This document shows positions 1 to 64,000 of a stretch of 64,000 bases of DNA, piece by piece. How positions within the stretch are numbered: position 1 is the stretch's first letter; each line of letters starts with the position of its first letter. Below the pieces are notes generated by a model. The model was not told where the DNA came from and made no database searches. It was given only the letters and a program-made list of their open reading frames with translations. The translations under genes and the position numbers were made by a program. Origin of the DNA: Rhododendron vialii (taxonomy: Eukaryota; Streptophyta; Magnoliopsida; Ericales; Ericaceae); the NCBI RefSeq assembly GCF_030253575.1, contig NC_080563.1, positions 34,395,001 through 34,459,000 of the forward strand. Reading direction: 5' to 3'.

Positions 1-405
1 GGTAGCCACGAATCTATGAGCCCTCTGAGGGGAATCGACCTAATGTGCACCAACTGTGCACAGACGGCATGTAGGTCCTACTTTGAATCCTGTAGATATA
101 ATCGGAACCGTTCAATAATTTTAAAATAATTTTTTGAGTGGTCTAGTTAGAAATCAACTCAATTCAATGTGTGTATATACTCAATCCAATATTTTAATTT
201 TCATTCAAATTACAATCCACTCTGAAAAAAATAATATATGGAAGATTGGATCAAACACCTTCACATATTGGATAGAGCTGATTTCTTGTTTGGGCACTTG
301 AAAAATTATTCGAAAATTATTGAACAACTTGGATTATCCGTGCGAGATCCAGAGTGGACCTCACATGCCACCGGTGCACATTAGGTCAGTTCCCATAGCT
401 TTTTC
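1..405. repeat. foldback (MITE-like) element, left edge at or beyond window start
   Basis: The segment around 30-200 pairs with the reverse complement of about 210-400. Both arms carry CCTAATGTGCACC, GGCATGT and a matching AT-rich stretch ending near TCAATCCAATATTTT, with the turn near 215. The arms are imperfect, so this is an old copy. No target duplication can be checked because the left edge meets the start of the window. Confidence 0.55.
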
Positions 406-1114
406 GCAAATCTATACCTGATGAGAGTATGAACCTCTTCCCAAGTCTCGAGTAACAATTTAAAATGGTCCAACCCCACCCGAAATTAACGAAGTGCACT
501 AGGCACACTTAACCAGAGCACATTATTAAAATTAGGTGCACAGAAATGACTCACTATCAAAATGGTGATCAGAACATAGGTGACACAACCAGCCTTGTCG
601 TCGGACTCAAAACAATTAGTACGGGTCTCTAAATTGTTTGTAATCGGGGTTTTCATGAACTGGGTTTGAAATTAGACTCGCGCATCAGTACTTTTTCGTC
701 ATTTTCAACTATGGATACACATACACATACATATAATGGATACACATGCACATGCATATTCTAGCGGACTGTGGTTTGTCTTGGTAAACATACATATACA
801 CATATAAATATATACATGTATTGGAGGAGGACAACACTTGCTGGGTCAATTTCGTGAATAAAAAAAGCAGTAGTAATTTTTTAAAAATATTTTCTCAAAT
901 TATGTGCATGTGTATTTGGGTGTGTGTAAGTTCGGGTGTGGTTTAAGACTTCTCCGTTATTACAAACCGCATATTAGTATATGAGTCCAGCTACTTGACC
1001 CTTGTATACAAATATATCAAATGGGCATACTCCTTTTCCCCATCATACAAGTAATGAACTATGCATGTACAAAAAATTTCCTTAACCTGTATCAAGCGAC
1101 GGCTGCAAATCCGA
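406..1114. other. 3' flank of the GRDP-like gene
   Basis: This stretch lies downstream (on the minus strand) of the GRDP stop codon and should hold its 3' UTR. It contains short CA/TA-rich runs near 715-830. I see no further exon and, in particular, no glycine-rich coding stretch that could continue the gene. Confidence 0.5.
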
Positions 1115-4100
1115 TCACTCTCGAGCAATAATAACTTTCTTGAACAACTTATCGCCGCCCTCAGCAGGTGAATAACTTGAAGCCGCGGGTTGTTTCGCAG
1201 AATCATCAGATGCCAACACTGCTTTTGCATTCCAATACCAAGGTTGAAGATGACTGATAGTAACGGATGGAGAGCATGAAGAAGAAGGATCAAGCATGAC
1301 AGATCCCCAGTCTCTAGTTCTGAGCTTCGTTTCCTTCAATCTCCTCCTAATCAACAAGTTCCCCGCGTCTTCCTTTCTCATCTCCGACACGCTTCTCAGT
1401 ATTGAAATGCATAATAGGAGGACCAAAACTGCGTCTTCTTCAGGGGAGAATTCTACCACCAGTAGCTTCCAATTAAGTAGTGCTGTTGCTTTTCCGTTTG
1501 GGTCATCTTCTGAAAACCGAACTAGCGTCACAAACCCTTCTTCTGCTTCTGCTTCTGGCCGATTTTCATCTTGAGTGTTTGTCTTTTCTTCCTTTGTTTT
1601 ATTCTGTAAATCGATGTTCCTTCTTCCATATTGCATTTTCCGTCCTATTAACAACTTCACCTGCAATATTCAATTTGTTTCGATTGACTTCTAGTTAAAG
1701 GGTCTACCCATAAAAATCTTTTTCTTCAGAGGCTATCCTACATGTACTCTTCTAAAGGTATGTGGTATACATGGCACACATTTCAACAATCAAATAAGTT
1801 ATGGGATCTATGTCCGACATGTTTAGTTTGACAGTCACTAAGCATGCATGTTTTACAATTTCCATTTATCATGAATATGCATAGACGCATGTTTGACAAT
1901 TTCCATTTATCATGAATATGCATAAACTCATGTATTATGCATGAATGCCTTAAGGCATCTTGTAAACACCATTTATGCAAGAAAATAAAATCACCTATTG
2001 AAATTATAGTCAAATAAATCCAACACTTGGACATGTACTTGTAACATAGTTCACACATAAGAAAGTATATTTGCTGTTTACCTTTGCGTCTGGAGATCCT
2101 TTGCTTTTCAGGTCAAAACTCAGGATTTCTCTAGATGTCGATTCCCACTGTATCATCAGTTCATCACCAGTCGAAAACTCCCATGAAGCATTCCACTGTT
2201 CTGAGGGCTCTTTTGGTGTTGCTGTTCCTACCACTTTCACTGCATTAGACAGCCAATACAACTATTAAAAGAAAATAACTGCTTATGAATCTAGGTCGAT
2301 GCTAGTTGTGGCGGATATAAGAAAACAAAGCAAACAGACTTTTACCAAGCGTATGAAGTTCGAAATTTTTTACCATCCCATCTAAATATAACGTAAAACA
2401 AGTGGAATTATAGAGGAAAACAATGCATCATTTGAGCATCTGTAGTCTTCCAAAAGACCTTTTTGAACTATCCCGTGGATGTCTAAAGAAAGATTGGAGC
2501 TTGGAAGAGGGGGAGTGGCAAACTAGTTTTAAATCTACATGATTCCAAGGTTCTATGAATCAAGAAAGAAGAACCTGCACTCAGTTGCGCCTAAGAAAGC
2601 CATTTTGTCGATAGTTCTTTTTCTTGTTTAGGTGATTTTTTCTTTAACTTTTCAGACATCAGATAAAAGTGTCTGAATCCAACAAAAAGATAGATTGGAG
2701 CATACCAGGAGCTCGGCCGATGGAGTCAGCAACATAAGACCAAGAACCTTCACGTATCTCTATAATCCTTTCTTCCCATTTCACAGCAGAAGGAGTTTCA
2801 GCACCCCTCCTCCAAAACCCTCTGCCCATTCTATTTTATGTAAAACAGTAAAAGTAGAATATAGTTATTCACATCAAAACAGTGCTCCCCACAGTGGGGA
2901 CTCCAATTTCTTTTTTCAGGATACTCTTTAAGAAACTTTAATCTACCCCAATTATAATACTCCATATGATATCAACATTGAAAAATATGTAAATGCGTCA
3001 AATATTGCCATTTTTGTTTGATGAAATGCAGTTTAAAATCTTGCATAATATCCTTCAATTTTTGTAACCCAGTGACCATTTTGGGTAATAATCCCTAAAT
3101 TAGGCTACAAAATTTATTGTGTAACAAGTTGCATCAGAGTTAAATTGGTATTAAGGATTAGCGTGTTTGAGTGAGAATGAAATGACATTAGCGTGTTCAT
3201 CAATTTTTTCTAGGGAAGTCAAAGTGCATGCTAAAGAAAAAAAACCATCACGTAGTTTTTGTTTGTGTAGTACATAATTATCCTTTGTTGAGGGTGATCA
3301 AGTGACCACCTTTAGGTATGTGAAGAAATAACAAAAGGCAAAACATACCTCATTCGAACAATAAAACACTCTCTCCCTGCGTGATCCAAAACAGTGCGAG
3401 ACAACCACCGACCTTCTTGAGGATGGTATTGGTTCATCCTCAGAATTAAATCACATATCATGGCTCCTGAATCGTCCGTGACACGATCAGGCACACATTT
3501 CAGCAAGTATGGTGCTTGGATTGGGGGAGTCATGGAAGAGACAACTCTAATCTTTCGATCAATTTCCCTTTTGCAAGTAAGAGAGGTTGCTCGTAGTAAG
3601 TCGTTCCAAAGAAACGTAACTGTGTCTTTCACTGTACTTCCTTCGAAACAGTGACTGCCACGATCACGAAGCTCCAGCACAACTCCCCTTGTTCCAAATT
3701 CACAGTAAAGATGCCAAGCTTTCTGCCAAGAGCCCAAGGGGAAACTGGATATTTGTTTATCAATCTTAAGCTCCTTGTGACACCTCACCATGCGGAGGCA
3801 CAAAAGGTCACGCAGTGTTTTCCCTTGCATTCCCTTCATCTTTGAGTCAAGCTTCACAAATACACAGACCTATCTAGTAAACACCCCAGTGTCAGTTTCA
3901 TACGGAATGAAGTTAGTCTAATTGTCATTTGCAGTTGGTAAATTTTTAAGATAAAACCTAATATTGCCACCTAACTAGTATAGGAATTTTTAATCAGGTT
4001 AGGCGGTTTCTGTTCATTTGGTCAGAAAGATAACAAAAATGGAACATAAGTTCCTAAGAACATGGTTGAGGGAAGATTAAGGTACCACTTGAACTATAGC

Positions 4101-7100
4101 AAGCATTAAAGCAAAATCAATTGTAGATGTGATCTCCATGCGTTCCAATAGTTTTTAGCACTAAACATATTACTTGGTGAATTTTCTACAACGAATGAAG
4201 CTACCCGATTAAGCATTAGCTCCCCTGACATAGAAAACAAAAAAGTCAAATAATGGAAATTCACTACTCAATTTTGCTACCTACAAGAACAAAATGATTG
4301 CTATGAGCCTGGTCCCTGACATATCTTTTACATATTCAAAATTATCGACTTAACACTATTACAGTCATCACAGTCTGATTCACAACGTAAAGGTAGATAT
4401 ACAAGTAGGGAATTAAAACTAGACTAGAATCGAATAATGTAGTATGAGCATTGTTGGGAGGAACATGTGTGTGATGGGCAAAGTGGGGGTCCAACCTAAT
4501 TTCTTTACCATTTTGAAGGCTAACTCTACATCAGAAAATCAATCCATTACTTTATGCTGAAGAATGGTGAAGTTCAGTTAATGTAACCAGAGAATCTTAG
4601 AACATGTACAACACAAATGGATCAAACATTGGAGAAAAATGTAATTGAATTCTACACTCCATTTTTTGACATCTACACTCCTTTTTTTGTCTTATAGCAA
4701 AAAAATTACATACGCTTTCAACACTAAAATCCAAAAAAAGGAGTGTAGATGTCAAAAAAGGGAGTGTAGAATTCAATTTCCAAAATGTAAGAAACTAAGA
4801 ATAACAAGCCAATATACTGTAGAGCATCAAAAATACTGTTTCCAACCTACCTCCAACAAGTATCGGGGTAGCATGGACTTGTATCTTGTGTTAACATCAT
4901 CATCCGTGACCTCCCAGTGAATCGGGGGCTTGACCTTGTCAGCCCATCCACAGGCAGCACCACCAGCTTTCTCATATGGTTCATCAAAAGTTCCCTCCCA
5001 TAGCTTCTTGGTCTCTTCCACCTCTTCTTCCTTGACTTCTTCCCAGACCGCCACCACCTTCCCCATATCCCCCTCCATCTCCTTCGCATCAGCTGCGTAT
5101 ACTGTGGGATAGCTCTGATTCATTAACAAAAAGCAAAGGAGGATATGAGAGATTCATCTCCCTTAACAGATCCGAGGGCGGATCTACCATGTGACCAGAA
5201 GGTCTCGTGCTCCGCCTGCATTCCTAAACCATACTCTAGGAAGTAGGAACCCCTGGCATTGGGGAAGTATCGAACCAACTAATCTGATATGCCTCAAAAG
5301 CAGCCCCTTGGTCAATGTGCTTCACTACTTCCTCTCCCTATAAAACCCCTCTTTTTTGAGATTTACATGATATGTTTCCACGTACTTACATGACAAATCT
5401 ATGACTAGGCTTTTGATTGCTCAATTTTTGTGTTCAATGTACTGATTATATAGCATTCATGGAGGTCAGGGCTTTTGATTCATAACTTGTCCGTTATGGC
5501 TTTTCAGTAAATAATTTTGATTTCTTCAATTAACTAGTTGATTGTACTTTAAAATTGGGGCATTTCAATTGGAAAAACAAACCCATATCTAACACTTATG
5601 AAACACCGGCTAAAAACAACATTGTGCGCTAAAAACAACATTGTGCTTGATGGTGAAAAAATATTTTCAAGGTTAGGATTACTAGTGTCGCCCTTTGTTG
5701 AACTCCTGCATTATTAGCCACTGAAAATATAGTTACTTTTTATCAAAAAATTTGCTTGTTACCATTTCAACCGTCGAGTCAATTGAGTCATTATACGAAA
5801 GTAATTTATATATGTACACACACATGTGTGGAGTTGGAGACCAAGGCATCTGTATGACAAAACTGCTACCATGTAATTTGAACATGATTACTAAGAAAAA
5901 TGCTTGTCTACCAATTCCAAGAGCTTGGATTGAATACTTGTTGACGTGATTATCAAGTCAAATCTGAATTATGTGAAAAGAGACAGCTAGTGATGAAGAT
6001 AACAAAAATCTAACCCACCTGATGGCTCACCCACATGAGAAGAATGTCTGAGGCAGGCACCAAATGAGCACACAAATTGGAAAACCTTCGCATCATACAG
6101 AGAAACATTTTGTATCGTTGTCTGGCTGCTATTAAATACACAGTCTCTGACATATAAGGTGCTGATAACTTGGCATACAAATTTCTCTGCTTTAATACTA
6201 GGCTCAAAAGATCCTCATTCGCAACCAAGGGGATTGAGCCATCAGAAGCCAATTCATTCTCAAATGGCTCAGATGGGTACTTATGGATCCAAACGTCCCT
6301 GCATCTGATCAGCGCATACTCTTCGTTCCCCTTGTTGAAGATAGCCGGTTTTCCTATGAGCTTTGAGAATCTCAACTCACAGTATCGCGCATAACTGGCC
6401 TGAAATTGACAGGTAATCGGTTTGGATGCCAAGAAAACGGAGGAAAAGCAAAGAAAAGCAACATCGTGTCTAAGACTCTTTGTTTCAATGAACAATGCTA
6501 CAGACATAGATATCCGGACACATATCGGGACACAATGCATCCGAGCCAATCAATGAACTGTGGGTCCCACACAATATATGCAGGACCCACACACATTAGA
6601 CGGCTGTGCTTCTGGAATGTTTTCATTTTTGAATACCGAAAAGAACCCAAATAACTCCACATCCAATTTGATTGGCCAGGTTAGATAGGAAATTGGGTTA
6701 CAAACCGATAACGAACTCATTTTCAGAATTTAAATGCCGCAACGTCCAGTGTGGAGTAATTATTAGATTAACTATATACAATCAATTCTGATCCTACAAA
6801 ACATAAGTGTGGAAACGTGCAATTTTTAAAACCTTCACCATAAGTTGACTGGAGTTCCTCATATATGGATTGTATAACGTCCGCAGCAAGTCTGGTCAAT
6901 CAAACATAAATTACTAGTAAAGTAGATTACTTTTCTATTTAGCTTTCCCCACATTTTCTCATTGACCAAACAGTGTTCAACTGGGAAAATATCCATGGCT
7001 TACCGGATTCAAGGAATGACAAAACCAGACCAATTCAATATCAATTGGAGGAAGAACCATTGGGGGAGGAGACCCCACCGTCAGATCAGAAATCAACGGC

Positions 7101-8876
7101 ATCCAAAGCTCATCATACCTGCATAAATAAAAACCCATCACAAATTCATCAAAACCCAATTCGTCATTTACAACTCTCTGATCAAATTACTCTCCCAATG
7201 ATACAAACCCTTGGGTAGAACTCACCCTTAAAAACCGGATTACAATGGGAGGATGCCCATGAGCTTATATGCACATGGCTAATCTCATACTTAGCTGATG
7301 TGGGACATTAGGATCGTAACATACCACCAGGCTCCGCAGCCGACGTCCACGGTGGCGCATCACTCTATTGGCATGGAACTCTCGTCCAATCAATAGGTCG
7401 CCCCCTCCGGGAGTCGAACTGCAAAGTCGCACCCATACAATCTCATACTTGCACATGCGCATCCGAGCCCATACTCAATGTGGTGATTGGCTCTGATACC
7501 AATGATACAAACCCTTAGGTAGAACTCACCCTTGAAAACCGGCTTACAAGGGGAGGGTGCCCAAGATCTTATATGTGCGCTTATATGCACATGGCTAATC
7601 CCATATTGTTTGTCCAAATGAAAAAATTAAATACTTCCGGGTAAAATTTTGATTTTTTTTTACACCAAATTAGAGTTGTATTAATTTGAAGCAAAAAAAA
7701 TTCAAAAGATACCGACTTCCTCGGCTTTGGCATCCGTCCCCATCCACACCCCGAGTCGGGCCATGCTTTTAAGGAACCACCTCTGTGGCCTAGGGATTGT
7801 AATTTCGTTGCAGTGTCGTGACATGCGGTATCATACCTTGCCTAACTGTCCATTTTGTTGGATTTACCAAGTAAGTGGTGGTGTTGATGAAAAATAAAAT
7901 TGCTCGGACGCGGGCAGCAACATGAACAAAAACACGTTTGTTTTTCAAAAACAACACATTTGTTGGCTTCTCTGATTTTGTGAAAAAAAGAGACGAGACT
8001 AACAGAAAAATACTCCTATATGTTTTTGTTGCTGCGGTTTTAGGAGTTCTTGCGCGAAAATAGAGAAATCAAACATGCGAGGATTTTCCGTTAAAATAAG
8101 CGCGCGCGCACACGCACACACAAAAAAAAAAAACACTATTATTATCCATCCAAACACAGCTTCCATGGTTTGTATTTAAGTGATTGTTTGGAACTTGACG
8201 AAAATCAACGAAAATAAAAGGGAAAAAACAGGAAAATGAAAATCTGAAGGAAAAAAAAGCAGAGAAAAATCTATTGCGCGCTGAAACATCACCAAATCCG
8301 GTAATAAAAACACTTTTGTGTCATTAACACGAATGTTGCCGCGATTTGCAACCGTTTTATGTCGTCGCAAGACATGGTATGTCACTTAGACTAGGCAAGG
8401 TATGACACGTTATCTTCTTGTCACCGGGTTAGGCAAGAGATAAGATGAAACAGTATGTGCTTGTCACCGTATAGTCTAAGGCATAAAAACATGGGCTTGT
8501 AACCAGGCTAGGCATGAGTCGCATGACAGGACAAGACAGGGTATTTTATTTTTCGATCTCAAAATTGCACAATTTTTCAAAAAAATGACGAGTGATTTGG
8601 GACGGATGGATGGAGTACTAATGACGAGAATTCAGTACTCGGGGCGGGGGCGGTGGGGGGTGAAGCTTATTACCTTCTTATAGCTTCGACAATAGTGGGT
8701 TTTTGTTGGAGCCAATGAGACTCGGCAACAACTCTGAGAAACCGGAGATTTCGCCTGGCGGCGGCCACCAGATCTACGCCCACTCTCACCGCCGCCTCCT
8801 CCTCCGATATCTCGCTCAGGCTTCTCGCTGAGACGCCGTCGGAGACGCCTCCGGCGCCGCTAACCGCCGCCGACAT
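1115..8876 (-). CDS. Glycine-rich-domain protein family (GRDP/DUF1399) gene, 8 exons, 767 aa
   Basis: Minus-strand exons, each bounded by GT/AG with phases that join: 8876-8674, 7118-7004, 6399-6019, 5114-4851, 3869-3349, 2821-2706, 2239-2082 and 1660-1115 (stop TGA 1117-1115). They sum to 2304 nt. The N-terminal half (about residues 65-320) has the DUF1399 signature, including YDELWMPLISDL, ELVWFCHSLNP, SDILLMWVSHQSYP and paired W/H motifs. Residues 322-585 resemble the C2-like middle of Arabidopsis GRDP1/GRDP2 (APYLLKCVPDRVTDDSGAM). The last exon has EEGFVTLVRF, ATALLNWKLLVVEF and the family ending PAEGGDKLFKK. Known members act in osmotic/ABA stress and auxin-linked growth; biochemistry is unclear. 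The Gly-rich tail that names the family is absent: translation stops at IIARE. Start chosen at the first Met of a GC-rich first exon. Introns contain a TRIM, a hairpin element and a short tandem duplication. Confidence 0.93.
1851..1930. repeat. short tandem duplication in GRDP intron 7
   Basis: A unit of about 38 bp containing ACAATTTCCATTTATCATG and AATATGCATA occurs twice in a row with few changes, inside the intron between exons 7 and 8. Confidence 0.7.
4642..4782. repeat. small foldback hairpin element in GRDP intron 4
   Basis: The arm at about 4643-4690 (GAATTCTACACTCC, then ACATCTACACTCC) is the reverse complement of about 4735-4780 (GGAGTGTAGATGT, then GGAGTGTAGAATTC). Arms of about 45 bp flank a loop of about 45 bp. 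It lies between exons 4 and 5 and would fold in the pre-mRNA. Confidence 0.75.
7199..7603 (-). mobile_element. TRIM (miniature LTR retroelement) in GRDP intron 1
   Basis: Two direct repeats start TGATACAAACCCTT at 7199 and 7503. The left copy runs to 7321 (123 bp, ending GTAACA). The right copy matches to about 7603 and then diverges. Between them are 181 bp with no coding capacity. The bases 7489-7501 read GGCTCTGATACCA, the complement of the initiator-tRNA-Met primer binding site TGGTATCAGAGCC, one base from the right LTR. This puts the element on the minus strand, the same strand as the host gene. No clean target duplication was found because the right end is decayed. Confidence 0.82.
7604..8673. 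other. rest of GRDP intron 1
   Basis: Non-coding. It holds AT-rich DNA, an alternating GC/AC run at about 8100-8125, and degenerate repeats around 'TAGGCAAG..ATGACA' at about 7805-7860 and 8340-8530. I recognise no gene or complete element here. Confidence 0.4.
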
Positions 8877-9107
8877 TTTTGATACGCAGGGACTAGAGGA
8901 GGAGTAGAATCAGTGAATCATAACAGCAACATTCTGTTACACGGATACAACAACTCATGAATAAAATCCATGTGGGGAGTAGGAGAGAGAGTATGACACG
9001 GAGTAATTGAAAAAAAAAATATGAGGAGAGAGAGATGGGTAATCCTTTTGGAAGGGGCCACGTGGGGAATTTTTTAGGATTTGTAGATGGAAGATGACAG
9101 ATTTTTT
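8877..9107 (-). promoter_or_regulatory. 5' UTR and proximal promoter of the GRDP-like gene
   Basis: Lies directly upstream of the start codon on the minus strand. A perfect G-box CACGTG is at 9059-9064, about 185 bp from the ATG, followed by CT-rich stretches typical of plant 5' leaders. No convincing TATA box was seen. The regulatory role of the G-box is inferred from position only. Confidence 0.4.
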
Positions 9108-9330
9108 AACGCGGAGCGAATATATTTCACGTGATATCTATTCGGCGCATCCGAGCTGTTCAATATATTTCTGGACGGTTCGAATTGAAATTTTCTCTCT
9201 CCTCTCATCCCAATACTTTCTCTCTCATTTTCTCTTTCCAAATCTGAGCCGTTCAAAAAACAAATGGAATGCTCGGACTCGAGCAGGCACTACGTGGTAC
9301 CCACTCAGCATTGAAAAAAATTTCATGGAA
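9108..9330. mobile_element. foldback MITE, family A, copy 1 (decayed)
   Basis: The right end TACGTGGTACCCACTCAGCATTGAAAAA matches the inverted left end of family-A copies near 19.7, 20.0 and 58.9 kb (consensus end TTTCAGTGCCGGGTGGGTACCAC). The left arm is diverged. The middle carries GGACGGTTCGAATTG and its inverted partner AATCTGAGCCGTTC. Confidence 0.55.
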
Positions 9331-9334
9331 GAGA

Positions 9335-10203
9335 GGAGTTGGGCTCCTCTCCGATCTGAATCGGAGAATCCTCCAATTTCAATTTAATGGTCAAAATTAT
9401 CCTAGTAACTCAAGCCTCAAAGGCCATATGGTAGTCTACGAGCACCCAATTAATCCCTAAATATTTCTCAATTACATAAGCGTCTTCCCTCTTCGTTTTT
9501 TTTTTTGAATGGCGAAAAAAAAATCATTAATCTTCGAAGTTTACAAAAAATTCTTTTTTTTTGAACGGCGTCTTCTCTCCCCGTTAAACCTGCTTCTATT
9601 TTTTTTTTATATATAGTTCATGAAGATTTTTTTCGACCGATATCATATAGCTCATGAGGATTTTTTTTACTAATATTATATCAATAATTTTTTTCTTTCA
9701 ACATTTTTTTTCCGCTAATATTATCTTATTATGTAGCTTAGGAGATTTTTTTTTTACCGATACTAATGTATTTTCATGTGTGCTTCGTACTGTATCATGT
9801 GCTCATTGATGTAATTGCTCTCATATGTAAGAAAGTTGAAATTAAGATTCAATTATGGAAATTAGAAAGAAATCGTAAGAGTAAGTAATTGAACGTAAGA
9901 TAATTTTTACAGAAAAAATATTTTAGAAGAAATGCAAAAGGAGTTCTTTGATTAACCCTGTGAATCCAATTGTTCGTTGAACCAGCACCTGTTATTAAAG
10001 TTACGATATAAAATTTTACTAATGTTTGAAATTTGGTAAATTGGTGCATGTAATGTGATAATTGGGAGTAATTGAGTACTCGTAGAATACCATATGAGCT
10101 TTGGGGCTAAAGATATTAGGATAACTCTAACCATTGAATTGAAACTGGAGGATCCTCCAATTCCCTTTGAATTAGAGAGGAGCCGAACTCGGGAGGGAGG
10201 AGA
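9335..10203. mobile_element. inverted-repeat element with ~75-bp TIRs
   Basis: The stretch 9335-9410 (GGCTCCTCTCC.. GAATCCTCCAATTTCAAT) is inverted at 10110-10203 (ATTGAAACTGGAGGATCCTC.. GAGAGGAGCC). The interior of about 700 bp is very T/A-rich and has no open frame. It looks like a non-autonomous DNA element of unknown superfamily and directly abuts the MITE on its left. Confidence 0.6.
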
Positions 10204-11330
10204 GGCTCATTCGGCGGCTTTAATTATTACTCCTTCCGTTACTTATTTAAAGATATAATTAGTTTTTTATCCAATTAAAATAAGATGAGAGACTATTAAA
10301 TTGGAACTGGGGTATTGGATTTTGGATACTCTCTGCTTTTAGCGAGTAAAATGGGGAAATTCCAAATGCTACGAGCTACTCTAGTTGCTACCACTAAAAT
10401 GCCATAAATTTATTTTTAAAAAATATTAGTAAGATAAGTAAAATTACCCTCTTACTCTTTCATGTTAAAAATAGTAATTATGGTGTAATAAATGAGACAT
10501 AACAAGTGAGAGGTTAGTTTAAGGATTATTTGCAAATTTGTTCGTTTTGGGTCTCAAAATCTAAACCAAACATAGAGACATGTCCACTTCTTCTTCTTAA
10601 TTTTTTGGTCTATGATATTTGTTTCAATCTTGAATTCATGTTTATCTTTTTTGTTAAGCGGGTATACATCAACGTAGGTTGAGGGAAATTATTAGGTTAG
10701 TGCACATGAATTCATAGGCTGTCCATGACTTTAAACCACAAACATCTACGACGAAGCTCGAATTTTGACCTCTCATAAATAAAGGACCGAGAAATACCAT
10801 TGGGCTGCCCCCATTTGACAGAAGGCGCATTAATTTAATGCGCAAAACATAGCTGAGCCTTGTGTGCCCTCCCCGGTTCCATGTGTTAATTAAGGCGATT
10901 ATGACTTTGCGTGCCGCCTCCATCTCTATTATAAAACAGAAGGGTGTGGGGATAAATTGTTAGAACATTTTAGATTTATTTGATCCAAAGGCTGTAGTGC
11001 ATACTCCCACTTCCCGATTAAGTGCCCATAGTTTTTACCTAAATCACACAACTGCCATCCATTTCCAACCGGAATGCATAGTGTCGTAGGCACGGGCTAA
11101 CGCTAGTTGTACAATGAAGAAGAAGTCCTTTTCTGCTGTCATGGTTATTAGGTAGAGTAAAGCACTATTAATGGATGAGAAAGAATATGGCCCCCACAGA
11201 ATGGCATAGACTTGTGTCTTCTAATCTGTTTGTTTATGGAGTAGTATTGTACACATTAGCGGGAATTAGCAGGTTAGTTTACAAAGAGTTTCATTAGTTA
11301 TTTATTCTGTCTAGTCTTGAATTTCAAACA
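10204..11330. other. intergenic, no gene seen
   Basis: AT-rich DNA. A Stowaway-like end (ACTCCTTCCGTTAC) occurs at about 10227 without a partner. A diverged relative of the SINE-like fragment at 11335 lies at about 10720-10800. No credible coding frame. Confidence 0.4.
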
Positions 11331-11412
11331 TCCACGACGGGAATCAAATCCCGACCTTCCACGCGAGAAAGATCACGAAATGCCAACTGAACTGGAGCCC
11401 ATTTGTCTATAT
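11331..11412 (-). mobile_element. tRNA-derived SINE-like fragment
   Basis: Read on the minus strand this contains an A-box-like CAGTTCAGTTGGCA and, about 40 bp on, a B-box-like GGGATTTGATTCCC, the arrangement of a pol III tRNA-type promoter. A diverged second copy lies at about 10720-10800. The 3' body and tail are not defined. Confidence 0.4.
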
Positions 11413-11936
11413 GTTTCTAGTTTAGTGTATTTGTTTCGTGTAAAGGAGATTTGGTGAAAGCGTAATCTAAAATATTCCACACTGGTCCACGCCAAGAAAA
11501 GCACAAGCACCACTTGTCTCGCTCAAGTGCCTTCCCCACTGAACCAGAGGTACACTACCCTGGTCTCCGGTCCACATTCGTGTGATGGTCCCTTTGTGTG
11601 ATGCAAAGCGTAATTCATTACGGTTCTAATTCAAGATCCAAACTGTACATGTAGTTGGTCTCGATGTGTTTAACATCTGTACACAAAATTAAGTTGATTG
11701 AAGATCAATAAAAGCTTGGTTGATTGGTTTTTGTCTCATATACCGTCTGGCCGTCTACTTTACTTGTGGAAAATATGATTCGTTCAACTAGATACTGATA
11801 TCCAATGAAATTGAGTTTTTGCGAGGACGTTAAACACATCGAGACTGACTCCCGTGCCCAGCTCAAGCAGTCGTGTAACCCCCTTTGGCAGTGAGAGGTT
11901 GCGGATTTGACTCCGATGGAGAGGAGTCCAACCCTT

Positions 11937-11944
11937 GTATTTAT
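11937..11944. repeat. left 8-bp target duplication of the hAT element
   Basis: GTATTTAT directly precedes the left TIR at 11945 and is repeated exactly at 16499-16506 after the right TIR. Confidence 0.9.
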
Positions 11945-12421
11945 TAGGGCTGTCCAGAAACCCGATCCGACTCGAACCGAAAATTGCTGACGGGTGGTTC
12001 TGATTTTCTATTTCGGTTGGGTTCGGGTTGACTTGGTCGGATTTTTAATCCCTTCGGTCGGGTTTCGGGTGCCCATATATTGTTTCGGGTTAACCCGACC
12101 CGACCGAAACATACACATATAAAAGGGAAAAAAAAAACCCTAACTTCATTTCGTTTCACACAGGCGCAGGCTCGCAGCCCTGCCCCTCTGGCCTCTCCAC
12201 TCTCCAGAAGTCCAGATCTACTCTCAACCCTCAACAGTACCACCCGATCCATGCCCACCGCCACCGGCCACCGCCATCAAATCAACGCCGAGCCCCTTGT
12301 TTCCCGACGCAACTTGTCCGGTAGTCCCCCTTTTCTCTCTCAATTGATCAGTCCCCGACTCCCCGTTCTCTCGAACCCTAAATTGACACTGATACAACAG
12401 TGTTACAGACTACAGTGGTAC

Positions 12422-12422
<1 letters not shown>

Positions 12423-12477
<55 letters not shown>
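12423..12477 (+). repeat. (CT)n microsatellite
   Basis: An uninterrupted run of about 27 CT units in the 5' leader of the hAT element. Confidence 0.95.
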
Positions 12478-12480
<3 letters not shown>

Positions 12481-12654
12481 AATTTCTCTACGAGAGTCGA
12501 GAATACGACTGTTACAGTGAAAGGCTTTACGAAAATATTTTCTCCATGATTTTGATCTGATGTGATTTTGATCTGATGAATTGATACTTGATAGAGTATT
12601 GGATTGGGATGGATAGGGCTTGAATAGTTGAATCGATCAAACCGAAAAACCCCC

Positions 12655-13065
12655 TTATTTAATTTTTTCCCCCTTTTTGGCTATAGATCAGTCATCAGTG
12701 AGCTGGTTTTTTCTGACTGGTGTAGATAAATTTTTGACTGATAAAAACGTAAAGCAAAAAAAAAAAAAAAACAGTTTCTGATTCTATTTCGATTTTCGAC
12801 TAGTGTAGCACTTAATTTTTTCCCCCTTTTTTGGCTGTAGATTAGTGAGTTTTTGGCTGATTTTTTTCGAGTGGTGTAGGCTGTGTAGCTAGCTAATTTT
12901 TTGACTGATAAAGGCGTAAAGCAAAAAAAAAAAACAGTCTGTGCTTTTATTTTCAACTGGTGTAGGCTGTAGGCCTGTAGCACTAAAGCTAATTTTATGA
13001 TTCTATTTCATTTTCGACTGGTAAAGCAAAAGAAAACAGTAAAGCTATTTTTTTCTCTTATTTCG
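12655..13065 (+). repeat. degenerate tandem repeats in the hAT leader/intron
   Basis: Three to four diverged copies of a block of roughly 130 bp that includes CCCCCTTTTTGGCT, TTTTTGACTGATAAA, CGTAAAGC, a poly-A run and AACAGT. They sit between the CT-rich leader and the transposase start. A likely splice acceptor TTTGTAG lies just before 13136. Confidence 0.7.
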
Positions 13066-13136
13066 ACTGGTTAGCACTATATGTATATGCATTGGCAGCA
13101 TTGCAGTTTATTGATCTTGATTACACTTGTTTGTAG

Positions 13137-15368
13137 GTGATGGATTCAAGCAATTTTGATTTCACGCTTGGCAGGGAACTTGAGGATGATGTTGTAGATG
13201 TTGAAGAAGTTGAACTTGGAGATAATTCTAATCCTCCTGTGTCTACGAATGCCGATGTTATTGATGTTCAAGATGATACAGTAGTTGAAATTGGACAAAA
13301 TACTGAAAATAGACTGAAAAGAAAGGTTCCACTACGAACGCCTAAACCTAAAAAGAGTCTGAAAAAAGAAATAGATCTCCTTATTTGGATCACTTCAACG
13401 ATATTAAAGAGGAGGGGGTAACCAAATGGGCTGAGTGTAAGTATTGCAATAAACGATACGCGGCTGAAAGTAAAAAATACGGCGTTTAGTAATTTGAAAG
13501 CTCACATCCCCGCTTGCCCACTATATCCTAATAGAGATCAACATGGACAACAAAACCTTTCATTTCGACCCACAGACGGGGGCAGTGTTGACGTTGTGAC
13601 GCATGTCTTTTCTTTTGACGATTGTAAGAGAGTTCTTGCTGAAATGGTCATCATTGATGAACTACCTTTTAGGTTTGTTGAGGGGATTGGATTCAGAAAA
13701 TTTTGTAAGGTCATGCAACCTAAGTTCTCATCGGTTTCTCGCCAAACGATAACTAGAGAGGTTGGTGCAATTCATAAAAATGAGAGAGGAAAACTGAAAA
13801 AATTCTTGAAGGGTCGTAGGATTTGCCTCACGACTGATACATGGACATCAATTCAAAATCTTAACTACATGTGTCTCATTGCACACTTCATTGATGATGA
13901 TTGGAAGTTACAAAAGAGAATCTTTAACTTTTGTCAAATTGAAGATCATAAGGGAGTTACCATAGGCAAGAAAATTGAGTCATTGTTGCTTGAATGGAAT
14001 GTTGATGGTATTTTTTCTTTGACGGTAGATAATGCAAGTTCGAACGCCACGGCTATTGAGTACTTGAAACGGAAAACAATGGATTGGAAAAGGACTGTCT
14101 TGGAGCATGAGTATATACATATGCGATGTTGTGCACATATTTTAAATCTTATTGTTGTTGAGGGGTTGAAAGATACTAGTGAGTCTATTCTCCGTGTTCG
14201 TGATGTTGTGAGGTATGTAAGATCTTCTCCACAAAGAATGGAGACATTTAATAAGTGTGTGGAGAAGGAGAAAATTAAGTCGAAACAAACTGTGTGTCTT
14301 GATGTGTGTACTCGGTGGAATTCCACTTACTTAATGTTAGAAGAAGCCATCAAGTTTGAGAAGGCATTCCAAAGAATGGGGGAGGAAGATAGTAGTTTCA
14401 TAAAAAAATTTGACATAAAGGAATGCGATGAGGATTTGTCATTGGAGTTGGAGGGCCTAGGTGAGAGCCATATGATTAGTGTCCCAACTCCAAGACAACC
14501 AACTGTCCCAAACAAGCTTGATTGGAAGAAATGTGGGTTGTCTGTTACATTCTTAAAACTTTTTTATGATGCAACCAAGAAATTTTCGGCTTATCTATTT
14601 GTCACATCCAATATGTTCTTTCATGAGTTGTATGAGGTTCAAGTGAAGATAGATGAATTAATCGACAACCGAGATCCTTATATGTCTTCAATGGCAATTG
14701 AAATAAAAAGAAAATTTGAGAGGTATTAGGGAGATCAAGAGAAATTCAATCCCCTACTTTATGTGGCAGTTGCAATGGATTCCCGGTTTAAGTTAAGGTT
14801 GGTGAAGTTTTGCTATACAAAATCCAAAGGGAAGGCGGAGGATGAGAAAATGGAGAAAAAAGTGAAGGATGTTTTGAACCGATTGTATGATTCTTATGCA
14901 AAAGAGGGTGAAGTTAGACAACATGTGTCTAGTGCAAGTCCAATGCCGAGAGTGGAGAATGAGGATTGTGATTCTTGCTTGAATTTAGCTATGGAATTTG
15001 ACACTTACTTAGAGGAGGAGTATTCTAGTGTTTGTTCCTCGGAGGTAGACAAGTACTTGGGGGATTTGTGTGAACGTAGGGACAATCCGGATTTTGATAT
15101 CTTGGTGTGGTGGAAGAACAATTCCAACAAGTATCCAATCTTGTCAAAAATAGCGCGTGATGTATTAGCTATGCCCGTGTCTACCGTTACTTCCGAGTCG
15201 GCTTTTAGTACGGGTGGTCGCGTACTTGATCCATTTCGGAGTACACTCTCACCGTCAATGGTCGAGACTCTTGTATGCACCCAAAATTGGCTTTTAAGCA
15301 CGGTTTCAATCTCTCTTCGACAGGCTATGGATAAAGTTGAAGATCTTGAACGAGGTCATTTTATTTAA
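13137..15368 (+). pseudogene. hAT transposase, BED-finger and hATC domains, decayed
   Basis: An acidic N-terminus starts at 13137. A BED zinc finger follows at about 13370-13520, with CxxC (ECKYCNKRY) and H-x5-C (HIPAC) ligands, a hAT catalytic region (13790-14730; LTTDTWTS, RWNSTYLML), and a C-terminal hATC dimerisation domain (about 15040-15310; SESAFSTGGRVL, NWLLS). Three lesions are visible: a frame change near 13365-13375, a second near 13487, both around the BED finger, and a stop TAG at 14727-14729 where the family usually has Trp (KFERY*GD). The frame is the same on both sides of that stop. Transposase normally cuts at the TIRs; this copy should be inactive, though it could be moved by another source. 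Confidence 0.9.
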
Positions 15369-16330
15369 TTGATCTGGACCATCTAGTCTACAATTTAATT
15401 GATTTGGTCTATTCAGTCAACATTTTCTAGTATTGTATTGAATTAAGTGGGTTTTTTTTTTTTTTTTTCAGAACTCTTACAAACTGATGATGCTTCTTAG
15501 GGATTGATGGGGCTTTGGACCTTGGTAAAACATAACAACAAATGTTATTTGATGATCTTTGAAGTTTTTACTTATAAAAAAAAATAAAAAATCTATGAAG
15601 TTTTTAATTGTCTTTTAATTTTTCTTTCTATGTAACAGGTTTGAACTTTGAACGGACATGAGAAATATGGGGTTGGGACTTGGGAGCAGCAGCACTGTGG
15701 AGTATTGGCTAATTTAAATTATTATGGACTTCTTTTAATCATTTTAGACTTGTTTTGGTGGTCGTTTGAACTTGTAATATGGTGGTGGAAAACTGAAAAT
15801 ATTTTGACTTGTTGATTGGTTGTGTTTGTGTATGGTTGCTTAAAAAATAGGAGAGTAGAGACTAGAGAGCTGGCTGGTCTCTGTAATTTTTTTTGTGTAT
15901 TTTTGCTGTGTGGTGGAGGTGGAAACTAGAAACTGAAAATGTGTGTGAGTGTGACTGCAGACTGACTACTCAGTACTCACTGAGTCATTGCTGAGAAAAC
16001 AGGGGAGGAGAGTGCTGAGAGATGGCTGCTCTAGTGCTCTCTGAAAACTGGAAAACATTTCCAGCTAAAATGTTGGCTTTTTTTTTTGTCATGTGGTTGT
16101 GCTTTTATGTTTGGAATTTTGATTGAGAAATGTGGAAACTGGAAAACAGGGCTTGGACCCTTGGATTGAGCTATGGGGCATGGCCCAAAATATTTATATT
16201 AATCTTTGGGCCATTTGGCCTGCTGAAATGGTGGAAAACTAGCCTAAAATAACCAAAGAATTTTAAAAAAAAATGGCCCAGAAAAATAAAACCAGCCCAA
16301 ATAATGGCCCAAGCCGCCCAACAAAATTGG
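15369..16330 (+). other. 3' untranslated part of the hAT element
   Basis: Non-coding, T- and G-rich, with poly-T and poly-A runs. It lies between the transposase stop at 15366 and the right subterminal repeat array. I see no gene. Confidence 0.6.
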
Positions 16331-16506
16331 CCCAATCCGATTATCCGACAGAACCCGACCAACTCAATCCGACAACAGTTCGGTCGGAGCCCGACATATT
16401 GCACGGTCGGGTTCGGGTGGCAAGTACTCAATCCGACATTATTCGGGTCGGGTCCAACCCGACCAGAATCCGAAAAAATCCGACCGTGGCCAACCTTAGT
16501 ATTTAT

Positions 16507-17035
16507 CACTAACAACTTACTACTAAAAGAAAACACAACGAGACTTGCCAAATGAACTCTTTGCCTCGCTAAATGGCCCCGTGATCGGTTCCATTTTGTG
16601 TCATGAGAGCGAAATGAAGAATTATCACATGATATGATTTTGATTCAGTTCTATTTCTTTTATCGGCTGATTCAGGTGGATGACCCATTCGATTTCAAGT
16701 AAATCGGTCATCTTGATTATACATTCAAAGCTTGGCACCTTGGCATATAAATTCTACGTGCAAAGAAAACGTACCAGGAAATTATTCCGAAAGAGCAAAT
16801 CAATGGTTAAAGTGAATCTGTACCGGTGACTTACCTTTTTGGGATAATTTCTGGATATATTTTCTTTGTACCTAACGCTCACAACCTTTTTCAATATTCT
16901 CCAATGATATGATCAAGAGCCAAAAAGCCATAAGGTGAACCCAAGAGGTGTACATGAATACGTGTTTTTGCTGTCCTTTCGGAGCAAATTTGTTATCAAA
17001 ATTGCTCCATAGAATGTGTAATACTTTTAAGTAGA
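16507..17035. other. intergenic, nothing recognised
   Basis: Moderately AT-rich single-copy-looking DNA right of the hAT duplication. No coding frame or repeat structure supported. Confidence 0.4.
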
Positions 17036-17165
17036 GGTGAACTAACCCAGGGTCTTGTAGGCCAATACATTTCCTCACTCCTTCCACGTGAAATGTGATG
17101 GTTCGATTCTCGCCAGGAGCGCAAGTGCTTGATGTGGTGGTAGATGCTTTTTGGGCTTGCCCAAT
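17036..17165 (+). mobile_element. tRNA-derived SINE-like fragment
   Basis: A near-canonical B box GGTTCGATTCTCGCC at about 17100 is preceded by a diverged A-box region (GGGTCTTGTAGGCCAATACA) and followed by AGGAGCGCAAGTGCTTGATG. This is the layout of a tRNA-derived SINE head. The 3' end may run into the segment at 17166-17520. Confidence 0.45.
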
Positions 17166-17520
17166 GGCGTAGCTAGAACTTTAGGTCGGTGGGGGCACCA
17201 TTAAATATGGTTTTAGAATTTTCTATTTTTTTCTTGTAATAAACAACCATAACATGAAAGAAATGAACTTAAGACATAAAATTTTCTACAATACACACAT
17301 ATTTAATGAGTCTTTATGGAAAACAAGTACGTAAAAGAGTATTTTTTTGAAAACTTGACAAAGATACTAAGGAGGTAAGTGTTACAAAGAAAAAATGTGT
17401 ATAATTTTTGAATATAAATTGTGATGGCATTTAGTATAATTTGGGGTAAAAGTAAAATTATTAATGAAAATTGCAGTGCATTGGGCACCAAGTGGCTCCG
17501 CCACTGGGCTTGCCCCACCT
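17166..17520. repeat. short-arm inverted segment ending in GGCG..GCCACTGGGC
   Basis: GGGCTTGCCCAATGGCG near 17150-17168 pairs with CGCCACTGGGCTTGCCC near 17500-17517. The interior is AT-rich with no frame. Similar 'AGTGGCGGA' words occur near 59736 and at the right edge of the window (about 63960). Confidence 0.35.
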
Positions 17521-17761
17521 GTATGCCTATTAGCGATACTGTTTCCTCATCTTCTTAGGAGTAGACTAGACATCAATCAAGTGAAAAACAAGAGTAGAAG
17601 TGAAATCAAGCTTGTTTGAAGGGTTGTCAACTAAATTGGATATCTTCTGAGTCATTAATTCATTTTCAGAATAACGACTCAGATGCTTATTATTCATCAA
17701 CTTGGTCTGTTTATTAAGTCATTACGCATGCATTCATTATTATATTTATGTTTATATATAT

Positions 17762-17800
<39 letters not shown>

Positions 17801-17804
<4 letters not shown>

Positions 17805-18158
17805 CTTTTCAGGTCCAATTGTTCTGATTTTTTTATGGTCTGGATTTTTCATTTTCCAATAATTTGTGATAATTCGAGCCGCTCAATGTGTTCGGAACGT
17901 GATTTTAAGGGTACCCACAAGAAATCAGCAAAGAAAAAGATCGGTAAGGGCTTGATCTAAGCAGTTTTTTACCAAACCGTTCAACAAAAAACTGTTCGAA
18001 TCAAGTCCTTTCTGATCATTTTTTTTGCTGATTTCTAGAAAGTACTCTTAAAATCACGTTCTAATCACATTGAGTGGCTCAGATCATCGAAATTCGATCA
18101 GGAAATGAAATATCCGGACGGTTCGGACCATAATGCTTCCGAACCTGAAAACAGGTAT
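17801..18158. mobile_element. foldback MITE at a TA microsatellite, family B copy 1
   Basis: Flanked by (TA)n at 17763-17800 and TATATATATAGATATA at about 18158. The arms carry CGAGCCGCTCAATGTG, AACGTGATTTTAAGGGTACC and AAATCAGCAAAGAAAAAGATC, repeated in inverted order on the right. The turn is at ACAAAAAACTG near 17985. Outer ends are TTTTCAGGT / ACCTGAAAAC. Confidence 0.8.
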
Positions 18159-18302
18159 ATATATATAGATATACACACACACCAGGTGGTCTGGTGGTGT
18201 AACAATAAATGTGAAAGGTCTATGTGCACAAACTAGTGTGAACAGATCCCTATCTAAAAATATATATCCGACCAAAAAGCTATGAGCAAAGACAATTCGT
18301 AT

Positions 18303-18626
18303 GGACAATCCGTAGGGACAAATGCGTTTGGCCGCATTTAGATCCCGAAAAAATCTAAAAAAATATCCATAAATTTTTGAATATTATTTTATGGGGCGCT
18401 GTAAAAAATCAGCTCCAGTGAATATCGGTAAGTATTACTTTTGGATAAGTAGGGGCGAAACTGTCAGTTCGCCCCTACAAATCCAAAAGTAATACTTACC
18501 GATATCCGTTGGAGCTGATTTTTTACAGGGCTCCATAAAATAATATTCAAAATTTTATGGATATTTTTCTAAATTTTTTCGGGATCCAAATGAGACCGCA
18601 AACGCGTTTATCCCTGCGGATTGTCC
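18303..18626. mobile_element. near-perfect foldback MITE, ~150-bp arms
   Basis: GGACAATCCGTAGGGACAAA at the left end is inverted at the right end (TTTATCCCTGCGGATTGTCC). Arms include TCCCGAAAAAAT, AGCTGATTTTTTACAG and GTAAGTATTACTTTTGGAT. A loop of about 25 bp is centred near 18457 between GTAGGGGCGAA and TTCGCCCCTAC. Confidence 0.9.
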
Positions 18627-19344
18627 CTGCTATGGCATTATCCAATACATGTCATTTGCATCTTAATGAGGGCGTCACGTGTAGCAGGCGATTTTGGCGC
18701 CGTTCCAGCTTTCCATAAAGTTCTTTTTTTTGGGGCAAAAATAATGCGCACATAAATCTTTGCACCCATCATTACCCTAATAAAGTTTCGGCCGTGAAAA
18801 AAAAAAATTCATTGCCCTAATAAATAACGAATTTTTGTTAATTTAGTCTGACCCATTGCACTCATTTGAGACGAGTTAAATTGTCGTACGACGCATTATG
18901 AATCTCTCTCTCATATTACACACTTTCTCTGTTCGGATTTAATTATTCCTAATTCTATTTTAACCAGCTAAAAAATAGGTTATATTTTTGAATTCGTAAT
19001 AAATTTCATATCGAATATAGATCTTATTTGATAGATCTCGATTAAGGGGGTATTCGGACAAATAAGCCAAAATGACTTATTTTTTGTCCTTATTCAAAAT
19101 CACATAAAATATTATAAATTGGAAGATATAATCGATTGAAAAATGACACAAACTCCAAAAAATGACTATTAAATCCGGACGGAGTGAGTATCTGTGAAGT
19201 GGTTTGGAACATTCACATTTTCCATTTACATTGTGAGATATAGACAATTTTTTGAGATGTTTCAAAAAGAAAATAGGTGAAACAAAATGGGACAGAAGGA
19301 ATCATTTTATGATTTTGTTATATTGGTTTGGGATTTGTTAAAGT
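18627..19344. other. intergenic with fragments of AT-rich MITEs
   Basis: No gene. Around 18960-19060 there is a fragment of family C (AATATAGATCTTATTTGATAG; compare 25100, 26170 and 59960). A Stowaway-like GGACGGAGTGAG occurs at about 19178. Confidence 0.4.
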
Positions 19345-19677
19345 ATGTCCCATAGTCATATGATAGTGTATATATATACTCCTTCATTTGTTGTTTGTTT
19401 GTATGAAAAATCTAAATTTGAAATACTAGTCATAAATTCTTTATTTATTGTTTTTGAAAGGATCAACTTTTTTTTTTTTGGACAGAAATACCCACAAGCC
19501 ACAACCATACACCTTTCCCACCCAAAAACTTTCAACATATACAAGACCAAACCTAGTGAGTAGATTTCGTGATGTCCAAAAAAAATTTGTAGCCAGATTT
19601 CATACAAGACCTGTACCCAGTTGTAGCCAAACGAATAGTGATGTCAACAGATCTTTACCCAGTTCTATAAAAGGAGA

Positions 19678-19903
19678 AAAAATTTCAGTGCTGGGTGGGT
19701 ACCACATGGTGCCCGCTCAGCGCATTCGGACCATCCAAAAATGTTTTGAAAGGTCCGGATTTTAAAGAAATTTTTTTCCGAAAAAGTTAAACTCTTTCTT
19801 GGAATTTTTTTTTTAAAATCTGTACCATTCAAAACACTTTTGAACAACTTAGATATGCTGAGCGGGCACCACGTATCATATATCCGCTCGGCACTGAAAA
19901 AAT
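19678..19903. mobile_element. foldback MITE, family A, copy 2
   Basis: Ends TTTCAGTGCTGGGTGGGTAC and, inverted, GCTCGGCACTGAAAAA. Inner arms GTGCCCGCTCAGCGCATTCG / CTGAGCGGGCACC and TCCGGATTTTAAAGAAAT with its partner. It lies in the first unit of the tandem duplication. Confidence 0.8.
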
Positions 19904-20033
19904 TCTCCTATACAAGACCGAATCACACATTGGAATATGCCGGAAATTCCCATCAATGGCGAAAAAGTATACAAACGATGCACTAATAGCAACGGTGATG
20001 TCAACAAACCTTTACCCAGTTCTATGCAAGGAG

Positions 20034-20262
20034 AAAAATTTTCAGTGCCGGGTGGGTACCACATGGTACCCGTTCGGCGCATTCGGACCATTCAAAAGTG
20101 TACGTTTTGAAATGTCCGGATTTTAAAGAAATTTTTTCCCGAAAAAGTTAAACTCTTTCTTGGAATTTATTTTTTTTAAATCTGTACGTTCAAAACACTT
20201 TTGGACAACTTAGATACACTTAGCGGACATCACATGAGATATACCCACTCGGGACTGAAAAG
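20034..20262. mobile_element. foldback MITE, family A, copy 3
   Basis: Same ends and arms as copy 2 and in the second unit of the tandem duplication, so it probably arose by that duplication and not by a separate insertion. Confidence 0.8.
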
Positions 20263-20612
20263 TTTCTCCTATACAAGACCGAATCACACATTGGAATATG
20301 CCGGAAATTCCCATCAATGGTGAAAAAGTATAGAAACGGTGCACTAATAGCAACGGTGAAAATCTGTCCAAAACAAAAAGTATTTCTGTGTAATATACTT
20401 TTTCCAAATCGAAAAGTATTGCCGTTCATGCACAAAAAGTATACTCATACAATACCTTTAATTGGGGTATTTCTGTCCAAAATAAAAAAAATTGATCCTT
20501 TCAAAAATAATTAATGAAAGATTTATGGCTAGTGTTTCAAATTTAGATTTTCCATACAAACAAACAATAAATAAAAAGAGAATATATATACACTATCATA
20601 TGCATATGGGGC

Positions 20613-20821
20613 ATATGTTAACAAAACCCTCGGTTTTGCTAACCTCCGCCCATTAGGCAAAAGATAATATACACATACTTCCAAATAAGTTTAGATATCA
20701 ATGCATATTTCATGGATATTAATACACTTTCATAAATATCAATACACCTTTCTCGTATATCAATGTACCTTTTTACCTATTATCCTACTCATTTGGGCGG
20801 ATTTTAGAATAGTCCTTATTA
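20613..20821. other. short intergenic stretch
   Basis: AT-rich DNA between the inverted-repeat element and the solo LTR. It has a threefold loose repeat of 'ATATCAATGCA/ATATCAATACACTTT' at about 20693-20770. Nothing else seen. Confidence 0.35.
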
Positions 20822-20826
20822 TATAT

Positions 20827-22809
20827 TGTGGGCACGCGCCCCCGGAAATTCCTTTTGTGGAATCGGGCGCAGCCCCCTTTGTGTTTGGAAGAGCGCGGCG
20901 AAACGCCTCAATTAGGAGTCGCCACTCGGGTTTTAGCGGTGAGAGCACCCAAGGAACCGAACTCGAAAACGTTTGCCACGTTTGTTTGATTTTGAAAAGG
21001 CATAGACCGGTCCGTCGTCACCTTCGATATCTGAGGTTCGGGAGCCAGGTTACTGGAGGGGAAGGGTTTTATGGCACCCCTCTCGCCCAATCCGGAGATC
21101 GGTCTCTACTCGGGCATTTTGTAAAAGCGCTTGCATTTCTCTCTCATTTGATCATTTTTTAGCCAGTTAGGGCGGGGGAACAGATAATGGGGATTAAAGC
21201 ATTATAACAAGTTGTGATTTATGTGGCAAAATGTTTATGAATGGCTTGATTGCAATGCTAAATATAGATTGAGAACAAGCACTGAGCAAACTGGACAAAT
21301 TGCAATACGCTGCCCCGCAGGGGTGTGAGCAAGTTCTACCAGCATGCACTGGCCGAGCCACTGCATGTTGATTTGACTTGCGCACGCCATAGCGAGACTG
21401 GCGTACTCCACTCATCTAGTTTCACAGTCCTTGTTTGCAACCCTCTGGGCTCTGCAAAAGGACCAGCGCACACCCAGGACAAACCATGCAGTTAAATAAA
21501 CAGGATATATATATTTACAGACAGATGAGATGGCTTGAAGCCATGAAAGTAGACAAGAAACCCCCTAAACAGAGTGGGGACAATAAGGAGGCCAAGACTA
21601 AACTGAGATGCAAGGGCCAGCCACTGGATCCTAGCTTTAACTGCCGTACGCCAGTCATGGACTGTCGTACGCACGTTTGGCCATAATCCAGTGCTTGGCT
21701 TTTGCATCATCTGGGCTCTGGAACATGACCAGAAGGATCCCAGAGGCCTTTTGAATGGACAAAGAGTAAGCAATAACCTTTATCTAAACAATAACAAACA
21801 CACAGAAAATAGTAAACTGGTTATTTAGCATGCAAGGGTGATTGACAGAAAGAGAAAACAAAAGGAATGACGATCCATGATCCCCACGCCAGTAGTGCTC
21901 GTTCTACCACGACTGGCGTACGGCATACGGTTACTGGCGTGCGCCATGTATCACCCCATACGTTCGTCATATTTTACCAGTTTGAGGCCAAGACTAGCAT
22001 TACTTACTAGCTTGGGCCTCACTGGCTCCCCTCAGGGGCCAAAAACAGAAAGGGACACAAAGGTGGTATACCTTTTTGTTTGAGGATTGAAGGTGGTGTT
22101 GAACTTTAAAGCTTGGAGATGGAAGCTTAGAGAGTGACTGGATGTCAGCAGGGTGTGTGGAAGTGGACTGTTTTCTTTTCTCTTTCAATGGAAGAAAAAG
22201 AGATAGAGAGCAAGAAAAGGAGGAAGGAGAAAGCTTCTACTTCTTAATGAGGCCAACCCCTTGCAAATGAATGCAAGGGGGGTATTTATAGAGGGGGAGT
22301 GACTGAGATCAGTTTGATCTAGGGCCTTGTTTGGCTGGTCAAAGCAAGGTTGGAGCCTCCCATGCATTAAATGCATGGGACTTGCCTTGATGGGGGGTGT
22401 AGGAGAGAGAGGGAACGTCTCTGCCGAAAGTAATCATCAAGGACGCTGTAGCCGACGTCAGGGTGGCACAAAAGTCCCGCCCAAGTGGCTGAATAAAGTT
22501 GATTTGATTGGATTTTACTGGCGTGCGCCACCATTAACTGGCGTGCGCCAGTAAAAGATGGGCCACTGGTCGATGACTGACACGTGGCAGATGACTGGCG
22601 TACGCCTTCAGGACACTGGCGTATGCCAATTGGGTTTTGCTGGGGCTGGTTGGCTCTGATTTGAAGGGTTCGAAAGGGGTTTGAGAGAGGTTAGGGATGC
22701 TCAAAGCTCAACCACACCTTTGTCCTTAAACTGTTTTCGACCTAAATCATCATTGGGGAAATAAAAGATCGACAAATAACGTTATCTGGACAGTCCAGAA
22801 TGGGGTGTC

Positions 22810-22813
<4 letters not shown>
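20827..22813 (-). mobile_element. solo LTR 1, ~2.0 kb, gypsy-type
   Basis: Starts TGTGGGCACG and ends GGGGTGTCTACA. It is flanked by the 5-bp duplication TATAT (20822-20826 and 22814-22818). The duplication, together with the absence of a second copy or internal domain, makes this a solo LTR. On the minus strand it begins TGTAGACACCCC and has a TATA box TATAAATA at 22290-22283, so transcription runs leftward. A diverged relative lies at 49743-51701. Five pairs of TGGCGTACGCCA-like palindromes are spread along it (about 21383/21397, 21650/21667, 21909/21935, 22517/22536, 22597/22615). Confidence 0.9.

Positions 22814-22818
<5 letters not shown>

Positions 22819-22875
<57 letters not shown>
22819..22875. 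repeat. (TA)n microsatellite
   Basis: Long TA run continuing from the right target duplication of solo LTR 1 to the family-B MITE on its right. Confidence 0.9.
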
Positions 22876-22880
<5 letters not shown>

Positions 22881-22909
22881 CATAAAAAAAATACATAAAA
22901 AAACACCCA

Positions 22910-23235
22910 AAATCTCAATCTCTTAGTTCCAAATCAATTTTTTATGATCCGAACCGTTCAATGTGTACAGAATGTGATTTTAAGGGTGCTCGCAATAAAT
23001 TAGCAAAAAAAATGATCGATAAAGGCTTGATTTGAGCAGTTTTTATTTAAACCGTTCAATAAAAAAGTGTTCAAAACTGTTCGGATCAAGCCCTTCCGGT
23101 CATTTTTTTTGCTAATTTCTCATGGGTACCCTTAAAATCACGTTCTAATCACATTGAGCGGCTCGGATCATCAAAATTTGATCGGAAAACTATGGGGTGT
23201 TTTTTTGGGCGTCCCCGGAACCGCCCCATTTATGT
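22910..23235. mobile_element. foldback MITE, family B copy 2
   Basis: Core arms ATGATCCGAACCGTTCAATG / CATTGAGCGGCTCGGATCAT, GTGATTTTAAGGGTGC / GGTACCCTTAAAATCAC and AGCAAAAAAAATGATC / GGTCATTTTTTTTGCT. It is flanked by (TA)n on both sides (22819-22875 and about 23236-23260). Outer ends are diverged. Confidence 0.8.
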
Positions 23236-23238
23236 ATG

Positions 23239-23267
<29 letters not shown>

Positions 23268-23270
<3 letters not shown>

Positions 23271-23632
23271 GTCCAGATCTCCTAAGGGATCCCGCACGGT
23301 CTTACCGTGCGGGACTCTCCTTTTCCAATCGAATTGCAACGATCCGAGCCGCTCAAAGTGATCAGAACGTGATTTTAAGAGTACCCTCACGAAATCAGCA
23401 AAAAAAATGATTGGAAAGGGCTTAATCCGAACAGTTTTTTATTGAACGGTTCAGTAAAAAACTGCTCGGATCAAGCCATTTCCGATCATTTTTTTTGCTG
23501 ATTTCTCGCGGGTACCCTTAAAATCACGTTCTGCACACTTTGAGCGGCTCGGATCGTCGCAATTTTATCGGGAAAAGGGAGTTCCGCACGGTAAGACCGT
23601 GCGGGATCCCTCATTGGATCCTAAGTGTATGT
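23268..23632. mobile_element. foldback MITE, family B copy 3, with nested terminal hairpins
   Basis: Same core as copies 1-2. Each end also contains its own small palindrome: CCCGCACGGTCTTACCGTGC near 23291 and CCGCACGGTAAGACCGTGCG near 23584. The outer ends are GGATCTCCTAAGGGATC-like. Flanked by TATATATACACACA and GTATATATATATAC. Confidence 0.85.
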
Positions 23633-24012
23633 GTATATATATATACACACACACTTCACTAGTTGGACCTAAAAATATAGTTTGGGCTTGACCTTTTTTT
23701 TGGTAAACAGTTTGGGCTTAACCACTTATTTTAGGTCTATTGGTTCTTGAGCATGGGCTCTTATTTTTTCTTGTAGCCCACTTGTATGTTCAGTTGGAGC
23801 TTGGGCTCTTTAATTTGCAATTTTGCCCAATATTTGCACCGGGTTGCTAGCTCTTGCAGCAAGCTTTTGTTAACAGGGGACTACCATAATCGATGTCAAC
23901 ATTCAGAGATCTCTAATGCAAAAAAGAGGAGAAATAGATGAAAAAAATGTGTAAGTACGTGTAGTCGTGTACGTTTCTCCTTTAGGCGTAAACGAGGACT
24001 TTTGTGCATGAT
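23633..24012. other. intergenic between two MITEs
   Basis: No gene or repeat structure recognised; T-rich with repeated 'TTGGGCTT' words. Confidence 0.35.
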
Positions 24013-24040
24013 GTTATATATATATATATATATATATATA

Positions 24041-24470
24041 GAGTCCGGATCTTCTAAGGGATCCCGCACGGTCTTACCGTGCGGGACTCCCCTTTCCCGA
24101 TCGAATTGCGACGATCCAAGCCGTTTAAAGTGATCAAAACGTGATTTTAAGGGTACTCGCGAGAAATCAACAAAAAAAATGATCGGGAAGGGCTTGATCC
24201 GAACAGTTTTTTATTGAATGGTTCAGTAAAAAACTGCTCGGATCAAGCCCTTCCTGATCATTTTTTTATCTGATTTCTTGCAAGTACTCTTAAAATCATG
24301 TTCTACACAATTTGAGCGGTTCGGATCATCATAATTCGATCAAGAAAGAAGAGTCTCGCACGGTAGCGTGCGGAATCCCTCAATTTGAGCGGTTCGGATC
24401 ATCGTAATTCGATCAAGAAAGGGGAGTCTCGCACGGTACCGTGCGGAATCCCTCATTGGATCCGAGTGTG
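24041..24470. mobile_element. foldback MITE, family B copy 4, duplicated right end
   Basis: Same core and terminal palindromes as copy 3, preceded by (TA)n at 24013-24040. The right terminal segment (TTTGAGCGGTTCGGATCATC .. CGCACGGTA.CGTGCGGAATCC) is present twice, at about 24309-24380 and 24382-24455, so the right end has a tandem duplication of about 73 bp. Confidence 0.85.
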
Positions 24471-24714
24471 TGTGTCTATATATATATGTATAAAGAGATG
24501 TCTCTGAGTAGAAGACAAGCTCCTCGGGCTAATTTCTTGTTGTTTTGAAAAAGGCAAGGTGTTTGGATAATGTTTGACTTCTTTTGGCATTTGGTAAATG
24601 CCTTAAGGCTGGGTTCCAGAACTCAAATAAGTTTTTATTTTTTGTTCAATAACAAGGGTTGTTCCACAAAAATGAAAAGAAGGTACTACCCTTTTCAGAA
24701 TTTATATAGGTACC

Positions 24715-25025
24715 AATGGGCACCGGAGAGGGAAATTGTACCGAAGGCCACGCCGGGCCATCTCCGACCACCGGAAGGCCGATTTGAGCCGTCCAAAAAT
24801 TCTAAAAAAAAAAATTGAGGGGGCATAAGTGAGAATCAACGGCATCCGAGGTGTGTAAGGTGCTTGATCCGAGCACCCCTTTTTCGTATAGCCGTTGATT
24901 CTCGCGTAGGCTCCCTCGATTTTTTTTTTTTTTTATAGAATTTTTGGACAGCTCGGATCGGCCTTCCGATGGTCGGAGACGGCCTAGCGCGGCCGTAGGT
25001 ACGATTTCCCTCTCCGGCGCCCATT
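24715..25025. mobile_element. foldback MITE, ~130-bp arms
   Basis: Ends AATGGGCACCGGAGAGGGAA and, inverted, TTCCCTCTCCGGCGCCCATT. Arms continue with CGGAAGGCCGAT, CCAAAAATTCTA, a poly-A/poly-T stretch and TGAGAATCAACGGC / GCCGTTGATTCTC. The loop is near 24870. Confidence 0.9.
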
Positions 25026-25029
25026 ACTC

Positions 25030-25312
25030 ATAGCACAACTCCTTATTTTTAAAGAAGACAATTTCAAGCTAAAAAATCATGTGCTTACGCAATTAATTTT
25101 CTTATCAATATGAATCTTGTTTGATAGATCTCATTGAGATCTTTAATATGATGCAAAAAAAATTAAATTTTTTTTATTTACATTATTTTTGAGTTTGAAA
25201 ATATGAAATAAACTTTTTATTTGGGTTTTGTAAAATGACCCTTTTTTTTTTAAGAAGTTCTAAAATAAGTACTTATTTTTTAAGAAAGTTTTCGGAACGG
25301 GACCTAAATTTC
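25030..25312. mobile_element. AT-rich MITE, family C copy 1 (left end decayed)
   Basis: Shares the body ATTATTTTTGAGTTTGAAAAT, GATAGATCTCATTGAGATC and TACTTATTTTTTAAGAA, and the right end TTTTCGGAACGGGACCTAA, with copies at 26077 and 59814. Confidence 0.65.
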
Positions 25313-26076
25313 ACGGGTATGACATGCAGACAAGCTATTTGCATGTAGTTCAAACATTTTCTCTTTTTAATATGCTCAAAGAAGACAAAAAAGTCAACGA
25401 AAGAGTTTGTCCAAAAGATCTTACCTTAGATAGTTAGGGCAGTCCATGGTCCGAATTGAATCGGATTTCTATGAATCCAATCATAATCTGTATCTCACGG
25501 TTTTTAGAAAAATGCTATCCAATCCTAATCCAAAAAGTCTCACGGTTCGATCCTATTTTTATCACGGATTTCTTTCCATAAAAATAAAATGATGCTACTG
25601 CCAACTAAAAATGCAAAGTGCAAACACTTACTAGGTATGACATTCCATAACATTATACTTATTATCCGTTAAGTTTTATATATAGTCACATTAATGTAAA
25701 ATTGTTAAAAAAATTCATAACAATTCATAATTATCTATATAATATGACAGGAAAGTTTTCAAAATCCCTAAATTTTCTCCTATATTTTGGACCCTAGGAT
25801 CGATACATATTTTTCTATGGCTGAGATCTACGAGTGGGAGGGTTAGAATATATATTTGGAAAGGAAACCTACAACTGTGATTTACGGGTGCTATTCCTTC
25901 GAATCATTCCTTATATAGATACCTTTTAGGAGTATCATTTATCATATCTTATTACATGATACTTTTCGGTGAAATTATACCTTATATGGCTTCTATTAAT
26001 TCCTTTTATAAAAGTCTCCCATTTAATGCCAAATTCAATCGCCGAAATTATACCTTCTATTCATTTTATCATAATA

Positions 26077-26318
26077 AGGGCCCGTCCTGGAACGTAAAAT
26101 AAGCACTTATTTTTTAAGAAAGTAATTTCAAGCTCAAAAATAATATGTTTACGCAAATAATTTTTCTACTAATATGGATCTTGCCTAATAGATCTCATCA
26201 AGATCTTTAATACGGTGCAAAAAAATTAAAAAATTATTTTTTATTTACATTATTTTTGAGTTTGAAAATGTGAAAAAAATTGCTTATTTTTTAAGAAGGT
26301 TTCTGGAACGGGGCCTAA
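26077..26318. mobile_element. AT-rich MITE, family C copy 2
   Basis: Ends AAGGGCCCGTCCTGGAAC and, inverted, TTAGGCCCCGTTCCAGAAAC. The arms carry AAATAAGCACTTATTTTTTA and its partner TGCTTATTTTTTAAGAAGG. The body matches copies at 25030 and 59814. Confidence 0.8.
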
Positions 26319-26529
26319 TTCCTTCTATTCATTTAGGTATCATAATTCCTTCTATTGATTCCTTTTACCATTCATCTTCTTAACTCTCTACCTCTCCCAC
26401 CACAACACCGAAATCACCAATAACTGCTTTGGAACTACGTCAAATTGAGGTGAGTTTGTTTTTCCTATGTACGTACAAGCTTTGGTTTGAAGTGCAGTGT
26501 TGACTGTTTTTCCTGTATACAAACTTTAT

Positions 26530-26790
26530 TTTTTTTGTACACAGAGAGTTTTGGAGATTTTCTTTTGCAATGAGTCTTTGAAACAAGATCCTAGGAAGGC
26601 TGCCCGAGGCCACGAATTAATCTCAGTCCACACTTGGGAGGTAAACACATAATCAAAGAATAGGTGATTATTAGTTTCCAAACCATAAAACACAGCTTTT
26701 ATCATTGAGATAACACCCCATGCCAATTAGCCAACCAATCCTTAGTTGAGAGCCTTCTTAACATAGCAACCCACAAAATGGAGGCCATTG
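26530..26790 (-). mobile_element. LINE fragment, reverse-transcriptase zinc-binding (zf-RVT) region
   Basis: On the minus strand, 26790-26700 reads ILWVAMLRRLSTKDWLANW and 26680-26610 reads GLETNNHLFFDYVF.SQVW, the two halves of the zf-RVT motif of plant L1-type LINEs (usual form RLSTKDRL... ET.NHLFF.C.F...VW). They lie in different frames with stops between, so it is a dead remnant. It ends where the RPA1-like frame begins and may have replaced that gene's original 5' end. Confidence 0.65.
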
Positions 26791-27325
26791 TATGGCCCAA
26801 AGAAGTAGCCTACTTTAGAGAACATCTTTACGAGGGTAGGGTTTACTTTTTAAAATCTGTGGAGATAATGGAAGTTGATGAAAAGTTTAAATTAGTCCCA
26901 TACTGCTACAAGATGTCTTTCACCGATGACACAAGAGTAGAACATTACGTGTTCAAATGTGATAAAATCCCTCTTCATTGGGATTTCAGTATAAGATTAC
27001 GAGACATCCACCATTTCACCAACAAGTATGAGCAATTGTTAGGTACGTTCCTAGATGTCGTCCACTAATTTTTTAGTTCACTATATTACATATATTTGTT
27101 TTATATCTCTTTTTATATATTATGCAGATGTGGTTGGATTGGTTGTTAACGTCACAGAATGTCGAATTGTTGGAAATCGAAATTCTATGGTTAGAGATGT
27201 AGTGTTACTTGACCGAAGGTATGGTGACTTATTTTTCCATGACATATATTCATACGATTTGAAGTTAATCTTTGTTTTCTATTTCATAAACAGTATGACG
27301 TTTGTTCGGCTTTCTTTATGGAATG
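26778..27325 (+). pseudogene. RPA1-like gene, 5' part (exons 1, 2 and start of 3)
   Basis: Exon 1 26778-27042 (GT at 27043) has the DUF223/RPA70-type OB fold: HLYEGRVYFLKSVEI, then YKMSFTDDTRVEH and KCDKIPLHWDF. Exon 2 27128-27218 continues with DVVGLVVNVTEC and VRDVVLLDR. Exon 3 starts at 27294 with MTFVRLSLWN. The phases join. RPA1 binds single-stranded DNA in replication and repair; plant Helitrons often carry relatives. Exon 3 stops at 27325, where the old Tat element inserted (duplication GAATG 27321-27325). The ATG at 26778 may not be the original start because a LINE fragment abuts it. Confidence 0.82.
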
Positions 27326-28008
27326 TGTAGCAGGCCGAGCAAAATGGCGCATGCCATTTCTGAACGTGATCCGGTATCCCGATCAACTCTGAGTCATTTT
27401 ACCCTCGACGATCAGAACGCCGAAGGCGTCCAGAGCCGAGGGTCCTGATTAATTATGACTCGCTTAATCGCCTCGGCCTCCAGCACCCACGCAAGTGGGA
27501 AACGCCTTCAGTTGGACATCCTCCGATGGTAGCACAACACGCTCGGTGCCGAACGAGCGTAGCCATCATTCCAGCTCACCTGCGTGGGAACAGCAACCAT
27601 GGCAATGATGATGGTTGTGACGTCATCCAAACGGTTATAAGGATAACGATGGGGGCACGTGAAGATGTCAGCTCATCCTATAAACGATTACAAAACCCTA
27701 AACGTGACGTAAGAGTGACGTCAGCCGACGCGTGTCGAGCGTTGGTGCAATCTTGGAGATCAAGCTAAGAGGTTCCCTATAAATATCTCATTATGCCTTC
27801 TTGGAAGAGGTACGCACAGAAAAAACCCTAGCTCCTAATTCCCAATTTCTCTCTGCAAATGAACTGACTCTTGCACCGGAGGGCCATCTTGGAGAACCTC
27901 CGGTGTGGTCTTTAGTCGTGCTTCATTTTGCAGGGTGAAGAAAGAGACTAGGAGCGGATCTCAAACCCATAGTCAGAAAGTGTGAACCATTCGGAATGAA
28001 ACGCCACA
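27326..28008 (+). repeat. 5' LTR of the old Tat element (683 bp)
   Basis: Begins TGTAGCAGGCCGAGC and ends CGCCACA, followed by a primer binding site. A TATA box TATAAATAT is at 27778-27786. Upstream, TGACGTAAGAGTGACGTCA at 27705-27723 is an as-1/ocs-like double TGACG site. Matches the 3' LTR at 49016-49688 with scattered substitutions and small length differences. Confidence 0.95.
27705..27723 (+). promoter_or_regulatory. as-1/ocs-like double TGACG element in the old Tat LTR
   Basis: TGACGTAAGAGTGACGTCA has two TGACG half-sites spaced as in the as-1 element bound by plant TGA bZIP factors. It lies about 55 bp upstream of the TATA box. The same 19 bases recur in the 3' LTR at 49385-49403. A response to salicylate or stress is inferred. 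Confidence 0.65.
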
Positions 28009-28011
28009 ATT

Positions 28012-28029
28012 TGGTGAACCCGACGTGAA
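28012..28029 (+). other. primer binding site of the old Tat element
   Basis: TGGTGAACCCGACGTGAA starts three bases after the LTR end and has the TGG expected opposite a tRNA CCA end. I do not assign the tRNA. Confidence 0.7.
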
Positions 28030-28170
28030 ACGGCTGTTTCTCAGATCCATGGTGGCTCCTCCGTGTCCTCCAAATCTTTTGTCCTAAAAATTTCTCTCTC
28101 CACCGGATTTCCACCAATCTCCCCCTATTAAAAATGGGCAGAGCACCCCCACCTCCTCTTTTTCAACCCC

Positions 28171-29752
28171 TTGGTTCCTCTTTGCACATCACCTCTGAAA
28201 CTGGTATCAATGCCGCCTCCCCATTTTCACTCTCCTGGATTTACTCCTCCAGGCTTAAGCACCTCCATCCAGCGTCCAGTAGGTTTAAGTGAAAACGCTC
28301 TAGCATACATACAAATGCTAGAACAGCAGCAAGAACAGACCAACGCTGACGTCGCCATTCTCAAAATGGAGATCACAAAAATTAAGGCCAACGAATGTCC
28401 GGCGGCCTCCCACTCCGGATCTAAGGGACGGCGCCGGCGAGGAAATCTACCACCTCTTCCTCCTCTGGTTGGTAATGAACGACCACATAGAGTCTCAGTC
28501 CATGATCGCCTGGACCCACCATTGATAGAGCACCGAGCCGGGGAGAGCGCTCGCTTTAGGCAGCAACTCTCCCCAATTCATCAACGTCTCAGCAATGGCG
28601 CGGGACTAAGAGGAAGAATAGGGCGATGAGAAGGGAGCCCGCATACTGTTTTCTTGAGTTCATCGGCTGGAGACAAATACTCTCAGGGCTCCCAGAGTTA
28701 CGATACCATGGAATTTTAAGACAACGATCAGGCTCTCATCCCATATGAATCTGAACGGCGAAGAAGCTGAACGCCGCGAAGGAACGGGAAAGGTTCCCAG
28801 AGCCATTGCGTAGAACATGATGAAGTCCCTTGGGAAAAGACCTACGACGGACGAGCAACAAATTCAGTAAGCGCTCGGAAGCTTCCTCGTGAAAAAAGCG
28901 TAAGTGTGGTCGTTCGGCATGACGATCGTCCTAGCCATCGAAGGGTCTATCATATTGAAAATCTTTCAGAAGAGGATCACAGAAGGGTCCCCGTAGAGAA
29001 GAGAGAGAAAGGGGGGATCTCAACGTCGGCATGATGTGATGACAGAAAAGGAGAAGGAACAGGAATACCGAGCATCGAAGAAATCTCGGAATACTCAAGA
29101 AGGTCTCTCTCCTCGGCCAACTCACGAGTATCAATTGAAAAAGCTGACAGAGTCTCCCTTCTCGGCTAAGATCCAAGCCACCTTGCTGAAGCCAGGGCTC
29201 CATCTCCCGAAGTTTCAGAAGTTCGACCCCAGCACAACCGAAGCATACACCCATCTCATCAGTTACAGAAGCACCATCTCATGCGTTACCGATGACGACG
29301 CCATCATGTGCAAAGCATTTCCCTCGAGTCTTGGGCGCCTCGGCCTGTTATGGTTTAACCAATTAGAAGCAGGATCGATCCATAGTTTCAAAGAGCTTGA
29401 AAGGGCTTTTAATTATCGGTTCATCACAAGCAACAAGCAAGCCAAGAAAGAAGATGCCCTAGCACAGATGAGGAAGAGGCCTGGCGAAACGCTTCGAAAA
29501 TATGCCGAGCGCTACTGGCAATTGTTTAACGAGATACCCGGTGTTGATCAGTACTGGGTAGCAAGGAACTTCAAAAATGGATTGGAAATAGGAAGCAAGA
29601 TTCTGGATGAGCTGGCAATCCGGGCACCTCATGGAATGAATGAGCTAATGAGGACGGTTGAATAGTTCTGTTCCTAAAAAGAGTTCCTCGCCAAATGAGA
29701 ACTTCAAGGAGGACAAAACTCAACCGCACCCTAAAGCCTTCAAATCCCCACG
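28171..29752 (+). pseudogene. gag of the old Tat element, 5' portion
   Basis: The N-terminal Pro-rich part is open at 28171-28629 (ALAYIQMLEQQQEQT, a short coiled coil). The gag core follows at about 29036-29665, with LPKFQKFDPSTTEAYTHLI, DDAIMCKAFPSSLG and ETLRKYAERYWQLFNEI, the retrotransposon gag signature shared with the young element. Between them (28630-29035) the frame is broken, and a TAG ends it at 29663-29665. The gene is then cut at 29752 by the younger insertion and resumes at 40615 (the bases 40610-40614 are the duplicated target). Confidence 0.88.
29748..29752. repeat. target duplication CCACG of the young Tat element (left)
   Basis: CCACG at 29748-29752 recurs at 40610-40614 directly after the 3' LTR. 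Confidence 0.95.
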
Positions 29753-30620
29753 TGTAGGGAGGTATTCCCGAACAGGTGCAAAATGAGCCCGAGCACGGTC
29801 AACAAAGGGTCAACGCATTGTGGACCACTGATATGAGAAGTCAATGGTCCAGAGAGGTTGTACGATTCTCGGTACAATAACATGAGACGTTATTGGACCA
29901 GATACAAGGAAAGTGACATGTGATGCCACTGTTCAGATACATTGTTCGGCAAGAGAAAAGCCGAACAGAAGGAGAGCTCCTTAGAAAGGATATGGTCCAA
30001 ATTGTTTCCTTAGGACCAGTTACATGTGAAGTAACTGGTCCAGACCATTTGTTCGGCTATGAGACGGCCGAACAAGGAAAGAGGTCCTGTCAGATAATGA
30101 AATAGAGGGAACATTCCGGAAGAGTCCAGAAACAGTGGTATTCCGTTAAGGAATAAGATCCCGAGAATATAGGGTCTGAGAAAGATACCCAATGAGAATG
30201 GGATGTTCGGTCAGTAATGGAAAAGAATCCTGAAAGGACTCTTTTCCATAAATTGATAAAGGAAACGAGAATCCTTGATATCCTGGGTTTCCTATACGAG
30301 TTGGGAATCCTATGGCAATAGGGATGCTTGGGCACCAAGCATCCGAATGTCTATATAAACAGAGCAAGCCTAGAGGTAAAAGGTACGCAATACACTGCAA
30401 TCTTATTGCTTTCCTACTGATAATTAGGGTTTGATCATTAGTACGAAATACTAACAAAGGCATCGGAGGGCCTTTGCCACGAGAGGCAAAGGTGCGCTCA
30501 CTCCTTGTCTGTTTTGCAGGATAAGGGTTTCTCTGACGAATTAGGGTTACGTTCAAGAGGCACGTGGAGCCGCTGCATTCCAGTGCTGTTCAAAGCACTA
30601 CTTGAATTTATCCACCTACA
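29753..30620 (+). repeat. 5' LTR of the young Tat element (868 bp)
   Basis: Begins TGTAGGGAGG and ends CACCTACA. TATA box TATATAAA at 30352-30359. The 3' LTR at 39742-40609 has exactly the same length. I noticed only two substitutions: near 29818 (ATTG versus ACTG) and near 30597 (ACTA versus ATTA). Confidence 0.97.
30352..30359 (+). promoter_or_regulatory. TATA box of the young Tat 5' LTR
   Basis: TATATAAA preceded by C and followed by CAGAGC. The identical box in the 3' LTR is at 40341-40348. Confidence 0.75.
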
Positions 30621-30622
30621 AT

Positions 30623-30640
30623 TGGCGCCGTCTGTGGGAA
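30623..30640 (+). other. primer binding site of the young Tat element
   Basis: TGGCGCCGTCTGTGGGAA starts two bases after the LTR. This TGGCGCCG type is common in plant gypsy elements. Confidence 0.85.
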
Positions 30641-30668
30641 ACGAAAGAGTTCCCTTTGAAATACGACC

Positions 30669-33600
30669 ATGGTGGAAGTAGAGCCAGTAACGCCACACGA
30701 CCCGAAGGATGTGCTAATTGGAGGAGGGGATAAGTCTCCACCCGGGGCTCCGAGAAAGCCCGAAGGAGGACACAGAAGGACCACGAGTAAGGGCCACCCC
30801 CTTACTATCCATGGCAACTCCAGAAATAGAGATGGAGAGACGGCATCGAAGTCCACGAGAAGGACTAAATCCCATCGAGGGGATGAATCGATTGCACACT
30901 CCAGGAGTATATGCCGTAGCGAAGACGTTCTTGATAAGAAGAGACAAGAAATCGAGGAGTATGCTCGTTTGATCAAAAAACGAGAACATGAGATCAGAGA
31001 ATTAGAGAAAATCAGAGAACATCCGGAGGACTCTGGACTATCTCGAAGAAATTCTAGAGGTAGTGAATATGCTCTGGTGCAGTATCAAAAGGCTCCTTCG
31101 CGAGGAAGGAGGAGCAGAAGCAGAAGTCTGACCCCGAGGCGACGTAAAACTTCTCCACGAAAAGGGAGGAGCAGGATCCGAACACCCGAGCGAAGGAGGG
31201 TATCTCCAAGAAAGAGGAGAAGCAGAGGTCGGAGTTCTACCCCCGAAGAAGAAGGGAGTAGAAAACATCATAGGGACAGGTACGAGAGGCCTGATTCCGA
31301 TTGGGAACGAACTAGATCCAAGAAAGGACCAGAGGATGAAGCCATGACTGCACGGGAAGCAGCACGGAAAGCACTGCAGAATATAGCATCTTCCCCTTTT
31401 GCAAGAAAGTTACAGGAGGCTAGATTGCCGACCAGGGTAAAGCACGGGACATTCATCCTCTACGAGACAGATGCTGATCCCGTGGCCCATATACAGCATT
31501 ACCAGCAAGCGATGTTTATGCATGAAGGGGATGATGCAATCATGTGCAAGATGTTCCCGTCGAGTTTGGGGAAGGTTGCTCTGTCCTGGTTCCACAAACT
31601 GGGCTCGCGCTCCATCCGAACATGGGTGCAATTGGCCGAGGAATTCACTGCATGGTTCTTGACGAGCAGGAAAGCTCCCAAAACCTTTGAGAGTCTTTCT
31701 TTTATGAAACAAGGAGAGGACGAGCCGATCAGGACTTATGCAAAGAAGTACTGGGAAACCTTCAACGAAATTGAAGGATGTAGTGAAGAGTACGCAATAG
31801 CCACGTTCAAAACGGGTTTACCTGTTCGGGGGGAACTGCGTAAGTCTCTAAACATGAGTCCCGTGCAGACATTGGCAAAATTAATGGAGAGGATTGAGCA
31901 GCACGCCAGGAACGAGGATGACATCCTACGAGAGGATGGAAAGTTGGCCGCCGAGCAAGTAAAGGGGCCTATAAAGAAAGTTGACAAGCCAGAGCCCAAA
32001 ACTTATCGTGAAAGGAAAGATTATGGGCAGGCGAAGAAAGAGCAATACAAGGATAAACAAGCCCCGGATCCCAAGTCATTCTTTTCAATAAACACGGTTT
32101 GGAAAGAGCCCATTTACAGGATTCTTTATCGAATAAAGAATCAACCATACTTCAAATGGACCCCAACTCTTGGTGGGAATAAAGATGCAAAACGTGCTAC
32201 GAATCAGCACTGCAGTTACCATAAGGATTGGGGTCACATGACAGAGGACTGTGAGATGTTTAAACGACATCTTGATGATTTGGTCTCACGAGGTTACCTT
32301 AAAGAATTTATCCAAGAAGATTCCAAGGATAAAGACAAGGCAATGGAATTGGATTACGAACAGATTCCAAAAGGGGTAATCCATATGATACATGAATTAG
32401 CCGAACCTTATACGAGAAATGAGGTGAGATTGCTTCAGAGGCAAGTAAAACATGACCAACATGTAATGCAGTTGGGGAAGAAAAGAGGGCGCGACGAAAG
32501 GGCAAGTAACGAGGGCATAGTTTTTACAGATAAAGATCTGGGAGGAGTCCAGGTACCTCACAATGATGCTTTGGTCATAACCCTACGAGTTGGGGAATAT
32601 GATATGGAAAGAATCCTGGTGGATTCAGGAAGTTGCACCGAAGTGCTGTACTATGATGCATTTAAGAAACTGGGGCTCACACAAGAAGATTTGGTACAAT
32701 CAGTAACTCCATTGGTCGGATTTGGAGCAGGAGCAGTTTGGCCGTTAGGCAAGGTAACTCTGCCTGTTCGGGCTGGGACAGTGGTGCTACGAACCGACTT
32801 CTTAGTGGTGGATGTACCGTCTTCCTATAACGTGATTATAGGAAGGACATGGTGGCACAAGATGAGGGCGGTCTCTTCAACTTTTCATCAGATGGTAAAG
32901 TTCCCAGGGTCTAATGGGATTGAGCACATCAAAGGTAACCAAAAGATAGCTCAACAATGTTTGGTATCCATCATTAAAAGAGTCCATAATGCCCACCATA
33001 TTAATACTGTGGAAACTCCGGATCTGCCGACCATTGAGGATATCGGAAAAGACCCAACCGAGAGGGTGGTTGAGGATTTGAAGAAAACACAGATCAATGA
33101 GACTGATCCAAATAGGTATTTTCTAATTGGGGAATCACTGCCAGAAGAGGAAGAGAATGAACTGATTAGTTTTTTGAAAACTTATGTCGATGTATTTGCT
33201 TGGACACCAGAGGAGATGCCTGGGGTGAATGCAGATGTTATCTGCCATCATTTGAATATAGATCCACAGCATAAACCGGTCATTCAAAAGAAACGAAGGG
33301 CAGCCGTACAGCACGTTGACGCTGTAATTGAAGAAGTGGATCACTTGTTAGAAGCCAAGGCAATAAGGGAAGTTTATTATCCAGAGTGGCTATCAAATAC
33401 TGTTGTCGTCAAGAAAAAGAACGAAAAATGGCGTGTATGTGTTGACTTCACAGATTTAAACAAGGCGTGTCCTAAAGACAGTTTTCCTCTTCCAAGGATT
33501 GACCAGTTGGTTGATGCAACAGCAGGATATGGACGGATGAGTTTTCTCGATGCATATCGAGGATACCATCAAATTGCAATGTTTGGGCCAGATCAGGAGA

Positions 33601-36341
33601 AGACATCTTTTATTACACCACGAGGGTTGTACTGTTATAACGTCATGCCTTTTGGGTTGAAGAATGCAGGGGCAACGTTTCAGAGACTGGCAACCATTAT
33701 GTTCAGAAAATTGCTCGGCAAAACTATGGAGGTTTACATAGATGACATGGTGGTAAAGAGTAAATCTGGGCAAGGCCATATTGCAGATTTGAGAGAAGCT
33801 TTCGATATTTTGAGGAAATACAAGTTGAAACTCAACGCCTCGAAGTGTGCGTTTGGAGTCGGCTCTGGAAAGTTTTTGGGCCATCTTGTAACTCTAAGGG
33901 GAATAGAGGCAAATCCCGACCAGATAAAAGCCTTACAGAATCTGGAAAGTCCTCGGACAACGAAAGAAGTCCAACGATTAACTGGGATGGCAGCAGCTCT
34001 TAATCGATTTATTAGCCGATCAAGTGACAAGTGCAGACCTTTCTTTCAGCTATTGAAGAAAAGGGAAGGGTTCGAATGGGGAGCAGAATGTGAACAAGCC
34101 TTTCAGAATCTAAAGGGATATCTGGCCTCTCCTCCCCTACTCTCGACTCCAGAAACAGGTGAGTCTCTGATTTTATACTTAGCTGTTTCTAAGCATGCTG
34201 TAAGTGCAGTACTTTTAAGAGATAAGGGATCCGAGCAAATCCCAGTCTATTATGTGAGCAAAACTTTGTTAGATGCCGAAACAAGGTATTTGCCCCTCGA
34301 GAAATTGGTCCTAGCACTAAGGACAGCAACTAGAAAATTGCCACATTATTTCCAGAGCCATAAAGTTGTGGTCTACACCGAGTTCCCATTAAAATCACTG
34401 CTCCGAAAGGCAAATTTCTCGGGAAGGATCTCAACTTGGTCCGTTGAGTTGAGCCAATATGAAATCGACTATCAGCCGCGCACAGCAATCAAAGGCCAGG
34501 TGTTGGCAGATTTTGTGGCAGAGTTCTCACCTACGGTTGCACCTCTGCCTCCTACGAGAAAGGAGTGTGAAGCAAAGTCTCCTGTAACGAAGAAACAGGC
34601 GTTAGCCGAACAAGATCCCCTGGAATGGAAGCTGTTTGTTGATGGGTCAGCTTGCAACACCGGTTCAGGTATTGGAGTTGTGCTTTTACCCCCTGAAGGG
34701 TCAATGTTAGAATTATCTGTTCGGCTAGGGTTCAATGCATCAAATAATGTGGCAGAGTATGAGGCACTCTTAGCTGGTTTGAGAAGTGCAAAAATCCTAA
34801 AAGCTGAACGAGTTAGGGTGTATTCTGATTCACAGCTCGTGGTCCATCAACTGTCCGGGCAATATGAAACCCGGAGCAAGAAGATGGCGGCATATGTACA
34901 GGTGACCAGAGATCTACTTGATACCTTCGAAAGGGTGTATATTGAACAGATAAGTTCTAGGAAGAATGCTCATGCAGATTCATTGGCATGGTTAGCCGCA
35001 GCTGTGCCATCTGAGTTTAAAAGAAAAATAGCCGTAGAGTATTTGGCTGAGCCGAGCATTGGCAGAAGTGTAGAGATGGTCTTGGACGTGAACCAAGGAC
35101 CAAGTTGGATGGACCCAATAGTGGAGTTTTTACGAGATGAAGTACTCCCTTTGGACAAAAAGGAGGCACATAAAATCAGGACCAAATCTGCTCGGTTCTG
35201 GTTATCCCCAGAGGGAAAACTATATAGGAAGTCTTTTACAGGACCCTACTTGCTTTGTGTGCATCCTGAGATGGTGCAAAAGTTCCTCCACGAAATTCAC
35301 GAGGGGACTTGTGGAAGCCATGCTGGTGGTCGGTCCATAGCCCACCGAGCAATCACCCAAGGGTATTGGTGGCCGTACATGCAAGAAGATGCTAAGGTGT
35401 ACGTAAAAATTTGTGAGAAGTGTCAGAAATTTTCACCAATGATTCGAACACCAGCCGAGGACCTGGTGCCGCTGACAAGTCCCTGGCCGTTTGCTCAATG
35501 GGGAATGGACATAGTGGGTCCACTACACAAAGCAACTGGGAATCGAAAATTCCTATTAGTTGCAACAGATTACTTCACTAAATGGATTGAGGCTGAGCCG
35601 TTGGCCAAGATTACTGAACCTATGATAGAAAGGTTTGTGTGGAAAAGCATCATAACTCGCTTTGGGGTACCCTATTCGTTGATTACAGACAATGGGTCGC
35701 AATTTCAGAAGAAATTCAAAACTTTCTGTGCCCAGTATGGGATAAGAAATTATTATTCAACTCCAGCTTACCCTCAAAGTAACGGACAAGCAGAGGCTTC
35801 AAACAAAACAATCCTTGATGGGATTAAGAAACGTTTGGATAAGGCAAAGGGGAAATGGCCCGATGAATTGCCATTGGTCCTATGGGCATACCGAACAACG
35901 CCTAGGAGGTTTACGGGAGAGACCCCCTATTCATTAGCATATGGAACAGAGGCTGTTATTCCATTAGAAATAGGTCTGCCGACCAACAGGACCACTTTGG
36001 TTGAAAGTGGAGGAAATGACAGAGCCTTGGAGATTGAGTTAGACTTTGCCGAGGAACGACGAGAACGGGCCTTGGTGCACTTGGCCTCATACCAAGAGCA
36101 GCTCATCAAAAGTTATAACAAGAATGTACACCCACGAGAGTTTGGTGTTGGAGACCTTGTGCTACGAAAAGTGCTCGGCAATACTAAAGTGGCTAATGAG
36201 GGAAAGCTAGGGGCAAATTGGGAAGGCCCATATCGAGTTACAGAAATCGCGGGCATTGGGGCTTATCGATTGGCGGACTTGGACGGGAACCCAGTGCCAA
36301 GACCTTGGAATGTCCATAATCTGAGAACGTTTTTTATATGA
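30669..36341 (+). CDS. Gag-Pol polyprotein of the young Tat element (1890 aa)
   Basis: The start ATG is in a strong context (ACCATGG), about 48 nt after the LTR. Domains in order: basic/Ser-Arg-rich region (about 145-200), gag core (about 257-400), a C/H knuckle-like motif (CSYHKDWGHMTEDC, about 514), aspartic protease (ILVDSGS, about 650), reverse transcriptase (about 890-1090; YIDDMVVKS), a first RNase H (about 1140-1290), a second, archaeal-like RNase H (LFVDGSACNTGSG, about 1320-1450), integrase zinc motif H-H-C-C (about 1553-1586) and DDE core (GMDIVGP, ITDNGSQF, NGQAEASNK; about 1600-1725). Gag and Pol share one frame without a stop. The protein copies the element's RNA and integrates the cDNA. 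All main catalytic motifs look intact. Confidence 0.97.
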   Translation: MVEVEPVTPHDPKDVLIGGGDKSPPGAPRKPEGGHRRTTSKGHPLTIHGNSRNRDGETASKSTRRTKSHRGDESIAHSRSICRSEDVLDKKRQEIEEYARLIKKREHEIRELEKIREHPEDSGLSRRNSRGSEYALVQYQKAPSRGRRSRSRSLTPRRRKTSPRKGRSRIRTPERRRVSPRKRRSRGRSSTPEEEGSRKHHRDRYERPDSDWERTRSKKGPEDEAMTAREAARKALQNIASSPFARKLQEARLPTRVKHGTFILYETDADPVAHIQHYQQAMFMHEGDDAIMCKMFPSSLGKVALSWFHKLGSRSIRTWVQLAEEFTAWFLTSRKAPKTFESLSFMKQGEDEPIRTYAKKYWETFNEIEGCSEEYAIATFKTGLPVRGELRKSLNMSPVQTLAKLMERIEQHARNEDDILREDGKLAAEQVKGPIKKVDKPEPKTYRERKDYGQAKKEQYKDKQAPDPKSFFSINTVWKEPIYRILYRIKNQPYFKWTPTLGGNKDAKRATNQHCSYHKDWGHMTEDCEMFKRHLDDLVSRGYLKEFIQEDSKDKDKAMELDYEQIPKGVIHMIHELAEPYTRNEVRLLQRQVKHDQHVMQLGKKRGRDERASNEGIVFTDKDLGGVQVPHNDALVITLRVGEYDMERILVDSGSCTEVLYYDAFKKLGLTQEDLVQSVTPLVGFGAGAVWPLGKVTLPVRAGTVVLRTDFLVVDVPSSYNVIIGRTWWHKMRAVSSTFHQMVKFPGSNGIEHIKGNQKIAQQCLVSIIKRVHNAHHINTVETPDLPTIEDIGKDPTERVVEDLKKTQINETDPNRYFLIGESLPEEEENELISFLKTYVDVFAWTPEEMPGVNADVICHHLNIDPQHKPVIQKKRRAAVQHVDAVIEEVDHLLEAKAIREVYYPEWLSNTVVVKKKNEKWRVCVDFTDLNKACPKDSFPLPRIDQLVDATAGYGRMSFLDAYRGYHQIAMFGPDQEKTSFITPRGLYCYNVMPFGLKNAGATFQRLATIMFRKLLGKTMEVYIDDMVVKSKSGQGHIADLREAFDILRKYKLKLNASKCAFGVGSGKFLGHLVTLRGIEANPDQIKALQNLESPRTTKEVQRLTGMAAALNRFISRSSDKCRPFFQLLKKREGFEWGAECEQAFQNLKGYLASPPLLSTPETGESLILYLAVSKHAVSAVLLRDKGSEQIPVYYVSKTLLDAETRYLPLEKLVLALRTATRKLPHYFQSHKVVVYTEFPLKSLLRKANFSGRISTWSVELSQYEIDYQPRTAIKGQVLADFVAEFSPTVAPLPPTRKECEAKSPVTKKQALAEQDPLEWKLFVDGSACNTGSGIGVVLLPPEGSMLELSVRLGFNASNNVAEYEALLAGLRSAKILKAERVRVYSDSQLVVHQLSGQYETRSKKMAAYVQVTRDLLDTFERVYIEQISSRKNAHADSLAWLAAAVPSEFKRKIAVEYLAEPSIGRSVEMVLDVNQGPSWMDPIVEFLRDEVLPLDKKEAHKIRTKSARFWLSPEGKLYRKSFTGPYLLCVHPEMVQKFLHEIHEGTCGSHAGGRSIAHRAITQGYWWPYMQEDAKVYVKICEKCQKFSPMIRTPAEDLVPLTSPWPFAQWGMDIVGPLHKATGNRKFLLVATDYFTKWIEAEPLAKITEPMIERFVWKSIITRFGVPYSLITDNGSQFQKKFKTFCAQYGIRNYYSTPAYPQSNGQAEASNKTILDGIKKRLDKAKGKWPDELPLVLWAYRTTPRRFTGETPYSLAYGTEAVIPLEIGLPTNRTTLVESGGNDRALEIELDFAEERRERALVHLASYQEQLIKSYNKNVHPREFGVGDLVLRKVLGNTKVANEGKLGANWEGPYRVTEIAGIGAYRLADLDGNPVPRPWNVHNLRTFFI

Positions 36342-37115
36342 ATAAATTTTTATTTTTGCACATCGTGATTGTGTGAGAGTTACGAATAAAACTCTCTTAT
36401 GTTCTATTTTTGTTATTTTAGCTACAAGGGGTACGAGTAACGCCCTCTTGAGTTTTATAGTTTATGAATAATCGTTACTTTCTTAGTATAAACTGCAGTT
36501 CTCGTGGTATTTGTTTTAAATACGAATTACGAAATTGGTTTCCCTCATTCATATTGGGGAGCAGGGTATAGGATATCCATTTAAGTACGTGACACTTGAA
36601 CACAAGTTCGAAACACTTGTGTAAATTTCAAACATTTAAGTACGTGAAACTTAAAACAAAAGTTTAAGTACGTGAAACTTAAACTCAAGTTTAAGTACGT
36701 GAAACATTAATCACTGCTTATCAACTTTTAAGTACGAGACACTTGAACGCAAACGCAAGTACGAAACACTTGTGTGATGTTCTAAGTACGTGACACTTAG
36801 AGTGTGAGAACACTTGTTTGGAATTTAAGCCATGAAATATCCAAGTACGAGAAACTTAACATTGCATATGAATACATGCATACAAGCATACGAATATATG
36901 CACAAACAGTCCACAGCATACGAAAATATGCACAAACTTGGAAAGCATACGAATATATGCATAAAGTACGTGACACTTTAGCCGATTTAAAGTACGAAAC
37001 AACTTACATAAGTACGAAATACTTAAACTTTTCACAAAACATCCATGATAGAAATATGTGGAACAAGTATCTTGACAGGAATCATTCAAAACACAGATAT
37101 AAAGAAAGGCAGAGC
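36342..37115 (+). repeat. iterated AAGTACG..ACTT motif spacer of the young Tat element
   Basis: Between the pol stop and the antisense gene there are about a dozen irregularly spaced copies of AAGTACGTGAAACTT or close variants (AAGTACGAGACACTT, AAGTACGTGACACTT) at about 36583-37025, plus three copies of CATACGAATATATGCACAAA-like units at about 36895-36965. The core AAGT...ACTT is an imperfect palindrome. No coding frame on either strand. Confidence 0.85.
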
Positions 37116-39170
37116 TCATTCATCTTCAGTGAGATCTTGCACAGAAGAAGGAGCAATTACAGGAGCTACTGGTGCAATCACATCATCAGTGGCAATTTCC
37201 TCTCCACGTTGACCATCACTGACTTCCTTTTGGCCAGGATTGGTCATATCAATCTGAGGCTCCACTTCAGAAACAGGTTGCTCAGCAGACACGTTCACCA
37301 CCTGCTCATCATTCATCTCTTCTGCAATATCCTCCTCTTGACTGGCAACACTGGGTAGTTCAATATTGGTCCAGAGAGGAGATGATTCTGGAATCTCAGC
37401 TTTGGCAAGGCAAGCTGTCCAAGAAGCCACCCAGACTTGGTCTTGTATCCCAGGCATTTGGCTTGTGTAACTTTCCGTGGCCACCTTGATCCCTTCGTTG
37501 TATCCCTTCTCAAATGCAGCTTTGGTTTCATTCTGACTTGCCTCGAGTTCCCTCAGCGTCTGATTTAGGCTGTCCTCAGTCCTCTTCAGTTGTCCCTTTA
37601 AACCATCAGCCACTCCCAAGGCTTGGTTTCTTTCTCTCTCAAGCCTGATGATGGTGCGTTGAAGCTTGTTGTTCTCACCGACCAGTTTGGCACGTTGGGG
37701 CTCAGATTGGCTGAGTTTTTGAGCCATGGCCACCATTTTTTGCATCACCTGGAAACGTTCAAAACAGTTAAACAAACGCTATGGTATACTATGGTTTACA
37801 AAAGTGAAATTTTACCTTGGCATTGTGAGACATGAATGAGCTTAGAAGGTTGTCAGGCGAGCTCGCCACCTCCTTCTGCATATCTCCTGGCAGCAGAAAA
37901 GCTTGAGACAAGGCAAGGGCAGTGCCTTCTGACTCAACACTGTCCCGAGCAGTGATAGCTCGATTCCCGTGTGAGAATGGAGGAGCCCAGAGGGGAGCAG
38001 GTGATGAAGAGGATGTAAGGGGTCTTTCTTGAGTTTCCTCCACTCGTTGACGTTTCTCACGGTGAAGGGCTTCAATCTCTTCAAGGGAAAATCCTGGGGG
38101 AGCATCTGTTTGAGTTTGAGGGCGACGACCACGACCTTGAACACTTTGGCCCCGACCACGACCTCGACCAGGAATGGTGAGGAGGCTGCCCAAGTCAATC
38201 GGCCGGTTCATCTCTGAAGTTGAGAAGGTACGACCGCTGGAAGACGAGTTGGATGTCGAACTGGAAGCTTCCTCAGCAAGAGGAATTGGTTCGTCGGAGA
38301 TTGGAGGTGTCCGAGAACGCCTTTCTTCGGGAACAGGTCTTGAAGGACCAGCCGCTGCAAGGTTGTCCGCTGCTCGGGTACGCCGATCAATAAACCCCCC
38401 GTATGACGCTTTGTAACTCAGCAGAACCTGAGCCGCTCTTGCTCGGCCAGCAAGGTAAGTCCCTTCGCCGTTGAAAGCAAGTGCTCGCTTGATATCAGCT
38501 ACATGCACTTGAGGGGTTATGATATTATAACCCCGGTTAATGTTCGAAGCTGCAGCCGAGCAAAGCATAAATAATTAGAAAGCACGAAAAAGCTTTTCCT
38601 ATGAAAAAGGACAAGGATTTGAAATTAGGGGAAAGCACTAACGTGGGCTCCCGAATACATGAGGAGCGTGAAAACCAATCACTTGGCCGTCCTCATCTCT
38701 GGGTTCGAAGTTGCCCGTGACAATCAGGAAGTCGTCGTCATCCCCTCGAGCAGAGTCAGGGAGTTCAAGGACAAGCTTCTTCCTAGAATCCCTACTCTTT
38801 AAATAATATGTGAGGGCATCCCGGTTCTAGAGATACTGTATAGGTGATGAATGTCGTATAAACCTAAAGAGGTCCCTAACATCTGATTTATGGTGTTGAT
38901 GCCCATAACTACTCGGAAGAAGTTGGCAGAGACTTGCATTGGGGAAAGTCTATAATACGCCAAAACTTGGCGAAGCAGAGGAGCCAAGGGGAATCTAACC
39001 CCGCCCTCAACAATGGCTACTACAGGAATGTGAAGAGTGTCGAAATCGAAACTCTCACGAAGGGCATCCTCAGGAGCCAATACAGTGGCTACATCGTCAG
39101 GAATCCCATATCGAGATCTGAAACTAGCCATGGCTTGAGGAGTATTACAGTGCCTTCGAAATCTACCCAT
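37116..39170 (-). CDS. spliced antisense gene of the young Tat element
   Basis: Minus-strand exons 39170-38643, 38549-37816 and 37748-37116. The junctions CCAC|GTTAGT...TGCAG|CT and AAG|GTAAAA...TTCCAG|GT keep the downstream frame. Exon 1 has a compact domain (YGIPDDVATV, VEGGVRFPLAPLLRQVLAYY) also found in the old Tat antisense region. Exon 2 has a Ser/Arg and RGRGRG-rich linker. Exon 3 is a coiled coil (NNKLQRTIIRLERERNQAL) with an acidic tail. A 5'-UTR intron (about 39292-39250) is plausible. Antisense ORFs of this kind are known from Tat/Retand-type elements; the function is unknown. The frame of the first domain ends at 38799, while ALTYYLKSRDSRKK and RGDDDDFLIVTG continue in another frame, so there is one apparent frameshift near 38815. 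Confidence 0.68.
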
Positions 39171-39741
39171 TACCAGATAGGATTTTGGAATTCTACGAAG
39201 TGTAAAGCAATGGGGACAATGAAACCCTAAACTGCGGTTGAAAACAATCCACTAGAGAAATGGAGTTGTAAGAAGAAGAAATGATGACTTACGAGAATAG
39301 TCGATGGAATCCTTAAAAGAAGAGGTCTTGAGACGATGAACAGAGCTTCAATGGCGGGGGAACGCTTGAACAGTTTTTTCTTCTGGAGAGGGAGTCTAAG
39401 GGGAAGATTGGGGTGTTTTGAAAAATGGGACGAATACCCAAAAATACCCTACAGCCAGGGTGGCGTAAGTGAAACGTCACCCCAGACGGCGTTTGAGTGT
39501 TCCGTTTTCCCATAAACACGTCTGTTCGTATTTAATGAAACGCAATACGATGATCGACGCGTGTAAAGGTTAGGGCTAAAAGCCTGTGACGGCCACAAGA
39601 AAAGATGATTTTTTCTTAAGCAAAGTGATGAAACATTGCACCAATATGTGAAATAGGGTGCAGAAACAAAGTGAATTTGTTCGGTTAAAAGCTTTACTCG
39701 TCATCTGAGTAAAATATAAACGAGCAAAGCTGGGGAGCAAT

Positions 39742-40609
39742 TGTAGGGAGGTATTCCCGAACAGGTGCAAAATGAGCCCGAGCACGGTCAACAAAGGGTC
39801 AACGCACTGTGGACCACTGATATGAGAAGTCAATGGTCCAGAGAGGTTGTACGATTCTCGGTACAATAACATGAGACGTTATTGGACCAGATACAAGGAA
39901 AGTGACATGTGATGCCACTGTTCAGATACATTGTTCGGCAAGAGAAAAGCCGAACAGAAGGAGAGCTCCTTAGAAAGGATATGGTCCAAATTGTTTCCTT
40001 AGGACCAGTTACATGTGAAGTAACTGGTCCAGACCATTTGTTCGGCTATGAGACGGCCGAACAAGGAAAGAGGTCCTGTCAGATAATGAAATAGAGGGAA
40101 CATTCCGGAAGAGTCCAGAAACAGTGGTATTCCGTTAAGGAATAAGATCCCGAGAATATAGGGTCTGAGAAAGATACCCAATGAGAATGGGATGTTCGGT
40201 CAGTAATGGAAAAGAATCCTGAAAGGACTCTTTTCCATAAATTGATAAAGGAAACGAGAATCCTTGATATCCTGGGTTTCCTATACGAGTTGGGAATCCT
40301 ATGGCAATAGGGATGCTTGGGCACCAAGCATCCGAATGTCTATATAAACAGAGCAAGCCTAGAGGTAAAAGGTACGCAATACACTGCAATCTTATTGCTT
40401 TCCTACTGATAATTAGGGTTTGATCATTAGTACGAAATACTAACAAAGGCATCGGAGGGCCTTTGCCACGAGAGGCAAAGGTGCGCTCACTCCTTGTCTG
40501 TTTTGCAGGATAAGGGTTTCTCTGACGAATTAGGGTTACGTTCAAGAGGCACGTGGAGCCGCTGCATTCCAGTGCTGTTCAAAGCATTACTTGAATTTAT
40601 CCACCTACA
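39742..40609 (+). repeat. 3' LTR of the young Tat element
   Basis: Matches the 5' LTR position for position (offset 9989) without indels, preceded by the polypurine tract at about 39727-39740 and followed by the target duplication CCACG. Confidence 0.97.
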
Positions 40610-43600
40610 CCACGCCCCAAATTGCACCCCCAAAACCTGTGGTCGCGGCCCAGCCGAAGAAGCAGGTCAACACAGTCAAGATGGCTGACAAAAAGGGTCC
40701 GAAAGCCCATGACTATATAGTGGAAACCACCGTCTTTAAAGAGCCAATTTATTTCCTCTTCCGTACATTGGAGAGGGAACCGTTCTTTGTCTGGCCGAAC
40801 CCTCCCAAGTTGAACACAGAAGAAGGTAATAATAATAGTCGGAAGAGATGCTCGTACCACAACGAGCTTGGGCATTACACCACGGCTTGCGCTCCGTATA
40901 AAGCGCTTTTGGAAAATCTGGCGGCACAGGGACTTCTCGATGACCATATTGACTGGACCAAAATGCCGAGGAGACAGCCGAACGCCGGTGGACAAAATCC
41001 TATTCCCCGTCCGGTCGGAGTCATCAATGTTATTCACGGACCAACTACAAGGGAGGCAGCAAAATAGCTTCGTCTAGAGCTTGACAATGCTCGAAAACTT
41101 ACCCAAATTTTTTCTATCGATCGTGCTCCTAAGCGGATAAAGACGCTTGAGCGTCCCTGGTCAAACACTTTCACCGAGCAAAATCTCCAACGAATCCAAA
41201 CACCCCATAACGACGCTCTGGTGGTCACGGTGCAAATCTCAACTCACTCCGTCAAAAGGGTGCTAGTAGATCAGGGAAACTCGGTGGAAGCGATGTACTT
41301 ATTCCTCTTCAAGGAGCTCAAAATCTCAGAGTCATGCCTTCTCCCAGCAGAAGTTCCCTTAATTGGATTCAGTGGAACGCCTGTTTGGCCGCTCGGTAGG
41401 ATCACCCTCCCCGTTGTCACAGGCTCGGTTGCTTCTAATCTAGAATTCGTCGTCGTGAACGCCCCAAATCCGTACAACGCAATCCTCGGCAGAAATTGGC
41501 TCCATTCGATAAAAGCCATCGCCTCAACCTACCACCAGGTGGTTAGATACATCGGCGCTAACGGCAGACAGTAAGATCTGTTGGGAGACCAGTTACAAGC
41601 CAGACAATGCTATGTCTCAGCCGTCGGAAAGACACCAAGCTCCAAACGAGTACATTGGGTTGAAGTCCCAGACAAACTAGTTCTCGAGGACGTCGGATCT
41701 CTACCGGAAGAAAAATCCATTGAAGACCTTATCAAATTCCCACTCAACAAAGATGCATCACGGTATTTCATGCTCGGCGCAGGTTTGCCTGAAGCCGAGC
41801 GTGAAAAAACGTTTCAGTTCCTAAAGAACAATATTGAAGTCTTTGCTTGGACGCCGTATGATATGCCAGGCATCGACCCGAAGCTCATCCAGCACTCACT
41901 CAACATTTCCAAATCGGCAAAACCAGTGATTCAAAAACCTCGGCAATTGGCATTTATTCATGCCGAAGCAGTAAACGAAGAAGTGAGCAAACTTCTCGAG
42001 GCGGGTGCCATCAAGGAAGTGCAATATCCCACTTAGCTTGCGAACCCTGTGGTGGTAAAGAAGAAGAACGGAAAATGGAGGGTTTGCGTGGACTACACCA
42101 ATTTGAATGATGCTTGCCCAAACGACTGCCTACCCCTTCTGAAGATAGATCAGTTGGTAGATGCAACAGCGGGTCACGCTCGGCTCAATTTTTTGGATGC
42201 CTACAGAGGTTACCACCAGATAGCCATGAACCTAAACGACATGGAAAAGACGGCCTTTATCACCCCCAAGGGCCTCTTTTGCTACCTTGTTATGCCGTTC
42301 GGTCTTAAGAACGCGGGGGCCACATTTCAAAGAATGGTCTACTTATTGTTCAGAATGCTCATCGGTGAGATCATGGAAGCCTATATTGACGACATGATCG
42401 TCAAAAGCCTCAAAGCCGAGAACCACCTCTCTTACCTTGCCGAAGTCTTTGCAATACTGAAGAAGTACAAGTTACGACTAAACACCGACAAATGTGCCTT
42501 CGGAGTTAGCTCAGGAAAGTTCCTCGGTTATCTCGTCACATGGCGTGGCATCGAAGCAGATCCGAACCAAATCTCCGCAATTCAGCAATTAAAACCACCA
42601 TCGACTCCTCGGGAAATTCAAAAACTGACAGGGATGGCGGCGGCCCTTAACAGGTTTATTAGCCGCTCATTAGATAAATGCCACGTTTTCTTCCAAACAT
42701 TAAAGAAGCAAAGCCGACAAAGCTTCAAATGGACGGATGATTGCGATGCAGCCCTAACCGAGCTGAAATCTTATCTTTGTTCATCCCCGCTCCTCGTCAA
42801 ACAACAGGCATTTGAAACTCTCTACCTCTACCTGGCTGTTTCTCCATATGCTGTTAGCTCGGCGCTTGTTCGACGGGAAGGCCTCGAAGACCAACCCATT
42901 TACTTCGCTACCCGAACCTTACTCCCAGCTTAAACCAGATATCTGCCACTGGAGAAGCTTCTTCTAGCATTGGTTACAGCTGCTCGGAAATTACTCCCTT
43001 ATTTTCAGGAGCATCCTATCATAGTCCTCACAGAGTTTCCACTGAAAAACCTCCTAAGGAAGGCCGATCTATCAAGCCGAGTCTCTCAATGGGCGATCGA
43101 ATTAGCAAACTTTGATATTCATTTTGAGCCTCGAATAGCAATCAAGGCCCAAGTATTGACAGACTTTATTGCTGAATTCACTCCTGGAAGCCCAGACGAA
43201 GAAGCCTTGGTTAGGCCTGATTATGGAATGCTGGAACAAGACGAGGCTCGGAAAACATGGAACCTATTCAGTGGGGACGTTTGGAAGCTACATGTTGATG
43301 GGGCATCAAACAGCAACGGTGCGGGTGCAGGGGTTGTCCTTGTAAACCCTTGTGGCGTCCTTTATGAAAATACTATCACAATCAACTTCTTAGCCACGAA
43401 CAACGAAGCTGAGTATGAAGCACTGCTAGCTAGGCTCCGAGCCACTACAAGTTTACAAGTTTAAGACCTACACGTTTTCTGTGACTCTCAGCTGATCGTT
43501 AACCAAGTAACAGGGGATTATGAAGCTCGGGACCCAAGGATGCTAAAGTACAAGGCTACGGCTCTTGAGCTAATCCAAGGGTTCAAGGGGTTTCACATTG

Positions 43601-44973
43601 AACAGATCAACAGAGAGAACAACGCTCATGCCGATGCTCTGGCAAGTTTAGCCTCGGCAAGCAAAGCATCTGAATACAGAAACATCAGCCTCGCCGAGAT
43701 CCACCAGCCAAGCTTTGAAGTCCCTGGGGAAGTTCTTAGCATTTCCCTCGGTCCTAGCTGGATGGATGAGATAGTCTCCTTCCTCAAGAATGATACGCTC
43801 CCTTCCGAAAAAAAGGAGGCCCATCGTGTACGCAGCAAAGCAGCCCACTATTGGATCTCTGAGAACGACCAACTCTACAGGAAAAGCTTCACCGGGCCAT
43901 ATCTTCAAGTAGTTCATCCGACCGAGGTCCCAACAATATTGACCGAACTTCACTCTAGAAGTTGCGGTTGTCACTCTGGCGGGCGTTCCCTTGGTCAAAG
44001 AGCTCTAAGTCAATGATACTTCTGGAAAGGAATGAAGAAGGATTGTGAAGAAATGGTCAAGAAGTGCAACCCCTGCCAACTTGTTTCTCCTATACCAAAG
44101 CAGCCTGCCCAATCCCTCAAACCTATCACCAGCCCTTGGCCTTTTGCTCAATGGGGCTTGGATATAGTTGGCAAACTTCCAAATGCCCCTAGAGGTTTCA
44201 AGTTTTTGATAACGGCAATAGATTATTTCTCGAAATGGGTGGAAGCCGAACCCCTCGTCACAACCACCGAAGCAGATGTTCGGCGATTTGTATGGAGAAA
44301 CAACGTAACAAGGTTCGGCGTTCCTTACGCAATTGTTTCGGATAATGGCTCACAATTCGTCGGCAAAGAGCTAACAGGACTTTGTGCTGAATTTGGAATT
44401 CGATTTTTTAATTCAACCCCATCCTACCCCCAAGGCAACGGCCAGGCCAAAGCAACCAACAAAATAGTATGCGCTGGCATCAAGTGTCGGCTAGACTCCA
44501 AAAGAGGAAGATGGGCCGAGGAACTGCCTAGGGTTCTCTGGGCCTACCGCTCCACTGGCCAAACTCCTTTTGCAATGGCCTTCGGCATGGAGGCTGTCAT
44601 TCCACTTGAATCCAGGTTCCCAACCCTGCGCACTGAAACTTTTGATTCACAAACCAATGATGAAGCAGTAGCTACCGAGCTTATTTTAGCAGAAGAAAAG
44701 TGAGACGATGCCCAGCTCAAACTAGCTAACTATCAGCAGGAAGTTGCTCGGGGCTACAATCGGAGCGTAAGGCTCAAGAAGTTTAGAACCGACGACTGGG
44801 TCTGGAGGAAGGTTGTCCGAGCCAGCCAGAAGACTAAATTCAAACCCAATTGGGAGGGTCCCTATAGGGTGGTCAAGGAGGTCGGCAATGGCTCATACAA
44901 GTTGGAAGACAAAGACGGAAGGGAGATTGAAAACCCCTGGAATGCTCTAAACCTCAGGAAGGCATGCCTTTGA
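40610..44973 (+). pseudogene. gag end and pol of the old Tat element
   Basis: One reading frame carries all domains: gag C-terminus with CSYHNELGHYTTAC (about 40850), protease (VLVDQGNS, 41257), RT (YIDDMIVKS, 42382), RNase H, archaeal-like RNase H (LHVDGASNSNGAG, 43288), integrase zinc motif (43970-44085) and DDE core (DIVGKL, VSDNGSQF) to a stop at 44971-44973. Seven in-frame stops interrupt it, at 41065, 41572, 42034, 42931, 43462, 44014 and 44701, yet no frameshift was found. In the integrase core NGQA-E is NGQAK, so the catalytic Glu is Lys (44449-44451). This copy cannot make functional enzymes. Confidence 0.95.
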
Positions 44974-45790
44974 AGCTTCTCCTCAGTTTTGGTCTATCAC
45001 GCCCTCTACCAGTTTATTACTTATCAAAATGATGTACTTGTTTTGGTCAATTTTTTACTTAATGAGAAGTCCCACTTATTTCTGAAGCATCAATGTTCTC
45101 TATTACTCGATTGAATTGTTCAAACCTCGATCACTTAAGCTCGGCCTTGTGGCGTTTACAACTACGTTCGAATCAATCATTCGCAAAACACATCGTGGCT
45201 CGGACAACTCGACGTCCAGCGACAACACGATCAACGAACTTACAAGTTTGCTCTTGGCTCGGCTATGTTCATTCTTTGACTTGAACTAAACGGCCACTTG
45301 AAATATTTACTTAACATATTACCTTGGCATAAGACTGGCATTTTGAGCCGAGCCTTATACCAAAGTAGGGGCTGTTATGAGTAAATAACAAAACCTTGGA
45401 AACAAGCCAAGGATGCCTGACCTTCGGCCAAAATCAAGAAAATATCTCTAAAGCACAGAGGAACATTTAGCAAAGCAATTCAAGAGATTTTCTAAAAACA
45501 TTAAAGATAAACAGAGAATTTAGAAACTGCTAGCAAGAGGGCTCGGCTTGGTAAATCGTTCGATGCCGTCCCCATTCAAACCATTACATCTGGCACGGCA
45601 AACTTCTGATGTTCGGAGCCGTCCAGTCCAAAATAAAGCTTAAGAACCAAAAAAAAAAAAAAGTACGGCTGCCAGTCAACTTGAGCTTCATCTCCTTTGT
45701 TTGATCCTCCGCATTCAACCAATCTGAACACGTTCATCCCTAGCAATCTTTTCCTGCACCTCAGAAAGATTGTCACCATCACCAACCTTT
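44974..45790 (+). other. spacer after pol in the old Tat element
   Basis: Non-coding on the plus strand. It corresponds in place to the iterated-motif spacer of the young element, but no comparable short-motif array was seen. A poly-A run lies at 45649-45662. Confidence 0.5.
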
Positions 45791-45792
45791 TC

Positions 45793-48258
45793 CTACTGCT
45801 CGACAGGTGCATCAACCATTTCCTCGTCATCATCCTCGGGTGGCAAAGGTTGGCATTCCTCTTCGGTATATGGAAGGTCAAGATCTGGCACAACCGGCTG
45901 AGGAAGCTGTTTAAGGAACTCAAATTCTGGTTGGATAGCCATCACCCCAGCCATCGCGTCGGCACCGGCAGTGTACCCCAGTCTGAAAAAATTAGTTAGC
46001 CGAGCCTCCAGCTCATCGTTCATCATTTTGCGAGCAATTTGGGTGTACTCGAGGGCAGCTCGATTGATCTTGGCTTCATACCCCTTTGCGTCGGCCTTCC
46101 TAAGTTTTTCCTTTTCTTCCTCCTTCATTTTTTTCATCTCAGCCTCGGAAGTCGAGGTAGAGGCTTTAGCTTTAGCAAGCTCTTTCTGAAGCTTCTCTAC
46201 CTCAACTTCGGCATCTTTAACCTGTTGATCAGAGATCCTCCATTTGGTGCGGTTGGAGTCTCGGTCTGACTTATACCTCTCTCGCTCGGCACTTACCTTA
46301 GTGGCCTTATCATAAGCTTTCAAAGCAGCTTGCCCGGCTTGACATAACAACGAAGTCAGAATCAGAAGCGAAATGAAAATTTTTGAGGAAAAACTATAAC
46401 AAATAAGCTAAATACAAGGAATACATGCACTAAATGAGAACACATCTCCCCGAGCCCAGGGAGGAGATCAGTTGGCCCTTGGTCGTAATCTCTCGGAAGA
46501 GCTAGCCCCCTTAAAAGAGTCACGACAAGGTTCGGTTTTTCTTTCACCGAGTCACTCATTTGTAAAATCCTGCCGTCCGACATCGTGTACGAAGGACTGA
46601 ATTGACGTCAAACGGCGGCCTCGGTTGCAGGGTCGGTAAGATCGATGTGTGGGTCGGTGAGATTTCTTTGCTCTTTAGGCGGTGAGGCATGAGCAACATC
46701 AGAAGGAGCCGATTGAAGGATGTTCGGTTGTGGGACATCCTTAGATACCTTTTGCCTCTTCTCTTTTTGCTGCTTCTGCTGGTCTGTAGAGCCTCGACTT
46801 CGGCTAGGGTTAGCCGTCTTCATTGGGATCACCGGCCTGGGAATGTTCCTCCTTGACATATCCTCAGTAGAAGTTTCGACCAACTCGTCAGATCCGAACG
46901 GCGTAAGCCACTCCTCAGCCGTAAACCCGATCCTCGGCAACCTTACCCCCCCTATTGCCTCTTCTTTCGGATGCCTTCAGCGTTTGAGGTTACCTTCTTC
47001 TTCCGAGCAGCCTTGGTGGTCGGAACGCCTGTTGTCTTTTTCTTGCTCGGCTTGGCCTCTTTACAATTTTCCTTCCTCCTTAGCACACCCTTGTACGAAG
47101 GTCGGTAATCAAGTAGGGTTGGAGCGTGTCGACAAGCTTGGGCGAGAAGTGTGTCGCAGGCCTTCTCTCGGGAATTGGTGTTGAGTCCTTTCGATATTGG
47201 ACCAAGCTCTACAAGCGGAAGATAGCAAGAATAAACGCATTAGCAACAAAAGAAAAGTCAGACGAACATTTCTGGAAAATAAAAAATAATGGTTCGGTAG
47301 TACCTCTCGTGTCCCTAACTTTCGGAATTGTATACCGATGCAGACCATCCCAAACTCATAGTTCCCATGAACTTCAAGGTAGAAATCGGCCCATTTATCC
47401 GTGTCGGATAAGCCTTCTATCAAAGGACTCTTTTTGGGACGAGTCGTAAGATACCGACGACCAGACTTACCTTGTCGAGACATGGTGTATGTGAAGAAGA
47501 GGTCCGTCGGCCTAAAGTCAAGATCTTGGCTCTCAATCAAGGCGATTACCGACATGATTATTCGGTAACTGTTGATCGCGGCTAATGGGGAGCCAGACTA
47601 AATCTCCAGAGTATTTCCCTAAGGAAAGGGTGAAAGGGGAACCGAAGCCCAGCCTCACAAATGGCCATGAAGGGTATGGTTATATGCTCGGGATGATGCT
47701 CCCTCTGGTCTTTAATTTCAGTGCTCCTAACTCGATGAATCAGCACGTCGTCAGGGATGTTGTACTTTACGCGGAATGCTTCGTACTTCCCGGGATCACA
47801 CTAAAGTAATGAGTGTAGGGGCATAGCAGACCTTTGTCAAATAGATCGACGTCGCTCGGAGCCGACGTCGAAGCCTCGGTACTAGACAAAAACCTCGACT
47901 TGGCCTCACGACCCATTTGAGGATCGACTTCAGATTGCGTCTCTACGGTGAAGCTGATCTCGGGGTCGGTCAAAAAGTCATCTGCGGCGTACTCATGAAC
48001 ATGCTCGGCATTCGAGTCATTGGATGCGGGAGAATTTGCCGACATCCTGGTAGAGATAAATTCGATCGGGCGGCCGCTCCTCATTCTACGTTGCTCAAGA
48101 AATTCACTAATGAATTGACGATCGAATTTTGTTTCCGAGCAATCCGAGTCTGTAGACACGTCGATGACCTCGTGAGCCAGACCTAGGAGAAGAACAAAGG
48201 GGTAATAAGTAGTTGAAATCTGCGTCGGTAAAGAAAATAATCTGAAAGTTCGGCTCAT
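45793..48258 (-). pseudogene. antisense gene of the old Tat element, decayed
   Basis: Minus strand. 48258-47590 holds acidic N-terminal sequence and then, after a frame change near 47790, KYEAFRVKYNIPDDV and AICEAGLRFPFHPFLREIL, clearly related to the first domain of the young antisense gene. It continues at 47555-47330 (GLSDTDKWADFYLEV). 46940-46608 is a Ser/Lys-rich linker, and 46350-45793 a long coiled coil (AEVEVEKLQKELAKAKAST) with an acidic tail (PEDDDEEMVDAPVEQ). Domain order equals that of the young element. Stops and frame changes make it non-functional as read; exact exon edges were not fixed. Confidence 0.72.
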
Positions 48259-48705
48259 CTTATCGGCTCACGAGTCATAGCTATCCTAGAATGGGCTCGG
48301 TACTCCTGAAACGTCTCTCTACGCTCGGCCTAACAATCAAAGGGTGATCCCGTTCGGTTACTTACCCCCATCGGGAGAAGTCGTTCGGAGAGCCCCGAAC
48401 ATCCTATTGGGGCTCGGACGAACAGATTGAATTTAGGGATGAACATCATTGTTCACCCAGATTTCTGCTATTGACTCAGAGCAGGAAAACGCCCAAAATC
48501 ACCCCAAAAACCCAGAAAGGGTGCATGAAAAGCAAAGTAAAAAGAAAAGCGATAAAAATCGATGACATACCTGAAGATTTCTGTTGAAATAAGGCTTAAA
48601 GGTGAAGATCTGGATCTGAATCGAGCTCTGGAATGGAGTTGTAGAGAGAAAAGCTCCAAATGCTAAAGAGAGAAAGTGCAGAAGACCCTTCTCTCTCCTC
48701 CTTTG

Positions 48706-48720
48706 TCGTTATTTATAGAT
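48706..48720 (-). promoter_or_regulatory. TATA box for the old Tat antisense gene
   Basis: Read on the minus strand the sequence is ATCTATAAATAACG, a canonical plant TATA box, followed by a CT/GA-rich leader toward the antisense gene that starts near 48258. Confidence 0.6.
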
Positions 48721-49015
48721 GGAGCGGGCGTTTCGAATTTCCCGCCCATCATTTCACCGCCGAACCCCACGCCAACCACCATGAGACACGTGGCGACTGA
48801 TAGCCTTTCCTACGCCAGCCGTTTCTTCATCTGCCAAGGCGTCCTTTCGATCGACACACCTATTCAAATGCTCGACAACTGTCACCCTATGTGGGGCTCG
48901 GATAAATCCGTAGCAATTCCGAAAGAAGATCCTCGGTTAAAGCTCGGCCTAATCCGAAATCAACCCATACCAAGCAGGAAGCCTCGGCATGGGTTGAGGG
49001 GCTATTGTAGCAGGC

Positions 49016-49688
49016 CGAGCAAAATGGCTATTGCCATTTTTGAACGTGATCCGGTATCCCGATCAACTCCGAGTCATTTTACCCTCGACGTTCAAAACGC
49101 CGAAGGCGTCCAGAGCCGAGGGTCCTGATTAATTATGACTCGCTTAATCGCCTCGGCCTCCAGCACCCATGTGAGTGGGAAACGCGTTCGGTTGGACATC
49201 CTCCGATGGTCGCATAACACGCTCGGTGCCGAACGAGCGTAGCCATCATTCCAGCTCACCTGCGTGCGAACATCAACCGTGGCAATGATGATGGTTGTGA
49301 CGTCATCCAAACGGTTATAAGGATAACGATGGGGGCACGTGAAGATGCCAGCTCATCCTATAAACGGATACAAAACCCTAAACGTGACGTAAGAGTGACG
49401 TCAGCCGACGCGTGTCGAGCGTTGATGCAATCTTGGAGATCAAGCTAAGAGGTTCCCTATAAATATCCCATTATGCCTTCTTGGAAGAGGTACGCATAGA
49501 AAAAACCCTAGCTCCTAATTCCCAATTTCTCTCTGCAAGTGAACTAACTCTTGCACCGGAGGGCCATCCCGGAGAACCTCCGATGTGGTCTTTAGTCTTG
49601 TTTCATTTTGCAGGGTGAAGAAAGAGACTAGGAGTGGATCTCGAACCCACAGTCAGAAAGTGTGAACCATTCGGAATGGAGCCCCATA
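49016..49688 (+). repeat. 3' LTR of the old Tat element (673 bp)
   Basis: Begins TGTAGCAGGCCGAGC after the purine-rich GGGTTGAGGGGCTAT and ends CCCCATA, where the 5' LTR has CGCCACA. Keeps the TGACG pair at 49385-49403 and the TATA box at 49458-49466. Followed by the target duplication GAATG at 49689-49693. Confidence 0.95.
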
Positions 49689-49693
49689 GAATG

Positions 49694-49742
49694 AAATAGC
49701 AAAAAGATAAGGGACGTGTATGCTTGATGATCTGCACAATAA
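49694..49742 (+). pseudogene. fragment of RPA1-like exon 3 between two insertions
   Basis: Only 49 bp of the RPA1-like exon survive between the old Tat element and solo LTR 2. Read in the frame of the upstream part it continues from LWN with EIAKR, then a stop TAA at 49708-49710, then GTCMLDDLHN. The stop is within the original exon and not caused by either insertion. Confidence 0.75.
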
Positions 49743-51701
49743 TGTGGGCAGCGTGCCCTTCGAAATTTCCGGATTCCGAGACGCAAGGGCCCAGATCGAG
49801 GGAGCGCAAGCAGGGAAGCAAGCGCTCGCAAAATACAGAGTCGCCACTCGGGTTTGAAGGTCCGACACCCAAGGAACCGTATTTCGAAGCACTTGCCGCG
49901 CTGTTTGATTTGAAAAAGTTAAGGAACCAGTCCGTCATAACCATATCTGGGTTTGGGAGCCATGTTACGAGAGGGGAAAGGTTTTATGGCACCCCTCTCG
50001 CCCATTCCGGAGATCGGTTTCTACTTAGGCATTTGCGAAAATGTTTGTTTGCGATTCTATTTTGATTGATCAATTTTTAGCCAATTAGGGCGGGGGAACA
50101 GTTAATCGGGGATTAATACTGTAACATGTTTACAGGATGTGATAGGATATGGCATGGATTAGTGAGATGACAAGTAATAAATGGAATGAAGTTCAAAACG
50201 TCGATCATACATCAAGACAGCGCTGTGTATGATTTTGGCACGAACAAACAGCCAGCTTGCATGCGTGAGTTCATCCGCATGCAAGCAAACCATCGCGCAA
50301 CACAACCATATACTCGCGCGAGTATTGACGCTTCACCAATGGTTTGAATTTCACCCCCTTCTGGGCTCTGGAAGGACCAGTGCTCACCCAGGTGCAAACC
50401 AAGCAGTTTATAGGTACTTGAAAGTAAACAATATTACAACAAATAGATGGAAATATTATAAAAACGCAACCCCTAAACAGTGGGGGTGTCTAAACAGAGG
50501 CCAAGGCCAAACTGCTCATGCAAGGGCAGTCCCTGGAAGACAGAGAACCATCGCACGACAGAGTGATACAGGCGCGCGATTGTTCAGACTGGACTTCCAG
50601 GAATTGCTTTGCATACTTAGGGCTCTGAGACATGTTCAGGAGCATCCCAAGAGCATTCCAAACCAAGAGGTGTTATAAACTAAGCTAAATAATGATTTTC
50701 AACATGCAAAACAGCAAAGCAGTGAGCTAAAGCTCCTTAAAAGACTTTAAAAAGACTACAAACACAATAATAAACTTAAAGACCAGGGTCCCTTCCCCAC
50801 GTGGTCCAATCTCACGCAGACAGAATTGTTGCGCGAGTATATGGGACCATCGTGCGAGGGTTTCCCAGGTAACAGCTCTTGAAACCCTGCTAGCTTTAGG
50901 GCCAGAACTGGTATCGATTACCAGCCTTGACCCTGCCAGCCCCCCTCAGGGGTTCGAACAGTGAGCAGAAAGATATTATACCTTTGCTTGAGTGTCTTGG
51001 AGATGGCTTGAATGATGAGATGGTGAGATTTGGAGGGTGATTATGTGGGAGTGAGTGGGGTGTGAGATGTTTGTGCTTGAGTTTGCCTTCTTCTTTCTTG
51101 GAGAGAGATTGGTAACCCCTTGCAAGGAAACATGGGGGGGGGGGGGGGGGGGGGGGTATTTATAGAAAAAGGGGTTAGTTGGTGGCTAGCCAAGGCCTTG
51201 TAACCAGCCAACAATGCTGGTTACAATTGCTTGGTGGAGGAGTGGGGTGGCAAAGGTGATGGGAGAATGGGGGGTGAGGTGGTGCAAGGGGAGCCCCCCC
51301 AGAACGCTGTTCAGCCGAGAAAAACGGGGTCACATAGGCCTGTAGCCCCCTGACCACCACGCAATCTGGGTGAAAATGACACGTGTTGACCATCGCGCGA
51401 CGAAGTGAGAGCATTGCGCGAGGGTCCAGCCAACCCCGCGAGGGTCAATGGTCAAAGCTTTGACTTTGATCACCACCTGGCAAATGGACCATCGCGCGAG
51501 GATCCCAGTATGTCGCGCGACATTCAAACCCGAGGTCCAGGTTCTGATTCAAGGGTTTAAGGGCTAAGAATGGGTTCCTCACATGCCAAACTCAAGCCAT
51601 TCCAAGTTCTCGAGACTGTTTTCGACCTGATTCATCATCGGGGAATCAAGAAACCGAAGAACAAAGTAAAACGATCGGGAAGTCAGATCGGGGTGTCTAC
51701 A
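49743..51701 (-). mobile_element. solo LTR 2, ~1.96 kb, related to solo LTR 1
   Basis: Starts TGTGGGCAGC and ends GGGGTGTCTACA. It is flanked by the 5-bp duplication AATAA (49738-49742 and 51702-51706). It aligns along its length with solo LTR 1 (GAGTCGCCACTCGGGTTT, TTTTATGGCACCCCTCTCGC, AGGGCGGGGGAACAG). The minus-strand TATA box TATAAATA lies at 51164-51157. At the five places where LTR 1 carries paired TGGCGTACGCCA-type palindromes, this copy carries CATCGCGCGA-type palindromes (about 50288/50312, 50551/50570, 50827/50848, 51393/51415 and 51493/51512). Confidence 0.92.
51134..51156. repeat. G23 homopolymer next to the solo LTR 2 TATA box
   Basis: 23 consecutive G on the plus strand, directly adjoining the TATTTATA at 51157-51164. 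On the transcribed (minus) strand it is a C run immediately downstream of the TATA box. LTR 1 has only six G at the matching place (22277-22282). Confidence 0.95.
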
Positions 51702-51706
51702 AATAA

Positions 51707-52425
51707 TAATATTTTGTTTGCTACGGGGTTGAAAGTCGACGACTTTGACAGTAATACTACTCTCAACCTTTTTAAACATTTTTTTCCCAAAAAACCTAAT
51801 CTAATAATTTAAATATTTTATCTTCTAGGTTCGCACTTTACCACTTGGATGAAGAGCAAATTGTATGTGAACCACCCATTTCGTACTGACGGCATTCCTA
51901 AATGGTAAGTTGAGAAAAATGGGAATTGTCTATAGATCGAGATGAATATTATTTATTCGTTTAATTGTTCCAAACAAATTACGTGCTAATCTAGGTTCAA
52001 CGATGACAAAGATGCACAAAGGTTGGTAGCATGGAATCGCACATGTGGATTCTCAATTCCACAGGAGCTAATAATATCAAATGCTAAGAGAGTTCAAATA
52101 AAACAATTTGTGTCCATGCCCAATGTAAGATTTTTTCATACTTGAAAAATTGTTAATATTTTCTTCCCATTATATATTTACAGTTGGAATTTCGGAATTT
52201 TTTTTCATAAGTGCAACATTATCGCATGCTTGGCCGCATTGAGAAAATATACGAAGAACACCTATGGATTTATAAATGCAAAACGTGCTTTAGGGAAGTT
52301 GAAAATCAGTACGGCTGGTTTTTCTGTAGTCAATGCGGTGAAGATGTGGAAACAGCAATAAGGTTTTTTTAAAATAACAGTATTTCAACTCAGTCATGCA
52401 TTTTATGGGTTTTTTTTAAAGTCAA

Positions 52426-52470
<45 letters not shown>

Positions 52471-53042
52471 CATTTGTAATACATTTTAGGTATAATGTAA
52501 AGATGGTTGTGAAAAACTCCACTAGCTCAATGGAGCTCTTGGTGAAGGACACAAAGGCAGAATTTATCTTGCGAAGTGTACCATCCGATTTGAAGAAGTT
52601 AATGTTAAAGGTAAAGGCGAGATAAAAAATTAATGTGATGTTCTGTCTATAAAATATAACAATACTTTATAATATAGATATTTTGTCAGGAAAATAGAGT
52701 GCAGATACTCAAAAAGTATCTTTCTCAATTTTATGGACGCGCATATGTGTTTATTATTCATGCTCCACAACCTATGTACCATGAGCATTGTGCCTCTGTG
52801 GTAACCTTTGTGTTAACAATTGATTGGTCAGAAGAATGTTTGCACATTTCCAAAGGTACTAAGTTGTCATTCTCCTTCCATTGTCACACCTAGATCCTAC
52901 ATAAACTGGGTTATAAATTGTGATAAATCTTATAATTCTCGATATTCTTTATGCAGGAATGTCGAAGACTGACAAAGAACCAATGAGATCACGTGAAAAC
53001 ATCATTGTTAAAGCATTGTGGAATGGTCCAATAACATTTTAG
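51707..53042 (+). pseudogene. RPA1-like gene, 3' part (end of exon 3 to exon 9)
   Basis: Exon 3 ends at 51750 (GT donor). Exon 4 51829-51904 gives SHFTTWMKSKLYVNHP. Exon 5 51995-52124 gives LVAWNRTCGFSIPQEL. Exon 6 (about 52212-52362) has the RPA1 C-terminal zinc ribbon, YKCKTC...FFCSQCGED. Exon 7 52490-52610 begins RYNVKMVVKNSTSSMEL. Exon 8 52690-52855 and exon 9 52957-53042 end PITF-stop. Phases join except at exon 5/6, where the zinc-ribbon frame is 2 nt out of step with the nearest AG acceptor. With the in-frame TAA in exon 3 and the insertions, the gene is dead. The ribbon is the DNA-binding domain C of RPA70-type proteins. Confidence 0.85.
52431..52470. repeat. (TA)n microsatellite in RPA1-like intron 6
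   Basis: About 20 TA units inside the intron between exons 6 and 7. Confidence 0.95.
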
Positions 53043-53614
53043 TCAATTTAACTTTATTGGATTTTTAGTACGCGTGTTGTGTGATTTATGAATTTTCAAC
53101 AAATATTACCTATGCTTTGTTTATTTTATTTTATATAAATTTACTTTGCTTCTGTCCATTTTGTTATGAAACAATACTTTAAGTTGTGCAGATTGAGTAA
53201 AAAAAAATTGAAACATAATTTTAAACATTAACTCTTTTAATTGGACATTGGTCTCTAGATTTTCTGAAACTTTAATTAGGAGTTGTCGGGTTTGATTTGT
53301 ATTATATAAGTGAACCAAGGGTTTCTTATTCCATAAATGATGATTTCTACTTTCTTTTTTTTGAAACTTTAATTTGGAGTTGTCGATTTTGTTGGTGTTT
53401 CATCTCCAAAGCAAAAGTTTCCTACTCTGTTAAGTTAGTTTTTATCAATTAACAATTGAGAGTTGCTGATTATTATTTCCTGTCTTATTGTTGAGCTTAA
53501 ATGCTAAAGAATATGCAAGGGTTATTGTTTTTCGCAGAGTTGAAATTGTTGGATTGAGATTGAGATATTGCATATGTGAGCACGTAATGATTTGCATTTG
53601 CTGATTGCTCAAGT
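53043..53614 (+). other. 3' flank of the RPA1-like gene inside the Helitron
   Basis: AT-rich, non-coding. AACTTTAATTTGGAGTTGTC-like words occur at about 53267 and 53365. It leads to the Helitron 3' hairpin. Confidence 0.5.
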
Positions 53615-53642
53615 CGTGCCTTCAGGCGCGGGCAGTCGCTAG
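53615..53642 (+). other. Helitron 3' terminus (hairpin plus CTAG)
   Basis: Stem CGTGCC / GGCGCG (one G-T pair) with loop TTCA, then GGCAGTCG and CTAG, followed by T. This matches the CTRR-ending Helitron 3' structure. Confidence 0.75.
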
Positions 53643-53978
53643 TTTATAAATATTACACATACACATGTATATTTTTTAAAATATCTCATAGTTCGGTTCA
53701 GTTAATCCACGGTTTTAAAATGAAAATTCAATCCTAATCCGTATCTCACGGGTTTTAATTTTCAAATCCGTGTTCGGACCATTTATCCATGGACAAAATC
53801 CAAAAGGCACGGATTGATTATGTCCTGACCGGTTTCACAGTTCTTAGTTTTTCTTGGACAGCCCTATCTTAGATTAGTGAGATCGATGCCTACTTTGTTG
53901 GAGTAGACTTTCAAGAAAAAATCTCAATTTTACCATCTTTCATCTTTGAAATTGGCTCTCTATCTTGGTTAAAATATA

Positions 53979-54194
53979 CTCCATCCGTTCTATAATATTT
54001 GTCCGATTTGCAAAATGATGACTTAAAAATAATACAACTTTTGCAAGAAAAAAATCAAATTTTTTTCACTCATTTATTAGATAACGACGAGTTCTTTTAA
54101 TTTATGAAAAAATTTGAATGTTTTTCCTGGAAGAAATGAATTATTGTTAAGCCCACATTTTTTGGATTGGACAAATATTTTGGGATGGAGGGAA
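53979..54194. mobile_element. Stowaway-like MITE
   Basis: Starts CTCCATCCGTTC after TA (53977-53978) and ends GGGATGGAGGGAA before TA (54195-54196). The inner arms AATATTTGTCC / GGACAAATATT pair. Tc1/mariner-type MITEs duplicate TA. Confidence 0.85.
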
Positions 54195-54579
54195 TATTAG
54201 CTAGAGGTGATACTAAAAACCGAAAAAACAAACCAGCCCAAAAAACCCCGAAAAAATAACGGTTTATTTTGGTCTGGTTTTTAAAGAGAACCGGTTCGGT
54301 TTTCTTTTTAGGCTAATTTTGGTTCCGATTTTATATTTAATTTTTCCAATTTATTATGTACAAACAAAAAATATGTATGGGCAAATTTCACTGACCTCTC
54401 CTGAGGTTTTTGACACGAACAGAAACCTCCTCTGAGGTTTTTGAAATGACACTGCCCTCCCCTCCTTTACTCGACAATACCAAGGGACCCCCCTGCCGTT
54501 ACCTTTCCGTTAGAAAATGGATGGAAAAGGTGATGTTGTGCTATACTTTTTACAATACCTATACTACTTTCATCAGACT

Positions 54580-56838
54580 TGTAACGCCCCGAATTTTGGG
54601 TACGTTAAAGAAAACATTTTATTACAAAAACAAGGTGAGTCTGGCTCATTATTACAACATAACTCCCAAAAGAGTAATTTTATTCAACAAAAGGAAGGTA
54701 GACTAGGGTTCCTATCTACAGCTCCACCTGCTCCTTCATCTTAGCCAGCTCCTCAGCTCCAAAAGTCTCCAAGGTGTAATGTTCATCTTGATAATCTACA
54801 AGGTCTGACACATTATACCAGCGTCGCCACCGATATAATATGTCAGGGTCACCAAAAGGTAACACCGTGAGCTACAACGCTCAATAGAACAAACTCATAC
54901 CCGCTAACCCATAACTTACAAACAACAGGTTATACAATCATCGATTTCCACATGATACATGTATATACAGCTAACAATGACACATCCACATTCGTTAATC
55001 ATCTATCGTTGGTGTCCAAGATTTCCGTGTTTCTCCTACGCGACTTATCGTAGACCGTGTCAACATTTCAACCTTTCAAAATCATTTGTATTGGCTCCGT
55101 ACCGTGGATAACCAAGCTACACACCCAACCTTTCAAAATCATTTGCATTGGCTCCGTACCGCGGATAACCAAGCTACACACCCAACCTCGGTTCCGCCGT
55201 TCCGGTCTCCCGAGTATCCTTACAGTGGTTCCGCCGCACCGGGTTCCCATTGGCACACAATTGCATTGGCTCCGTAACGCGGATAACCAAGCCACACACC
55301 CAACCTCGGTTCCGCCGTTCCGGTCTCCCGAGTATCCTCACAATGGTTCCGCCGCACCGGATTCCCATTGGCACACAAAACACACACCACACAACGGGCT
55401 ACCATGTCTGTCCACATTGCGGTTTCCAAAACATTTCACCTTTTCAAAACACGCCTTTTCGTTAGCCACACCCTAGGTGTCATGTTTCTAACTTTCTCGA
55501 TTTTCGTGTCACGTTTTCATGCATAGACTCCGCGGTAGGACTTTTCACATACGCAAGCATAAATCATTCATTATGATCTAACAAGATCATCCAATTCTAT
55601 GTTGTTACTCATGCTCAAAACCATCTTAAAGATCAAAATACGATTTCTTCTATTCAAGTGTCAAATTCTATCTTTCGAAAATCGTTCTTTCTTTCTTTTT
55701 GAGAAATTCAATACAACATATGTTTATTTAAGACAAAGTCATTTATCTAACATGCTCATACCTCCATTAGTGAGATAAACTTATTGACAATCATGCATTT
55801 TAAACGATAAGCTTATCTACTTGAAACCAAACAATAGATAATCTTATCTACGATATTGATACTTTGAATCAAGAACATTCCACTTTCTAACGTACGATTC
55901 TATACTATACGTAGAGTTAGTAAACTAGGGATTCTACTTATACTTAGGGAAGTGAGTAGAGAAAAATCTACCTTGATCCGAAACTTAGTCGGGGCCGAAT
56001 AAGCTAGTTGGAAGATTTTCTACGGGCGGTGAAATTCGCAAATCTGGACCGAACTTTGGATGGCAGTAACTCGGTCAATATTTGGCCGAATATGATCGTT
56101 CTTGGGTCGAAATCGAAGTTCTCGAAGTGCTCTACAACTTTTGTGAAGGAAGTTGATCCTAGAAACTACTTTAGGCAGGAGAAAAATGGTGATAAAGGAG
56201 AAGACAGTATGCTGTCTGGAAATAGAAATCCGAGATTTTTACTGAACTTCGGATGCCAATATCTTTGTCGTTTCTTCACCGATTGGGATGGTTCTTGGGT
56301 CTAACTTGAAGGTTTCGAAGTGCTCTACAACTTTTCCGAAGGGAGTTGGTCCTAAAAACTACTTTAAGCAGGAGAAAAATGAAGATTCGTGAAGGGCAGT
56401 AAGCTGTCTGGAAAATGGAAATGGCAATTGAGTGAGGGTGTGAGTTAAATGAAAGGCATGGGGTGCTATTTATAGCCAACACTTGAGCTCCTCCTCCCTC
56501 CTCTATGGCCGGCCCCCCCTTCTCTCCTTTCTCCCATGGATTTTGCTCCATTGAGTTGTCATCTCATGCCTTTCAATCATGCCATGCCTTCCATGACTTG
56601 TCACTTCCATTTGTAGGCCAAATCTTAGGCCATCATGAAGGGTTTTTGACTTGTCAAGTCTATGGGGAGGTTGCTTGCAAGAAAGCACAAAATCATTGTA
56701 CTTAGGAAGACTAGAATGGGTTGGCATGTAGTAAAAATAGGCTTAAGGCTATAAAGGTTGCTTGTGTAAGTAATCAAACACAAGCACACACTCCATCTCA
56801 CTCTCTCACTTTCGGCCTCTCTCTCCCTCTCTCTCACG

Positions 56839-56874
<36 letters not shown>

Positions 56875-57685
56875 ATCTATATACATCTAAGAAAATCTAG
56901 GAAAGTAAGTCTAGGATCTTAAGACTAGAACATAGGTGTGCATGCATGCATGGCTATTCTTGCTTCTTTTGGAAGCAAAATGATGGGATTCTTTGTATGA
57001 CTTGTCTTGTCATACATTTTGGCAAGTCAAAGGTCTAATAACCAAGAGACAAAAATTCCCCTAACAATTATGGACCAAGGGGTAAAGGAATATTGGTAAT
57101 AATTTGATATGACTAGTCATGGGAATCTATTGTCCAAGGGATAATATTTTCCCTAATATTTATGGACCAAAGGTTAAAGTTTTCCCTTGCCTTTATTATC
57201 CAATAGGTAGGGTAAGTAATGATGCTAGGTAAAGTGAAATGACTAAACATAGGAATAAAATGATTACTCCTATAGTCTAATGGTTCAATAGGGTTCGGAG
57301 GGTTTCATAAGGCTCAAAGACGGTCAAAAAGGTCCATCTAGGGTTAGGAAATTGTAACTAGATTGAAACGGTAATTAGGGTTTTCTAACGAATTGGTTGA
57401 AAACTAATTCTACTTGCCAAGTAGGATTTTTAGCCAAGAAATATAATTTAAAAATTTTATTTAACTCACTAGAAAAAAATACAAGTGCTTCTACAAGCAT
57501 ACTTGTCTTTAGAAAATGACTAGATTGCTCGGCGTGAAAATATATAATTTTATAAATCTCAAATCTAATTATGACGGATTATTAAAAATTAAAAAGAAAA
57601 TTTTTTTAGTAGCAAATCCAAGTAATTAAAATAAAATTTAAATATTTAACGAAATTTTTATTTACCAAAAATCAGGGTCGTTACA
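54580..57685 (-). mobile_element. solo LTR 3, ~3.1 kb
   Basis: Starts TGTAACGCCCCG and ends GGGTCGTTACA, so the two ends form an 11-bp imperfect inverted repeat. It is flanked by the 5-bp duplication AGACT (54575-54579 and 57686-57690). A TATA box TATAAATA on the minus strand at about 56475-56466 suggests leftward transcription. No gag or pol coding inside. Contains tandem repeats at 55060-55390 and a (CT)n run at about 56842-56870. Confidence 0.87.
55060..55390. repeat. tandem repeats inside solo LTR 3
   Basis: The unit ATTGGCTCCGTACCGCGGAT..CAAGC.ACACACCCAACC occurs three times (starting about 55089, 55147 and 55264). The longer following part (TCGGTTCCGCCGTTCCGGTC .. CCATTGGCACACAA) occurs twice, about 120 bp apart. 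Confidence 0.88.
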
Positions 57686-58917
57686 AGACTCTTTACCCCT
57701 CTCATTTATAAAATATAAAATACAAACATTTCTACACTTTGTGCTCATTTCACTTTGAGATTTTGTCCTTATTTAAAAGGATTCATATTTGTTAATTTTC
57801 TGTCAAACTCTTGTGAATTATTGGTTCGTTTTGATAAGAGGAATTGAAAAAAGTAAAAAATTAAGACTTTTACCAAATATTTTGAGAAATTCAATATTTT
57901 GGGTAAAAGTAATAAATTTATACTCTTTTGATTCCTCTCGTTGAGATAAACCAATAATCTATAAAAATTTAACGCAAAACTAGCAAATACGAAAAAAATT
58001 CAAATATGAACAAAAATCAAAAAGCCTAAAAATCCCACAAACAAGCCTGCATAAAAAAATTGAATATGAACAAAAACTAAAAAGCCTAAAAATCCCACAA
58101 ACAAACCCACAATTTTTTTTTCGTGCGGGCTTGTTTGTGGGGTTTTTTTTAGGCTTTTTGATTTTTGTTCATATTTGAATTTTTTTCGTATTTGCTAGTT
58201 TTGCGTTAAATTTTTGTGGATTATTGGTTTGTCTCAACGAGAGGAATCAAAAGAGTATAAATTTATTACTTTTACCTAAAATATTGAATTTCTCAAAATA
58301 TTTGGTAAAAGTCTTAATTTTTTACTTTTTTCAATTCCTCTTATCAAGACGAACCAATAATTCACAAGAGTTTGACAGAAAATTAACAAATATGAATCCT
58401 TTTAAATAAGGACAAAATCTCAAAGTGAAATGAGCACAAAGTGTAGAAATGTTTGTATTTTATATTTTATAAATGAGAGGGGTAAAGAGTCTGATGAGAG
58501 TAGTATAGGTATTGTAAAAAGTATAGCACAACATCACCTTTTCCATCCATTTTCTAACGGAAAGGTAACGGCAGGGGGGTCCCTTGGTATTGTTGGGTAA
58601 AAGAGGGGAGGGCAGTGTCATTTCAGAAACCTCAGGGGAGGTTTCTGTTCGTGTCAGAAACTTCAGGGGAGGTCAGTGAAATTTGCCCTTCTTGATACTT
58701 GACCTGTGTGTCATAAAATCCTGGATCCTTTACTGTGCACCGTGCACGTGTTTGCTACACCTTATAACAAGGTTCATTTGATCGGATAAAAAAAGAAAAA
58801 GAAGAAGGTTCATTTGAGACCGTTGCTTGTACAACTGGTATTGAGATTGAGACCGTTGTACTTACTCTGTACCAAATTACCAATCACAAGGTTCTAAACG
58901 CACCCACCACAGTGTAA

Positions 58918-59116
58918 TGAAATTTTTTCAGTATCGGGCGGTACCACGTGGTGTCCGCTTGCGCATTCGAGTCGTTCATTTTATTTTTGAACGACTCAGA
59001 TTTGAAGAGATAAAAGAAGAGAGAAAGTGTTGAAATGAAAGGAGAGAGAGAATTTCAATTTGAGCCACTAAAGAGTATATCGGACGGTTCAAATGCGCCG
59101 AATGAATTCTGAAAAA
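58918..59116. mobile_element. foldback MITE, family A, copy 4
   Basis: Left end TTTTTCAGTATCGGGCGGTAC with CACGTGGTGTCCGC matches copies 2-3. GAACGACTCAGATTTGAA and GGACGGTTCAAATGCGCCG correspond to the middle of copy 1 at about 9150-9260. The right end is eroded. Confidence 0.6.
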
Positions 59117-59240
59117 TCTCTCGAGCGTAATAAACCCTTCCTTCTGCTCGGCCCTGAAAAATCTCTCCAGTGTAATAAACCCTTCCTTTTTGGTCAAACT
59201 TTTTTTTTTTTGGGGTCAAACAGTGTAATAAACCCTTCCG
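59104..59240. repeat. short tandem repeats
   Basis: 'CTGAAAAATCTCTC..GTAATAAACCCTTCC' occurs twice (59108, 59152), and GTAATAAACCCTTCC a third time at about 59224. Confidence 0.75.
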
Positions 59241-59435
59241 CGACTGTCAAAGAAGTGCTTGTCCACGAGTGCGCTGAACAGATTTGTGGGTGCATTTAGA
59301 AACTCCCTTACAACCCCCCTGGACTAAAAACAAACTCCCATCTTACACTGGGACAAAAAGTGTGACCGATGCGACTAATCCTATTGACATCACGTAGAGT
59401 AAAATTGACGGAGGAGAGGTCCAGATCTCAGCTGA

Positions 59436-59516
59436 ATGGAGGCCGGAAAGTCGCCGGACTGGCTCCCCGTCGGCTGGACGGAGGAGGTCAAAGTCAAGGG
59501 CGATCGCAAGTACAAG
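59436..59516 (+). CDS. probable first exon of a methyl-CpG-binding-domain gene
   Basis: An 81-nt GC-rich exon encodes MEAGKSPDWLPVGWTEEVKV and then KGDRKYK, ending at AAG|GTACCC, a possible donor. DWLPxGW..E.K.K is the start of the plant MBD fold, which binds methylated CpG or chromatin in the nucleus. The continuing exon with the conserved Tyr/Gly core was not found up to 64000, so the gene would need a long, repeat-filled intron or be a fragment. Base composition differs sharply from the AT-rich surroundings. The call rests on one short motif. Confidence 0.45.
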
Positions 59517-59813
59517 GTACCCGAATTAATCGAGCTTTACGTGGGCTAGTACTGCTCCAGTTTTGGGTTTTTTTTTGTTTCGGGGCTTAAATTGCGTGAA
59601 TTGGTTCTCTTACTTTGGCGTAGCTGCTTCTCGAGCAGAGCGACTGGGTAACTTATGGAAAATTGATGGTTGATTTCGCGTACGATGTTTTGCGATTTCA
59701 TTTTCCTTGCATGTTGATGTTGATGTTCGTGCTCAGTGGCGGAGTTAATAGACTTCTGTTTGGGGGCCGAATTAATAGACTTCTGTTTGTCCAAACGTAT
59801 ATTAATTATGTAA

Positions 59814-60077
59814 AAAACCCCGTATATTACCCGTTCCAGAACACATTCTTAAAAAATAGTAAATAGTAAGTAAGTACTTATTTTATATTTTTGAACTAAA
59901 AAATAATGTAAATAAAAAATAAATTTTCTATTTTTTTGTACTCTTCAAAAGATCTCAATGAGATCTATCAAACAAGATTCATATTGTTAGGAAAATTATT
60001 TGCGTAAATACATTTTATTTTTGAGTTTGAAATTGTCTCTTTAAAAAATAAAGACTTATTTTGAGTTCTGGAACAAA
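59814..60077. mobile_element. AT-rich MITE, family C copy 3 (reverse orientation)
   Basis: Starts near CCCGTTCCAGAACACATTC and ends GAGTTCTGGAACAAAC. The body (AAGATCTCAATGAGATCTATC, ATTTTTGAGTTTGAAATTGT) is the inverse of the copies at 25030 and 26077. Confidence 0.75.
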
Positions 60078-60081
60078 CTTA

Positions 60082-60346
60082 CTCCCTCCGTTCCACAAAT
60101 ATGGTCGAGTATTCCATTTTGAGATATCTCAAAAATAATTGTCCATTTTGAAAAGTTTCCAAAAAAGTAATGCAACACTACCATTCTGCCCATCCTTTTC
60201 TCCTACCTTAAATAAGCTAGGATTTCAAGAAACAACACATAAAGGGAAAATATTGTTAAGTTAACAAAAGTACAACGGAAGAATTATGTTGCCTTAAATA
60301 GTTGGATTTCCAATGAGGGACCAACAAAACAAGACGGAAGGAGTAT
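60082..60346. mobile_element. Stowaway-like MITE
   Basis: TA then CTCCCTCCGTTCCACAAATA at 60082, and AACAAGACGGAAGGAG then TA near 60346. These are typical Stowaway ends; arms beyond the ends are weakly paired. Confidence 0.75.
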
Positions 60347-60479
60347 TCATAAAGAGCTTTTGAATTTCAACACATACATTTGTACATTAAAATTATTCTT
60401 GCCTAATGGAGTAAAAATATATGAATCCTTTTGTTCTGTTTTTTTAGGCTACTATGACACTCGCATGCTTACTCTTTAT

Positions 60480-60582
60480 TTATGTGAGAAATTGAAAAAT
60501 GAGAATGTAGAATAACCTATCTTTAATTATGTGAGAAATTGAAAAATGAGAATGTAGAATAACCTATTTTTTATTGAATCAA
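60480..60582. repeat. ~50-bp tandem duplication
   Basis: TATGTGAGAAATTGAAAAATG through GAATAACCTAT occurs twice back to back (about 60480-60530 and 60531-60580). Confidence 0.85.
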
Positions 60583-60694
60583 ATTAAAATTATTAACATA
60601 ATAGGAAGCTAGTACACTAATTATATCAATAATACTCAAATTTAGATATCATATTCATTGCATTTTAGGCCACTGTTTGTGCTTCATGCTTGAT

Positions 60695-61275
60695 GAGCAT
60701 GGTTGTTAAAATCTTACGATACAGGATACGTATCCTATGATTCGTATTGTCTCCTTCAAAAAACGATACGTATCCCACGTTGTATCTTTTTTATTTATTT
60801 ATAGAAATCCTACAATACGACTTATGATATAATAGTGTATCCCGATTCGGAATGTATGCTACGATTTCTTGTTGAGTAGAAATCATACCATATTTTAAGA
60901 ATTGGAACACAAACGCATTCTGAATCATTTGATCTAATTGTGACGGTATCCAAACCATTTAGAGAAAACCAAAATTCGAAGTTCGAATAGAAGAAAGAAC
61001 ATATTTCGATCATGTATTGTATGACTCAGGCACGAGAAAGCCTCATTATGATAGACCCTACTTGGGAGACTTGAAATTTTCCATCCTAAAACCCTATTTT
61101 TCATATATCCAACAGATTTTAGATTATAATTAAGTATACATATTATATTGTATTTGTATTTGTATTTGTCAACGTATCTTATGATACACAATATGTATCC
61201 CCATACGATACATAAAATAAAATAAACGATACACGATACGTATCCCGATTTGAAAATATTGTTGATGAGTATTGT
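60695..61275. mobile_element. inverted-repeat element rich in GATACGTATC
   Basis: Both ends contain TGTTAAAAT/ATTTTCAA-type sequence followed by GGGATACGTATC palindromes, in opposite orientation (60705-60775 and about 61160-61262). GATACGTATC recurs at about 60727, 60764 and 61238 with near-copies between. No coding frame. Confidence 0.5.
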
Positions 61276-61492
61276 AAAAACGACAGTAATGAATATATAT
61301 GGAATGAGTGAATTTGGTGAATCCCAAGCTGTTAGGTGCCCTTTGTTTGGGTGAGGTTGTATTGCATCTGAGCTGGGTCTGATGTCAAAGTGAATGATGC
61401 CTAACGAGCTGATGATACTGTGGTGGCTTGTATATGTTTATGGCTTGCAGAAAGTCAATTTTAAGTTAAATTCAGGAAAATTGGAAACCCTG
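61276..61492. other. intergenic, nothing recognised
   Basis: No coding or repeat structure supported. Confidence 0.35.
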
Positions 61493-61925
61493 TCAGTAGA
61501 ACTCACCCTTGAAAAATGGCTTGCAGAATAAGCTTATATACATATGGCCAAGTCCTTACTTAGCCAACTGAGGACGACATTAGGATCGTAACATGCCACC
61601 ACGTTCTGCAGCTGGCATCCACATCCTCGGAGGCGCATTCTATGGCACTTACTTGATGGTAGCCCGATGGCTTCACTCACCTAGAGATATTCAATACCTT
61701 TGTAGGCATCTTAATGCAGCCTGCAACCCATAAGCCGTCATGTCCACGGCCTGAATTTTAAAGTTGCACCCATCTGATACAGAGGTTACGTTAGATGCCA
61801 TATTTGATGTGACAGTTAGCTCTGATCCCATATGATTTGTATAGAAGTAGCCCTTGAAACCCAGTGTGCAAGGGGATGGTGCATAAGAGCTTATGTGCAC
61901 ACAGTCAAACCAATACTCGATGGAG
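61493..61925 (-). mobile_element. second, decayed TRIM copy
   Basis: 61497-61597 (GTAGAACTCACCCTTGAAAA .. ACATTAGGATCGTAACA) matches the LTR of the TRIM at 7199. After about 220 bp, TAGCTCTGATCCCATATG (about 61816-61833) matches the degraded primer site and the start of the second LTR, which continues GTGCAAGGGGATGGTGCATA to about 61925. Confidence 0.75.
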
Positions 61926-61959
61926 GGTTTATAACAATACCATCCCTTCCATCTTTCAT

Positions 61960-62165
61960 AGTGATATGGACCAACATCTTCAATACGAAGGAGTCTCAAG
62001 TTGAGCACATAGCCACACTTTGTTGCATAACACCTTGGTGCAGTAGCACAGCCAATTCTGTTGCTCATTGGTTGGCAATGCAAGCCTTGGTCATCTCTTT
62101 TCCTTTCCTCATAGTGGATCCTCCTCCATTTGCCTTACTCTCCTTAGTTAAAACAAATCATGACC
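61960..62165 (+). mobile_element. LINE remnant, RNase H-like C-terminus
   Basis: The translated STANSVAHWLAMQALVISFP, followed by DPPPFALLSL and TNHD, resembles the C-terminal RNase H tail of plant L1-type LINEs (NSVA..LA..A, then PP..L..L...D). It is short and diverged, with no RT nearby. Confidence 0.4.
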
Positions 62166-62299
62166 AGTCTCTTGGTTTTGTTGTTGGTCTTTTCCTTGTT
62201 CTCTTGTTGCTTGCGTACAACCCTTCTCCAAACCCCACATATGCGGGAGTTTCGTGCTCTTGGTACGGGGAACACTTCTATATCTCCTACATGAAATAG

Positions 62300-64000
62300 G
62301 ACTGCCCTTCCTAAAGGGAATAGGATGCTATAACTATTAGCTCCTCCAAAGATTAGCCTTATTGACGAATCTTAGAATAAGACCTAATCCTATTGGGATT
62401 CAAACCCGAAAGAAAGACGTGTCCTAGTTTCTCCAAGATACTATTAACTTACAAGCTCTTGAGCCTTTCTACCTGTTTTGACCTACACACTCGATTGGCT
62501 TGGGCATCAGAGGTGTTTTGGCTGACACTGCACCAGTATTATCAGTTTCTCTTGCAGGTTAGGTGACTGGGGGCGTCCAAAACTGCTTCATCAGATGTTA
62601 TGTTTAAACCAAATGCTTGAGCAAATTTTAGTTAATGTGTTTCTAGTATCTTATCTTTGTATCATCTTTTCTCTTGCTTGTTAGCTCTTTCTTTTGTTTC
62701 TTTTTGGGATCCATATGCTCAAGTTGTTCTATCTTAGTTGGGACCGCGCATTTTCCTCGATGGGAGTGAGGTTTCTAGGAGATTCTGACCTGGGAGTGCA
62801 GGAGCAAGGATCTGGGGATAACTCAGCCTGGTACGGGGATCCTACTACTAAGAGAGGGACAACCACCTAGAATAGTATATACACAAGTCGACTTTTTAGG
62901 ATCAAGAAGAAGAATCAAGAGGAGGAAGTGGAGATGGGAGAAGAGGAGAGGAGAATAGGAGTCAAATAGACTTGAGGAATAGATCTGCGTTGTGTTGATT
63001 TATAGTCTTATATTTTCACCTTCTGAATTATTTACACCCTTGTGCCCCTTGTGCCTCACGGCGAGGCACTTGCTTCTGTTCCTGAACCTATCCATTGCCT
63101 TGCCTTAACCTTTGTTAAAGCATCCAACTCAAAACCAATTGGCAATGGGTGGAGGGGCTGCCCAGGCTCATATACTAGTTTTGGAGGAGATAATTAATCT
63201 ATGTGGGACAATTTCCAACAACCTCCATGAAATCCCATTCGTGCACCTAGCTGTGCATTATGCCTAGGCGCACTTTTTACATCTCTGGTTGGGTGTTATA
63301 CTTAGTAAGGTAGATGCTAGATCTTTTATTGTGTGAAATTTGCCTAGCACTCCTAATATGTAAGTCTTTACCGAGTTCTGATTCACAAATTATGTTGTAC
63401 TTTCACGCAAACCTAAGACACAACTGCCTTTTGGTACTTTGGTTCTTAATCTTTTTTTATTAGAATTTCTTTTTAAATAATTTTCAACTCCAAATTATAG
63501 GGAGGGAATCCAAATAAAATTCATAATATCCCAATAAGAAATGCAATTAACAATCCAAAAGTAAAGTAGAGCTACCTACCATGACCATAACTAGTGGCAT
63601 TATAATTTATAAGGTGAATCTAAAGATTGAAATTTAGCATTGCAAGGGAGGGATATTCACTATGTTTGGTTTGCAGTTTTGAGATAAAAAAGTTCCATAT
63701 AGGTTTGCGTATTTTTTTGTCTTTAGTAATTTTTTTTAACATTTTAACAAACTCTTTTATTTTTTGAATAGAGGTACACTATGTACATCCAAAAAGTTAA
63801 AAATAAGTAAAAAATTTGACAAAAAATACTAAAGGTCGAAAAAACACGGATGATGAAACAATCAAAAATTTTGGAGAGATTTTTTCCGAGAGGAGAACCA
63901 AACAAAGTGATTATTTTTAGTGACATGACACGTGACTACTCGAGGACAACAAGACAGCAGTGGCGGATTTAGGAATTTTCTATAGAGGGGTCACCCCTTT
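62300..64000. other. right end of window, no gene recognised
   Basis: Contains a purine-rich GAAGAAGAATCAAGAGGAGG stretch near 62905 and AT-rich DNA. I see no exon, LTR or complete element. The last bases (AGTGGCGGATTTAGGAATTT) resemble a repeat end also seen near 59736. Confidence 0.35.

What the first reader, a model, noticed from the sequence alone, without database searches (positions are those of the whole stretch)
20827..51701. Paired CpG-rich palindromes, swapped as a set between two LTRs of one family
The two solo LTRs (20827-22813 and 49743-51701) align along their length. Each holds five clusters of short palindromes, usually two per cluster, at matching offsets (roughly 0.55, 0.8, 1.08, 1.65-1.69 and 1.75-1.77 kb from the left end). 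In LTR 1 nearly all are variants of TGGCGTACGCCA; in LTR 2 they are variants of CATCGCGCGA. The flanking sequence is shared (for example CAAGGGC.AG.CC.TGGA before cluster 2 and CTGATT.GAAGGGTT after cluster 5), yet the motif differs throughout. That points to concerted replacement of an iterated binding site or of a motif that spreads within the LTR, not independent drift. Three clusters lie downstream and two upstream of the minus-strand TATA box.
Basis: seen in the sequence. Interest (0 to 1): 0.82.

Follow-up and report, generated by a model that had tools for sequence, protein, structure and literature searches.

The report
Paired palindromes wired through a retrotransposon
Two families of large plant jumping genes each carry their own version of a short mirror-image DNA site, nearly always in pairs about 21 letters apart, in the control regions of the element and near the two backward genes inside it, which suggests that the element makes a protein that recognises its own DNA.

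Summary
LTR 1 (20827-22813) and LTR 2 (49743-51701) each carry five pairs of 16-bp palindromes: M1, ACTGGCGTACGCCAGT, and M2, ACCATCGCGCGATGGT, which share 8 of 16 positions. Spacing is 21 bp (20 in one pair), two helical turns. In the host genome, 40 copies of family 1 and 28 of family 2 keep sites, type and spacing with few exceptions. The two are anciently diverged Ogre-like gypsy families, not one family. The full-length members read carry four more pairs of their own type: one upstream of an antisense Plant Mobile Domain (PMD) gene, one in its first exon, two upstream of a second antisense gene; the gag-pol pieces have no pair. Genome-wide, listed core pairs sit at 20-21 bp in 47 of 50 (M2), 83 of 84 (M1) and 45 of 50 (a third core, TCGTACGA) places; GGCGCGCC gives only 4 pairs, one at 20 bp. 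Two elements without the antisense genes keep nearly all LTR sites. Best explanation: cis sites for a trans-acting DNA-binding protein, probably the element's own PMD protein, that activates or shields its promoters. Binding, binder and effect are inferred.

The parts
20827..22813 (-). Solo LTR 1 (family 1, M1 motif); TSD TATAT on both sides
49743..51701 (-). Solo LTR 2 (family 2, M2 motif); TSD AATAA on both sides
21376..21412 (.). LTR 1 module 1: M1 sites at 21376 and 21397 (21 bp)
21640..21676 (.). LTR 1 module 2: M1 sites at 21640 and 21661 (21 bp)
21912..21948 (.). LTR 1 module 3: M1 sites at 21912 and 21933 (21 bp)
22517..22552 (.). LTR 1 module 4: M1 sites at 22517 and 22537 (20 bp), upstream of the TATA box
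22594..22630 (.). LTR 1 module 5: M1 sites at 22594 and 22615 (21 bp), upstream of the TATA box
50289..50325 (.). LTR 2 module 1: M2 sites at 50289 and 50310 (21 bp)
50547..50583 (.). LTR 2 module 2: M2 sites at 50547 and 50568 (21 bp)
50825..50861 (.). LTR 2 module 3: M2 sites at 50825 and 50846 (21 bp)
51389..51425 (.). LTR 2 module 4: M2 sites at 51389 and 51410 (21 bp), upstream of the TATA box; an extra single match at 51430-51445
51488..51524 (.). LTR 2 module 5: M2 sites at 51488 and 51509 (21 bp), upstream of the TATA box
22283..22290 (-). Probable TATA box (TATAAATA) of LTR 1
   Evidence: read directly
51157..51164 (-). Probable TATA box (TATAAATA) of LTR 2
   Evidence: read directly
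21607..21708 (.). Inverted arms 21607-21629/21686-21708 centred on module 2 of LTR 1
   Evidence: I3, 83% complementary
50526..50607 (.). Inverted arms 50526-50539/50594-50607 around module 2 of LTR 2
   Evidence: I8, 86% complementary

Best explanation
The paired palindromes are binding sites for a sequence-specific trans-acting DNA-binding protein, read as two dimers on the same face of the helix (16-bp dyads, 20-21 bp apart). They sit at the promoters of the element: the LTR, antisense gene A (PMD) and antisense gene B (DUF7745-like, weakly PMD-like). The most likely binder is one of the element's own antisense-encoded PMD-type proteins, which would activate its promoters or protect them from silencing. 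SHOWN: the sites, their spacing, their uniformity within the families, their repetition near the two antisense genes, the absence of pairs from the gag-pol pieces read, constraint on the antisense proteins within families, and retention of LTR sites in two elements that lack those genes. INFERRED: that a protein binds, that it is the PMD protein, that it binds as two dimers, that the antisense pieces are spliced genes with these promoters, that the outcome is activation or anti-silencing, and that each family recognises only its own sites.
For: Spacing: family 1 modules 1-3 are at 21 bp in 40 of 40 copies, module 5 in 39 of 40, module 4 at 20 (29) or 21 (8) in 37 of 40; the rest are shortened in the alignment. 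Family 2: all five at 21 bp in 28 of 28. Copies include LTR pairs of single elements, so they are not all independent. Genome-wide: M2 core 3415 pairs, reversed-letter control 1, 47 of the 50 distinct places listed, all on C1, at 21 bp. M1 core 318 forward and 347 reverse, control 0 and 1, 61 at 21 and 22 at 20 of 84 distinct listed. TCGTACGA core 70 pairs, control 8, 45 of 50 distinct listed at 21. Internal modules: M1 pairs and no M2 in family 1 pieces, M2 pairs and no M1 in family 2 pieces, at matching places. TATA-like boxes lie downstream of the gene B modules in L048 and L077 and of the gene A module in L048. Gene A exon 2 matches PMD, E 3.4e-28 (L050) and 3.6e-30 (L074). dN/dS of the PMD exon within families 0.07-0.34 in six pairs. 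The in-exon module reads GRTPAVVVRTPGV in L048 and DRRATQSDRRATV in L077 (letters), so the peptide differs with the site. L087 and L088 give no tblastn match to genes A or B, yet their LTRs keep 10 of 10 (L037, L038) or 9 of 10 sites (L018, L019), with LTR-pair divergence K2P 0.0035 and 0.0149.
Against: No binding, expression, methylation or small-RNA data. No solved structure related to PMD was found (best E 0.27), and the PMD is not established as a DNA-binding domain. Sites are hardly more conserved than their surroundings within a family (0.962 against 0.933 in family 1; 0.968 against 0.974 in family 2). L087 and L088 suggest a trans factor but not its source. Motif and protein divergence come from only two families, so co-divergence cannot be separated from age. 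No clear TATA was seen for gene A in L077. The 36-37-bp modules can also fold as RNA hairpins. The rare core GGCGCGCC, meant as a negative control, gave 4 pairs with spacings 29, 29, 29 and 20, too few to test the spacing rule.
Confidence: 0.55

Rival explanations
1. The sites bind a host transcription factor (stress or developmental) that the element exploits, and the antisense genes are merely co-regulated.
For: LTR repeats that bind host factors are known, and the Sirevirus authors mainly recovered stress-related factor sites for their palindromes (PMC2829016, passages). Some sites lie upstream of TATA-like boxes here.
Against: Family 1, family 2 and a third core use different sites with the same 21-bp geometry, which would need several host factors with one architecture. 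I did not test whether host promoters carry such pairs.
Confidence: 0.25
2. The pairs act as RNA hairpins (16-bp stem, 4-5-nt loop) in the element's transcript, for packaging, translation, or as a source or target of small RNAs.
For: The 18 modules examined fold at -7.5 to -25.6 kcal/mol, against mononucleotide-shuffle means of -4.1 to -11.8; 17 of 18 are below their own shuffle mean, one (module 1 of family 1, + strand) is not. Palindromes in Sirevirus LTRs have been linked to siRNAs (recalled; the paper was not held).
Against: Departures from consensus are rarely compensated in the hairpin partner (Watson-Crick only, G-U not counted): M1 0 of 47, M2 10 of 62; 20 of 62 M2 departures, but 0 of 47 M1 departures, are matched within their own palindrome. 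A stem needs neither self-symmetric arms nor placement upstream of promoters.
Confidence: 0.12
3. The uniform motif is a by-product of gene conversion or short-repeat spread within each element, with no function.
For: Motif sets are uniform within families, and sites are hardly more conserved than flanks within a family.
Against: The pairs keep 20-21-bp spacing and matching positions across families at saturated or nearly saturated synonymous divergence, one pair is kept inside a coding exon, and no pair was found in the gag-pol pieces searched.
Confidence: 0.05

Closest known systems
Sirevirus (Ty1/copia) palindromic repeated motifs, Bousios et al. 2010, PMC2829016
   Same: Element-specific palindromes, CpG-rich, repeated in the LTR near the TATA box and, in some elements, again upstream of an internal gene (ENV) (passages).
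   Different: Copia, not gypsy; nearly all have a CGG-CCG core and lie upstream of TATA; the passages I saw report no fixed two-turn pairing and no antisense PMD genes.
VANDAL/VANC anti-silencing of Arabidopsis, Hosaka et al. 2017, PMC5735166
   Same: Element-encoded protein with a DUF1985 domain, short iterated sites in non-coding regions, sites that change together between related families (passages).
   Different: DNA transposon; the VANC21 motif YAGTATTAY is arrayed in one orientation, often as tandem repeats; binding was shown there and not here.
Ogre (Tat) elements with a PMD extra ORF, Neumann et al. 2019, PMC6317226
   Same: Gypsy order RT, RH, second RNase H; PMD extra ORF, reported in 57% of Ogre elements (passages).
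   Different: The passages I saw describe no cognate DNA site and ask whether extra ORFs have any function.
Gypsy PMD-A clades and host MAIN/MAIL1, Ikeda et al. 2017 PMC5418596 and Nicolau et al. 2020 PMC7156037
   Same: PMD family; host members act in silencing, and a promoter motif ('DOWN') is enriched among genes downregulated in their mutants (passages).
   Different: [quoted passage not shown] the DOWN motif was not compared here.

Membership tests
Ogre lineage (Ty3/gypsy Tat) | gypsy gag plus RT-RH followed by a second RNase H (aRH) | tested here: met
   L051: Retrotrans_gag in 6145-7284; RVT_1, RT_RNaseH and RVT_3 in that order in 919-5634
Ogre lineage (Ty3/gypsy Tat) | integrase after the aRH | not tested
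   no rve match in the family 1 and 2 ORFs scanned; the stretch downstream was not scanned
Ogre lineage (Ty3/gypsy Tat) | PMD extra ORF (57% of Ogre elements) | tested here: met
   E 3.4e-28 (L050) and 3.6e-30 (L074); antisense, in the half next to the 3' LTR
Ogre lineage (Ty3/gypsy Tat) | placement in an RT tree; tRNA type of the PBS | not tested
   PBS letters seen, tRNA not identified; no tree built
Retand (Tat) | antisense ORF with the TRP28 domain PF04195 | tested here: not met
   no PF04195 match at E 0.05 in the antisense ORFs given to Pfam; the long pol-3'LTR region with antisense ORFs and tandem repeats does resemble Retand
Sirevirus | Ty1/copia polyprotein | tested here: not met
   Retrotrans_gag and RT, RNase H, second RNase H order
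Sirevirus | CGG-CCG palindrome core | tested here: not met
   M1 GGCGTACGCC and M2 TCGCGCGA
VANDAL/VANC | VANDAL DNA transposon with a DUF1985 protein | tested here: not met
   LTR retrotransposon; DUF1985 only E 0.0027 and 1.6e-4, below the curated cut-off
VANDAL/VANC | protein binds the iterated motif and removes methylation | not testable with these tools
   needs bench or methylome data

The most novel reading that the evidence does not exclude
A gypsy LTR retrotransposon carries its own sequence-specific trans-acting system: antisense-encoded PMD proteins that bind paired palindromes at all of its promoters, with protein and site diverging together between families, so that each family activates or de-silences only itself and its non-autonomous relatives.
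Probability: 0.4. Interest if true: 0.9.

Novelty: new variant of a known kind. Interest (0 to 1): 0.78.

Why it matters
Gypsy-encoded PMD proteins are widely distributed in flowering plants and host PMD proteins act in silencing, but the function of the domain is reported as undetermined (PMC5418596, passages). This finding gives the element versions concrete candidate target sites, with built-in specificity controls (M1, M2 and a third core) and a sharp spacing rule, so the question becomes testable with a simple binding experiment. If true, the VANC style of self-recognition is not confined to DNA transposons.

Tried and rejected
Perfect-palindrome counts alone and a strict pair-of-palindromes scan missed the modules, because single sites are imperfect; consensus matching was used instead. 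The hairpin reading was tested and disfavoured, not excluded. Exact LTR patterns gave no match in prokaryote or viral contigs. The other two LTR elements in the window show only isolated single matches to M1 or M2 and no pair in the strict scan, which also missed the true modules, so they were not pursued. Paper searches. In the listings (titles and starts of abstracts; one search listed 15 of 503) I saw no report of paired LTR palindromes with PMD genes; this covers only open-licence PMC text.

Sites dropped or odd: in family 1, module 4 is shortened in 3 of 40 copies and module 5 in 1. Of the 39 long non-window matches of family 2, 27 were fetched and 12 were not. In L050 one of eight internal sites fell below 11/16. 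Isolated single matches at 11/16 occur elsewhere in the pieces, gag-pol pieces included. Codons with stops were left out of dN/dS. The PMD protein search of the genome did not complete, so the number of PMD copies is not given.
Full report
WHAT IS THERE. The window holds two minus-strand solo LTRs, 20827-22813 and 49743-51701, each between 5-bp duplications. They align over their length at 1027 of 1808 aligned positions. LTR 1 has ten sites close to ACTGGCGTACGCCAGT (M1; 12-15 of 16 matches). LTR 2 has ten sites of the type ACCATCGCGCGATGGT (M2; 9-14 of 16 matches in the window copy). In each LTR the ten form five pairs. Start-to-start spacing is 21, 21, 21, 20, 21 bp in LTR 1 and 21 in the five pairs of LTR 2. 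Chance is excluded: 10 M1 sites at 12 or more of 16 against 0.035 expected in LTR 1; 8 M2 sites at 11 or more of 16 against 0.37 expected in LTR 2 (seven paired sites and one extra at 51430); none of the other type at 11 or more in either. The two consensuses agree at 8 of 16 positions (skeleton ACYRKCGYRCGMYRGT, my derivation), including one CpG in each half.

FAMILY-WIDE TEST. The window's assembly (532.6 Mb, 13 contigs; my guess, from size and contig number alone and recalled, is a Rhododendron) gave 40 long matches to LTR 1 (8 shorter pieces besides) and 40 to LTR 2 (4 shorter pieces besides), lower bounds by the tool's own note. I used all 40 of family 1 and 28 of family 2, the window copies included; some are the two LTRs of one element. 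The spacing of modules 1-3 is 21 bp in 40 of 40; module 4 is 20 bp in 29, 21 in 8, and shortened in 3; module 5 is 21 in 39 and shortened in 1. In family 2 all five are 21 bp in 28 of 28. Motif type is uniform: 396 of 400 and 254 of 280 sites match their own consensus better; 4 and 25 tie; 0 and 1 reverse. Sites are hardly more conserved than their flanks: mean majority frequency in family 1 is 0.962 inside and 0.933 outside, in family 2 0.968 inside and 0.974 outside. The case therefore rests on pairing, spacing, position and comparison between families, not on low substitution within a family.

THE REST OF THE ELEMENT. Both families have full-length members about 21 kb long (pairs of matches). 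I read separate pieces: both halves of three family 1 elements and of one family 2 element, the pol-3'LTR half of two further family 2 elements, and the gag-pol half of two others. The sense strand carries gag and RT, RNase H, second RNase H. In the half next to the 3' LTR lie antisense open pieces that I read as two genes; splicing is inferred. Gene A: a low-complexity N-terminal piece, a PMD piece (PF10536, E 3.4e-28 and 3.6e-30; weak DUF1985 below cut-off) and a third piece. Gene B resembles DUF7745 weakly (below cut-off), and its second piece in L074 resembles the C-terminal part of PMD weakly (E 0.0066). Amino-acid identity between L050 and three family 2 elements is 62-66% for the PMD piece and 37-62% for the other antisense pieces; between L051 and one family 2 element (L075) it is 76% for the main pol segment, 47% for the upstream segment and 58% for gag. 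Within families dN/dS is 0.07-0.34 for the PMD piece, 0.15-0.33 for the third piece, 0.19-0.36 and 0.12-0.29 for gene B, and 0.24-0.71 for the first piece. Between families synonymous distances are 1.2 to beyond estimation. Some copies carry stops.

THE MOTIF SET EXTENDS INWARD. Four further pairs lie in the pol-3'LTR half of each of the six full-length elements read: one upstream of gene A, one inside its first exon, and two upstream of gene B. They are of type M1 in family 1 (8 of 8 sites at 11 or more of 16 in L048 and L053, 7 of 8 in L050) and of type M2 in family 2 (8 of 8 in L074, L076 and L077). No match of the other type at 12 or more was found in these pieces. The six gag-pol pieces (L049, L051, L052, L075, L085, L086) have no pair; four of them have one or two isolated 11/16 matches. 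In L048 a TATA-like box lies about 60 bp beyond the gene A module, and CTATAAAG lies beyond the gene B modules in L048 and L077. I did not see a clear TATA for gene A in L077. The in-exon module encodes GRTPAVVVRTPGV in L048 and DRRATQSDRRATV in L077 (letters), so the peptide differs along with the DNA site.

GENOME-WIDE SPACING. Exact core pairs with any gap from 4 to 25 bp were counted. M2 core: 3415 pairs, reversed-letter control 1; of the 50 distinct places listed, all on C1, 47 are at 21 bp and 3 at 27, the latter between adjacent pairs. M1 core: 318 forward and 347 reverse, control 0 and 1; 61 at 21, 22 at 20, 1 at 31 of 84 distinct places listed. The mixed core TCGTACGA: 70 pairs, control 8; 45 of 50 distinct listed at 21, the others 26, 30, 30, 31, 31. 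The other mixed core GGCGCGCC: 4 pairs, control 2, with spacings 29, 29, 20 and 29, so it is rare, and too few to test the rule. Thus a third class follows the rule.

NON-AUTONOMOUS RELATIVES. Two shorter elements with family 1 LTRs (L087, L088) give no tblastn match to genes A or B and no internal pair. Their LTRs keep 10 of 10 (L037, L038) and 9 of 10 sites (L018, L019); LTR-pair divergence is 0.0035 and 0.0149, within the range 0.0035-0.0173 of the ten family 1 pairs measured. A third short element (L089) has both antisense genes and the four internal modules but no match to the gag-pol half. This division of labour is what a trans-acting factor with cis sites would allow.

MECHANISM. Twenty-one base pairs is two helical turns, so two dyads would face the same side and could hold two dimers. 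Departures in M1 sites are not compensated in a hairpin partner (0 of 47) nor within their own palindrome (0 of 47); in M2 10 of 62 are compensated in the partner, against 20 of 62 within the same palindrome (Watson-Crick only). This favours a double-stranded DNA site over an RNA stem, although stems are possible: 17 of 18 modules fold below their shuffle mean. The antisense PMD proteins are the natural candidates: they are element-encoded, under constraint, divergent between families, and pairs lie upstream of and within their genes. Nothing here shows binding. Search of solved structures found no relative (best E 0.27).

COMPARISON. Sireviruses have element-specific CpG palindromes near the TATA box and, in some, upstream of ENV (PMC2829016, passages). 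VANDAL elements have motifs that change together and VANC proteins with DUF1985 (PMC5735166, passages). [quoted passage not shown] The present case combines these: gypsy, PMD, paired palindromes with a fixed period, at the LTR and near two antisense genes, distinct by family. It works like VANC/VANDAL and looks like the Sirevirus motifs, but is a member of neither.

VERDICT. The concerted idea is partly right: the unit is the whole element, the change is old, and the motifs are variants of one palindrome.

Noticed in passing
27326-49686: Large LTR element (LTRs 27326-28006 and 49006-49686, 94.7% alike) with another nested inside (LTRs 29753-30620 and 39742-40609, 99.8% alike; one 1893-aa open frame 30660-36341 with gag, RT, RNase H and integrase).
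   Followed up: partly
13422-15368 (+): Pieces of a hAT transposase (hAT-like RNase-H and Dimer_Tnp_hAT).
   Followed up: no
51134-51156: Run of G next to the TATA box of LTR 2.
   Followed up: no
21607-21708 and 50526-50607: Module 2 of each LTR is flanked by inverted arms centred on it or nearly so, with arm sequences that differ between the LTRs yet stay complementary within each.
   Followed up: partly
L089: Element with family 1 LTRs and both antisense genes but no match to the gag-pol half: a possible carrier of the regulator alone.
   Followed up: partly
L048:252-889: Array of about 30-bp tandem repeats between the 3' LTR and antisense gene A; related stretches occur in L087 and L088.
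   Followed up: no
G000:C1:10545056-10545107: Three M1 cores in a row, each 21 bp apart.
   Followed up: no
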